Positions 1 through 50,734 of a stretch of DNA of 50,734 nt are shown here, piece after piece; within the stretch, counting starts at the first letter, position 1; each line of letters starts with the position of its first letter. The DNA lies in the NCBI GenBank assembly GCA_028279865.1, contig JANQMV010000048.1, forward strand, positions 1 to 50,734, read 5' to 3'. The notes below the pieces were generated by a model, which was given only the letters and a program-made list of their open reading frames with translations, was not told the DNA's origin and did no database searches. The translations under genes were made by a program, and so were the position numbers. The stretch comes from Candidatus Altimarinota bacterium. GTDB taxonomy: Bacteria > Patescibacteriota > Gracilibacteria > JANQMV01.

Positions 1-3000
1 CCCGGCGTTGTAGCCCAGAGTATTCCCGTCTTTGAAAGGCATGTAGATCAGTGGAGCTGAACCTGTAGGCAGTTCTCCGTTCTGACCGATGTATCTGGGA
101 TTACCCAGACCATCAATAAACTTAAGCCTGTTCGACTCCTGCGAGAAGTCGATGTACTCATCGTCGAAGTAGAGGAAACCGATTTGCCCGTGCCAAAAAT
201 CAACAGGACCGTTAGAACGAGAGCCGATTCCCACATTAGAAGCAGACAAATTTATATTATCGTTTGTATAAACTGTCCACGTAGGATTTGCGAGAACTCA
301 ATCAATATAAATATAACGATTTGCTAAATTTGCAAGATCAATACTTCCCACAACTATTGATTCTTTATTTGCAGAAAAAATTCCAGTTAATGTCATATTT
401 AAAATCAAATTAGCTGAAGAATTGTATCATAAAATTTTCAAATTACCTCAGGCTTGATTTTGAATCACAAATTTTTCTCAAGTTTCTTCAATATTTAAGA
501 TTGCATATGTAGAATCAATTGAAGTTGGTTTAATTTTAAAGGCAAAACTAACAGCTTTACCATCAACAGAGCCAGATAAAGCACTTTTACTCAAATATCC
601 GGTACTTCCATCAAACTCCGCGCTATTTGCCCAGAATTCACTCGGACCACGTGTTCCTTCAAGTGTCCCGTTCACTGAAAAATTTCCGCCCGTTCCCAGA
701 TTTATACCTGCGTCATAGGCGTGCATCGGCAGGTAAATCAAAGGTGCTGAACCGGTGGGCAGTTCTCCGTTTTGACCTAAATAAGACGGTTTGTTTTCGT
801 TTGAATTCCAGAAAGGATTATTAGCCGAAAGGTCTATATAGGAATTATCTATCCAGACATCAGAAACATCTCAATCGAAATATTGGCTGGAAGTCTTGCC
901 GATTTCCCAATCTGTGGCTGCAGACCAATCAATTGTTTGACCTGATAAATATTCAGTGTTTGTTGCTGCAGTATCCTCAATACCATTATAAAATAATTTT
1001 GCATTTGAATTGGAAAGATCAATACTCATAACAACATGATTCCATTGTCCTAACACAGGGCGACTGGCAATTGATCAATCAAAACTATTAATTTGTCCGT
1101 TTGATGAATTCCTCACTATAAGCCGAGGTCCATTGGCAGAATTACCTCAATGAGCAGAGACAATGTACTGAGAACCTCTATTACCCGCTCGCCAACCACT
1201 TAAATACAATAAATTCTCCGACGACTGTTTGTACCAAAAAGAGACGGTAATTTCTTGATTGTCTGTAGCAGGTGACAAAAAAGAAGTCTCAAGATAATCA
1301 CTTGGACCATTTAGACTTGCTGCACTGGCATTATACTGATTTGGTCCGCGTTCTGAAGTAGAGAGTGTTCCATTCACTGTAAAATTACCACCTGTACCCA
1401 AATTCTGTCCTGCAGTCGTTGCATCCTTTAATGGTAGATATATAATTGGACTTAATGATTCTTGATTATCAGCAGGTTTCCCGTCCGCTGTGATAAAAAG
1501 ACGGCGATTGGTTTCTTGGGATAAATCTCTATAATCGTAGTCAAGATAGAAATTTGAAAGCCTTCCCCCGACAAAATATCCATTAGAATATGACAAGCGC
1601 CCTATTGCATGAAGTCAACCGGTAAAATTAATATTATTATTGGAGTAATTTGTCCATCAAAACTGATGGGTCACATCCACATCATTAACATACACCTTAC
1701 GGTTAGCTGAATTGCTAAGATCAAGGCTGCAAAGTACATGATTCCAAGTATCCGGAACAAGTACTTGTCATTGACCGTTTAGAATATTAAAATCAGCTCT
1801 AAACTGTAAAAGTCACCAGTTGGTATATTCAATATGCATTCCAATATTCGGCGTATCATAAGAATTATAAATCGCCTGCGATCCAGTTTTATTGCTGTCC
1901 GGATAGACCCAAGTACTAAAAGTGAAAGTCTTGCTATCCTGATTTCCGATTAAATCACTTGAACGACTTAAATAATCATCCTCTCCGTCAAAGTCCACCG
2001 CTTCAGCGACTTCTGTTGTTTCAACCGGAACTGTTTCTGTCACGCTGACACTGTTTATATCCGCCCAAGTGGTTGAGTCTATCTGAGAATTCAGATTGGT
2101 TACCGCCGTATAAGCTTTATCCGTCGGATAAGCTCAGCGGACTTTGCCATTATCATTGGCAATTGCCAGATAAATGTATTCACCGCCGTTGGCATTTAGT
2201 GCGGCCGGTGCAGAGGAAGTAATCCTAAACCCGGCATTCAAAGGATCAATGTAATCTGTGTTAGTTACTTCTGCAGCAGCACTATTTAGAAGTAAATAAG
2301 GATCATTACCTGTGGTAATACCTCGCGTAGAATCCCAGAGATACCAATCACCTGTAGCATCTGTTCTTTTGATCAGGACAAAAGCCGCTCCATTCGTAAA
2401 ACCCGCATCTATATCCAAATCTGCAGCTGTTCCTGTATAAGAACCGACTTTGGAAACATCTGGAACAGAGGCAAAAAGATAAGCAATAAAATCTTCTGAT
2501 GGATTATTCACTGAAGAATAACTACCTATTTGAAATTGCGTAGCTGTAGGCAGAGTGTCATACCAAGCATTGTCTGTTTGTGCAATATGTGTATCATTTA
2601 AAAACAAATGTTTTTCTATTGGGAGATCTTTATGATAAACCATCCAATGAGTCGATCAATTATCTCTGTTTTTTATAAGCATCATTTCAGGGTTTGCTCC
2701 TAAATCATGTTCAACAATCTTACCGGCGATTCCATTTCCTTTATAGGCGACAATATCCAAAAATTCCGGAGCTCGTTTGAAAAACAACTTTACCGAAGAA
2801 AAACCGGCAGGGGCGTTGATTCATGTTAATGCAGAGTCTGCTCCCACGCTTATACCATCCATGTCAAAAGACAAAAGCGCTGAGCCATTTTGCGTGTTTT
2901 CTGCGGAAGTGTACTCAGTGTATAAATTTTTTCTCACTCCACGTAAGCGGTCAATCAAATGTTGACCATAGTTCGCATTACTGCGTACTCCATTCAACAT

Positions 3001-4362
3001 TAAGTCCGGAGAAAAACCAATTTCTGTAATTGATCTACTCGATTGGGTATGCGAATCTGCGACAGCATTGAACACTTCGCTACTATTCACAGGTTTTTTC
3101 TGTGGTGCGCGAATAGCACAATATATGTGTTTACGACCAAAATCACCTGCATAAGTAAATCCCGTTGGAGTTGGATAACCCTGCTGTCCGCTCCCAACAC
3201 CAATCTCTTCTGCTGCTGAGGTATTTGCCTCCAATCTTGCATCGTCATCATCAAATGAATCTCCCGAATTAAACCAACCTCTTTGCATATCTGTAATAAC
3301 CCAATCAAAATTTGCATCTACACTTTTTGCCAAAAGCCACTGAGGTTCCCATCCTAAATCAACTTCTGGAGTTCATGACATACCGGTAGTTGTAAAATCA
3401 CCACACTGAATTTTTCCATCCGCACTTGGATCATGCGCAAAAAGGTAGGCAACATAAGAACCTCCCGACGCATTCACCGAGGCATGGTCGTCCAATGAAA
3501 AGATAGTTGCGCTATGTAGCTGACTTCACCACCGAACATCTCCTCACCAAAAAGCACCCGAACTTTCCAATTCGGCGTAGTTGGCTCACTGAGTTCGATG
3601 ATAAACAACCCAAGAATCCGCAGAGTCTGTTCTCTTTACAAAAATCATACCCGGCTCAACGCCCAAATTATGCACAATTTCCCTTCCTGCAATTCCATTA
3701 CCTGTATAAGTCACAACATCGAAAAATCCCGGAGCTTCGCGGAATGTCCAAGATGTATAGTCTTCTCAATTATCGTTAACATATCAATATTGATCCTGAA
3801 TGTCGAAACCATTTTCTTTAAACCCAGAAACACCAACGGGTGTTCAGTTAGAAGTGTTTTGTTGCTCCAAATTAGTTAGGTTGCTAGAAAGTGTTTTTAA
3901 TACTCATCTGTCTGTATCAAATATTGCATGTCGAGTGGCATTACTTCTTGACTTGATCCACACCATCCCTCCGTTACTTTCCAAGTCAATTCCATTCTCT
4001 ATGGTCTGTGTGCCACCATTTCCATCGTACAAATAAGTCGAAAAAACATCTTCTACAGTTTCCTCTGAGTTTTCTCCGGCTAACTGCAATTTTCCATGAG
4101 CTACCTCGATCTTGGTGTTATCTTCCAGCGTATAGTCATTTGCTGTAGAAAAATCAACACTCGTCGTGAGAGCTTGGGTTTGAGGAATCAAGCTTGTAGG
4201 TAAGATTATTTGAAAAAATAAAATTGTGGTTAAAATTTTTGAAACAAGCTTAAAAAAGTTCCCTGAACCAAGTCCAAGGGATACTTCTCAGCTATTGTGT
4301 TTCGATACTCTTCGACTTCGCTCAGAGTACAAAACTCTTTTGTTTTGACTGTTTGTGTACAT
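1..4362 (-). CDS. Giant secreted/surface protein with LamG-like (concanavalin-like) repeats and phage-virion-like domains; 3' end beyond window; requires UGA = Gly
   Basis: ORF-track pieces ending at 478, 871, 1147, 1813, 2134, 2821 and 3904 are all in one frame. Scanning the gaps in that frame finds no TAA/TAG from 4362 to 1, only TGA (298, 427, 448, 478, 871, 1075, 1147, 1615, 1657, 1768, 1813, 2134, 2656, 2821, 3373, 3529, 3544, 3586, 3766, 3784, 3844, 3904, 4288; plus-strand left coordinates). ATG at 4360-4362 followed by a hydrophobic segment FFKLVSKILTTILFFQIILPTSL. Motifs: FREAPGFFDVVTYTGNG...HNLGVEPGMIFVKRTDSADSWVVYHR; LGTGGNFTVNGTL repeats. Confidence 0.85.
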
Positions 4363-4541
4363 GGTTTTTTTATTAAAAGTATTCTTACAATTATATTTTA
4401 ACATAAAATAAGCCATGTTGCAAACTTTTTTAACCTTTTTTGCCATTTTTAAAAATATCAAGATTGAGAAAAATTTCCAATTTGCTAGAATGAAACACCC
4501 TGAGTTAATTTTACTTTATAACCTTCAAAATAAATACCAAA

Positions 4542-7500
4542 ATGCTGAAAAAAATTCTCACAACAATCGGAAGCGTCTTTTTCCTTTGTCTTCTCTCTCT
4601 GAATCAAGAAAATGCTTATGCGGCTTACATCATAGGCAATGACGGTAAATTTCAAGAAATCAAGCTTGATAAAGATGACTATAATCATTGGATCCAAGTA
4701 TCTGACAAATTTACTTCCGTCGCAATCAAATCAGAAAAAAAAGCAAAGCTTGGCATCGTATTTGATCCTTACACCCCTGTAGAAAAAGAAGTAATTTTTG
4801 ATGATGACGAATATTCAGAACTCATCTTCACAAACCCGACAAAAAACTTCTTAATTACCGCGAAAGGTTACCCCCTTCCGGAATCAATTGAGGTTTATCT
4901 TTTTGATACCAGAGAAAAAGCCAGTTCAGTCAAAAGTTTCGCCGTAGGTAATACGGATTTAAATGGATTACGTATTATTTCCCGCAGTCAATGGGGCGCA
5001 GATGAAAACCTGCGCTATTATGAACCTGACGAAAATGACAGTGATTCAAGCGGATCAGCTTATCTTACCGCTGCATGTAAAAAGAAAGTGGAAACTTATC
5101 CCGAAGAATATAAGTACGAAAAAACCATCTCAACAGAAGAAGGTAATCACCTGACTTGGCCCCTGCAATATTCTCCGGAAATCAAAAAGATTGTCGTCCA
5201 TCACACCGGAGAAACCAAAGTCACAAACGAGAGACCTTCTGACGAAATGATGCGTGCGATTTATTACTATCACACAATTGTAAAAGGTTGGGGTGATATT
5301 GGATATCATTACGTGGTGGGTAAAGATGGTGAAATCTATGAAGGTAAAGCAGGAGGTGACAAGGTCGTTGGTGCCCATGTTTATTGTAGCAATATCGGCA
5401 CTGTCGGTGTTTCGGTAATGGGTAATTTTAATCTTCAAAAACCGACTACAAAGCAGTTAAATAGCCTCAAAGCGATTTTGGCAAAACTGAGTCAAAAACA
5501 CAAAATCAAGCCTGAAGGAAGATCAAGTTTCCACGGAGAAAGCTTGCCGAATATTTTAGGACACAAAGACCTGGGACCAACAGCATGCCCCGGAGAAAAT
5601 CTCTACAGCCAATTGCCCCAAATCAGAAAAGAAGTTGCCAAAGGTTTTACCTATAAATTTAGCGAAACAACGACAACAAGCTCGAAAAAAGATTATGAAG
5701 CGGAAGTAACCAAAAAAGTCGAAGTATTGAAGCTAGCTCCAACACATCAGGAAAAACTGATTTTTAGTTTTAAAAACACAGGAAAACAAACTTGGAATGA
5801 TACAACATGGCTACATGTTTCTCTCAACAGCAATACCAATGCTTGGGCAGAAACAGTCGTACCGGATAAAAAATACGTAGCAGCAGATATGCGCGAAAGT
5901 TCTGTTCGGCCGGGCAAAACAGGTACTTTTGAAGTAACAATCAATGCGGGCTACAATCCCGGATTTTATATCTTGGAATTTGCCCCGGTAGTAAACAATA
6001 AATACAAACTCTCAAGTTCTGCAATCTTACAACCGATTGAAATTCCTGAGGCAAATTATAATTATGATTTTGTAAAAGCAGGACATCCGCCCAATCCTTT
6101 TTATGCCGAACAGCCAGCCGAAGCTTGGATAGAGCTTAAAAATACGGGGAATATTGTCTGGAGAAATTATGGCGATAACAAAATTTATCTGGGTACAACC
6201 AAACCACAAGATCGTAAGAGTTTGTTTAGTACGGACGGACGTCGTAACAGGCTCGGTTATTTGAAAGAGAGAGAAGTCTTTCCCGGTCAAACAGGACATT
6301 TTGTCATGCCTCTGACAGCCCCCGAAAGAAGAGGCATTTATCGAGAAAGCTTTGCTCCTGTGATTGAAGGTGTGAAATGGCTTGAGGATAAAGGCATGCA
6401 GTTTAGAATCATCGTAAAAGAACCAAAACATCAAATTAAATTCACCACAAAATCCAATTTGTTAAACTTAAATCCTGATACGCAAAGAAGCTTTACCGTT
6501 ACTTACCAAAATCTTAGTGACGTGACTTGGACAGAAGATCAAATCTACTTCATGCTTGCGGGTGATTACCGTAAATTGGGAATTGAAGAAAATACCTTTT
6601 CGCTTTCCGAGCCATTATTAAAAGGCAAGAAAGGCTCGTTTAAAATTGAAATAAAAACACCTTTGCAGCGTGGTTTGTACAAACTAACCGTTGTGCCTGT
6701 TATCCGCGGAAAGAAATTTGAAAATGCTTCTCCGTTTACTTTACGTATTATTGTGAAAAAGCCGACCGCCAGCGGAGAAGTTTTAAGTAATTTACCCAAA
6801 ACGATAAATCTGGATGTAAATGAATCTAAGACTTTGCAAATTAAAATCAGAAATAAAGGTAATTTTACCTGGACCCAAGAAAATACCAGCCTCGTCCCTC
6901 TAAGCCAAAAAAGCCGCATGTATGTTGAAGATAAATGGATTTCACGGCAAATTGTCAGTTATTTAGAAGAAGACAGCGTTAGCCCCGGTAAAACCGGTAC
7001 GTTCAAACTATATTTGAACCCAAAGTATCGCGGCTACTTTACAGATGTTTTTAAGGTTAATGTCGAAGAAGTGGGGCATCTGAATAATGTCCTGATTCCT
7101 CTCAGGATTAAATCCGGGCAAATTTCTTCCAGAAGTTCCTCGGCAGAAAAAACTTCAAACCAAACGACACAAAACAATAGCAAACAGACGAATAACAACA
7201 GCTCAAATGCTAGCAATAGTCAAAAAGAGCAAACTGATTCGGTAGAAAAAAAATCGGTAGAAAACCCTATTCGTGTGAGACTTTCTGTGCCGGATCAAAA
7301 TTCAGTAGAAATCACTGCAGATCAAAATTATACAATTATAGAAGATTCGCAAAAAAGACTTTTTAGCGTTTCCCGTGGAGAAAAAGCCTTGGTTAAAAAA
7401 GTGGGCAAGTACATGCACGTCCAAGTCGGTTCTACCAACAAAGTCGCCTCTGTAGTACGCTTCATTCCAAATGGTGAAGGTATTATGGAAATTAGTAGTT

Positions 7501-8114
7501 GGGAAAATAGACCCGCTTGGAATAAAAAATTAAATGACAATCGCTTTCGTGGCATTATCGAAACCAGAGAAGTCGATGGTCAGTTGGCTGTAATTAATGA
7601 ACTTTCTTTAGAAGACTACTTGAAAGGTATAGCAGAAGTTTCTAACAGTGATCCCGTTGAAAAGTTAAAAACTTTGGCAGTACTCTCCAGAACATACGCA
7701 CTCTTCTACTTACAACCTGAGAATGAGAAATTCCCCGGCAAGCCTTACGATGCGAGTGATGATCCTGATGTGTTCCAAAAATACTTGGGATACGGTCTGG
7801 AGCAACGCTCTCCGAATTTTACAAAAGCCACCCAAGCAACACAAAACGAAGTAGTCACTTACCAAGGTAAACTTGTGAAAACCCCTTATTTCAATCAATC
7901 CAGCGGAAGGACGCTGAGTGCCGAGGAAGTTTGGGGTTGGAAAAATACTCCGTATTTAGTCTCTGTCGATGATCCTGATTGTATCGGATTGCAAAGAAAA
8001 GGTCATGGAGTAGGTCTTTCCGGATATGGAGCGACAAAAAGAGCAATGCGTGGTCATGATTATAAAGAAATAATTAAATATTATTATAAAAATGTTGAGG
8101 TAGAAAAACTATAA
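4542..8114 (+). CDS. Secreted N-acetylmuramoyl-L-alanine amidase (PGRP/amidase_2-like) fused to Ig-like repeats and a C-terminal SpoIID/LytB-like domain
   Basis: 1190 aa ORF; N-terminal signal peptide; amidase motifs IVVHHTGE, GYHYVVGKDGEIYEGKAGG, GHKDLGPTACPG; repeated PGKTGTF..Y.PGFY..FAPV segments; C-terminal LEDYLKGIAEVSNSDPVEKLKTLAVLSRTYALFY and GHGVGLSGYGA. Stop TAA. Confidence 0.85.
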   Translation: MLKKILTTIGSVFFLCLLSLNQENAYAAYIIGNDGKFQEIKLDKDDYNHWIQVSDKFTSVAIKSEKKAKLGIVFDPYTPVEKEVIFDDDEYSELIFTNPTKNFLITAKGYPLPESIEVYLFDTREKASSVKSFAVGNTDLNGLRIISRSQWGADENLRYYEPDENDSDSSGSAYLTAACKKKVETYPEEYKYEKTISTEEGNHLTWPLQYSPEIKKIVVHHTGETKVTNERPSDEMMRAIYYYHTIVKGWGDIGYHYVVGKDGEIYEGKAGGDKVVGAHVYCSNIGTVGVSVMGNFNLQKPTTKQLNSLKAILAKLSQKHKIKPEGRSSFHGESLPNILGHKDLGPTACPGENLYSQLPQIRKEVAKGFTYKFSETTTTSSKKDYEAEVTKKVEVLKLAPTHQEKLIFSFKNTGKQTWNDTTWLHVSLNSNTNAWAETVVPDKKYVAADMRESSVRPGKTGTFEVTINAGYNPGFYILEFAPVVNNKYKLSSSAILQPIEIPEANYNYDFVKAGHPPNPFYAEQPAEAWIELKNTGNIVWRNYGDNKIYLGTTKPQDRKSLFSTDGRRNRLGYLKEREVFPGQTGHFVMPLTAPERRGIYRESFAPVIEGVKWLEDKGMQFRIIVKEPKHQIKFTTKSNLLNLNPDTQRSFTVTYQNLSDVTWTEDQIYFMLAGDYRKLGIEENTFSLSEPLLKGKKGSFKIEIKTPLQRGLYKLTVVPVIRGKKFENASPFTLRIIVKKPTASGEVLSNLPKTINLDVNESKTLQIKIRNKGNFTWTQENTSLVPLSQKSRMYVEDKWISRQIVSYLEEDSVSPGKTGTFKLYLNPKYRGYFTDVFKVNVEEVGHLNNVLIPLRIKSGQISSRSSSAEKTSNQTTQNNSKQTNNNSSNASNSQKEQTDSVEKKSVENPIRVRLSVPDQNSVEITADQNYTIIEDSQKRLFSVSRGEKALVKKVGKYMHVQVGSTNKVASVVRFIPNGEGIMEISSWENRPAWNKKLNDNRFRGIIETREVDGQLAVINELSLEDYLKGIAEVSNSDPVEKLKTLAVLSRTYALFYLQPENEKFPGKPYDASDDPDVFQKYLGYGLEQRSPNFTKATQATQNEVVTYQGKLVKTPYFNQSSGRTLSAEEVWGWKNTPYLVSVDDPDCIGLQRKGHGVGLSGYGATKRAMRGHDYKEIIKYYYKNVEVEKL

Positions 8115-8142
8115 AAACAAACTATAGGTTTATAGGAAGACC

Positions 8143-8172
8143 AAAAACTATCTTTCGTAAGGTAGTTTTTTT
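8143..8172 (+). terminator. Rho-independent terminator after amidase/SpoIID gene
   Basis: aaaactatctttcgtaaggtagttttttta: stem with one mismatch followed by a T-tract. Confidence 0.65.
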
Positions 8173-8259
8173 ATTCGCTCAGACACTTGACAAATAATTA
8201 TTTATGGAATACTATACTTTTCTTGAAAAATTTTTAGCATTTAACCAGAAAAGGCAAAA

Positions 8260-9753
8260 ATGTCCGGATTAAATCCAGAAAATGAGCAACATGTAGTTGA
8301 CTTAAGAACAAGGGAGGGAGTGTCAGTTGCCACAAATAAATTTGCGTCATCTCCAATTATTGAATGCAGAGAAGGAAAAAATGTCTCTGTGCTGGAAGCA
8401 GGTCAGGAACTAACTAAGGGTAAGATTGAAAAATTATTATCAATTAGTGGGCTTGATCTCAGCGCTGTTACTGTTTCTGAGTTTCCTGTCAATATCAAAT
8501 TAGCCACCTCCAGGTTAAACATAACTGAAAGTAAAATTAACAAAGCTGGTCTTGAAATGGCGAAAAGATTTCAAGAAAAATTAGGAGTTATCAGGTTAAA
8601 ACTAGAGTCCGATCCTAATTTCAAAAAGCAAGTCGTGCAAGGTATTCAAGAAAATACGCAAACAGCAATTAATTCTCTTAAAGATGATCCTCATAGTAAG
8701 CTCCTTATCCCACCAGAAATTGAAGAAATGATCAATGAAATAGTCCATCTTATTACAACAGAAGGAAGTCTGGAACAAATCAGCATGTTCCATATTCTTA
8801 ATACAGAATACAAAGAAACCGCCGATCACAGTGTTGGCACTGCCATTAGAACAGCAGTTCTCTGTCAAAAAATAATCGAAATTGATCCTGATTATGCCGC
8901 TCAAGAATATGGATTAGGCAATGATGATAACGGAGAAAGTATAAAAAACGCAACAAAAGCAGCTCTTTTTCATGATTTAGGTAAAATCTTGGTTCCACCT
9001 CAAATTTTATACAAAGTAAAAGATCCAACAGCAGAAGAATTTCAGATCATCAATCTGCACTCAGAAATGGGAGAGAAAATCATTCAAAGTTTTGCAAGTG
9101 AACCAAAACTCAAGGAGCTACTCGCAAAAACCGCCAAAGAACACCATCTTGACCCTGGACAATGTAGTGAGGCGCTTTCAAAAATTATAAAAATTACTGA
9201 TGTTCACGATGCCTTGCTTCAAAACAGAAGCTATCGTCCAAGGTTTTCTCCAATAGAAACTCTCTTTATTCATATCGAAAACTATTGCAATGATAAATAC
9301 GACTCATATGCGTTTGAAATTTTCTATCAATATTTATTAAGCACAACACCCGAATTTTTAGATCAAAATAGATCTTTTAAATTACCAAAACAGAAAATTG
9401 AAGAGCTCAAAAAGAAAGGAGAAAAATATTATATCAAAGATGGGGATAGACTTATTGAAGTACCGTTAACGTTTGAATACAAGAGTGATCAAGCAATTTG
9501 CGCATTTGTACAAGAACCCCGAAGTCAAATGTCAGGCAAGTGCATACTTTTTAGAAGAGAGCATATTAGAAACAAGGACCACACTATCAAAGAGGATAAA
9601 AGAGATTTAATTCGAGATAAAGACGGAAGAACTGTTGTTCTTGAACTTGATTTTTCCAATGAATTAACAGGGGAAAGATCAGAATTAGTCTTATACGCAG
9701 AAAATCAACAAAAACATCTTAATAAAAAGGATCCGTTTGCCAAAGTAGTCTAA
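8260..9753 (+). CDS. HD-domain (HD-GYP-like) phosphohydrolase family protein
   Basis: 497 aa; HSVGTAIRTAVL, ALFHDLGKILVPPQILYK, EHH motifs. Stop TAA. Confidence 0.7.
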   Translation: MSGLNPENEQHVVDLRTREGVSVATNKFASSPIIECREGKNVSVLEAGQELTKGKIEKLLSISGLDLSAVTVSEFPVNIKLATSRLNITESKINKAGLEMAKRFQEKLGVIRLKLESDPNFKKQVVQGIQENTQTAINSLKDDPHSKLLIPPEIEEMINEIVHLITTEGSLEQISMFHILNTEYKETADHSVGTAIRTAVLCQKIIEIDPDYAAQEYGLGNDDNGESIKNATKAALFHDLGKILVPPQILYKVKDPTAEEFQIINLHSEMGEKIIQSFASEPKLKELLAKTAKEHHLDPGQCSEALSKIIKITDVHDALLQNRSYRPRFSPIETLFIHIENYCNDKYDSYAFEIFYQYLLSTTPEFLDQNRSFKLPKQKIEELKKKGEKYYIKDGDRLIEVPLTFEYKSDQAICAFVQEPRSQMSGKCILFRREHIRNKDHTIKEDKRDLIRDKDGRTVVLELDFSNELTGERSELVLYAENQQKHLNKKDPFAKVV

Positions 9754-9796
9754 AAACACTAAAATCACTTCACTTATTTTTTAAAATTAAAAAAAC

Positions 9797-10501
9797 ATGA
9801 ATGAGGTGATTTTTTTAGTAATGATTTTGTTTACAATGGCAATGAATCTCTTTGCCTTCAGACGCGGCCCTGAATGGCTTATGGCTCTCATTGCAGTTGA
9901 GATTGTTTTGATGAATATTTTTGCAATTAAGCAGATGAATCTCTTTGGCTTAGCTGTCACAGGTGGAAATGTCATGTACGCCGCTATTTTTCTTTCCACA
10001 GATTTACTTTCCGAATTCCATGGTAAAAAATGGGCGTTTCGAGCTGTCAAAGTAGGTTTTTTTGCGGCAATTTTTGCAGCGATTTCCCTACAATTTATCC
10101 TTATTTTTCAGCCAAATGACTTTGATTTTGCTCAAACACATTTTCTCGAACTGTTTAATTTTCTTCCCAGAATTGTGATTGGTTCGCTAGTAGCCTACTT
10201 CGTCGCTCAAAATCTGGATGTACATCTTTTCCATAAAATCAAAAGCAAAACGGGAGAAAAATATCTTTGGCTCAGAAACACAGGCTCAACAGCAATTTCT
10301 CAATTGATTGACACACTCATTTTTACAACAGTTGGCTTACTAATCATTCCCGGATTGCCGGAAAATAAATATTTGGCTGGAGTTATTTCTATGGAAATTT
10401 TTTGGGAAGTTGTTTTATTTACGTATTTAATCAAACTGATTGCAGCGATTTTAGATACACCATTTATTTATTTAGCCAAGAAAATCAAAGTTAAAAAATA
10501 G
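9797..10501 (+). CDS. Queuosine precursor transporter (YhhQ/VUT family)
   Basis: 234 aa polytopic membrane protein; GGNVMYAAIFLSTDLLSEFHGKKWA and STAISQLIDTLIFTTVG motifs. Stop TAG. Confidence 0.75.
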   Translation: MNEVIFLVMILFTMAMNLFAFRRGPEWLMALIAVEIVLMNIFAIKQMNLFGLAVTGGNVMYAAIFLSTDLLSEFHGKKWAFRAVKVGFFAAIFAAISLQFILIFQPNDFDFAQTHFLELFNFLPRIVIGSLVAYFVAQNLDVHLFHKIKSKTGEKYLWLRNTGSTAISQLIDTLIFTTVGLLIIPGLPENKYLAGVISMEIFWEVVLFTYLIKLIAAILDTPFIYLAKKIKVKK

Positions 10502-10514
10502 TTTTTATCATCAT

Positions 10515-10549
10515 AAAAAAGACATGAATGCTCATGCCTTTTTTTTTGT
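10515..10549. terminator. Intrinsic terminator between convergent genes
   Basis: aaaaaagacatgaatgctcatgccttttttttt: stem-loop flanked by A- and T-tracts, so possibly bidirectional. Confidence 0.55.
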
Positions 10550-10564
10550 AAAACTCTTGGTAGT

Positions 10565-11080
10565 CTAAACTTCGCCTTCCCCCGGATTCGTAGGAGTAAA
10601 GGTGCGCGCAGCCAGCTCTTTATCAACCCAATAAATTCCTCCTTCTCCCGCTAGGTCAAGCTTATCAATAATTCCTTGCGCACTTTCCTCTTCTTCCACT
10701 TGCTCATCAATATACCACTGGTTAAAAGCCTGAAAAGCATAATCATTTTCTTCAATTGCGATTTCATGTAGATTGTTAATTAAGCTTGTCACAAGCTGTT
10801 CATGCTTAAGTGCTTTTTCGTAAACATCGCGCGGAGAGTCAAAATCCGTTGCAGGTTTTTCCATTTCCCGGATTTCCGCTCTACCTCCTCGGCTAAAGAG
10901 GTAGTTAAAAAATTTCATCGCATGAAACATTTCTTCTTGGTATTGGATATACATCCAGTGGGCAAATCCGTCCAAACCTTTCGAACGAAAGTAGGCAGAC
11001 ATTGATAAATACAAATTTGCCGAGTACATTTCAGCTTGAATTTGAGCGTTAACCGCCTCTTCCAGTTTTTTACTAATCAT
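10565..11080 (-). CDS. Ferritin
   Basis: 171 aa; ISKKLEEAVNAQIQAEMYSANLYLSMSAYF..GFAHWMYIQYQEEMFHAMKFFNYL. Stop TAG. Confidence 0.9.
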   Translation of the reverse strand: MISKKLEEAVNAQIQAEMYSANLYLSMSAYFRSKGLDGFAHWMYIQYQEEMFHAMKFFNYLFSRGGRAEIREMEKPATDFDSPRDVYEKALKHEQLVTSLINNLHEIAIEENDYAFQAFNQWYIDEQVEEEESAQGIIDKLDLAGEGGIYWVDKELAARTFTPTNPGEGEV

Positions 11081-11315
11081 AAGTTTTTAATTAAAAAATA
11101 ATCTAAAATAGCGTAAAATCAGATTACTGATTTTTTGATTTTAAGTCAAAACTCAAAACAATTTTCGCTTCGGAATTCCGGTCGAAAAATTCAATACAAA
11201 AAATTAGGAAAAGACTTTTTTGCGACTAACCCCTCTCTCACATCCAAGGTGGCAAAAACTTGAAAGAAAAATATATAAATCTGCGTAAGAGTAAATGTAC
11301 GCAAAATAAATATTT

Positions 11316-11909
11316 ATGGTTAATCCGGATTTCAGTCAAAAAACCGATGAGGAGCTGGTTGTCTTAACTCTGCAAGATCAAGACGTTTTTTATTATCTAA
11401 TCAAAAGGTACGAACAAAAGCTTTTGAATTATATTTTGCGTCTTTCAAGTACCAGTCGCGAAAATGCAGAAGATATTTTGCAGGAAGTTTTCATCAAAAT
11501 TTATAAAAACTTAAACGGATTTGACCGGGATCTAAAGTTTTCAAGTTGGGCTTATCGCATTACGCACAATGAAACGATGAGTCATTTTCGCAAAAAACAA
11601 ACAAAATTAAAAATCACCAGTATAGATGACGAAGAAAACAACAATCTGATCAATTTATTAAAAAGTTCATTAGATATTCAAAAAGAATTTTCGACCAAAG
11701 AAATTGCAAAAAAAGTTCGCGAGATAATTGATTTATTGACATCAAAATATCGTGAAATTTTAGTTTTACGTTATTTGGAGGAAAAAGATTATCAAGAGAT
11801 TAGCGATATTTTAAAAATACCCATGGGAACAGTCGCAACATTAGTAAGCAGAGCCAAAAAAAGATTCAAAATAGAGGCAACTAAGAATCATTTAGATGAA
11901 TTAATTTAA
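11316..11909 (+). CDS. RNA polymerase sigma factor, sigma-70 (ECF) family
   Basis: 197 aa; region 2 ENAEDILQEVFIKIYKNL...FSSWAYRITHNE and region 4 REILVLRYLEEKDYQEISDILKIPMGTVATLVSRAKKR. Stop TAA. Confidence 0.9.
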   Translation: MVNPDFSQKTDEELVVLTLQDQDVFYYLIKRYEQKLLNYILRLSSTSRENAEDILQEVFIKIYKNLNGFDRDLKFSSWAYRITHNETMSHFRKKQTKLKITSIDDEENNNLINLLKSSLDIQKEFSTKEIAKKVREIIDLLTSKYREILVLRYLEEKDYQEISDILKIPMGTVATLVSRAKKRFKIEATKNHLDELI

Positions 11910-11914
11910 CAATC

Positions 11915-12739
11915 ATGAAGAAAGATCTTAGCAAAAACATCCTCGGCAAAATTAAAAAGGAAAAAATTCAACCCATTTCCAAATGGAGTTTTTTGCTCAA
12001 AAAATCTTCTATTTGGAGTTTATTTGGAATTTCCGTCATACTTGGAGGATTTGCTTTCGGCAGTATTTTGGCGCAAATCAGCAGTACGGAGTGGAATATT
12101 CGCCACCAAATTACAGATAGTTTTATGTTTTTCGTCTTCATGACACTCCCCTATCTCTGGATTATTTTTATGCTTGGATTCGGTGCACTCGCCTACTACT
12201 ACCTTAGACGAACTTCCAAAGGCTACCGCTATAGTACCATCATCGTGGTAAATAGTAGTTTGCTAATTTCCGTTTTATTTGGCAGTGCTCTTTATGCGAG
12301 CGGTCTCTCTACAAAATTTGAACATGCTTTTCAGGAAAAAAGTCCTTTGTATCGGGAGGTCTTGGACAGAAGGGTAAAACTTTGGAAAAATCCTGAGAAA
12401 GGCTTGTTAGCCGGTAAATTTATCAAACATATTGATGAGGAGAATATTGAAATAATCGATCTGAGAAAACGAATCTGGACTGTAAATATTGCAGAGGTGG
12501 TTGTCAAAAAAGAGCTTCCTTTAAGAAGTAATCTTCCTGTGAAAATAATTGGAGAAAAAAAAGAAAATCAAATTTTCATAGCAAAAGAAATCCGGCTTTG
12601 GAATAAAAACAAAGTATTAAAATGTGATACAGAAAAACCTGATGAGCCTTGTTTAAAACCTCCAAGGCATTTTCCCAAAAAAGTGAAAGAAAATTTTCAA
12701 CTTCCGCGTAGTAATGATTGGAGGCACGAAAAAAGATAA
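11915..12739 (+). CDS. Membrane protein in sigma-factor operon (putative anti-sigma or regulated partner)
   Basis: 274 aa with hydrophobic segments; starts 6 nt after the sigma factor stop. Stop TAA. Confidence 0.55.
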   Translation: MKKDLSKNILGKIKKEKIQPISKWSFLLKKSSIWSLFGISVILGGFAFGSILAQISSTEWNIRHQITDSFMFFVFMTLPYLWIIFMLGFGALAYYYLRRTSKGYRYSTIIVVNSSLLISVLFGSALYASGLSTKFEHAFQEKSPLYREVLDRRVKLWKNPEKGLLAGKFIKHIDEENIEIIDLRKRIWTVNIAEVVVKKELPLRSNLPVKIIGEKKENQIFIAKEIRLWNKNKVLKCDTEKPDEPCLKPPRHFPKKVKENFQLPRSNDWRHEKR

Positions 12740-12930
12740 GCCGCCAACGAGAGTGCGCACTCAATTTAAAATCATAGAATTACAAAGTTTTATTAAAAGT
12801 TCTGACAGTAATTCAATAAAGAATAAGTTTGCAACTATTCAGATTAGTGCACGACTTACCAATCTCACTTTGCTGTTATTTCTCAGCAATAAAAAAAGTA
12901 GTTCTAATTATAAATCTTAGTAAAAATATT

Positions 12931-13545
12931 ATGAAAAATTCAAAACTATTGACAGCAACTGCTGTCTTCTCAGTCGCAATTACTGCCGCTGTAACAACAA
13001 TGTCTCTTACTTCCGCCTATCGTGGCAACACAAATCAAGACTTCAAACCTAGTAATAAAATCCAAATTTCAGCAGAGCAACGTGAAGCAATGCATGAAGC
13101 TCTTAAAAATAAAGATTATGATGCTTGGGTAGAAAATGCTCCGGCAGATGGTCGTCATTCTGACTTAACTCAAGCCGAATTTGAAGAATTGGCAGAAAAA
13201 CACCTGGAAAAAATAGAAAGTAGGGAAGAAAGAAAAGAGTTGAGAGAAGCAAGGAAAGCAGCTCTGGATGAAGTTTTTGCAAATAATGATTATGAAGGTT
13301 GGAAAGAGCTGATGACGGAGTCCGGAAAAAATTCTCAAATTCTTGAAGTCATTAATGCTGATAATTTTGATAAATTAATTGAAATTCACAACTTAAAGAA
13401 GGAGGGAAAAGCAAAATTTGAAGAAGCTCAGGCTCTCATGCAAGAACTAGGAATTGAAAAAAACTTTGAAAAGCAAGGTTCGCACAAGGGCAAAGGTTTG
13501 GGAATGAGAAAAGGTAATTTTGGAGGAACAGGTTTTAATCAATAG
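12931..13545 (+). CDS. Secreted hypothetical protein with DYxxW repeats
   Basis: ATG at 12931 inside ORF 12829..13545; signal peptide MKNSKLLTATAVFSVAITAAVTTMSLTSAYR; two related units (KDYDAWVENA.., NDYEGWKELM..). Stop TAG. Confidence 0.6.
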   Translation: MKNSKLLTATAVFSVAITAAVTTMSLTSAYRGNTNQDFKPSNKIQISAEQREAMHEALKNKDYDAWVENAPADGRHSDLTQAEFEELAEKHLEKIESREERKELREARKAALDEVFANNDYEGWKELMTESGKNSQILEVINADNFDKLIEIHNLKKEGKAKFEEAQALMQELGIEKNFEKQGSHKGKGLGMRKGNFGGTGFNQ

Positions 13546-13570
13546 ACTTATGCTTTAAAATAAAAGCAAA

Positions 13571-13597
13571 AAGAGCAGCACTTGTTGCTCTTTTTTT
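13571..13597 (+). terminator. Rho-independent terminator
   Basis: agagcagcacttgttgctcttttttt: GC stem plus T-tract after the 13545 stop. Confidence 0.7.
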
Positions 13598-13616
13598 ATA
13601 ATTAGAATTAATTCCT

Positions 13617-16600
13617 TTAGAATTCACCAATCGCAGTATAGGTCACCTTTCCTCGGTAGATATCCGCTGGTGTCTGGTAGTCCACATTTAAGTAGTAGTA
13701 AATTGTATCCAGATTACTGTTGGTAGGTTTGTCCAATCACGCATTAGAAATCTGTTGAGGTGCGTTGGTAAAATGGGTCGTTGTGCTAGATGTTCCCGTA
13801 TTTGCTGTGTATGTAAAATTATTCTCTGTTGAAACCCGATCACCTGAAATAGATGAAATAATCTGTCCGGTGTTTGTCGTGCCATCAAGCACCGCTGAAC
13901 CTGTTTGTGTGTTACCTTGCAGAGAAATCATCAGATTGTAACCGTTATGAGCGTTGGTTTTCACTTCTAGGATTGACTTGTCCATTGCTGCTCAGCCTGT
14001 GCCGGACCAGTTCTGACCAAATTGCACGTCAGGGTCGACTGAAAGTAAAACCGAGCCTGAATTGACAGATAATTGAATTGATTCTTCAACATTCACGTTC
14101 AATTCGACTTGCTGATAATGTTGAACCAGAGTGATTTGTCCCGTTCCTGATTCAAGCAATACTCAGAGCTCATCATACAGACTGATTTTGACAGCGTAAG
14201 ATCAACTTTGGGAAGCATTGTGGATTCTAAGGTTATTGATTGCTAATTCTAGCATATCATCGACAGGGACACTGCCTCATGTAATTGTACTTGTGATTGT
14301 TTTGGATTGTCGGTTGATTGAGTCTGAAGAATTGGTGATAGTGCCTGATTGGCTTGTAAATTCAATATCACTATCTGTCATCCAAGGTGAAAATCTGAAC
14401 TCGTCGGCAAAATCAATGACGATGTAATCGTTCACTTCAAGTGCTAGGGCATTAGGATAATAAACCTTGTAATTCGCGTTATTTACTACAGCAGGATTGC
14501 TTACATAGATTGAACCTTTTTCACCGTTGACTGTATCATATATAAAGCTAACTGTGTCTGTACGTTCTTCGTTGCCCGCTGTGTCCAGAGCCCGACTGCG
14601 GATTGTATAGAGGTGTCATTCTGACCAAATTGGTGAATTGTAATACCAGCGGGTAGATTTGCTGGTACTTCCTCCTAAAGTGTTCAGCCAAATTTCTTGT
14701 GTGGCAGTGAAGCCTGTGCCTGTATAAAAGCGCTGAGTAGCTTGCTCATAGATACTAATACGGGTGCCGGCGACTGCTGTATTATCCGTAGATTGACCTA
14801 CAATCAACTCGGCGTGTGTAAGGCTGGCGTTATTTTGCGGATAGAGAATCTTTGAGACGGGAAGTTCGGTATCCAGAGCGGTTATATGTGTTGTACGTGT
14901 GGAGGCGTAAGTCGTGGAATTGCCTGCCGCATCTTTGACTGTATAGCGAAATTTGTAGCAAGTATTGGGTAAACCGGTGTATATGTAGTTTGTGCCGTTT
15001 GCAATTTCTGTAATATTGGCATCTTGAAAACTTGTGAAAGTCTGGTCACAGATTTCATTTGTGACAGTAGCTGTGGCTACTTCAAGGAGATAGTCTGCGT
15101 CATTTGAGGACATGCCTGAGTTAGAGCCTGAGGCGGAGAGGTTGTCTTCTCCACGATTTACGTTGATCGCAATTTGTAGGCTGCCTTGAGTTCCGTTGAG
15201 ATGAGTAATTGATCCTCCGGTGGCTGATTGTGTATCAATGAAATAAGGACCTTGGTGCTGCCATGCTGAATAATTATCGGCTGCATCTTGACTTCTGATG
15301 TGTAAATAGTTACTTGCCCCTTCTTGGAAAATACAAGTCAGAGTTGTTCCTGTTTGAGTCGAGAAAACTGTTGTTCCTGTGGCACTCTGGTTACATTCGG
15401 TTTCATAGGTTTTAATCTGTGTGCTAAGCGATGTGGAAGCAGTCGCTAATGAACTTTGATTCTCATCGGTATCAATAGCAATTATGCGAAAATCGTATGT
15501 TGTTCAGTTTGAACCGGGGACTGACCAAAGGTAATCCACTGTGTTATCGTTTGACCATTGGCTTATTGCGTGAGCGCCGTCGTCGATGATTAGTGCCTCC
15601 GGACTTGCTCGATCTGAAGCCGAATTATCTGTATAAATACCTTGTGGCAGATCGTTTAGTCGTGTAATTGTTTCAATCCCTCCGGTAATGTTGTAACCCA
15701 ACACTGTTTTACCATTGAGGTATTCAACGTTATTAATATTGTTCGTCAGGATTGAAGTATTTCGGCTCGAATTTCCATCAGTTGAGTAATTGTGAGCAGC
15801 GTTGCCATAGCGATTAAATTGAGTTGCTCCATCTCCAGTAGCTACAGTAAAATCTACTCCTTGAGGGCGAACCGTATGCGTCGCGATGTCACGAATTATG
15901 TCCGAACTACCACTTAACCTGTGCCGGAATGCTGTATCATGGAGGCTTCTCTGTGAAGCGTACATTCTTGAAATCTCAGCTGAGCTCAACGCTCTATTGT
16001 AAATCGCTACGTCGTCAAGGAGTCCTTCATAATATCGCTCTCCTGAGTATGGTGCCTGACCTATGGTTAAATCATTGGTCGTATCTAAAGGACCGGCATT
16101 AACCAGATATGACTGATCTAAAATTCAATTAATGTAAATTCTCAAACTTATATCATCATAGGTAAAAGTCACATTTTGCCATACATTTGCTTCAAGATTG
16201 CTGGCAGATAGATAAGCAGTTGCACCATCGAGGGTAAATAATAGGCGGTTATTATTTCTATTTATACCAACATAGTAACCAGTAGAAAGATAACTTCACC
16301 AAAAAGCCTGAGGAGTACCTTTACCTATAATTCCTTTGTTGGAAGAAGCAGGATTTCACCACCCTGGCTCAGACGGATTAATCCAAAAATTAACTGTCAT
16401 GGTGTTACCAACATTTAAAGTCGAATTATTGTTTATTCGTAAATAATCATTAACACCGTCAAAACTTCCTGCTCCGTCAAATTTACCTCCGGCTATTGCA
16501 GACGCTCCGCCACTCCAGGTTCCATGATTTCCATTACTCGAATGATCCGTAGCCTGACCTGAGCTTGTCGAAGGGTCCATTTTCCAGTAACCCACAAGTC

Positions 16601-19600
16601 CGTCATTCAAACTTTCCTGTGCTTCCAAATTCTTTTTCCCTGTTTCGTACATATGCTTGATTGTAGCTGCATCAAGAGCTTCGGCTGTGATAAATGGTTC
16701 GTCTATGAGTCCATCTATAGCGGCAAAACCTGTTCATCTAAAATCTTGCCCTATATATATAGGCAAATTAGAATTAAAGGTTCCAATTGGTTGGTTTGTA
16801 AACTCACTATCTATTTCCCCATCAATATACATTCTAATAACATCTCAATCTCGAGTTAAATTTAAAAAATGCCAGTTTGTATCAGTAATTGACTTATTGC
16901 CAACTGCGCTAAAATAATTTGCACCTCCCCATAGATCAAGATCGGCATTAAAATGTAATTTATTGTTTGCATTAATCTCGAATATCCACTGATTTACAGT
17001 CGTGGCTTCATAACGAGAAATTAGATAATTAGTACCATTTGAATTTCTTTTTATCCATAGTCATAAAGTAAAATCTGTTAAGTCTAAATCTGCGCTATCA
17101 GCTATGCTAAGGTAGTTACTACCATCAAACTTCGCTGCTTTTCCTCTCACACCGGTAGAACTAAAATCAACCCCACCATTATTTATTAAATTATTTGTCT
17201 TCAATGAATTATCTGTAAGTGGAGCGGAGCCATCAAATGTCCACATACCTCTAATATCTCCTACCATTTCCTCCGTTGCATATTCCGAAGTAATATATTT
17301 TACAGAACCATTATTCTCATCTCCTGCTTTCTCTTGGATAATACTTAAACCTTCATTTGTTCCAATATAAAGAGTATTTCATCCATGAATAGAAGTTCAT
17401 TCTGTAATTTCTAAAGAATTGATATGTATTCTATTTCAACCAGTTCATAGGCAAACATTTCTTCAGGCAATTGCATGGGTTTGAAAAGTACAATAGATGT
17501 AGTCTGCCTTTCCTAATGTGATATCAACCGTCGCCTCATGTATATTTCTCTGCAGATAAAAATCATCCTGATCTGTAGCAATTTCATTTGAATAGTAAAG
17601 AGTTCCATCGGAAGCTAAGGCAACATTGTCTGAATCTCTACCTGCATCTGTTACATCAATAACCGTCCCATCTGTCTCATTAATCACACTCACTCCTCCA
17701 TCTGTCGCCACGGCTACATAAGTTTTCCCATCAATTACTGCGGCATGAAGATCATTAATTAAGCCATTTACAATATCTTGCTCATCTATTTTTTGGTAAC
17801 CAGAAGAAGTGTTTCTATCTGCAATGTTTGAATTAAATTCACTATGGTTATTCATTGGATAACTACTTTCTTCTGTTCTTCAGCTCCCAATGTGTTCACT
17901 TGTATCATTTACAAAATCAATTGTAAATAATCCAGAATTTGAACTCGCACTACTTCAGTCATACCAACTTCCTAAGTAAGTTTTACCGTTTAATGATGAG
18001 ATTGTTGAAAAAAGCGTATAATTTGGTCCAATCAAATAAACATCATTTGGAGTCCACCCTCCCGCTTGATCAAATCTCATCCAAATTTCCTGGCTTTCCG
18101 CATCGTAAATATATAGATTTGTATCCGTACCTACCAAAATTGCAATTTCAGGAAAATCTCGTGTACACTTTTCTTCACCTGAGGCTTGGTAACCATTTGG
18201 ACATCTGGTCACAGAAGAAGCTTCCGTATACCATGATTTTGTATTATCACTTCTCCACGAATTATTAACTGAATCCTTGGCTGTATCATAAATAAACACG
18301 TCATTAATCGTTTCTGCGATCAGCTGCTGTTCAATTTTCTCTGGAATTTGATATTCACTTTCACTTGTTTCTTTTTGTTCAATTTTAAATTTTGGAGCTG
18401 TTGCTTCGTAGGTCTGCCGTACCTCTAAGCCTGAGAGAGCTCGACTGTAAATTGCAAATTCGTCAAGAGAACCATTAAAATACCTATTACTATTACCTCC
18501 ATTACCGATACTTGGATAAGTGAAACTGGCAGTAGGAATTTCCACATTTTGTTTTGTATCCGTAAGCTCACCATTTAGATAAATATAAAAATTTGAATGA
18601 GTGCTATCTACAGATTCTGTAACCACAGTTAAATTAAACCATTCGTCAATCCCAACATCATCTAAATTTGCATTAAAATATAGTGGTGTTGGTGATTGCA
18701 AATAAAGTGCTAATGCATTTCCTGCACCATGCCACATCCAGTAACCACCACTGGACAAATTGTTTCCTGTAAAAGCGTTCCAATTTCCTCCTAGTGTTTT
18801 TTGCCAAACACTAAAAGTATGGCTCTCACTTGTTGTAAACTCTGTTGAATTAATTGTCACATATTCATCCACCCCATCAAACTCCAAAGCCTTCCCCACC
18901 TGCCCGTCATGATAAGACAAAGCACCACTCATATTTGTCAAAGTTCCATTATTCCCATTTCCAGAATAATCAACCGTAACAGAAGTCCCCACATCATCAA
19001 ATTTCCAATAACCCACTAAGGAATCTTTTTTATAATTTTCCTTAATTTCTTTGTTAGAGAGAGCCCGTTTGTACATTTTAACTTCATCAATTCCGCCAGA
19101 AAAATACCTCGGATACCTCGTTGGAGCAGTATAATCATAAGGATTTCCGAACAAAACAGGGTCATTTGTTTCCGTATTAAAATTACCATTCCACGTTACA
19201 CTTCCTGGTAATTCTTCTCCGTTTACAAAAGCTTTGATCAGACCTCCTTCACGTTTCATCACAATGTTGTACCATTGATTAATTTCAAAAGAAACCGGCC
19301 AACCAAAGTATCCATTCGGAGGCGAATAATTATAATATAAACCTAAAGAGTTCTTCGTTGTTGCTATTTTTCTAATAACTCAATTCGCAGGCCATGAAAT
19401 TAATTCAGCTTGAGCAATTAGAGCTGCTTCCGAGTTAACATTCATCCAAAAATTAACTGTAAAATCTCCCGTACCAAAATCAAAGTCTGAACTATTCGGA
19501 ATACTTACATAATCATTAATTCCATCAAAACCTCCCGCTTGTCTGCGTTGTCCATCAGCATTCGCAGTTAAGCCTCCGTTCGCTGTACCATGATTTCATT

Positions 19601-20540
19601 TTCACGAACTATCCATAAAATCTCCATCCATTTTCCAATGCCCCACAAGTCCTGTTTCATCAAGCTCGATCGCTGCATCAGGGTAAAAAGCTCATTCGTC
19701 TCCATTATCTTTAATTTCAACACCAACCTGATTATTCATCTCATCGTTAGACAAACTAATCGTTGGTTGACGAGGGGTATCTGCATAAGGTGAACTTGGC
19801 GGAGTAAAGTTTCCTGTCCAACGAGCTAACCCTTTGGTCACCCTAACTTCGTCAAAATAGCCTTGAAAATCTCCTGCACCGAGCTCTCTTCCTGCTGTGC
19901 CAATTCTTAGGGGATTTGTTGTTTGAAAATTATCATAACAAGTTGTATCACTGGCAATTTGGTAACCATCAGCAAAGAAACGAAGAGTATTTCATTCTCT
20001 TGCAAGTGCAAAATGCGACCATTTGTTTAAATAATCAGCGAAATTCCCCCCTGTTACAACACAAGTACCATTGTATGATGTCCAATTTAGCTGGGAACTA
20101 AAAAGCCAATACCAATTCAAATCTGAATATGCGCCATTGTGAGTGGACATAAATCGCTTTGCACGACCATTATCATTTGCGTTGCTTGTTGGATAAGCCC
20201 AAAAATCAATCGTAAAATCATCCGAACCAAATTGCCAGTCTTGAGAATTTGGAATTGTTAAATAATCACTATCTCCGTCGAAATATATCGCTGAACTACC
20301 AAACTTGCTTTGTGATGTGGAATGTCGGACATTTCCATTCACCGTAATATCGTGTTCATTTGAAGAAGAGTCTGTGAAAGTTGTACTTCAGTTTGTTGTG
20401 TCTGATTGAATTAAAAGCTTTGTATAAACATCCGATCATGCTGCTTTTAGTTGAGAAAAATTAAGCTGTCAAAAAAATTGAAGTACCATCAGTCACACCA
20501 ACGTTTTTGAAAATAATTTTTTAGTTTTTTTAGTAAACAT
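13617..20540 (-). CDS. Giant multi-LamG surface protein, 2307 aa; requires UGA = Gly
   Basis: ATG at 20538-20540 and TAA at 13617-13619. All nine ORF-track pieces on this strand share one frame. Triplet scan of the gaps finds no TAA/TAG and 29 in-frame TGA. LamG units such as GLVGHWKMDGDFMDSS[U]K[U]NHGTANGG, DTTN[U]STTFTDSSSNEH, LRIYIN[U]ILDQS, SLVGYWKFDDVGTSVTVDYSGNGNNGT. N-terminal signal peptide-like MFTKKTKKLFSKTLV[U]LMVLQFF[U]QLNF. Confidence 0.9.
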
Positions 20541-20705
20541 GGTTTTTGTTTTTTTTATTTTCCACCTGATATTATGAAAATTACATTGTTTCATTTTACC
20601 AAATTAATATATGTTTTGCAATATTTTTATCTTTTTGCAAAACAGATCAAAAACTTGATTCTCAATACATTTTTCAGTAACCTGAGGGTGTTTTAAAAAA
20701 TAAAA

Positions 20706-22160
20706 ATGAAAGTAATCAAAAAAACTATTGTTTTTGCGCTTTTAATAAGTATTAGTTTCGGTTTTTCCGGTTGTCGCAAAAAGAATCAAGGCAATACCAG
20801 TACCGGCACCACGACCAACTCTGTTGAAAAAAAAGAGATTGTCATCTGGAATTTGTTTGATAATTCAGACAGCCTGAGGGGTCAAATCCAGTCTTTTGAA
20901 AGTTCACATCCCGGAGTTGATATAACTTATAAAAAGTTTGTGAATATTGAGGAATACTGGAGCACAATTCTGAATGAGCTCGCAGAGGGCGAAGGTCCTG
21001 ATATCTTTGCCGTTAACAACAATTGGCTGCGCAAGCATTACAAAAAATTCTATCCTCTTCCCTTGGAAGGGATTGAAATCCCCATGAATCCTGAAATCTT
21101 CAGACAAACATTTTTTAATGTAGCCGGAGAAGATTTGATTATTGAAAATCAGGTCATGGGCATACCTCTCTCGATTGACACACTGGCCCTTTATTACAAT
21201 AAAGAACTGTTTGGAGATAGCATTATCAATAGTGACGAACCGGCACGCACATGGGAAGAATTAAAGGAACAAGTCATCACTTTGACAAAAAGAGATAACA
21301 GTCCAGAAAGATTTGGTGTTTCTGCGATTTCGATGGGACGGGCAGATAACATCTTGCGTGCCAATGATATTTTGTATTTGCTGATGGTACAACATGAAAC
21401 AAAATTTTACGATGATTCCGGGCTAAAAACTATTTTCGCCAATAAACAAGGTATTGCTGAAGGCACAGGCAAGGCTTATTACCCCGGAGTTGAAGCGCTG
21501 GATTTTTATACCAGTTTCGGGTTACCCAGTTATCGCAATTATACTTGGAATGAGTTTATTACAGGCAGAGCTCCGGATGAAAAAGAAATTAATCCTTTTG
21601 TCAGAGGAAAAACTGCGATGATTTTCGGTTATTCTTTTTTATATGATCAGCTCAAAGGAGCCATTCAAGGACAAATTAAAACAGGAGGAAAGCCAATTGC
21701 ACTGGAAGATATCGGTATTGCTCCGGCACCGCAACTTTACAAATATGAAGAAACCGGTAAGCAAGATGCTTATGCAAATTACTTTCCTCTGGTAGTTTCC
21801 AGAAATACCGCCCATCCTACGGAAGCTTGGAACTTACTGCTCTATCTTTCTTCGGCAGAAAGCTTGCAAACCTACCATGAAAAAACAAACAAACCCACAA
21901 GTCGCAAAGATATGGGAGACGCTCAATCAATACAGCCGCTTTGGGGTGTTTTTGCCCGTCAGGCTTCATATGCGAAAAATCTCCAGCTTTTTGATAACGA
22001 AAATTTCAATGAATACTTCGCAGAAGCAATTCAAAGCGTTGTGAAAGGTAAAAAAACACCGACAGAAGCGTTGCAGCTAACTCAAAAAAGAGCAAACTGT
22101 ATTTTAGACAAAACCAAATCAAACGCAAATCAGGATGTTGATTGCGATATCTTGGAGTAA
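20706..22160 (+). CDS. Extracellular solute-binding lipoprotein (ABC sugar-type)
   Basis: 484 aa; lipobox-like FGFSGC; EIVIWNLFDNSDSLRGQIQSFESSHPGVDITYKKF; GKTAMIFGYSF. Stop TAA. Confidence 0.8.
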   Translation: MKVIKKTIVFALLISISFGFSGCRKKNQGNTSTGTTTNSVEKKEIVIWNLFDNSDSLRGQIQSFESSHPGVDITYKKFVNIEEYWSTILNELAEGEGPDIFAVNNNWLRKHYKKFYPLPLEGIEIPMNPEIFRQTFFNVAGEDLIIENQVMGIPLSIDTLALYYNKELFGDSIINSDEPARTWEELKEQVITLTKRDNSPERFGVSAISMGRADNILRANDILYLLMVQHETKFYDDSGLKTIFANKQGIAEGTGKAYYPGVEALDFYTSFGLPSYRNYTWNEFITGRAPDEKEINPFVRGKTAMIFGYSFLYDQLKGAIQGQIKTGGKPIALEDIGIAPAPQLYKYEETGKQDAYANYFPLVVSRNTAHPTEAWNLLLYLSSAESLQTYHEKTNKPTSRKDMGDAQSIQPLWGVFARQASYAKNLQLFDNENFNEYFAEAIQSVVKGKKTPTEALQLTQKRANCILDKTKSNANQDVDCDILE

Positions 22161-22262
22161 TTTTCCCAATTAAAAGCATTTTTTTGACAGATCTTGCTCC
22201 GTAAGCAAAACGGAAAATTTACCGAGATAAAAAATAAATTTATACAAATTCAGATATAAACT

Positions 22263-23510
22263 TTGAAATTCAAAACTTTAAATTTAAAACTTGCTTCACT
22301 TCCTCGTCTTTTTCTCTTTTTCACGATACTTTCGATTCCTTTTTCTGTGCGCACAATTTTCTATGATGCAGCCGGTTACGCAAGTGGAATGTTTTTTGAA
22401 AGCACAGGTATTTTTTTAAATATAACTGAAATTTTTCTTTGGTTAACTTTTGTAAGCTATTTAATTTGCCTCTTTTATGGGCAAAAAAAAATTATAAACA
22501 TTTGGAACAAGCAAAATCGCAATGTGATAAATTTTTTGGCTGCGTTTCTTTGTATAAATATTCTTAGTGCTCTTTTTAGTAAAGATACTTTACTTAGCTT
22601 ACTTTTCTCTTTTAAGATTATGGAAGGAGTCATCTTTGCATGGCTTATCATTCAACAAATTTTAAGTAAAAGAGAAATCATCTTAACCCTGATTTTAACC
22701 GGTCTTTTTCAAGGAAGTATTGCAATCAGACAGTTTGTTTTGCAGCAAGATTTAGGCTTACAGTTTTTGGGAGAATCTCATTTAGATGTTGAAACATTAG
22801 GCGCGGCAAAAATGAATATTGGTGAAGAAAAGCTGTTACGCGGTTACGGAACTTTTGCACATCCCAATATTTTAGGCGCTTTTCTGGTTGTACTTTTCTT
22901 TCTCTTGGATCATGTAAAACTAGATCGGTTAAAGTATTTAATCCTGATTCCTCTCTTTTTCACTTTTTCACGCAGTGCATTTTTAGCTGTTTTCATCGGT
23001 TTAATTGCTAAAGCGCTAAGCACCAAAAACAAGATGAAAAAAACAATTGGAGCTTTGATTGTGATTGGTATTTTTAGCCTATCGCTTTATTCTTTTGTGC
23101 CAGAACGTTTTGTCTTGGATCAGGCTTTTTATGCAAGGTTTGATTTTATCAAAACCAGTTTGCAAATGTTTTTGAGCAACCCTTTTGGCGTAGGAAATGC
23201 AAACTACTTACTACACATTCAGGATTTTTCAAATAATATTCTCAAGCCTTGGGAATTCCAACCGGTACATAATTTATATTTGCTTATTTTAAATGAAAAC
23301 GGATTTTTAGGGTTAACTGCTTTCCTTGCTTTTTTAGCTTCAATTTTCACTTTCATCTGGAAAAAACACCGGACTTTCTTGCCTTTGTTTTTAGCTGTTT
23401 TAGTCCTTGGCTTGGCTGATCATTATTTTTGGGATATTGATAGCGGGAGGTGGATTTTTTGGATGATAATAGGACTGATTTACCTTAAAGGAAGTAAAAT
23501 TAAAGATTAG
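22263..23510 (+). CDS. O-antigen ligase/polymerase-like membrane protein
   Basis: 415 aa polytopic; GTFAHPNILGAFLVV, FSRSAFLAVFIGL, PVHNLYLLILNENGFLGL motifs. TTG start. Stop TAG. Confidence 0.7.
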   Translation: MKFKTLNLKLASLPRLFLFFTILSIPFSVRTIFYDAAGYASGMFFESTGIFLNITEIFLWLTFVSYLICLFYGQKKIINIWNKQNRNVINFLAAFLCINILSALFSKDTLLSLLFSFKIMEGVIFAWLIIQQILSKREIILTLILTGLFQGSIAIRQFVLQQDLGLQFLGESHLDVETLGAAKMNIGEEKLLRGYGTFAHPNILGAFLVVLFFLLDHVKLDRLKYLILIPLFFTFSRSAFLAVFIGLIAKALSTKNKMKKTIGALIVIGIFSLSLYSFVPERFVLDQAFYARFDFIKTSLQMFLSNPFGVGNANYLLHIQDFSNNILKPWEFQPVHNLYLLILNENGFLGLTAFLAFLASIFTFIWKKHRTFLPLFLAVLVLGLADHYFWDIDSGRWIFWMIIGLIYLKGSKIKD

Positions 23511-23610
23511 GCATATTGATCAAATTATCTAAGTCGATAATTTTACTACTGACAAAAACGATTCTTTTTCCTACAATACTTTCACTAAATTATTAATAAT
23601 AATTATTTAA

Positions 23611-24894
23611 GTGATAAGTCCTGAGTTACTGATGCCTGCGGGAAATTTTGAAAAATTAAAATACGCTTTCATGTACGGGGCAGATGCGGTTTATTGCGGT
23701 ATTCCTGATTTTAGCTTGCGTATGCGGGTAAATGCTTTCAACAAAGAAACACTTAAAGAAGCTGTGGAATATACTCGCAAACTGGAAAAAACGATTTATG
23801 TGACCGTAAATACTTTTCCACACAAAGAAAGTATTGAAAAGCTCAAAGAATACCTAAAATTTCTGGATGAAATCAAACCGGATGCACTGATCATATCTGA
23901 TCCGGGAGTAATAGCCTTAACCAAAGAGCTGACTTCTCTACCCATTCACCTCTCTGTCCAAGCCAACACAGTCAACGCACATAGTGCAAAATTTTGGTAT
24001 GAACAAGGGATTGAACGCATTGTAATTGCAAGAGAATTAAGGTTAGAGGAAATTCAAGAAATCCACAAAAGTATCCCCGATTTAGAATTAGAAGCATTCA
24101 TTCATGGAGCAATGTGTATGAGTTATTCGGGTAGATGTTTACTCTCTAACTTCATGACTTATAGAGATTCAAATCAGGGCGATTGCGCCCAAAGTTGCCG
24201 CTGGAAATACAAGGTCTATCAAGCCAAAAAAACAAAAACAGACATTCTCAAAGAAGAAGTCTCTGAAGGAAATTTTACTTTAGAAGAAAGTCTGCGTCCC
24301 GATGAATACTATCCGATTGAAGAAGATGAAAAAGGCACGCATATCATGAGTTCACGTGACTTATGCTTAATTGAGTATCTGGAAGATTTGTACAAAGCGG
24401 GTGTTGTTTCATTCAAGGTAGAAGGTCGTTCGAAAACAATTTATTATGTAGCAACGATTGCGCGTGCTTATCGTAAGGCGATTGATGATTTTATGGCAGG
24501 GAAAAATTTTGACCAAAATCTAATAACAGAATTACATTCTTCCGCTAACCGAGGTTTTTTTACAGGTTTTTTACTGGGTAATCCTGACGAAGAGTCTCAG
24601 CAATACGAAGCAAACAAAGCCGAGCAAAATCATGCTTTCGCCGGCATTGTTGAGCAATATGATTCGGCTAAAAAACAAATCGAGCTAACTGTGCGGAATC
24701 GACTGGACTTGGGTGATGAGTTAGAATTTATTTTTCCAAATCCCGAGAAAGATTTTACAATGCAGCTAAAAAAGATTTATAATCACGAAGGAGAGGAAAT
24801 CAAATCAGCCCACGGCGGTCAAGAAAAGAACATTTTTATACCTGTGAATACAGAAGTTGAAAAAAAAGTCTTGGTAAGAAAAAAAATCAAGTAA
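23611..24894 (+). CDS. Peptidase U32 family protein
   Basis: 427 aa; SPELLMPAGNFEKLKYAFMYGADAVYCG; MCMSYSGRCLLSNFMTYRDSNQGDCAQSCRWKY. GTG start. Stop TAA. Confidence 0.88.
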   Translation: MISPELLMPAGNFEKLKYAFMYGADAVYCGIPDFSLRMRVNAFNKETLKEAVEYTRKLEKTIYVTVNTFPHKESIEKLKEYLKFLDEIKPDALIISDPGVIALTKELTSLPIHLSVQANTVNAHSAKFWYEQGIERIVIARELRLEEIQEIHKSIPDLELEAFIHGAMCMSYSGRCLLSNFMTYRDSNQGDCAQSCRWKYKVYQAKKTKTDILKEEVSEGNFTLEESLRPDEYYPIEEDEKGTHIMSSRDLCLIEYLEDLYKAGVVSFKVEGRSKTIYYVATIARAYRKAIDDFMAGKNFDQNLITELHSSANRGFFTGFLLGNPDEESQQYEANKAEQNHAFAGIVEQYDSAKKQIELTVRNRLDLGDELEFIFPNPEKDFTMQLKKIYNHEGEEIKSAHGGQEKNIFIPVNTEVEKKVLVRKKIK

Positions 24895-24918
24895 ATATTA
24901 TCATTTAATTCTAAAATT

Positions 24919-26934
24919 ATGGGCTTTTTATTTGGATTGCTACCGCTTTTTATCCTCATATTGCTGATTTACTATGGTTTTAGTAAGTACAAACTACATT
25001 TCAATCAAGAAGTTGTGATTCCCAAAAAAATCGTTGCCTTGCTTTTGCTGATAATTTTAGGATTCAATCTTTTTCTTTTTGAAGCAAATCCCGGAATTGG
25101 CTGGAGCTTGTTTTTTACAATGCTCTTTGTTTTTTTCCTGACAATGTTTCCGCAGGAAAAAAGAAATTTCTTTGTCTACCTTCTCACATCCACAGGTATA
25201 ATCTCAGGTATAGCGCTCGCAGGAAGGGCAAATGATTTTATGGTGGAGACAAATCTTTCAATCCTGTTTTTTAGTATAATTTTCCTTTTAATACTCTATA
25301 GTGTTGAAGATGCTGCAAAACATATTTTTGCTTTTATTCGAGGAGGTTGGGCCTTGTTTTTTGGATTTTTTAGACAAATTGGAAACCTGTTTTCTTTTGC
25401 ACAAAAAAACAGCGATAAAAACAGGCTTAATATCCTGAGAGTTTTAAAAACAAGTGCAATTACTGTTTTAGTTATTGTTATTTTTGTTTCACTGCTTAGC
25501 AAAGCTGACCCTGTCTTTGCTCAAATTATCGAAGATTTTTTTGGCAATATTGAGAAAAGATTCATCTTTTCTTTGGTTCTCATCGCTTTAGCCACTTTAG
25601 GTTGCACTATCTCGATCAACGCCCAAAAACCAATTAATACAAAGCTCTCATTCCTAAATTATTATGATTTCATTATTCCGCTCTCTGTTCTAACAACTCT
25701 GCTTGCGGTCTTCTTAGCAATTCAGTTCACTTATTTGTTTGGAGGACAAGCTGACTTATCAGCATTTGACCTAACATTCTCAGAATACGTACGCAAAGGC
25801 TTCATCGAGCTTCTTATTGCTACATTTTTTGGAATTCTGATTTCTGTCATTATTTTACTCAAACAAGATCATCTCAAGGCAAAAGAAAATAAAATTTTAA
25901 AACTTGTTCACTTTGTTTTACTGTTAGAGTTATTTTTGATGCTTGTTTCAGCATTTAAGAGAGACATCATCTACATCGACTCTTATGGACTTACACGCAT
26001 CCGGATTATCGGTGGAATGTTCTTGGTTTGGCTAGCTGCTTTATTTGTCATTATCATTGCGGCAAACTTTACAAAAAAAATAAGTAAGCAAACAATTCTA
26101 ATTAGTTCTGTTAGTTTAGGTTTTGTTTTGTTTGTAATTTTAAATACAGTTAATCTCGATCAATTAATTGTAGACTACAACGCAAAACATTTCCCTGAGA
26201 AACAAGATATTTTTTACAATAGTTTACTTTCAGCAGATGCAGTCAAAGGCTGGGAAGAAGGAATTGTAACCTCGCAAAAAATTTATAATCAATTTGCTGA
26301 AAAACCAACATTAACCGAAGATGAAAAGAAAATTTTCGCAGGAGCTTTGCTTGCTGTTAAAGCAATCACCGAAAAACGAGACAATCTTTTGAACCATTAT
26401 GGGACAATTGAAGAAATGAAGGACAACGACTACGCCGACCTTCCTCGAGGTTTTCCTGATAAAATCAGATATAATCGCAAATGGCAAGCACTCAATTTTG
26501 GAGAAAAACACGCTTTTGAATATATGAAAAAAAACAGCAGTGTTTTTGAAGGAACGTTAGCTTGTCTGAACAAAAATATTGATTTGTACCAAATCAAAAA
26601 CTCAATCAATCTCAATGATCAAACCAATGAGAGGCTGCATGAATATGAATATCCTCTCATACAACGTTTTTATTATTACAAAGAATTGCATTCAATCAAG
26701 CGCTCAATTTTTGCATATTTTCTGGAGACTTACTATGGAGATGAGAGAGACGGAAAATACTATCGAGACTTTGATTTTGATTATGCTGAAGACTTGAAAC
26801 CGATTTTGGATGAACTAAAAACAAAGCTAAGTATAAATCCAACGGACTTAAATGATTATCAAAAACGTGATGCTTATTATAAGGAGTTTGAGGAACACTT
26901 GATTAAATTAGTTCGGGTTGAAAAATGTGAATAA
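24919..26934 (+). CDS. DUF4173/DUF4153-like membrane protein
   Basis: 671 aa, multiple TM segments; SLLSKADPVFAQIIEDF; YGLTRIRIIGGMFLVWLA. Stop TAA. Confidence 0.6.
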   Translation: MGFLFGLLPLFILILLIYYGFSKYKLHFNQEVVIPKKIVALLLLIILGFNLFLFEANPGIGWSLFFTMLFVFFLTMFPQEKRNFFVYLLTSTGIISGIALAGRANDFMVETNLSILFFSIIFLLILYSVEDAAKHIFAFIRGGWALFFGFFRQIGNLFSFAQKNSDKNRLNILRVLKTSAITVLVIVIFVSLLSKADPVFAQIIEDFFGNIEKRFIFSLVLIALATLGCTISINAQKPINTKLSFLNYYDFIIPLSVLTTLLAVFLAIQFTYLFGGQADLSAFDLTFSEYVRKGFIELLIATFFGILISVIILLKQDHLKAKENKILKLVHFVLLLELFLMLVSAFKRDIIYIDSYGLTRIRIIGGMFLVWLAALFVIIIAANFTKKISKQTILISSVSLGFVLFVILNTVNLDQLIVDYNAKHFPEKQDIFYNSLLSADAVKGWEEGIVTSQKIYNQFAEKPTLTEDEKKIFAGALLAVKAITEKRDNLLNHYGTIEEMKDNDYADLPRGFPDKIRYNRKWQALNFGEKHAFEYMKKNSSVFEGTLACLNKNIDLYQIKNSINLNDQTNERLHEYEYPLIQRFYYYKELHSIKRSIFAYFLETYYGDERDGKYYRDFDFDYAEDLKPILDELKTKLSINPTDLNDYQKRDAYYKEFEEHLIKLVRVEKCE

Positions 26935-27051
26935 AAAAAACCTATCTCGTTTATATAAATTTGCCCAAGAAAAAATAATATCAAACCAGAATTCTATTAA
27001 TACTCATAACTTATGATATCAGAGTAATTTAGAAGGAATTCTTCGATGTTT

Positions 27052-27828
27052 TTAATTCTTAAAAAAGTATCTATCTAAATCTTGCATAACTATTTCTACA
27101 ATCTCTTGGTCATATTTGTTTGCATCACTCAAAAGACTCTTCAATTCTTCTATTCCAGCCCCCCTGTCTGTAACAAATTCAGGATTCATAGAAAAAGAAT
27201 CAATCGTATCTACTACCTTTATCATCAAAGCTATTTTTAAAATTTCATTACCTTTAAGTCTTTTATAACCAGTGCCATCAAGTTTCTCATGTGAATGCCC
27301 TACATTTTTTGCAATTTTGGTCAATCCTAATTTTTCCAAGATTTCTTGACCTCTTTGCAAATGCCCAACTCGATCGTCGCATAACCAAGGATTTTTTAAT
27401 CTCGTTATTGCACCTTTCTCTTGCCCTTTACGCTTATGGCTATTAAAGATCACCCTATTGGGTGTTTCTTTCTTTCCGATATCGTGAAGTAAAGCAACAA
27501 GAACAGCTGTGTGTACATCTTCCCCAATTCTTTTTGCCAAATCAGGGATATGTATTGTCGTGCGTAAGGAATGTTCAAGTGTCGGACTGTAGTTTGCATT
27601 TTTATACTTAACTTCTTTAAAAAAAACTTCTTCAAGCAAAATTCGCAACTTCTTGATTGTCTTGAAAACAAGCTCATCACCAGCAGGAAGACTTAATTCT
27701 TTAGTAATAATCATTTCTGTTCCTTCACTTCCTAATATTCTGTCAACACTCTGGGAAGGAAATTTATCTGCGAGTTCACCCATTTTTAACTTAATTGTTT
27801 TAAAAAAAAGAGGAAAATAGTGTAACAC
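27052..27828 (-). CDS. HD-domain phosphohydrolase
   Basis: 258 aa; HTAVLVALLHDIGKKETPNRVIF and GHSHEKLDGTGYKRLKGNEI. Stop TAA. Start may be the internal ATG at about 27786. Confidence 0.7.
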   Translation of the reverse strand: MLHYFPLFFKTIKLKMGELADKFPSQSVDRILGSEGTEMIITKELSLPAGDELVFKTIKKLRILLEEVFFKEVKYKNANYSPTLEHSLRTTIHIPDLAKRIGEDVHTAVLVALLHDIGKKETPNRVIFNSHKRKGQEKGAITRLKNPWLCDDRVGHLQRGQEILEKLGLTKIAKNVGHSHEKLDGTGYKRLKGNEILKIALMIKVVDTIDSFSMNPEFVTDRGAGIEELKSLLSDANKYDQEIVEIVMQDLDRYFFKN

Positions 27829-27951
27829 TGACTCCTCACTACCACAATCAAAAATTATTTGTCACTTTCTCAAAATTTATCAAAAAAAAATTTTTTGTTT
27901 TTTTGCTGTACATTGGTCTTATAATCAGCAAACCTTAAAATAAATACCATC

Positions 27952-28869
27952 CTAGGAGTTCAGATTAACTAACTCATCTTCCGGTTCCGGCACAAAAATT
28001 TTTATCTTTCCATTTTTATAAAAATAATCTTTATCTTTACCATCATATTCGTGTGATGTATTTACACACTCAAAAGTCTCCGGATCGGCACCTTCTACCG
28101 TTACAACGGTTGGTCCCTTCTTCGGAACCGGCTGCACTGACCAATAAACATAGTTTTTATCTTTGTAGTAACAAATTCCGCCATGCCTATTTCGTATTGT
28201 TTGAAATGTTTTTGAGTCAGCTTCTTCTATAATTCTACCGTGATAATAAGCATTTTCCTTATCCCTATAAACAGATGATCGTTCTCCCAATTTGCTAAAA
28301 GTTTTTACATCAGCTTCTTTCAAGGTTTTCCCGCAAAAATAAATATGATTTTTGTCTCGGACATAACCATCTCCATCAATTTCTTCAAAGGTCTCCAAAT
28401 CTGCGTCCGGTATTTTTACAGCTATCCCTTTGTCGGATAAGTAATAAACCGAATTACCTTCAATGACATATTTTAAATAAAGTAACATTCCCTTTGGGAG
28501 AACTAGATTGTCTGTACTCTCCATTGCATATCTACCTAGGGTCGCATTACCTCCAAAAGGTCCTGATGACATATATAGAGCATTTTCATCTTTAAAAAAG
28601 TAAAAATCATTATCATTAATATCCTCAGGAGTTTTATCATTCGGATCAAGAATCCCTTGAAAAGTTTTTGGGTCAGCTTTTTCGACTATATTTCCATTCC
28701 AATAAATATTCTTCCCATCTTCTTCATAAAGACCTTCCGGATAAAATACCTCTTCAATTATTTCGGTATTTTGAATCTCAGATTCTTCGTCAGTTTGAAC
28801 TTCATTTGCACAAGCAAACAGGAAAAATACTAAAAAAATAATCATCAAATATGATCGTTGTCTTTGCAT
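27952..28869 (-). CDS. DKNYY-repeat lipoprotein
   Basis: 305 aa; lipobox FLFACANE; repeats KDENALYM, DKNHIYFCGKTLKEADVKTF, DKENAYYHGRIIEEADSKTF, DKNYVYW. Stop TAG. Confidence 0.7.
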   Translation of the reverse strand: MQRQRSYLMIIFLVFFLFACANEVQTDEESEIQNTEIIEEVFYPEGLYEEDGKNIYWNGNIVEKADPKTFQGILDPNDKTPEDINDNDFYFFKDENALYMSSGPFGGNATLGRYAMESTDNLVLPKGMLLYLKYVIEGNSVYYLSDKGIAVKIPDADLETFEEIDGDGYVRDKNHIYFCGKTLKEADVKTFSKLGERSSVYRDKENAYYHGRIIEEADSKTFQTIRNRHGGICYYKDKNYVYWSVQPVPKKGPTVVTVEGADPETFECVNTSHEYDGKDKDYFYKNGKIKIFVPEPEDELVNLNS

Positions 28870-28987
28870 AAGTTAAAAGAAAGTTAGTTGGAAAATCTTA
28901 TTTTTTATCTTTTTAAGATCCATGCAGTGAGTCCAATTTTTCACCAATAATGCTTTTTGGCAATTTATAATTTTTAATTTGCACATT

Positions 28988-31222
28988 CTACCTTCTCCCC
29001 ACCACAACCGAAAGATATTCATCCTTTTCCAAAAATTTACCAAAAGAAACACGCTTGGTGCTATCGACAAAAACAGACTGAGGAAATTGTCCTAAAATTT
29101 CTCCGTCTCCCTGTAAAGCAAACGTTTTTTCAAAATAATTTTCTTCTTGACCCGGTTGGTTTTGAATAATCATTTTATAATTATCAGCGTAATTTAAATC
29201 AAGCTGATGGGGAAGTCTGTAACTTAAGTTTATTTTTGCCTCACGTTCGGTGTAAATCACTGATTGCTCAAAAGCAAAAACTGTTTTACCTAAGTCTTCG
29301 TAAACCAAAACCTCATCTGCCACAATAGATCCGGTCGCGGAAAGCAACTCGCTGCCTAAAGGTACATAAATACGAACCAGCGTTTTATTACCTCCAAAGC
29401 CTAAAATATCTTTCAGTTCCTGCCTTTCAAGTTTCCCCGAGCCAAACTTTTGGTACAAATCATCAAAAATTTCGTCTTCCCTCTGAAACCAAGTATGTTT
29501 ACGGGTAAGAGTTAAGTCATTCACTAGATTTCCTTCATTATCAACATTTGTATTATGTTTAATCTTTTGATCAATAAAGCCGTCACTTTTATTTCCACCG
29601 ACAGAAGTATTGATAATTTGCAAATAGTCAAAAGTTTGATCAAGCGAAGCAATTTTACCATCAAGATTAAATTTATCGATCAACATTGAAGTTGCCGTAT
29701 CATTTGAATAAGCCATGATATCTCTACGCTGAATTGACTCTTGGACAACTTCCAAAATAGCCGGGATATTTTGAGGTTGTAAAAGTTGTTTCTTAAAAAC
29801 AGGGGCAAAGTCCATCAAGAACTGTTTTGGTGAATTGGTTTGTGAAAGCTTAGACTCAATTAAGTGTGAAAAAATCCATGTGAAATTTTCTGCATTAATG
29901 GAAATGTCCATTTCGGGCATTTTGATTTCACCAATTTTTTTCAATAAATTTTCAACCACCCGCTGGTTAATTGCAATCACCGTATCAACGGTAGGACCTT
30001 TTTCTTGTTCTAAAAACCACATTACCTGCCTCGCACTGGTAGGAAAATCCGGTGAATAATTTGCATCACGCATCCTCCAGTCTTCTGTAATTTTGTGTAA
30101 ACCTTTTGGCGGATCCACTTTTTCATGAAATTGTCCATCAGCCTCATAGACATCTTTTAATTCAAATTTAGTGATCTTTCCATCATTAATGTCCATTAAA
30201 ATATAACTGCCAATAAATCCTCCGGTTGCCCGGATTTCATGATTATTTTGCAACAAAATCATATAACTTTTCGGATAGCGATCTCCGAGCAAATCTAAAA
30301 CATAAGGAATATAGTTTTGCACAAGGTTAATGATTTCTGTTGCTTGACTGAGCTTTAGTTCAATCTCCAGAAAATTATCTTGGAAATTCCGAGGTAGGTA
30401 TTGAAACTCAATTTCTTCTAAGATTGATAAAGCACTTTCCATTTCTACCATTGCCAAATTTAGATAACCACTATCTTCTTTGATCTTATCTGTAATTTTA
30501 AAATCAGGACGATCAGATTGAGATAGATCACTATTCTGCTGAATGAATTGAGTTTGTAATTGCTGGGCACCGTAGATTGTTTTTGCTAAATATTCCCCTG
30601 CTTTGGAAAGGTGTTTGCCTGCCCTCAAAAGCAATGTCATACTTTGTAGTGGAGAATTCACTTTCGAATTTGCTTGAATATACAAACTGTCTCCCAAACT
30701 TTTTTCGAGCTCTTCAAGTAGCTGTGTCGTACTATAAAACTCATTAAACATGCTGATAAAATCCTTATTTTTAGCAGCATCTGTTGCTTTTTTAATATTC
30801 TCATAAGCACCAAAAGCCTTAACTTCAATGTCTTTTTTTAAAGTTAATCCAGCAGTGTAAGCACCGACTATATTTAAGAGAATAATTACGGTTAGACCAA
30901 CTACACCAAAACGAAAAATTTCTTGCTTAATAAAATTTTTTTGCGGAGAAATTTGAAACAAACGATAAAAAGAATTTATCTTAAAGCCTTCGTTTGCATT
31001 ATAAATATCGACCATCTTCGTTTTTGGAAGATGAGGAGGAATAACTTTTAAAAAAAGTTCGTTTTCTTTCTCAACAAGCTCCTTTTCCGTTGTTTTTTTT
31101 AGCTTGGTCTTTTTTTGAGGAACCACACATAGTTTTTGACGCTCTTCTCGAAAACCAATCGGCTTTGTCCGAAAATTAAGCTTAGAACTTCTTTTTGCCA
31201 GAATGTCAGCTAAAAATTTCAA
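28988..31222 (-). CDS. DUF4012-like membrane-anchored protein
   Basis: 744 aa; KSYMILLQNNHEIRATGGFIGSYILMDINDGKI; DANYSPDFPTSARQVMWFLEQEKGPTVDTVIAINQRVVENLL. Stop TAG. Confidence 0.75.
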   Translation of the reverse strand: MKFLADILAKRSSKLNFRTKPIGFREERQKLCVVPQKKTKLKKTTEKELVEKENELFLKVIPPHLPKTKMVDIYNANEGFKINSFYRLFQISPQKNFIKQEIFRFGVVGLTVIILLNIVGAYTAGLTLKKDIEVKAFGAYENIKKATDAAKNKDFISMFNEFYSTTQLLEELEKSLGDSLYIQANSKVNSPLQSMTLLLRAGKHLSKAGEYLAKTIYGAQQLQTQFIQQNSDLSQSDRPDFKITDKIKEDSGYLNLAMVEMESALSILEEIEFQYLPRNFQDNFLEIELKLSQATEIINLVQNYIPYVLDLLGDRYPKSYMILLQNNHEIRATGGFIGSYILMDINDGKITKFELKDVYEADGQFHEKVDPPKGLHKITEDWRMRDANYSPDFPTSARQVMWFLEQEKGPTVDTVIAINQRVVENLLKKIGEIKMPEMDISINAENFTWIFSHLIESKLSQTNSPKQFLMDFAPVFKKQLLQPQNIPAILEVVQESIQRRDIMAYSNDTATSMLIDKFNLDGKIASLDQTFDYLQIINTSVGGNKSDGFIDQKIKHNTNVDNEGNLVNDLTLTRKHTWFQREDEIFDDLYQKFGSGKLERQELKDILGFGGNKTLVRIYVPLGSELLSATGSIVADEVLVYEDLGKTVFAFEQSVIYTEREAKINLSYRLPHQLDLNYADNYKMIIQNQPGQEENYFEKTFALQGDGEILGQFPQSVFVDSTKRVSFGKFLEKDEYLSVVVGRR

Positions 31223-31552
31223 GTGTTTACAGACAATTATACAAATTGGATTGTATACTTTATAAAGCTAAAAATCTACTTTTATTTAAGATATAAATTT
31301 GTCGTTACTGCGAAGGCAGAAATCTCTGTTGCGGAATGTTAATTCTAACCAACTTGGGTATTTAATTTTCTTGAATTAAAAGAAGTCAACAGATCCCGGA
31401 GATTGCAGCTTTAATATTTTCTACTAATATTGATACAATTCCTAGATAAAATCAGGCACAAGCAAAGAGTAGGGGCTGCTATTTGCTTATAATCATCTTT
31501 CCGCAAAAAACAACTCCTGCTAAACTAAATTTAAGAAATTAATCTTCAAAAA

Positions 31553-32599
31553 ATGCAATACACCCACCTTTCCACCACAAACATCAAAGTCAGCAAAGCC
31601 TGCCTGGGGACCATGAGCTTTGGTGCACATGTTGATGAAGAAACATCTATCAAAGTCATGGATAAAGCCCTTGATTTGGGGATTAACTTTTTTGATACCG
31701 CAGAACTTTACTCTATCCCCTCCTCCAAAGAAACTCATGGACTAACCGAAGAAATCATCGGACGCTGGATGAAACAAAGGAATAACAGAGATAAAATTGT
31801 ACTAGCGAGTAAAGTCGTTGGTCCGAATCGCGGTTTTGCCGATTATATTCGTGAAGGAGAAACACATTTTGATGAGAAAAATATTCGAGAAGCGATTGAA
31901 GCAAGTCTCAAAAGACTCCAAACCGATTACCTTGATCTGTATCAATTACACTGGCCGGATCGTAATGTGAACAAATTCGGAGAAAGAGAATTTAAATTTG
32001 ATAAAGATGAGAAAGCAACACCGATTGAAGAAACTTTAGAAGTTTTACAGAAACTGAAAAAAGAAGGAAAAGTCCGTACATTCGGACTATCCAATGAAAC
32101 ACCTTGGGGAACTATGGAATTTTTACGCCTAGCAAAAGAAAAAAACTTACCACGCATGGTCAGCATTCAAAATAATTACAGTTTACTCACACGCACTTTT
32201 GAAACAAGCCTGACAGAAATCAGCCATCGTGAAGACATCGGATTGCTCGCCTATTCTCCTCTGGGATACGGAGTATTAGGAGGACGCTATTTGGACGGAA
32301 ACAAACCGAAAGGCGGACGCTTCACCAAATATTCTAACTTTGCAGGACGCTATAGAACTCCTTTTGTTGAAAATATTATCAAAAAATACAAAACTTTGGC
32401 GGAAGAAAACGATTTAACTTTGCCTCAAATGGCTCTGGCTTTTGTTTACAAACAAGACTTCCTGACCAGTAATATAATCGGCCCTTCAAACGTTAAACAA
32501 CTCATTGAAGATGTAGGAGCCATGAAGATACAACTAACCAAAAACGTACTCAAAGGCATTCAAAAAATCCACGAAGAATGCCCTAGTCCGTGTGCGTAA
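31553..32599 (+). CDS. Aldo/keto reductase
   Basis: 348 aa; KACLGTMSFGAHVDEE, FFDTAELYS, TDYLDLYQLHWPDR, LLAYSPLGYGVLGG. Stop TAA. Confidence 0.88.
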   Translation: MQYTHLSTTNIKVSKACLGTMSFGAHVDEETSIKVMDKALDLGINFFDTAELYSIPSSKETHGLTEEIIGRWMKQRNNRDKIVLASKVVGPNRGFADYIREGETHFDEKNIREAIEASLKRLQTDYLDLYQLHWPDRNVNKFGEREFKFDKDEKATPIEETLEVLQKLKKEGKVRTFGLSNETPWGTMEFLRLAKEKNLPRMVSIQNNYSLLTRTFETSLTEISHREDIGLLAYSPLGYGVLGGRYLDGNKPKGGRFTKYSNFAGRYRTPFVENIIKKYKTLAEENDLTLPQMALAFVYKQDFLTSNIIGPSNVKQLIEDVGAMKIQLTKNVLKGIQKIHEECPSPCA

Positions 32600-32728
32600 G
32601 TTAAGAAACGGACACATTAGCTAGGTCTAGTCTTTTCGACTTGACTTAACACTTCCCCGAGCTGCGGCTGGTTCCATTTTTTTGGACTTGAACCTTTAAA
32701 CTAAAAATAATTCATAAACAACTTAATC

Positions 32729-33736
32729 GTGAACATCGCCGAATACCTCGCAAACATCGGAGAAAAAAAGTATAGAATCACCCAAATCGAAAAAGCTTTG
32801 TACAAAGAATTTGTTCATAATTTTGATGAGATAACAACTCTTCCCAAAGATTTACGCGAAAAATTAAAACAAGAATTTCCTTTTTCCTCTTTAAAAATAA
32901 AGCTGGAAAAAGCTTCGAAAAATAAACAAACCGAAAAAGTAATTTTTGAAACTAAAGATGATTATCAGGTTGAATCAGTTTTAATGCGTCATTTGACCGG
33001 GAGAATTACACTTTGCGTCTCATGTCAGGTGGGTTGTCCGAATAAATGCTTATTTTGCGCAACCGGAAAACTGGGACTCACCAGAGATTTAAAAACCGAG
33101 GAAATCATTGACCAATATTTGTATTTTGCTAGAAAACTGAAGAAAGAAGGTAAACGCATCAACAACATTGTCTTTATGGGAATGGGAGAACCTTTTCTCA
33201 ATTACGAGAATGTCTTACACGCTGTGGAAATTTTAAATAACCCGCATAAAATCGGACTTGGATTCAGGCATATTACCATTTCAACCTGCGGAATCATTCC
33301 GGGAATTCGTAAATTTATGGCAGAAGGTATTCAAGTCAATCTGGCTATCTCACTCCATGCTCCAAATGACAAACTCCGCACTGAATTAATGCCAATCAAC
33401 AAAGCCTACCCGCTTATTGAATTAATGGAAACGCTTGATAAATACATCAAAAAAACAAGTCGTCGTATTTTCTACGAATACATTATGCTCAAGGGAAAAA
33501 ATGATTCAGCAAAAGAAGCTCAAGAACTGGGAAAACTCCTGCAAGGCAAACTCGCCCACGTCAATTTAATCCCCTACAACCCGATTGACACAGACGACCC
33601 ACTGCAGCAAAGCGAAGAAGCTGAAATCAGAAAATTCCAGAAAGTGTTACAAAAATACGGTGTGCCAAGCACCGTGCGTGCCAGTTTGGGAGATGATATT
33701 GATGCGGCTTGTGGGCAATTAATTGCAAAAAAATAG
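32729..33736 (+). CDS. rlmN: 23S rRNA (adenine2503-C2)-methyltransferase, radical SAM
   Basis: 335 aa; TLCVSCQVGCPNKCLFCATG, NNIVFMGMGEPFLNYENV, STCGIIPGI, LAISLHAPND. GTG start. Stop TAG. Confidence 0.93.
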   Translation: MNIAEYLANIGEKKYRITQIEKALYKEFVHNFDEITTLPKDLREKLKQEFPFSSLKIKLEKASKNKQTEKVIFETKDDYQVESVLMRHLTGRITLCVSCQVGCPNKCLFCATGKLGLTRDLKTEEIIDQYLYFARKLKKEGKRINNIVFMGMGEPFLNYENVLHAVEILNNPHKIGLGFRHITISTCGIIPGIRKFMAEGIQVNLAISLHAPNDKLRTELMPINKAYPLIELMETLDKYIKKTSRRIFYEYIMLKGKNDSAKEAQELGKLLQGKLAHVNLIPYNPIDTDDPLQQSEEAEIRKFQKVLQKYGVPSTVRASLGDDIDAACGQLIAKK

Positions 33737-33744
33737 TTTTTTTT

Positions 33745-33847
33745 GTCATTCCCGTGAAAACGGGAATCTATCCTTGGTTTAATCATAAAAAAATGTTAAT
33801 TTCCGTTTAAGCATAAAGAGATCCCCGGATCAAGTCCGAGGATGACA
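33745..33847. repeat. Intergenic palindromic repeat (gtcattcccg...cgggaatc / agatccccggatcaagtccgaggatgaca)
   Basis: Inverted gtcattccc...gaggatgac ends; similar composite at 43840-43954 and degenerate copies at 34423-34637. Confidence 0.65.
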
Positions 33848-33868
33848 TTATATACTAACAGCTAAAGG

Positions 33869-34407
33869 CTAGCGGCTTTTTTGTGAATAAACACATCCGC
33901 AATAATCCTGCCTATAAAAACCAAATTCCTCAGAAAACTCACAACTTTTTTTATAACCATCCTGCTTTTTAAAATTTGAATCCCAGTATTCAACTCCAAA
34001 TTTTTCACAAACTTCTCGTCCAATCCCATTAATTACTTCCGCTTTTTTATGCGGTGAAATGGTTAAAGTGGTTGTAACTAATTCGACTCCATTTTCCTTG
34101 GCATACTTAGCCGCTTTTTTAAGGCGCATTTCATAACATTTCAAACACCTCTCTCCTCCTTCAGGTTCATTTTCCAGCCCACGCATCATCTCCATCCAAT
34201 TCTCAACATCATAGTCCGCCACAACTAATTCAAAACCTTTCAACTCCGACCATTTTTTAATTTCCTCAACTCTTTTCTCATACTCTGACTTAGGATGAAT
34301 ATTCGGGTTATAGAAAAAAAGTGCTGGCTGAAATTCTTTCTCCACCAGATCAAGTGACGAGAATGTCGTGCAGGGAGCGCAGCAGGAGTGTAGGAGAATT
34401 TTTGTCA
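33869..34407 (-). CDS. queH: Epoxyqueuosine reductase QueH-like
   Basis: MTKILLHSCCAPCTTF..NIHPKSEYEKR..RCLKCYEMRLKKAAKYAKENG..DYCGCVYSQ. Stop TAG; ATG at 34407 inside ORF 33869..34417. Confidence 0.85.
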
Positions 34408-34422
34408 TAACTAACAATTATT

Positions 34423-34637
34423 GTCATTCCAGAATTTTCCGTGCAGGGTCTCCGTATCCCGCTCAACTAAATTTATTAAAGTGCGGGAGAAGGAAAAATA
34501 TCTGGAATCTATCGAAGAAATAATTTGTCACAAACCTCAAGAAGCTAATTTGGTATAGTGAAGTTTTAGGGTATTAGATCCCGGATATTATGGCTTTTAT
34601 ATTTTTTTATTAAAGCGGACATAATTCCGGGATGACA
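34423..34637. repeat. Degenerate gtcattcc...ccgggatgaca-type repeat
   Basis: gtcattccagaattttccgtgcagggtctccg ... agatcccggatatt ... ttccgggatgaca; resembles the elements at 33745 and 43840. Confidence 0.45.
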
Positions 34638-34688
34638 GGTAGTGGATGAAATTCCGAACCTGACAGAAGAGAGAATGACATATCATTA

Positions 34689-36662
34689 TTATTCGTTTTG
34701 CATTTTCTTGAAAAAATCAATCTCATCCCGAATCTGCGCCGCTTTTTCAAATTCCAGATTCATGGACGCCAGTTCCATATCAGCCTCAAGTTCGGTGATC
34801 AGGCGACCGATTTCTTCTTTTTTAACCTTCTTCGCATCATGTTTCTTACTTTTGGCATGTGGAGCCATTTGCGCTAAATCTTTAATTTTCTTCTTAATCG
34901 TTTTAGGAGTAATTCCGTGTTTTTTGTTGAATGCAATCTGAATATCTCGACGGCGATTAGTTTCATCTATTGCTTCCTGCATCGCCTCCGTCATCACATC
35001 TCCGTACATGATCACTGTACCATTCGCATTACGCGCCGTACGTCCGATTGTTTGTAGAAGGGCATCGCGCGAACGCAAGAATCCGCGTTTGTCCGCATCT
35101 AAAATCGCAACTAAGGAAACTTCCGGTAAATCAAGTCCTTCACGCAAAAGGTTAATCCCCACCACAACATCTATCTCTCCTGTACGTAAAGAACGTAAAA
35201 TTTCAATTCGATCCAGCGTTTCAATTTCCGAATGTAAGTAAGCAACTTTAATATCCGCTTCTTTCAGGAAATCGGTTAAATCTTCGGAAGATTTTTTGGT
35301 CAAAGTTGTCACTAAAACTCTCTCTCCTTTTTTTATTCTTTGATGAATTTGGTTTAACAAGTCATCAATCTGATGTTTGGTAGGCTTAACTTCAACTGTT
35401 GGATCAATAAGACCAGTCGGACGGATAATCTGCTCGGTGATTTTTTCTTTCTTCACTTTTGCGTTTTCATATTTCCCCGGAGTCGCGGAGATGTGTACCA
35501 CTTGATTAATATGTCCCTCGAATTCTTCGAATTTAAGCGGACGATTATCCAGTGCCGACGGCATACGGAAGCCATAATTAATCAAACTTTCCTTGCGCGA
35601 AAGATTTCCATTATACATCGCTCCGATTTGTGGAACTGTCATGTGAGACTCGTCGATAAACATGAGGAAGTCATCCGGGAAATAATCAAGCAAAGTTGCC
35701 GGTTGCTCTCCCGGTTCACGTAAATTCAAATAACGTACATAATTTTCAATACCATTACAATATCCTGTTTCAAGAAGCATTTCGATATCATACTCTGTTT
35801 TGGTTTTTAGTCTTTCTGCTTCTAGGTTTTTGTTAATTGAACGCAGGTAATCATACTGGGTTTTCAAATCTTTTTTAATCATTTCAGCCGATTGTTCAAT
35901 TTTTTCACGTGTCGTTACGTTATGTTTGGCCGGGAAAATTTTTACTTCTTTTAAGTCTTGTAAAACTTCTCCGGTAAAAGAGTCCACTTCCTGTAAATTT
36001 TCAATTTCATCCCCCCAAAACTCCACACGAATAACATAATCGCTTGATGGCGGAAAAATTTCGACAGTATCACCAAGCACATGGAACATACTTTGTTTAA
36101 ATTCCATGTGTGAGCGCCTGTATTGTAAATCCGTGAGGTGTCGTAAAAGTTTGTCGCGTTTGCGTTCTTCTCCGACTTTCAAATCAATTGAAAGTCCATC
36201 ATAATCAGTCACATTGCCAAGTCCATAAATTGCACTTACCGAGGCAACAATAAGTACATCTTTTCTGGTTAAAAGATTTTGTGTTGCCTGATGCCGGAAT
36301 TTATCGATTTCCTCGTTAATGGTTGCTTCTTTTTCAATATAAGTATCAGTCTTGGCAATATAAGCTTCAGGCTGGTAGTAGTCATAATATGAGACAAAAT
36401 ACGAAATAGCATTATCAGGAAAAAACTCCTGGAACTCGGTACAAAGCTGAGCGGTGAGAGTTTTGTTATGCGCCATTACCAAGGTAGGTTTTTGGACTTC
36501 TTGCACAATATTAGCCATGGTAAAAGTTTTCCCCGTTCCGGTTGCTCCAAGTAAAATTTGCTGCTTTTCTCCTGCATTTAAATTCCCCACAATTGATTTA
36601 ATTGCTTCGGGTTGGTCTCCTGATGGTTTAAAGGGAGAGTGTAGTTTGAATTTTTTAGACAT
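34689..36662 (-). CDS. uvrB: Excinuclease ABC subunit B
   Basis: 657 aa; GSPFKPSGDQPEAI-like N-terminus, LLGATGTGKTFTMA, YYDYYQPEAY, GINLLREGLDLPEVSLVAILDADKRGFLRS, C-terminal UVR domain. Stop TAA. Confidence 0.97.
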   Translation of the reverse strand: MSKKFKLHSPFKPSGDQPEAIKSIVGNLNAGEKQQILLGATGTGKTFTMANIVQEVQKPTLVMAHNKTLTAQLCTEFQEFFPDNAISYFVSYYDYYQPEAYIAKTDTYIEKEATINEEIDKFRHQATQNLLTRKDVLIVASVSAIYGLGNVTDYDGLSIDLKVGEERKRDKLLRHLTDLQYRRSHMEFKQSMFHVLGDTVEIFPPSSDYVIRVEFWGDEIENLQEVDSFTGEVLQDLKEVKIFPAKHNVTTREKIEQSAEMIKKDLKTQYDYLRSINKNLEAERLKTKTEYDIEMLLETGYCNGIENYVRYLNLREPGEQPATLLDYFPDDFLMFIDESHMTVPQIGAMYNGNLSRKESLINYGFRMPSALDNRPLKFEEFEGHINQVVHISATPGKYENAKVKKEKITEQIIRPTGLIDPTVEVKPTKHQIDDLLNQIHQRIKKGERVLVTTLTKKSSEDLTDFLKEADIKVAYLHSEIETLDRIEILRSLRTGEIDVVVGINLLREGLDLPEVSLVAILDADKRGFLRSRDALLQTIGRTARNANGTVIMYGDVMTEAMQEAIDETNRRRDIQIAFNKKHGITPKTIKKKIKDLAQMAPHAKSKKHDAKKVKKEEIGRLITELEADMELASMNLEFEKAAQIRDEIDFFKKMQNE

Positions 36663-36787
36663 ATTGAAATTAAGACGTGAAAGAAGGTTATCAAATCACA
36701 CGCCTTGAGGCAATCAGAAATAAAAAACAGCTCTCTTTCGAAAGGATAAAAATTTTTATCAGATTATTTTTTCTTAATCAAAAGCTA

Positions 36788-36987
36788 ATTTTCCTTTAAA
36801 TATAAATACAATCCTTATAAAAATTTTGGATAAAAACACATTTTTTCCATCAGACACAATCATCTGCTCGGATAAAATCTACATGATCTCCTATGGAGAA
36901 AAAGAGGTCTCTGCTACTGAAATCTACAACCAATCCCTCGCCCAAACCCAACAAGTAATCTTTGAAGAAATTTGGAAGAAGAACTAA
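36788..36987 (+). pseudogene. Remnant of a TrmB-like transcriptional regulator C-terminus
   Basis: Frame reads ...NTFFPSDTIICSDKIYMISYGEKEVSATEIYNQSLAQTQQVIFEEIWKKN*, with no plausible upstream N-terminal region; its stop overlaps the convergent MFS gene. Confidence 0.4.
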
Positions 36988-38207
36988 CGCAACATTAAAT
37001 CAACCCTCTTCGTCGCAAAAAGTTTAATTACCAGCAAAACAATCAAAGCAATCAAACTGGTTTTAACTGCCATGATTTCTGACTTCACAAAAGCAAAAAT
37101 CACCCAAAGCAGACCAACCGTAAGGATTCTGCCAATCCACAAAACAAAGTCACGATACAAAAGCTCTGCATAAAAACAGCTCTTTTCAGATTTTTTCAAA
37201 TACTCCACCGAAGCTAGATGAATCGTATGCAAAGAAACATCCCAAATCGGCTTAAAAACAAGACGAATCAAGGAATAAGCAATATAAACATAAGCACTCA
37301 AATCAAAGAAAAATAGCAAACTAAACGCAAAGAACAACCCCGCAAATCCATAAAATAAATGTGTCGAGCGGTTTTCCGCATGCCTCGAATGGGACAAAAA
37401 AACTGTCACTAAAATGGCAAACACTCCAATCAGAGTTTCAAACAAACCAATGTTTACCACTGTCTTTAGAGAATTCAAAGCAATGAAAGGAATCAAAATT
37501 GACAACATCACCCACTCCACAGAATCAAAAAGATACATCGTTTCAACCACCTTCTTTTTTCCATTAAAAAACAGTTTCTTAAACTGATAAAACTCCACTC
37601 TTTGAGGCAGAAAATCAGATAACCTTAAGATAAAAGGCAGCGCGATTAAAAACAAACAAGGCAACACCCAAAAGAGAATTTGAAAAGCATCAAGTCCAAA
37701 AACTTCTTTGGACAAAACAAAAGAAAACGTCGCAAACAAAGGCGCAATAATTGCATTTAGCTGAGAACCGACCGTACGCATGGAAGAGTAGAAATCACGC
37801 GTACGATTCTGCGTATAAACCATTTCAAAAGAATGAAAACCAACCCAAAACATCCCCAGCCCCAATCCATTTAGAAAAGCAAATAAAATAAAAAAATGAG
37901 TTTGAGGAAAATTAAGCACAAAGAAAGAAAGAAAAAAGACCACAAAAGCAATCAGGAAATGATATTTCATTAAAATTTGTAACCTAGAAACGTAGTACCC
38001 AACAATCACAAAACCAAACATACAACCTGTATAAAAAATCGAGTTATACAGGATTAAAAAAGGAAAAGACTGTGTCTTGATAAAGACAAAAACATTTAGA
38101 AAAATATTCAGAATCTCATGTCCGAAATTATAAACCCAAAACGCAAACATAATATTACGCGTATTAGCATCGAGTTCCTTGATTTTTTCAAAAGTTTTGA
38201 GGAGCAT
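36984..38207 (-). CDS. MFS-type transporter
   Basis: 407 aa, about 11-12 hydrophobic helices; GLGLGMFWVGFHSFEMVYTQNRTRDFYSSMRTVGSQLNAIIAPLFATF. Stop TAG. Confidence 0.65.
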   Translation of the reverse strand: MLLKTFEKIKELDANTRNIMFAFWVYNFGHEILNIFLNVFVFIKTQSFPFLILYNSIFYTGCMFGFVIVGYYVSRLQILMKYHFLIAFVVFFLSFFVLNFPQTHFFILFAFLNGLGLGMFWVGFHSFEMVYTQNRTRDFYSSMRTVGSQLNAIIAPLFATFSFVLSKEVFGLDAFQILFWVLPCLFLIALPFILRLSDFLPQRVEFYQFKKLFFNGKKKVVETMYLFDSVEWVMLSILIPFIALNSLKTVVNIGLFETLIGVFAILVTVFLSHSRHAENRSTHLFYGFAGLFFAFSLLFFFDLSAYVYIAYSLIRLVFKPIWDVSLHTIHLASVEYLKKSEKSCFYAELLYRDFVLWIGRILTVGLLWVIFAFVKSEIMAVKTSLIALIVLLVIKLFATKRVDLMLR

Positions 38208-38212
38208 TTTTG

Positions 38213-38803
38213 TTACAAATTATAATAACGATCTAATTCCCATTTTCGAGGATTATTCAGAATATATTCCTGAATTTGTTTCAGAGATTTTGTGTTACGG
38301 ATTATATGGTCATAAAAACGAGATTGCCAAGCGAAATTGGGATTGCCTGAAAATTTTACTTTTTTAGTTACTGCTCCTTTGAAACCACGGATAATCGAAG
38401 ATAAATTATTTTTTTGCGGACCAAATTTATTGCAATAATTCTCCTACATCGTCTGTAGAGACGCATTGCAATGCGTCTCTACAGCGTTGCTACTATTATC
38501 CTCAATAACAATAATCGCATGAAAATGATTGGGCATAATACACCATTGATCTAACTTCACATTTTTTCTTATTTCTTCAGTTTTTAGCCATTCCTCAGCA
38601 ACAATTTTCCCAAAACCATTTAATTGCATAACTCCATTTTCAATTTTTCCAAAAAAATTATGCATCCCTTTTGTACAAATTGTCACAAAATAATAACCTG
38701 CATGACTATAATCCCAACTGGGATGACACATTGATTTTATTCTGTATTTGTTTTTAAATAGTTTAGGCATTATTGGTAATTTTAATATAATGTAGAGACG
38801 CAT
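38213..38803 (-). pseudogene. REP-associated tyrosine transposase (RAYT/IS200-like Y1), interrupted by in-frame TAG
   Basis: ORF 38444..38803 has YYFVTICTKGMHNFFGKIENG..WCIMPNHFHAIIVIED. After TAG at 38444-38446 the same frame continues ENYCNKFGPQKNNLSSIIRGFKGAVTKKVKFSGNPNFAWQSRFYDHIIRNTKSLKQIQEYILNNPRKWELDRYYNL*, the usual RAYT C-terminus. Confidence 0.8.
38453..38484. repeat. 32-bp perfect palindrome (REP-like) inside RAYT pseudogene
   Basis: ctgtagagacgcattgcaatgcgtctctacag is self-complementary; its 28-bp core recurs at 38792. Confidence 0.95.
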
Positions 38804-38819
38804 TGCAATGCGTCTCTAC
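38792..38819. repeat. 28-bp perfect palindrome (REP-like) at RAYT 5' end
   Basis: gtagagacgcattgcaatgcgtctctac, identical to the core of the copy at 38453-38484. Confidence 0.95.
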
Positions 38820-38848
38820 CACAATAATAATTGTATCACATTTCCTAA

Positions 38849-39910
38849 ATGAACCTCTCCATCCTCGGCTCCACCGGCTCCATCGGAACCCAAACTCTCG
38901 ACATCGTGAGAGGTTTTCCTGAAAAATTTAAAGTAGTTGGATTAACAACAAACAGACAAATTAACTTGTTGAAGAAACAAATCGTAGAATTTGAACCCGA
39001 AGCCGTCGCTGTAATGAATGAAGCAAAAGCTGCAGAACTAAAAAAAGAAAATCTAAGCTGCAAAGTCTACTCCGGTCTGGATGGATTAATCAAAATCGCC
39101 AGCCTGGAAAAAGCCGAGACTGTGGTCTCCGCAGTTGTGGGAGAAATTGGAATCAAGCCAACTCTGGCAGCAATCGAACATCAAAAAACAATTGCGCTGG
39201 CGAATAAAGAAACTCTTGTCGCTGCAGGAGAAAAAGTGATGAAGTTAGCCAAAGAAAAGAATGTGGAAATCAGACCGGTTGACTCAGAACATTCGGCAAT
39301 TTGGCAATGCCTACGAAGCGGTAAAAGAAGTGAAATAAAAAAAGTTTGCCTAACTGCTTCGGGTGGTCCTTTTTGGGATAAAGCAAAATGGCCATTGGAG
39401 AAATTAAAAAACGTAGCCAAAAAAGACGTACTCAATCATCCTAACTGGGACATGGGAGCCAAGATTACCGTGGATAGCGCAACGATGATGAATAAGGGAC
39501 TTGAATTCATAGAAGCCATGCATCTTTTTGATTTATCTTCTGAAGAAATTGAAATCGTTGTCCATCCGCAGAGTCTTGTTCATTCTGCCGTGGAGTTTGT
39601 CGATGGAAGCATTATCGCTCAAGTGAGCAAGCCGGACATGCGGCATGCTATTTTGTATGCCTTAACTTATCCTGAAAGGCAAGCTAATGATTTTGCCCCA
39701 TTAAACCTCTTTAACCAAACTCTGGAGTTTGTTAAACCTGATTTGGAAAGATACCCTTGCTTGAAGTTAGCCCTGGAATGTGCTAAAAAAGGAGGAGAGT
39801 TTCCTGCAAAATTGAATAGATTAAATGAAGAAGCTGTCGCAAAATTTTTAAATGACGAGATTACGTTTTTGGAGATTAGTGAGTATATTCAAAACAAACT
39901 AGTTTTTTAA
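38849..39910 (+). CDS. dxr: 1-deoxy-D-xylulose 5-phosphate reductoisomerase
   Basis: 353 aa; ILGSTGSIGTQTLDIVR, ALANKETLVAAGE, DSEHSAIWQCL, TASGGPF, NHPNWDMGAKITVDSATMMNKGLEFIEA. Stop TAA. Confidence 0.96.
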   Translation: MNLSILGSTGSIGTQTLDIVRGFPEKFKVVGLTTNRQINLLKKQIVEFEPEAVAVMNEAKAAELKKENLSCKVYSGLDGLIKIASLEKAETVVSAVVGEIGIKPTLAAIEHQKTIALANKETLVAAGEKVMKLAKEKNVEIRPVDSEHSAIWQCLRSGKRSEIKKVCLTASGGPFWDKAKWPLEKLKNVAKKDVLNHPNWDMGAKITVDSATMMNKGLEFIEAMHLFDLSSEEIEIVVHPQSLVHSAVEFVDGSIIAQVSKPDMRHAILYALTYPERQANDFAPLNLFNQTLEFVKPDLERYPCLKLALECAKKGGEFPAKLNRLNEEAVAKFLNDEITFLEISEYIQNKLVF

Positions 39911-40011
39911 AAGTTCATTGTCTTACTTTCTCCCCTTCAAGTGTCATAAATAATTGACATCTTTTTTAAAAACTCCTAAACTATGTCTCCTAAATTTTAC
40001 ACTTACAAATA

Positions 40012-40646
40012 TGAACACAAATACTGTAGAAAACAGAATAAGGATTTTTCATGAGGATACAGAAAACAAAGAAGTGTTTGGTCGTTGCCAAAGAGCAGAC
40101 GAAGAAAAAGAATTTATTCTCAAAAAAACAGCTGATGATAGGTTTGAGCTTGAATGTGGAACTGGTTTAGTTGAAGGCAATGGATGTGGATTGTTAGATA
40201 AAAAAGGTAAACGCCTCCCTTGTGCATTAACCTATGCAGCAACAAGGGTAGAAATATGTAAATGCCTTGGCATGACAGAAGATCAATATAATACAGCCCT
40301 AGCTAACCTAGCACACAAAGGAGCTTTTGATATTTCAAACTACAGACCTGGTTTTTCCCAAATAGGCCTTCAATCACCAGAAAGAAACACAAACGATATC
40401 GAAGGACATAGATTTACATGTCGTAATGGTGTGGAAGCTATAATCAGTCTCACTGGTGGTAGAACAGGAAAAGCTCATAGAATTTGCCCTAAAAATCAGA
40501 TTAATACTTTTGGAAATTTATGTGATCAAGATGCCATAACATGTGAAATGTTTAGAATGGATACAAAGCAAATGGAAACAGCCGCAAACGAATTGGGAGT
40601 TACAGTAGAAGAATTAAAAATTGCTTTTAAGTCATCTCTTTTTTAG
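40012..40646 (+). CDS. Hypothetical protein
   Basis: ATG at 40012 within ORF 39954..40646; Cys-containing soluble protein, no recognised family. Stop TAG. Confidence 0.5.
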
Positions 40647-40769
40647 CTTAGGTTTGTGATCACAAATTACTTGAGAAAGAATATTCTTACAAAAATTGTA
40701 AGCTTTTTGTCTGTTTTATTTTTTATTTAAGACTGATAAAATTATAGTAACAATAAAAAAAATTTGATT

Positions 40770-41930
40770 ATGTCAAAAGTCTACTGCATCATCGTCGCCG
40801 GAGGATCAAGCTATCGTTTTGGTAAAGAGGATAAACTCATGTCCGACTTAGCAGGCAAACCGGTAATTTGGCACACAATTAATTCTTTTCAAATTCACAA
40901 AGCAATAGATGAAATCATCATTGTTGCCTCAAAAGAAAACAAAACAAAAATCACACAAATCGCAGATAATTTTCCAAAAGTCAAAAAAATCTTAACAGGT
41001 GGAAAAACCAGACAAGAAAGCAGTTACATCGGACTTAAATCTTTGCAAGCGGACGAGAAAGATGTAGTGCTTGTGCATAACGGAGCAAATCCTCTGACAA
41101 CAAAAAAAGGCATTGACTGTATTATCAAAGCTACTCGAACATACGGATCAGCAGCAATAGGGCGACCTCTAAGCAGCACTCTTAAAAAAGTGGATGCAGA
41201 AGGATTAGTCGTGAAAACAGTCGAAAGAAAAGGACTCTGGACATCGGAAACTCCGCAAGGAATGAAGTATTCTCTTGCAATGCAAGCTTATACAAAGGCT
41301 GAAAAGGAAAATTTTGAAGCAACCGATGATGTTCAAATAGTTGAACATTTTGGTCATAAAGTTCGGATTTTTGAATGTTCCCCACAGAACATGAAAATCA
41401 CAAATCCCGAAGATTTGCATTTAGCCAATCTAATCCTGCAAAAATCAGGGAAATCTTATGTGGGACTGGGGCAAGATTCTCATCGCTTTTTTAACGAAGA
41501 AAAACCGCTGATTTTAGGAAATTATCAAGTGAGTGAAACCGGAGGATTAGAAGGAAACTCAGATGGTGACGTGATTATTCATGCTTTGTGTAATGCGTTA
41601 TCTTCAGCAATTGGAGGTCATTCCCTCTCGAACTGGTCGGATAAAATGTGCAAGGAAGGAACTACAGACAGCAAATTTTACCTCAAGAAAATTCATGAAA
41701 AAGTTGTCTTAGAAAAATATAAAATCAATAACATCAGCTTGGCTCTGGAAGCAGCCAAACCTAAACTGGAGAAACATTTGCCGGAAATTCAAAAAAAACT
41801 CGCAACACTACTCAATCTTGAAACAAGACAAATCGGTATTACAGTGACCAGTGGAGAAAGTTTGAGTGATTTTGGTAAGGGATTGGGGATTCAGTGTTTT
41901 TGTTTTTTGAGTTTGATAAAGCAGTCATAA
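40770..41930 (+). CDS. ispDF: Bifunctional IspD/IspF (2-C-methyl-D-erythritol 4-phosphate cytidylyltransferase / 2,4-cyclodiphosphate synthase)
   Basis: IspD: IIVAGGSSYRFG, DVVLVHNGANPLT; IspF: VGLGQDSHRF, GNSDGDVIIHALCNALSSAIGG. Stop TAA. Confidence 0.92.
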   Translation: MSKVYCIIVAGGSSYRFGKEDKLMSDLAGKPVIWHTINSFQIHKAIDEIIIVASKENKTKITQIADNFPKVKKILTGGKTRQESSYIGLKSLQADEKDVVLVHNGANPLTTKKGIDCIIKATRTYGSAAIGRPLSSTLKKVDAEGLVVKTVERKGLWTSETPQGMKYSLAMQAYTKAEKENFEATDDVQIVEHFGHKVRIFECSPQNMKITNPEDLHLANLILQKSGKSYVGLGQDSHRFFNEEKPLILGNYQVSETGGLEGNSDGDVIIHALCNALSSAIGGHSLSNWSDKMCKEGTTDSKFYLKKIHEKVVLEKYKINNISLALEAAKPKLEKHLPEIQKKLATLLNLETRQIGITVTSGESLSDFGKGLGIQCFCFLSLIKQS

Positions 41931-41992
41931 ACTTAATACGTAGAGATACCCAATAACATTGCTATATTGAAAACTGCATTATTAAAGTAAAA

Positions 41993-42655
41993 ATGAAAAA
42001 AAATGAATTATTACAATTTTTGGCTGACAAAATTGTTGAAATAAAAAAAGACACTCCGATATTGGTCGGAATTAATGGAATAGATGCAGCTGGTAAAACA
42101 ACACTGGCAAACGAGCTCGCAAATTATCTTACAAGTTTAAAACACGATGTTATCCGTTCTTCAACAGACAATTTTCTTAATCAGAAAAAAGTAAGGTACA
42201 AAAAGGGCAAAGATTCACCTGAGGGATGTTATCACGATACGTTTAATTATGACTTAATGTGCAAAGTCTTACTTGAACCCTTAGCTTCAGGGAAGCTTAA
42301 TTACAAAGTAATGGCATTTGATTATTTAACAGACAAAGAGGTTGATTTTCCTGCTGAGCAAGCAACAAATGACTCCATTTTGATTATGGATGGAATTTTT
42401 CTGTTCAGACCTAAGCTTGCTGAGTACTGGGATTTGAGAGTATTTCTTGATGTTGATTTTCAGCATGCTGCCCAAAGAGCAAAGGAACGAAAAACTGACA
42501 AAAAGTTGATTGGTAGCAAAGACAAAATAATTGACAGGTATAATAAGCGCTATATTCCTGCTCAAAAATTGTATTTCAAGGAAGTTAATCCTAAAGAAAA
42601 AGCTCATGTGGTAATTGATTACAATAATTTTAATGACGCTCAAATAATGGGATAG
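41993..42655 (+). CDS. Uridine kinase-like P-loop kinase
   Basis: 220 aa; VGINGIDAAGKTTLANELANYL, SSTDNFLN, DSILIMDGIFLFRPKLAEYWDLRVFLDVDF. Stop TAG. Confidence 0.75.
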   Translation: MKKNELLQFLADKIVEIKKDTPILVGINGIDAAGKTTLANELANYLTSLKHDVIRSSTDNFLNQKKVRYKKGKDSPEGCYHDTFNYDLMCKVLLEPLASGKLNYKVMAFDYLTDKEVDFPAEQATNDSILIMDGIFLFRPKLAEYWDLRVFLDVDFQHAAQRAKERKTDKKLIGSKDKIIDRYNKRYIPAQKLYFKEVNPKEKAHVVIDYNNFNDAQIMG

Positions 42656-42709
42656 CTTCCCTGAAACATTTGGAGCAACTCAGAGAGATTGCTCCAGCGA
42701 AAGAACTTT

Positions 42710-42802
42710 CATCCTGAACGAATCCCGTTTGCGGGAGTAGTGAAGGATCTCACTCACTGATTTCCAGAGATCCTTCGCCTGAGTACCTCCTCGTCAGGAT
42801 GA
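42710..42802. repeat. Palindromic intergenic repeat (catcctga...tcaggatg type)
   Basis: catcctgaacgaatcccgtttgcgggagtagtgaaggatctc ... agagatccttcgcctgagtacctcctcgtcaggatg; inverted ends; related element at 50377-50486. Confidence 0.65.
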
Positions 42803-42834
42803 AAAACAAATTTACAAACTTTACACCTTAAACT

Positions 42835-43809
42835 TTGATCTCCCTAAAATTAAAATCTCCAGCCAAAATCAACCTTAATCTTCAAATTTTAGATAAGCGT
42901 GAAGATGGATATCACAATCTAAAGTCAGAATTTTGTACAATAAATTTGTTCGACAAAATAACACTAACTAAAATCCCCGAAGGAATTCAAATGGTCACTT
43001 CGGGCAAATACAGAATTCCGAATAATCGGGATAATTTAGTGTATCAGGTTGCGGAAAAATTACGTTCACATGCCAAAGGTAAAGTTGGCGTAAAAATTGA
43101 AATTGATAAACAAATTCCCCTTTTTGCAGGACTTGGTGGAGGGAGTAGTAATGCGGCAACGGTACTTAAGGGTTTGATTGAATTATGGAATTTGGATTTG
43201 TCTTTGGAAAAACAAGTTGAGATAGGCAAAAAAATTGGTGCTGATGTCCCGTTCTTTTTGTATGGTGCTCATTGTTTGGTGGAAGGAATTGGTGAAAAAG
43301 TTACGCCATTGGAAGATAAAATCCAGGAAAAATATATCGTGGTTGTACAGCTGCCGTATATCAAAATATCAACCCCTTGGGCGTATAATCAATGGGATAA
43401 ATTATCAGTCCCTCTTAGCAAGGGGGAAAGGCTCGCAGAGTCAGGGGGTTCAAAACCGCAAGGAATGTCTAGTAATTCAAAAATCTCTAACCAAAAGGAT
43501 ATCACTCAGGAGAGTAATAAGAAAACCATTAAAGTTCAAGTCAGAGACATTGAACCAGCATTTAAAACTACTAACTATCCACTACCAACTAACCACTCCG
43601 CCAACGATTTCGAAAAAGTCATCTTCCCGCACTTCCCCGATTTAGCCGACTTAAAAGAATCTTTCTTGCAGGCGGGTGCGAGTAAGGCTTGTATGACTGG
43701 TTCGGGTTCGGCGGTTTATGGGATTTTTGGAGAGAAGGAAGTTGCAGAGGGGTGTTTGGGAGAGATTGGAGGTGAGTGTGAGTTTGTGTGGTTAGGAGAA
43801 CTAATTTAG
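42835..43809 (+). CDS. ispE: 4-diphosphocytidyl-2-C-methyl-D-erythritol kinase with a repeat-derived insertion
   Basis: KSPAKINLNLQILDKREDGYHNL, PLFAGLGGGSSNAATVLKGL, QAGASKACMTGSGSAVYGIF; insertion SVPLSKGERLAESGGSKPQ...TTNYPLPTNHSA before NDFEKV. Stop TAG, TTG start. Confidence 0.9.
   Translation: MISLKLKSPAKINLNLQILDKREDGYHNLKSEFCTINLFDKITLTKIPEGIQMVTSGKYRIPNNRDNLVYQVAEKLRSHAKGKVGVKIEIDKQIPLFAGLGGGSSNAATVLKGLIELWNLDLSLEKQVEIGKKIGADVPFFLYGAHCLVEGIGEKVTPLEDKIQEKYIVVVQLPYIKISTPWAYNQWDKLSVPLSKGERLAESGGSKPQGMSSNSKISNQKDITQESNKKTIKVQVRDIEPAFKTTNYPLPTNHSANDFEKVIFPHFPDLADLKESFLQAGASKACMTGSGSAVYGIFGEKEVAEGCLGEIGGECEFVWLGELI
43408..43451. repeat. Repeat-like insert within ispE coding sequence
   Basis: agtccctcttagcaagggggaaaggctcgcagagtcagggggtt, in-frame in a non-conserved loop of IspE. 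Confidence 0.5.
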
Positions 43810-43839
43810 TTCCTTCTTTTGTCACTTTCTCTTCATTAT

Positions 43840-43954
43840 GTCATTCCCGCGAAGGCGGGAATCTCTCTTTTGGGAGAGTAGTTCGAACAACCTGAATATC
43901 CGCTTTTTTGAATTAACAGTAAGAAACAGATCCCGCATCAAGTGCGGGATGACA
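43840..43954. repeat. Intergenic palindromic repeat (gtcattcccgcgaaggcgggaatc...gatcccgcatcaagtgcgggatgaca)
   Basis: Two short hairpins inside outer gtcattcccgc/gcgggatgac inverted ends; like 33745-33847. Confidence 0.75.
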
Positions 43955-44023
43955 ATAAAAAAAATGATTAACTCAAATAGATTCAATTTACAAAAATTGA
44001 ATCAACACCATTCTTTCTACTTT

Positions 44024-44854
44024 TTATATTTGTGGAAAATTAAGAGATTTAGATATTACATCAATTTCATTTCCGGCATCATTATTTTGAGAAGATACTT
44101 TTTTAAAAGCTACGTTCTTCGCATTCAATCTATTGGAAGCGATTCTTTCTGAAGCCGGAACATCTTTTGAGAAAATGTAATAATCTTCTCAAATACACAA
44201 ATTTTTATTTCCATTAACAATTGCATTAAAACGCTCTTCATCCTCTTTTGTCTCAAATTGATATCAGTTTTTTAAAAACCAAAGCATGACATTTAGCTGT
44301 CCCACATCAGCTCGAATCGTAATATCCTTTCATTTTATTCCCGATAATTTTGCTAAAAATGACTCAGCAGATTTTAAGAACAATGTTCCAATTCACTGTC
44401 CCTGATTTTGTAAACATGGTTTAATCCAGCGATGATCTAAGTCATAAGTCAAATCAAATGGAAGAAAAATTAATTCTCAGACTTCACAATTTTCAGGTCC
44501 TCTGTTGGAATCTTGCAATTTAAAACCTAATTTTTCACTAGGATTTCAAGAACCTCATTTCCTCTTAAAAAAAGATTTTGTAACAACATATTTAAGATTC
44601 ATAACATCATTTAAAATTACATAATCAGTTTTTTCTCCATTTCGCTCTTTCGTCTTAACGGCATTTACTTCATTTTCAATATTCAAATACCTGCTAGCTA
44701 GTTGGTTAGCAGTATTAATAAGAGAGGTAGCAAATTCTTCTTTATTACCAATATCCAATATTTCTTTTTCAACTAAAACCGGACTTCAGAAAATCCTTGA
44801 TTTATACAAATCAAGGATTTCGTTGAATCGATACCGTGGATTAATATTTTCCAT
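44024..44854 (-). CDS. GNAT-family N-acetyltransferase-like protein, 276 aa; requires UGA = Gly
   Basis: ATG at 44852-44854, TAA at 44024-44026. Full-frame scan shows 8 TGA (44189, 44264, 44330, 44393, 44477, 44546, 44555, 44786) and no TAA/TAG. Motifs QNQGQ[U]IGTLFLKSAESF and ADVGQLNVMLWFLKN[U]YQFETKEDEERF match GNAT motif A and the C-terminal N..a..FL.knGF pattern. Confidence 0.85.
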
Positions 44855-44929
44855 GAAGGTAAACTTAACAATCCGGAGAATTATATCATTTCAAGCACAA
44901 AAAAACAACTTAGACGCACACACAACAAA

Positions 44930-44957
44930 GAAGGCGACGTCACGTGACGTCGCCTTC
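44930..44957. repeat. 28-bp perfect palindrome between recJ and the recoded GNAT gene (possible terminator)
   Basis: gaaggcgacgtcacgtgacgtcgccttc is fully self-complementary; lies 5 nt past the recJ stop on the minus strand and is followed there by tttgttgtgtgtg. Confidence 0.9.
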
Positions 44958-44961
44958 GGTC

Positions 44962-46632
44962 TTATTCACTAATCTTCATATCAACAAGCCTCAACTGAAT
45001 ATAATCCCTCCCCTTCCATTCATTCCGCTCCATCTTGAAAACAATATCAACCGGTGTTCCTTCTTTAATCTTTTCATACATAAAACTGTGATTAAAACCA
45101 ATTACCTTATATTTGCCCTTTGATGTCTTTACATTAAATTTAAGATGGTTTTTTTGCTTCCCCGTCAGATGAACGTCTTCCGGAATGACATTTTTTAACA
45201 AAAAATTTGGTTTTTCGTTACCAACGCCAAAAGGAGCAAAAGGCTCTAAAAATTGAAGATTCTCCCAAGAAATATCTTCCTGCTTGATTTCGCATTCAAT
45301 TTTTAAAACCGGACGGAAATCAACGTTCTTTGCATCACGACGCAAAACATGATCCATCCGATCTTCAAATTCCAAATACTTATCCGGAGTCAAAGCAAAT
45401 CCAGCTGCTTGCTTATGTCCGCCAAAATGCTCAAATAAATCTTTTGCCTGAGTTAATGCTTGGTAAATATCAATTGAATCAATACTGCGACACGAGCCCA
45501 CCATTAAGTCTTCTCTTTCTTCAATAACAATGGATGGATAACCATACTTTTCCGTTAAGCGACCTGCAATCAGTCCGACAATTCCCGCATGCCAACGTTT
45601 GTCCTTAAGCAAAATATAAGGCTTATCAGAATCCTCTGTTTCAAGTTTTTTTTCAACTTCTATTAAAAAATCGGAGACTAATTCTTGCCTTTCTTTGTTC
45701 CATGTATCCAAAATTTTAGCATTTTCTTTTTTACCAATTAGCAAATCCAAACTGTGGTAAGCATGATTTAAGCGTCCTGCAACATTGAGTCTAGGTGCAA
45801 GCCCAAAGGCAACCGTATCGGTATTAATCCTCTCAAAATTCACTCCTGATTGTTTCATCAATGCTTTTAGACCTTGGTTTTTTGTCTTGGCTAACTGCGC
45901 AATTCCAAATTTAACAAGAACCCTGTTTTCTTCTATTAATGGCATACAATCAGCAACTGTCCCCAAAGCGACAATATCCAAAACACTTTCTAGATAATCT
46001 TTTGCTTGCTCAAATTCAAAATAATCATAAGCCAAGGCAGTAATTAATTTATAAGCTACACCAATTCCCGCTAAGTCTTTGAAAGGGTATTCACAGCCAA
46101 GCTGGCGGGGATTAACAATCGCAACAGCATCAGGAAGCTCTAAAGGCATGTTGTGATGATCGGTTACGATAACCTCCATGCCTTTTTCCTTGGCATAGTC
46201 AATCTCCGGCTTATTCGCAATTCCACAATCGACAGTGATAACCAAACTCACACTGTTTTCTGCCAAATCATCAATAAATTTATTCTTCAAACCGTAGCCT
46301 TCTTCAACTCTATGCGGAATTCGATAAGAAACCTGCGCACCAACTTTCTTTAAAAAACTATACATTAAGAAAGTGGATGTTACCCCGTCTACATCATAAT
46401 CTCCAAAAACCACAACACGCTCTCTTGCTTTTACAGCTTGCTTAATTCTTTGAACTGCCATTTGCATGCCTTTCATTTTATAGGGATCATGCAGGTTTTT
46501 TTCCAAAGAAGGATAGAGGAAAGATTCCAAGCTATCAATACTGCCCAAATCACGATTTTTATAAATTTTTTCTTGGAAAGATTGATAATCAAATTTATTA
46601 ACAACTTCCCACTTTTTGTTTAAAAGGGACAT
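44962..46632 (-). CDS. recJ: Single-stranded-DNA-specific exonuclease RecJ
   Basis: 556 aa; VVFGDYDVDGVTSTFLM, VITVDCGI, VIVTDHHNMP, ALGTVADCMPL, FGGHKQAAGFAL. Stop TAA. Confidence 0.95.
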   Translation of the reverse strand: MSLLNKKWEVVNKFDYQSFQEKIYKNRDLGSIDSLESFLYPSLEKNLHDPYKMKGMQMAVQRIKQAVKARERVVVFGDYDVDGVTSTFLMYSFLKKVGAQVSYRIPHRVEEGYGLKNKFIDDLAENSVSLVITVDCGIANKPEIDYAKEKGMEVIVTDHHNMPLELPDAVAIVNPRQLGCEYPFKDLAGIGVAYKLITALAYDYFEFEQAKDYLESVLDIVALGTVADCMPLIEENRVLVKFGIAQLAKTKNQGLKALMKQSGVNFERINTDTVAFGLAPRLNVAGRLNHAYHSLDLLIGKKENAKILDTWNKERQELVSDFLIEVEKKLETEDSDKPYILLKDKRWHAGIVGLIAGRLTEKYGYPSIVIEEREDLMVGSCRSIDSIDIYQALTQAKDLFEHFGGHKQAAGFALTPDKYLEFEDRMDHVLRRDAKNVDFRPVLKIECEIKQEDISWENLQFLEPFAPFGVGNEKPNFLLKNVIPEDVHLTGKQKNHLKFNVKTSKGKYKVIGFNHSFMYEKIKEGTPVDIVFKMERNEWKGRDYIQLRLVDMKISE

Positions 46633-46787
46633 TTAAAAAATATTTAAAAAGAAGGTTTCTTCAAGGAGAATAATTTCAGCTAAATAAAGGAAGACGCTAC
46701 ATAGGCAGCTGTACACAAGTCTTGCTTCAAATTTAATAAGGCTTACAGGCAGAATCTAAACTATTTCTAAGGTCTTGTCCAGACTTT

Positions 46788-49115
46788 TTAAAAATCATCC
46801 TGCTCAGCAACAATTTGCATAAAATCATAAAGCAAGTCGGCAAACTCTCCCTTGCTTAAGATCGTTTCAAAATTAGAGCCTCCTCCAATTAGCCCCAGAC
46901 TTCTGCCTTTGTAAATATATGGAACGTACCATTTGATTCGCTCACGATAAGGAGGATTCCAAACCGGAATCTCAAAAGTCTCGCACAAAATCTTCAGAGC
47001 TTCAGCCAAAGTAATGCCTCTCTCGGGAAGAAAGAACTCTCCTAGAGCAATAATATCTTGATCCACGGCATAATTTACTAATTTTCCATAATTTTGCTGA
47101 TCCAAATCTTTAAAAACACTTTCTGCTTCAGATTCTTCTATTGCATCTTTGGTTTTTTTAAGATTCCGTTCTTTTTCCACAAAAATTTTCGCATTGAGAA
47201 CAGCTTCAAGCGAATCAATACGTGTCATTTCATTTTCCGGATAAAAATACTTATTCTGCTTTTTCAAGATCTCTTTGTCTACGAGCACACTAATTTGCTT
47301 TTCATAAAGATGATATTTGATATCGCCAAAAAGTTCTTGAAAAGCCGGAAGCGAGTATTCCCCTTTTTTGTCTTCGTTTTCAAAACCTAAATATTGAAAT
47401 GTTTTGAGTGTTTCAATCACTTCATTGATATTTTTTTCGTATGCACCTTCCAAGTCATCGTAAATAAAACGAAAATATTTCTTACCGTTTAAAGCAACCA
47501 GACTCGTTCTTTTACGAGTTTGATTAAAGTCATCTCCTTGATAACTATACGTATACGCATAACCTTCTAAACCATCAAGTACAATATCTTCATGGCGATT
47601 GATGAGTTTAAAATTGGGATTACTATAACGTTTTTGCTTAATATCAGCTTTAGCAAGCTCTTCTATACTTAGATCAAGAGAATCTTTTTCCAAGTGCTCT
47701 TCCTTTAATTGGAAAATTTGCTCAAATGATTCCGGATTATAAATATTCACAATAACTTCTTCCTCTTGACTATCCCACACCGGAGCAATATAAAAATCTC
47801 CACCAGCGCTCAAGCGTACAGCCGGTTTAGTTTGAGAAAAATGTCTTTGATAAGGCTCGGTATTATTTTCAATTTCCTTAAACATCAGTGTTTCTAAAAG
47901 AGCTTCTATTTCAACTTGAGTCTCTTCAAAATCAGTTAAAGAAAGTTGATAACTATAGCTTAAAAGGACATTTTCAAATGTAAAAATGACATAGTAATTT
48001 CTGTAATTTACAAAATCATACGTAATCTGAATTGCTTCTTGCCCATAGAGTTCAATTGACTCGCGTTCGTAGTTTGTGTAATAGGTTTTGTACTTTTCGA
48101 TTCTTTCAAGGAGATAATCTAAAAATTCTTCGGTAATTTCATAGGGCAAAATCTCAGCACTAAGCTGTAAACTCAAGTCTTCTCCCTTTACTTGTTTGCT
48201 TAACAATAAGTTTGTGTCGTTAAGAAAGGCTATTTCCCATTCATTTGGCACAGCAATTTCATAAAAAGGAAAAATATCTGAAGAGTATTTTTCTGTATTC
48301 TCGGTCTGGTATTTTTTCTCTAAAAGTTTGTTGAGTAAATTTACCGCTGTAACATCTTGCTTTGCTTCTTTTGAAATATTATCAGTTATCCATTTTTCAA
48401 CTTCCTCCAAAGGAATGATATAGCCCAAAGTACTTATGTTTGATCGAATATAAGAAGGCACTCCAATGAATCGACCTTGTGAATCTTTGGCGGTACCACC
48501 CGAATTACCAACACTAATCGTCGCATCTGTTTTGAGGTGCGTAATAGACTCTCTCTCTTCATAACCACTCACTTGCCCTTCGGTGCTTGTGAGAGTTTTT
48601 CCTCCAATCCCGGGAAAACCATCTACCACGACCTTTTCTCCAATTGAAGGTAAAGAATTATCTTGGTAATTTAAATAAGGAAAATCAGGAATATCATTCC
48701 CGAAAACGTCTTTTGGATTAATTTTCAAAATCGCCATATCGGTACTTTTCTCTTTGGCAACCAATGCTGCTGTGTAGAGGCAGTCAGGTTTTTCTTGCGT
48801 GTCGCTCACTGTGCAAACCGCAAAAGCTTCATAGGGCTCATCATTAAAATCAATTACCACATGATTATTCGTCAGAATCAGCCCATCTTTTGAAATCAGT
48901 GTTCCTGAGGCAAGAGATTTTTCAATAACATGATTATTTGCAGTTAGGTTAAAAGAAATAATTTTCACCGTTTCAGAAATAATCGTGTCTCTTTGTGCAA
49001 AAGAAGTTGGTAAGCTTAACTTAGTCAGACAAATAACTAGAAAAAAAATGGCTGTTTTTCGCATATTTTTTTGGGTTATTGTTTTAGTAATATAATTAAT
49101 AAAAATCTTCGTCAT
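46788..49115 (-). CDS. Secreted trypsin-like serine protease (S1C/HtrA-like) with C-terminal SLH-like region
   Basis: 775 aa; SLASGTLISKDGLILTNNHVV, DMAILKI, VSVGNSGGTAKDSQGRFIGVPSY; signal peptide at MRKTAIFFLVICLTKLSLPTSFAQ; C-terminal FLPERGITLAEALKIL. Stop TAA. Confidence 0.82.
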   Translation of the reverse strand: MTKIFINYITKTITQKNMRKTAIFFLVICLTKLSLPTSFAQRDTIISETVKIISFNLTANNHVIEKSLASGTLISKDGLILTNNHVVIDFNDEPYEAFAVCTVSDTQEKPDCLYTAALVAKEKSTDMAILKINPKDVFGNDIPDFPYLNYQDNSLPSIGEKVVVDGFPGIGGKTLTSTEGQVSGYEERESITHLKTDATISVGNSGGTAKDSQGRFIGVPSYIRSNISTLGYIIPLEEVEKWITDNISKEAKQDVTAVNLLNKLLEKKYQTENTEKYSSDIFPFYEIAVPNEWEIAFLNDTNLLLSKQVKGEDLSLQLSAEILPYEITEEFLDYLLERIEKYKTYYTNYERESIELYGQEAIQITYDFVNYRNYYVIFTFENVLLSYSYQLSLTDFEETQVEIEALLETLMFKEIENNTEPYQRHFSQTKPAVRLSAGGDFYIAPVWDSQEEEVIVNIYNPESFEQIFQLKEEHLEKDSLDLSIEELAKADIKQKRYSNPNFKLINRHEDIVLDGLEGYAYTYSYQGDDFNQTRKRTSLVALNGKKYFRFIYDDLEGAYEKNINEVIETLKTFQYLGFENEDKKGEYSLPAFQELFGDIKYHLYEKQISVLVDKEILKKQNKYFYPENEMTRIDSLEAVLNAKIFVEKERNLKKTKDAIEESEAESVFKDLDQQNYGKLVNYAVDQDIIALGEFFLPERGITLAEALKILCETFEIPVWNPPYRERIKWYVPYIYKGRSLGLIGGGSNFETILSKGEFADLLYDFMQIVAEQDDF

Positions 49116-49187
49116 CCTGAGCGGAACTTATTGTGAAGATTACTCTGACTTTTGTGCAAGTTACCCGTCCCGCATTGCAGGAGTGAC
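49111..49187. repeat. Degenerate gtcatcctgagcgg-type repeat
   Basis: gtcatcctgagcggaacttattgtgaagat ... ccgtcccgcattgcaggagtgac; left end matches that of 50377-50486. Confidence 0.45.
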
Positions 49188-49190
49188 TGC

Positions 49191-50288
49191 CTATTCTGCT
49201 TTCGGTCTCTCCAAACTTGGTAAATCAACATCAATCTTTTTTTTACCTTCAGTAATCTTAATTACATCTTTATCAATTTTGTTAAACTCTTTACTGGCAT
49301 TTGTATAAGCATTCACTGTTGTTCCCAAATGGTTACCCAGCTTGCGTAAATTATCTTGGTAAGCATTTAAATGATTCGCCAAAACGCCAACCCTTTTTTT
49401 GATCTCAACAGCGTCTTTTTCTATCTTTAAGGCATTTAAAGCATGAAGGACTGTTTGTAAATATGCAAAAAATGTCATCGGAGAAACAATAATCACATGC
49501 TTTGTAAAAGCATATTCAATCAAATCTTTTGAATTCACTTCCATTGCACCGATTTTGTGATTTAAGAGGTTATAGAATAATCCATCTGCAGGAATAAACA
49601 TAAAGGCAAAATCCGTAGTACCTTCATCAGGGCGCACATATTTACTTGTTTCATCAATCCTCTTTTTCAGATCGGACTTAAATGTTTTTTCTAACGTTTG
49701 CCTTTCCGTGTCATTGGTTGACTCCATCATTCTATTGTAATTCTCCAGCGTAAACTTGGCATCAATCGGAATCACCATATCTTTGACAAAAATTGCCGCA
49801 TCTACGATTTCTCCGTTTTTAAATCCATACTGCATTTTAAACTGACCCGGTGCCAAATAATTCGAAAGCATGTTTTCCAAGAAAAACTCTCCCAAAACTC
49901 CACGCTGTTTTGGATTTTTGAGAATATTTTCGAGGCTGCGCATTTGTTCTGTAAAACCTAAAACCTGCTTATTTGTTTCGCCAATTTTGGTTAAAGCTTC
50001 TGCGACACTTTTACTCCTTTCTCCCATGTCATTAACCATTTTTGAGGTCGAGGCAAATTGTTTCTGCAAGCTTTCATTTAGTGTTTGGTTACTCTTGCCA
50101 AGTTGTTCATTCACTGTTTTGCCAAGTTCATTTGTTCCTTTTTGAATTTCGAATAAATGCTCTTGAAGCATTTTGAGTGACTGATCGTCTTGTTTGTTCG
50201 CCTTTAACTCATCAAATTTTGTTTTGATAAAATAAAGAACAGCAGCAAAACCGGCAATAATAAGGATTACGTAAAAAAAATCGTTCAC
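49191..50288 (-). CDS. rmuC: DNA recombination protein RmuC
   Basis: 365 aa; KNPKQRGVLGEFFLENMLSNYLAPGQFKMQYGFKNGEIVDAAI, IPIDAKFTLENY, FAFMFIPADGLFYNLL. Stop TAG. Confidence 0.93.
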   Translation of the reverse strand: MNDFFYVILIIAGFAAVLYFIKTKFDELKANKQDDQSLKMLQEHLFEIQKGTNELGKTVNEQLGKSNQTLNESLQKQFASTSKMVNDMGERSKSVAEALTKIGETNKQVLGFTEQMRSLENILKNPKQRGVLGEFFLENMLSNYLAPGQFKMQYGFKNGEIVDAAIFVKDMVIPIDAKFTLENYNRMMESTNDTERQTLEKTFKSDLKKRIDETSKYVRPDEGTTDFAFMFIPADGLFYNLLNHKIGAMEVNSKDLIEYAFTKHVIIVSPMTFFAYLQTVLHALNALKIEKDAVEIKKRVGVLANHLNAYQDNLRKLGNHLGTTVNAYTNASKEFNKIDKDVIKITEGKKKIDVDLPSLERPKAE

Positions 50289-50376
50289 AGCTTTTGGGAT
50301 TTAAAGGATTTTTAGTAAGCTTAAATATTCTAAAGATTTTCAAATTTTTCGCAATTAAAAATAAAGACCAGTTGCC

Positions 50377-50486
50377 GTCATCCTGAGCGGAGCTTACGTA
50401 GTCGAAGGATCTTTCGGAAGTTTTGTTATGACTTATTCCTTCGAGAGATCCTTCGACTGCATAATATTTATTTCGCTCAGGATGAC
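50377..50486. repeat. Palindromic intergenic repeat (gtcatcctgagcgg...tcgctcaggatgac)
   Basis: Outer inverted repeat gtcatcctgagcg/cgctcaggatgac with inner gaaggatctttcgg/tcgagagatccttcgac. Confidence 0.8.
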
Positions 50487-50645
50487 GATCTTTCATCACT
50501 CTCTAGTACTTTAAGATGCCGACAAAAAAAACAAAAAAACATCCAGCACCAAACATCTAACACCAACTTTCCTAAACAATAAAAACACCACTTTTACCCT
50601 ACAGAATAAGACAAAGTCGCATTCTCACCCCTCAGAATTTTGCGT

Positions 50646-50682
50646 CAAAAAACCCTCGGCATTTCTGCAGGGCTTTTTGGTT
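50646..50682. terminator. Intrinsic terminator
   Basis: aaaaaaccctcggcatttctgcagggctttttggttttt: CCCT..AGGG stem flanked by A/T tracts. Confidence 0.55.
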
Positions 50683-50734
50683 TTTGTTTTCGGTATTTGT
50701 TAACTAAATCTTTAGAAACTCTAAATTAATCGAG

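Follow-up and report, generated by a model that had tools for sequence, protein, structure and literature searches.

UGA appears to be partway through a change from stop codon to glycine codon in a bacterium that lies outside the groups known to use genetic code 25. We believe that this genome represents an independent and unfinished reassignment in a lineage related to Peregrinibacteria, and we put the probability of this reading, which rests on one genome, at roughly three in four. How a codon can change its meaning without wrecking the proteome is an old question, and living intermediates are scarce. Here a nearly extinct stop, a new tRNA, a kept release factor and a partly recoded gene set occur in one genome, and the standard-code sister family makes codon capture and ambiguous decoding testable on real data. 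The reading would imply a further origin of glycine at UGA beyond the two known clades. Annotation under the standard code would cut about one tenth of the genes, chiefly those for pili and surface proteins.

The window, i.e. the whole stretch of DNA that was analysed, comprises 50,734 nt of contig JANQMV010000048.1 in assembly GCA_028279865.1 (Candidatus Altimarinota bacterium; Patescibacteriota; Gracilibacteria; JANQMV01). Its features are as follows:

1..4515, minus strand: UGA-rich surface protein with a DUF7483 and three Laminin_G_3 domains; 23 UGA, 120 GGN
4542..13545, plus strand: UGA-free genes between the first and second recoded genes (amidase/SpoIID, HD domain, others)
10565-11080, minus strand: one UGA-free gene of that block, on the strand opposite to the others
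13617..20594, minus strand: UGA-rich giant secreted protein of 2325 aa with five Laminin_G_3 domains; 29 UGA, 185 GGN; TAA stop
20706..43809, both strands: UGA-free genes between the second and third recoded genes
43409..43559, plus strand: repeat elements of 42 and 63 bp, 93% and 89% identical to copies on the tRNA contig C1
44024..44854, minus strand: third UGA gene, 276 aa; 8 UGA, 11 GGN; TAA stop
44962..50288, minus strand: UGA-free genes past the third recoded gene (a 556-aa gene; a trypsin-like gene, 46788-49115; and 49191-50288)

Our recount bears out the initial annotation in confining UGA to these three genes, none of which contains an internal TAA or TAG. The UGA-free genes number 28, with 14 TAA and 14 TAG stops, rather than the 27 genes with 14 TAA and 13 TAG first given; they comprise 11,371 codons (646 GGN), and the absence of both in-frame UGA and TGA stops among them stands. 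Under an even spread over the 1022 Gly codons, the 60 UGAs would all land in the three genes, which have 376 Gly codons between them, with a probability below 1e-25. The first gene continues past the low end of the window, and the ATG of codon 52 or one nearby is its likely start. The signal-peptide region of the second contains UGA at three places (..TLVgLMVLQFFgQLNFSQLKAAg). The frame of the third is free of TAA and TAG up to 44968; its product had no Pfam match and looks acyltransferase-like by eye. Two further minus-strand frames with 8 UGA each (42828-43550 and 26357-26902) are shadow frames of UGA-free genes and not recoded genes.

The genome sample consisted of two sets of 20 stretches plus the window (754 kb, 51% of the genome). 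UGA is absent from 431 of its 502 called genes, against 272±9.8 expected if UGA were evenly spread over Gly codons; genes and starts were called by an in-house script, and some counted UGAs lie upstream of the real start. PyrD (L258), L260:3426 and L045 were dropped as UGA genes because their UGAs precede the likely start. Genes with at least two UGAs make up about 10% genome-wide. Of 384 UGA-free genes in the sample, no more than 9 end in TGA, and in most of these cases the TGA is doubtful, with a TAA or TAG a few codons further on. UGA is thus essentially unused as a terminator, in line with the initial annotation, and neither the standard code 11, in which UGA ends genes, nor code 25, with UGA across most genes, describes this distribution. 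The suspected bimodality of UGA per gene also held. A fit with two classes, 80% of genes at a rate of about 0 and the rest at a mean of 12%, describes the data better than a beta-binomial (lnL -353.7 vs -361.1). Two code-25 controls are unimodal: two classes give no gain over one in G128, and a one-hump beta-binomial describes G041.

Alignments suggest that UGA is read as glycine in this bacterium. The columns at UGA are Gly in 88% of cases in PilT and 65% in PilB, against a background of 6-7%, and neither Trp nor Cys was found at the UGA columns of these two alignments. When gene 1..4515 is compared with its paralogues from the same genome (on L260 and L271), the partner residue is Gly (GGN or UGA) at 40 of 78 UGA positions, against a background of 8.6%. 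UGA therefore lies at conserved Gly positions. Two genes on other contigs bear on its decoding:

C1:4485-4561: tRNA-Gly(UCA), 74 nt without CCA, with G1:C72, C2:G71, G3:C70 and U73
C59:6984-8006: RF2 (prfB), 464 bits against a cut-off of 370, with SPF and GGQ present

The tRNA combines a UCA anticodon with Gly identity elements, according to the rule used previously (PMC8629427). Its pattern was found in 0 of ~235 other genomes of the class. A promoter scan upstream of the tRNA gave no match on the plus strand; the only element there is a hairpin resembling a terminator, which belongs to the preceding gene, glnA. Contig C1 is 7.3 kb long in a genome of 59 contigs; the repeats that it shares with the window have 19 matches in this genome's own contigs and none in samples of three other genomes, and they tie C1 to the genome.

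RF2 shows no departure from the columns conserved at 90% or more across 110 homologues. A search for loss of the UGA-recognition motif turned up an unusual Q in RQTSF, which is common in CPR relatives and is thus no sign of lost function. Both genes that the initial annotation named as worth looking for are thus present together, and this makes the case stranger than it had supposed: all 41 of the 41 genomes tested that carry a UCA tRNA, from the known code-25 families f11, f14, f21 and f22, are without RF2. Two RF2-bearing genomes labelled Gracilibacteria contain no such tRNA and use UGA as a stop (PMC8629427). Compared with code 25 in Absconditabacteria (SR1) and Gracilibacteria (BD1-5), this genome is alike in its tRNA-Gly(UCA), in UGA on conserved Gly and in having no UGA stop, but differs in keeping RF2, in confining UGA to a minority of operons and in its lineage.

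The RpoB tree joins this genome with f10, a standard-code Peregrinibacteria family (97/97), and parts it from the code-25 clades by branches with support of 97/94 and 98/95. The PilB tree gives the same grouping with f10 (support 99), and both trees place the genome outside the Gracilibacteria/Absconditabacteria clades. Members of f10 likewise have RF2 (the locus of Ca. Peregrinibacteria CG_4_10_14_0_2_um_filter_43_11 included), with the prfB frameshift site in at least two of them, and the one f10 genome sampled hardly uses UGA as a stop. Unlike the present genome, f10 lacks tRNA-Gly(UCA), and its PilB and PilT orthologues are free of UGA.

These observations suggest a reassignment in four steps. 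UGA would first have almost disappeared as a stop, a state seen both here and in one sister genome. A tRNA-Gly with a UCA anticodon would then have been gained; its gene is present, and the tRNA is presumably charged with glycine and decodes UGA. In a limited set of operons, GGN codons were then replaced in situ by UGA. Finally, RF2 was kept, so that at UGA codons Gly insertion probably competes with termination. Such competition, or a limited supply of the tRNA, would make UGA costly, so that selection would bar it from housekeeping genes and tolerate it in conditionally expressed envelope genes. UGA may be favoured near gene starts because an abortive product is cheapest there, or because a gate is most effective there. 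Of the explanations first offered, an early stage of reassignment fits the joint presence of RF2 and the tRNA and the standard-code sister family, and the exclusion of UGA from core genes holds as a pattern. We note that the following base shows no difference between UGA and GGA codons, i.e. strong termination contexts are not avoided, and active RF2 competition gains no support from this result.

The distribution of UGA among genes bears on a special case of this reassignment, in which the cause is active rather than passive. UGA genes group in operons (12 pairs vs 4.7±2.0), and about 86% of genes are without UGA. The operons include those for type IV pili, T4SS-like pili, export, adhesion and cell wall, their functions being assigned by family name. 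All four GspE/PilB-like ATPases contain UGA, as does PilT, and among ABC ATPases the MacB-operon copy is the one clear carrier; one PilC copy is without UGA, which speaks against a regulatory role. Of the Gly codons, UGA makes up 35.5% within the first 50 codons of a gene and 12.4% beyond them (OR 3.9, p 2e-11), a bias that is absent in the code-25 controls (OR 1.1 and 0.95). A comparable bias of TTA to gene starts is reported for streptomycetes but not for other actinomycetes (PMC4255298), and UUA in Streptomyces is kept from growth genes and found in conditional functions (PMC2000904, PMC4255298). By analogy with bldA, UGA may tentatively be read as a regulatory codon, its genes being gated by how much tRNA-Gly(UCA) there is relative to RF2; housekeeping genes would shun it because they must always be made. 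A genome-wide gate of this kind, acting at early UGAs and allowing attachment functions only when the tRNA wins, strikes us as conceivable but doubtful. Autoregulation of prfB by a programmed +1 frameshift calls for an SD-like element, a slippery codon and UGA C in the leader frame. The leader here reads AAGGAC TAT GTT TGA C, and its in-frame UGA is followed by CTT TGC TAA. Were this UGA read as Gly, translation would run VGLC-stop, leaving less RF2 and hence more UGA decoding, and bistability of the pilus, secretion and adhesion operons is possible through this loop. However, a CTT to GTT change in the leader creates an in-frame ATG (ATG TTT GAC), from which prfB may start directly, bypassing its UGA, and passive selection against costly codons predicts the same gene pattern. 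The bldA system resembles the present one in having one rare codon that a single tRNA reads and that is biased to gene starts, but its UUA is an ordinary sense codon with no competing release factor, and regulation by tRNA supply is established for bldA and conjectured here. If true, a gated UGA regulon would add a new form of translational control.

In the cases of pyrrolysine at UAG and selenocysteine at UGA, a limited number of genes use a stop codon as sense in the presence of its release factor. Here, in contrast, the amino acid is a standard one, dozens of genes carry up to 35 UGAs each, and the codon is no longer a usual stop; we know of no dedicated synthetase or recoding element for UGA-Gly in this bacterium. 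In large phages whose hosts use the standard code, suppressor tRNAs are believed to time the late genes (PMC13059738). Phages with suppressor tRNAs, one of them patescibacterial with tRNA-Gly(TCA), also have a recoded gene set, but the set here is chromosomal (pili, secretion, adhesion).

Import of the UGA genes and the tRNA from fully recoded Gracilibacteria or Absconditabacteria, which the initial annotation had raised as a recent acquisition, is unlikely. Both code-25 groups belong to the same class as this genome. The secreted protein L267:2457-4778 has UGA at 35 of 39 Gly, as a foreign gene might, and TrkA (named, like TrkH and M23, from reading the sequence) had no relative in 39 other genomes of the class. 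Some surface genes may still have been acquired. The tRNA shares 70% identity with that of f11 and 67% with the genome's own tRNA-Gly(GCC), values that do not settle its origin. Against import, RF2 is retained and the many UGA operons are scattered across many contigs. Judged by its tree, PilB is native, and so is PilT, with best matches in f10 (58-62%, without TGA) and 49-52% identity to code-25 families. The prfB gene and the PilB gene with 5 UGAs lie 2.9 kb apart on C59, and the divergent prfB-pilB order is found in five f10 genomes as well, at 2.4-3.9 kb. For these two genes, where it is testable, import is rejected on such comparisons.

A mature code-25 genome whose UGA codons are simply few and uneven by gene length, composition or evolutionary rate is improbable as well. 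UGA genes are indeed longer (median 388 vs 239 codons), with slightly lower GC3. However, the excess of UGA-free genes persists among those with at least 20 Gly (157 of 200 vs 61.5 expected), and G128, with 6.5% UGA use, has 71 zero-UGA genes, against 61±5.5 expected. Evolutionary rate does not account for the pattern either: 80 UGA-free genes at most 67% identical to f10 contain 1704 GGN and 0 UGA in the scored segments, whereas the equally diverged PilB (65% identity) and PilT (60%) contain 5 UGAs each. The presence of RF2 also argues against a mature code.

An artefact of chimeric assembly, of mixed binning or of gene decay that let stops accumulate, as the fragmented assembly and the short tRNA contig might suggest, is very improbable, as UGA genes are flanked by UGA-free genes on many contigs, RF2 neighbours a UGA-bearing PilB, C1 shares its repeats with the window, estimated contamination is 0.16%, frames of 1505 and 2325 codons contain UGA but no TAA or TAG, and UGA falls on conserved Gly.

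Within the window, 28 UGA-free genes (11,371 codons, including 646 ordinary glycine codons, GGN) end in 14 TAA and 14 TAG and never in TGA, and three genes carry 23, 29 and 8 in-frame UGA codons with no internal TAA or TAG. The initial annotation had counted 27 UGA-free and three recoded genes, correct to within one gene. The bimodal use of UGA that it proposed was confirmed over the sampled part of the genome. The window lies on contig C52 of G000 (1.48 Mb in 59 contigs, completeness 95.8%, contamination 0.16%), a single genome of which about half was sampled, as two sets of stretches plus the window (754 kb, 51%), with genes called by a self-trained codon model. In this sample, 431 of 502 coding segments contain no UGA, versus 272±9.8 expected under an even spread over glycine codons, and 51 contain at least two. 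A two-class model of the UGA share per gene outperforms a single broad distribution: 80% of genes fall in a class whose rate cannot be told from zero, and in the other class UGA averages 12% of glycine codons. Two control genomes using code 25 (UGA read as glycine), handled identically, show one hump each: G128 (6.5% UGA) has 71 zero-UGA genes versus 61±5.5 expected, and G041 (28% UGA) merely 20 of 193. The reported lack of TGA stops also holds beyond the window: TGA, essentially out of use as a stop, ends no more than 9 of the 384 UGA-free genes examined in G000. In the sister genome G048, a standard-code member of family f10 (L307-L322), TGA ends at most 4 of 228 genes despite the presence of RF2 and a GC content of 41%. 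Stop UGA was therefore already nearly gone in the sister lineage, a precondition of codon capture, and its loss probably came before the tRNA.

The UGA codons fall on glycine columns. At five UGA columns of PilT, the residues of relatives are glycine in 127 of 145 cases, and at those of PilB in 65 of 100 (6-7% glycine overall); neither tryptophan nor cysteine occurs at these columns in relatives. One PilT UGA is the first glycine of the Walker A motif (VT[UGA]PTGSGK). Among the window DUF7483 protein and its two paralogues in G000, the partner of a UGA is glycine (GGN or UGA) in 40 of 78 cases, against 8.6%. Exactly one of the 37 tRNAs found in G000 has the anticodon UCA (C1:4485-4561). It carries G1:C72, C2:G71, G3:C70 and U73, the glycine identity rule applied by Shulgina and Eddy (PMC8629427). 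Its short contig, C1, has repeat elements in common with the window and with further G000 contigs, and these elements were not found in samples of three other genomes. The dispersed repeats in the window are:

43409-43559, dispersed repeat common to G000 contigs
34422-34545, dispersed repeat common to G000 contigs
44928-44957, dispersed repeat common to G000 contigs

Contig C1 starts within such a repeat, and some repeats fall within coding frames (an ileS fragment on C1). Across 353 genomes of the class, matches to the tRNA-Gly(UCA) pattern are confined to G000 and the known code-25 families f11, f14, f21 and f22. The tRNAs of f11 (74 nt) and f14 (76 nt) are only 58% alike, and the two groups form distinct clades in RpoB; UGA as glycine may thus have arisen more than once even among the known groups. 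We note an odd tRNA at L039:7178-7255(-) (G000:C53:17178-17254), with a four-base anticodon (ttaa) by ARAGORN and an enlarged anticodon loop, which exceeds the Rfam tRNA cut-off.

The initial annotation had named prfB and tRNA-Gly(UCA) as genes to look for, and G000 has both. Its three RF-1-domain proteins are RF1, RF2 and an ArfB-like protein; RF2 retains the SPF and GGQ motifs, with zero departures at columns at least 90% conserved among 110 homologues. RF2 is absent in 41 of 41 genomes tested from f11, f14, f21 and f22, where most RF1 genes contain in-frame TGA, and present in the other families sampled, except in one small and two incomplete genomes. G000 alone within the class sample combines RF2 with tRNA-Gly(UCA), and we found no report of this co-occurrence in open-licence papers, which is not proof of absence. 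In relatives from f6, f13 and f19, the prfB leader (..GGGAC TAT CTT TGA C) is, by its sequence, the classical programmed frameshift. The G000 leader (L033:2380-2560(-), C59) reads ..AAGGAC TAT GTT TGA C TTT GCT AAA, the change from CTT to GTT yielding ATG TTT GAC. Because this creates an ATG, there are two possible routes to RF2, by frameshift or by starting at the ATG, and the latter start could skip most of the leader and bypass its UGA. The RF2 gene of an f6 genome (G017:C3:546800-547813, L161) has one TGA in the matched stretch, probably the frameshift site.

In the RpoB tree, G000 stands beside f10, a Peregrinibacteria family (support 97/97), and supported branches separate it from both code-25 clades. 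Among the RF2 loci of f10 is that of a named Peregrinibacteria MAG, and the L055 and L149 leaders are identical. G000 most likely represents an independent, unfinished reassignment of UGA to glycine. Under this reading, tRNA-Gly(UCA) would be charged with glycine and decode UGA, RF2 would still compete at UGA, and selection or regulation would confine UGA to a subset of genes.

This subset includes PilB and PilT (type IV pilus ATPases), T4SS-like pilins and a TraG/VirB4-like ATPase; LamG, DUF7483, PKD, cohesin and dockerin surface proteins; a cNMP-binding protein, MacB/FtsX and HlyD export parts and peptidoglycan-binding proteins; and TrkA, TrkH and an M23 peptidase, named by reading sequences only. 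All four GspE/PilB-like paralogues carry 2-5 UGA each; one of two PilC proteins has UGA, and the single clear carrier among ABC ATPases is the MacB-operon copy. UGA genes adjoin on the same strand in 12 pairs versus 4.7±2.0 by chance, and they contain a hydrophobic segment more often than other genes (OR 3.0, p 4e-4, by a crude predictor). Within UGA genes, UGA makes up 35.5% of glycine codons in codons 1-50 and 12.4% later (OR 3.9, p 2e-11), counted from ATG starts whose assignment is uncertain; three genes with UGA upstream of the likely start were excluded as evidence. The code-25 controls give OR 1.1 and 0.95. Many early UGAs lie within signal peptides, and one in a lipobox (LS[UGA]C). The bias resembles the one towards gene starts that is reported for TTA, the bldA codon, in streptomycetes and is reported as lacking in other actinomycetes (PMC4255298). 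The restriction of UGA may be an active gate like bldA, or it may be a passive cost. The base after UGA in G000 gives no sign that strong termination contexts are avoided, and active competition by RF2 therefore gains no support.

The initial annotation had also considered recent acquisition from a recoded lineage. In the PilB tree, the G000 and f10 proteins group at 99 with code-25 rows elsewhere, and PilT shares 58-62% identity with most f10 copies versus 49-52% with those of code-25 families. In G000 and in the f10 genomes G009, G020, G030, G040 and G048, prfB and pilB are neighbours in divergent orientation, at a distance of 2.4-3.9 kb; in G000, 2.9 kb separates the RF2 gene from the five-UGA PilB gene on the same contig. 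The PilB grouping and shared gene order argue that this PilB is native and that its UGAs arose in place. PilB and PilT are both native to G000, and acquisition does not hold for them. The presence of tRNA-Gly(UCA) and RF2 in one genome, in a lineage sister to a standard-code family, favours the early stage of reassignment that had been offered as another explanation. A candidate for acquisition is a secreted protein, beta-helix-like and 774 codons long (L267:2457-4778(-), G000:C35), with 35 UGA and only 4 GGN; its UGA share of 90% is far above that of every other gene, and it may have been imported from a recoded lineage or simply be an extreme case. Evolutionary rate does not account for the split: in their scored segments, 80 UGA-free genes at most 67% identical to f10 hold 1704 GGN and not one UGA.

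The LamG protein at 13617-20594(-) in the window contains a short stretch, PSTSSGQA, near codons 1341-1351, which we take to resemble repeat-derived inserts of other metagenome proteins.
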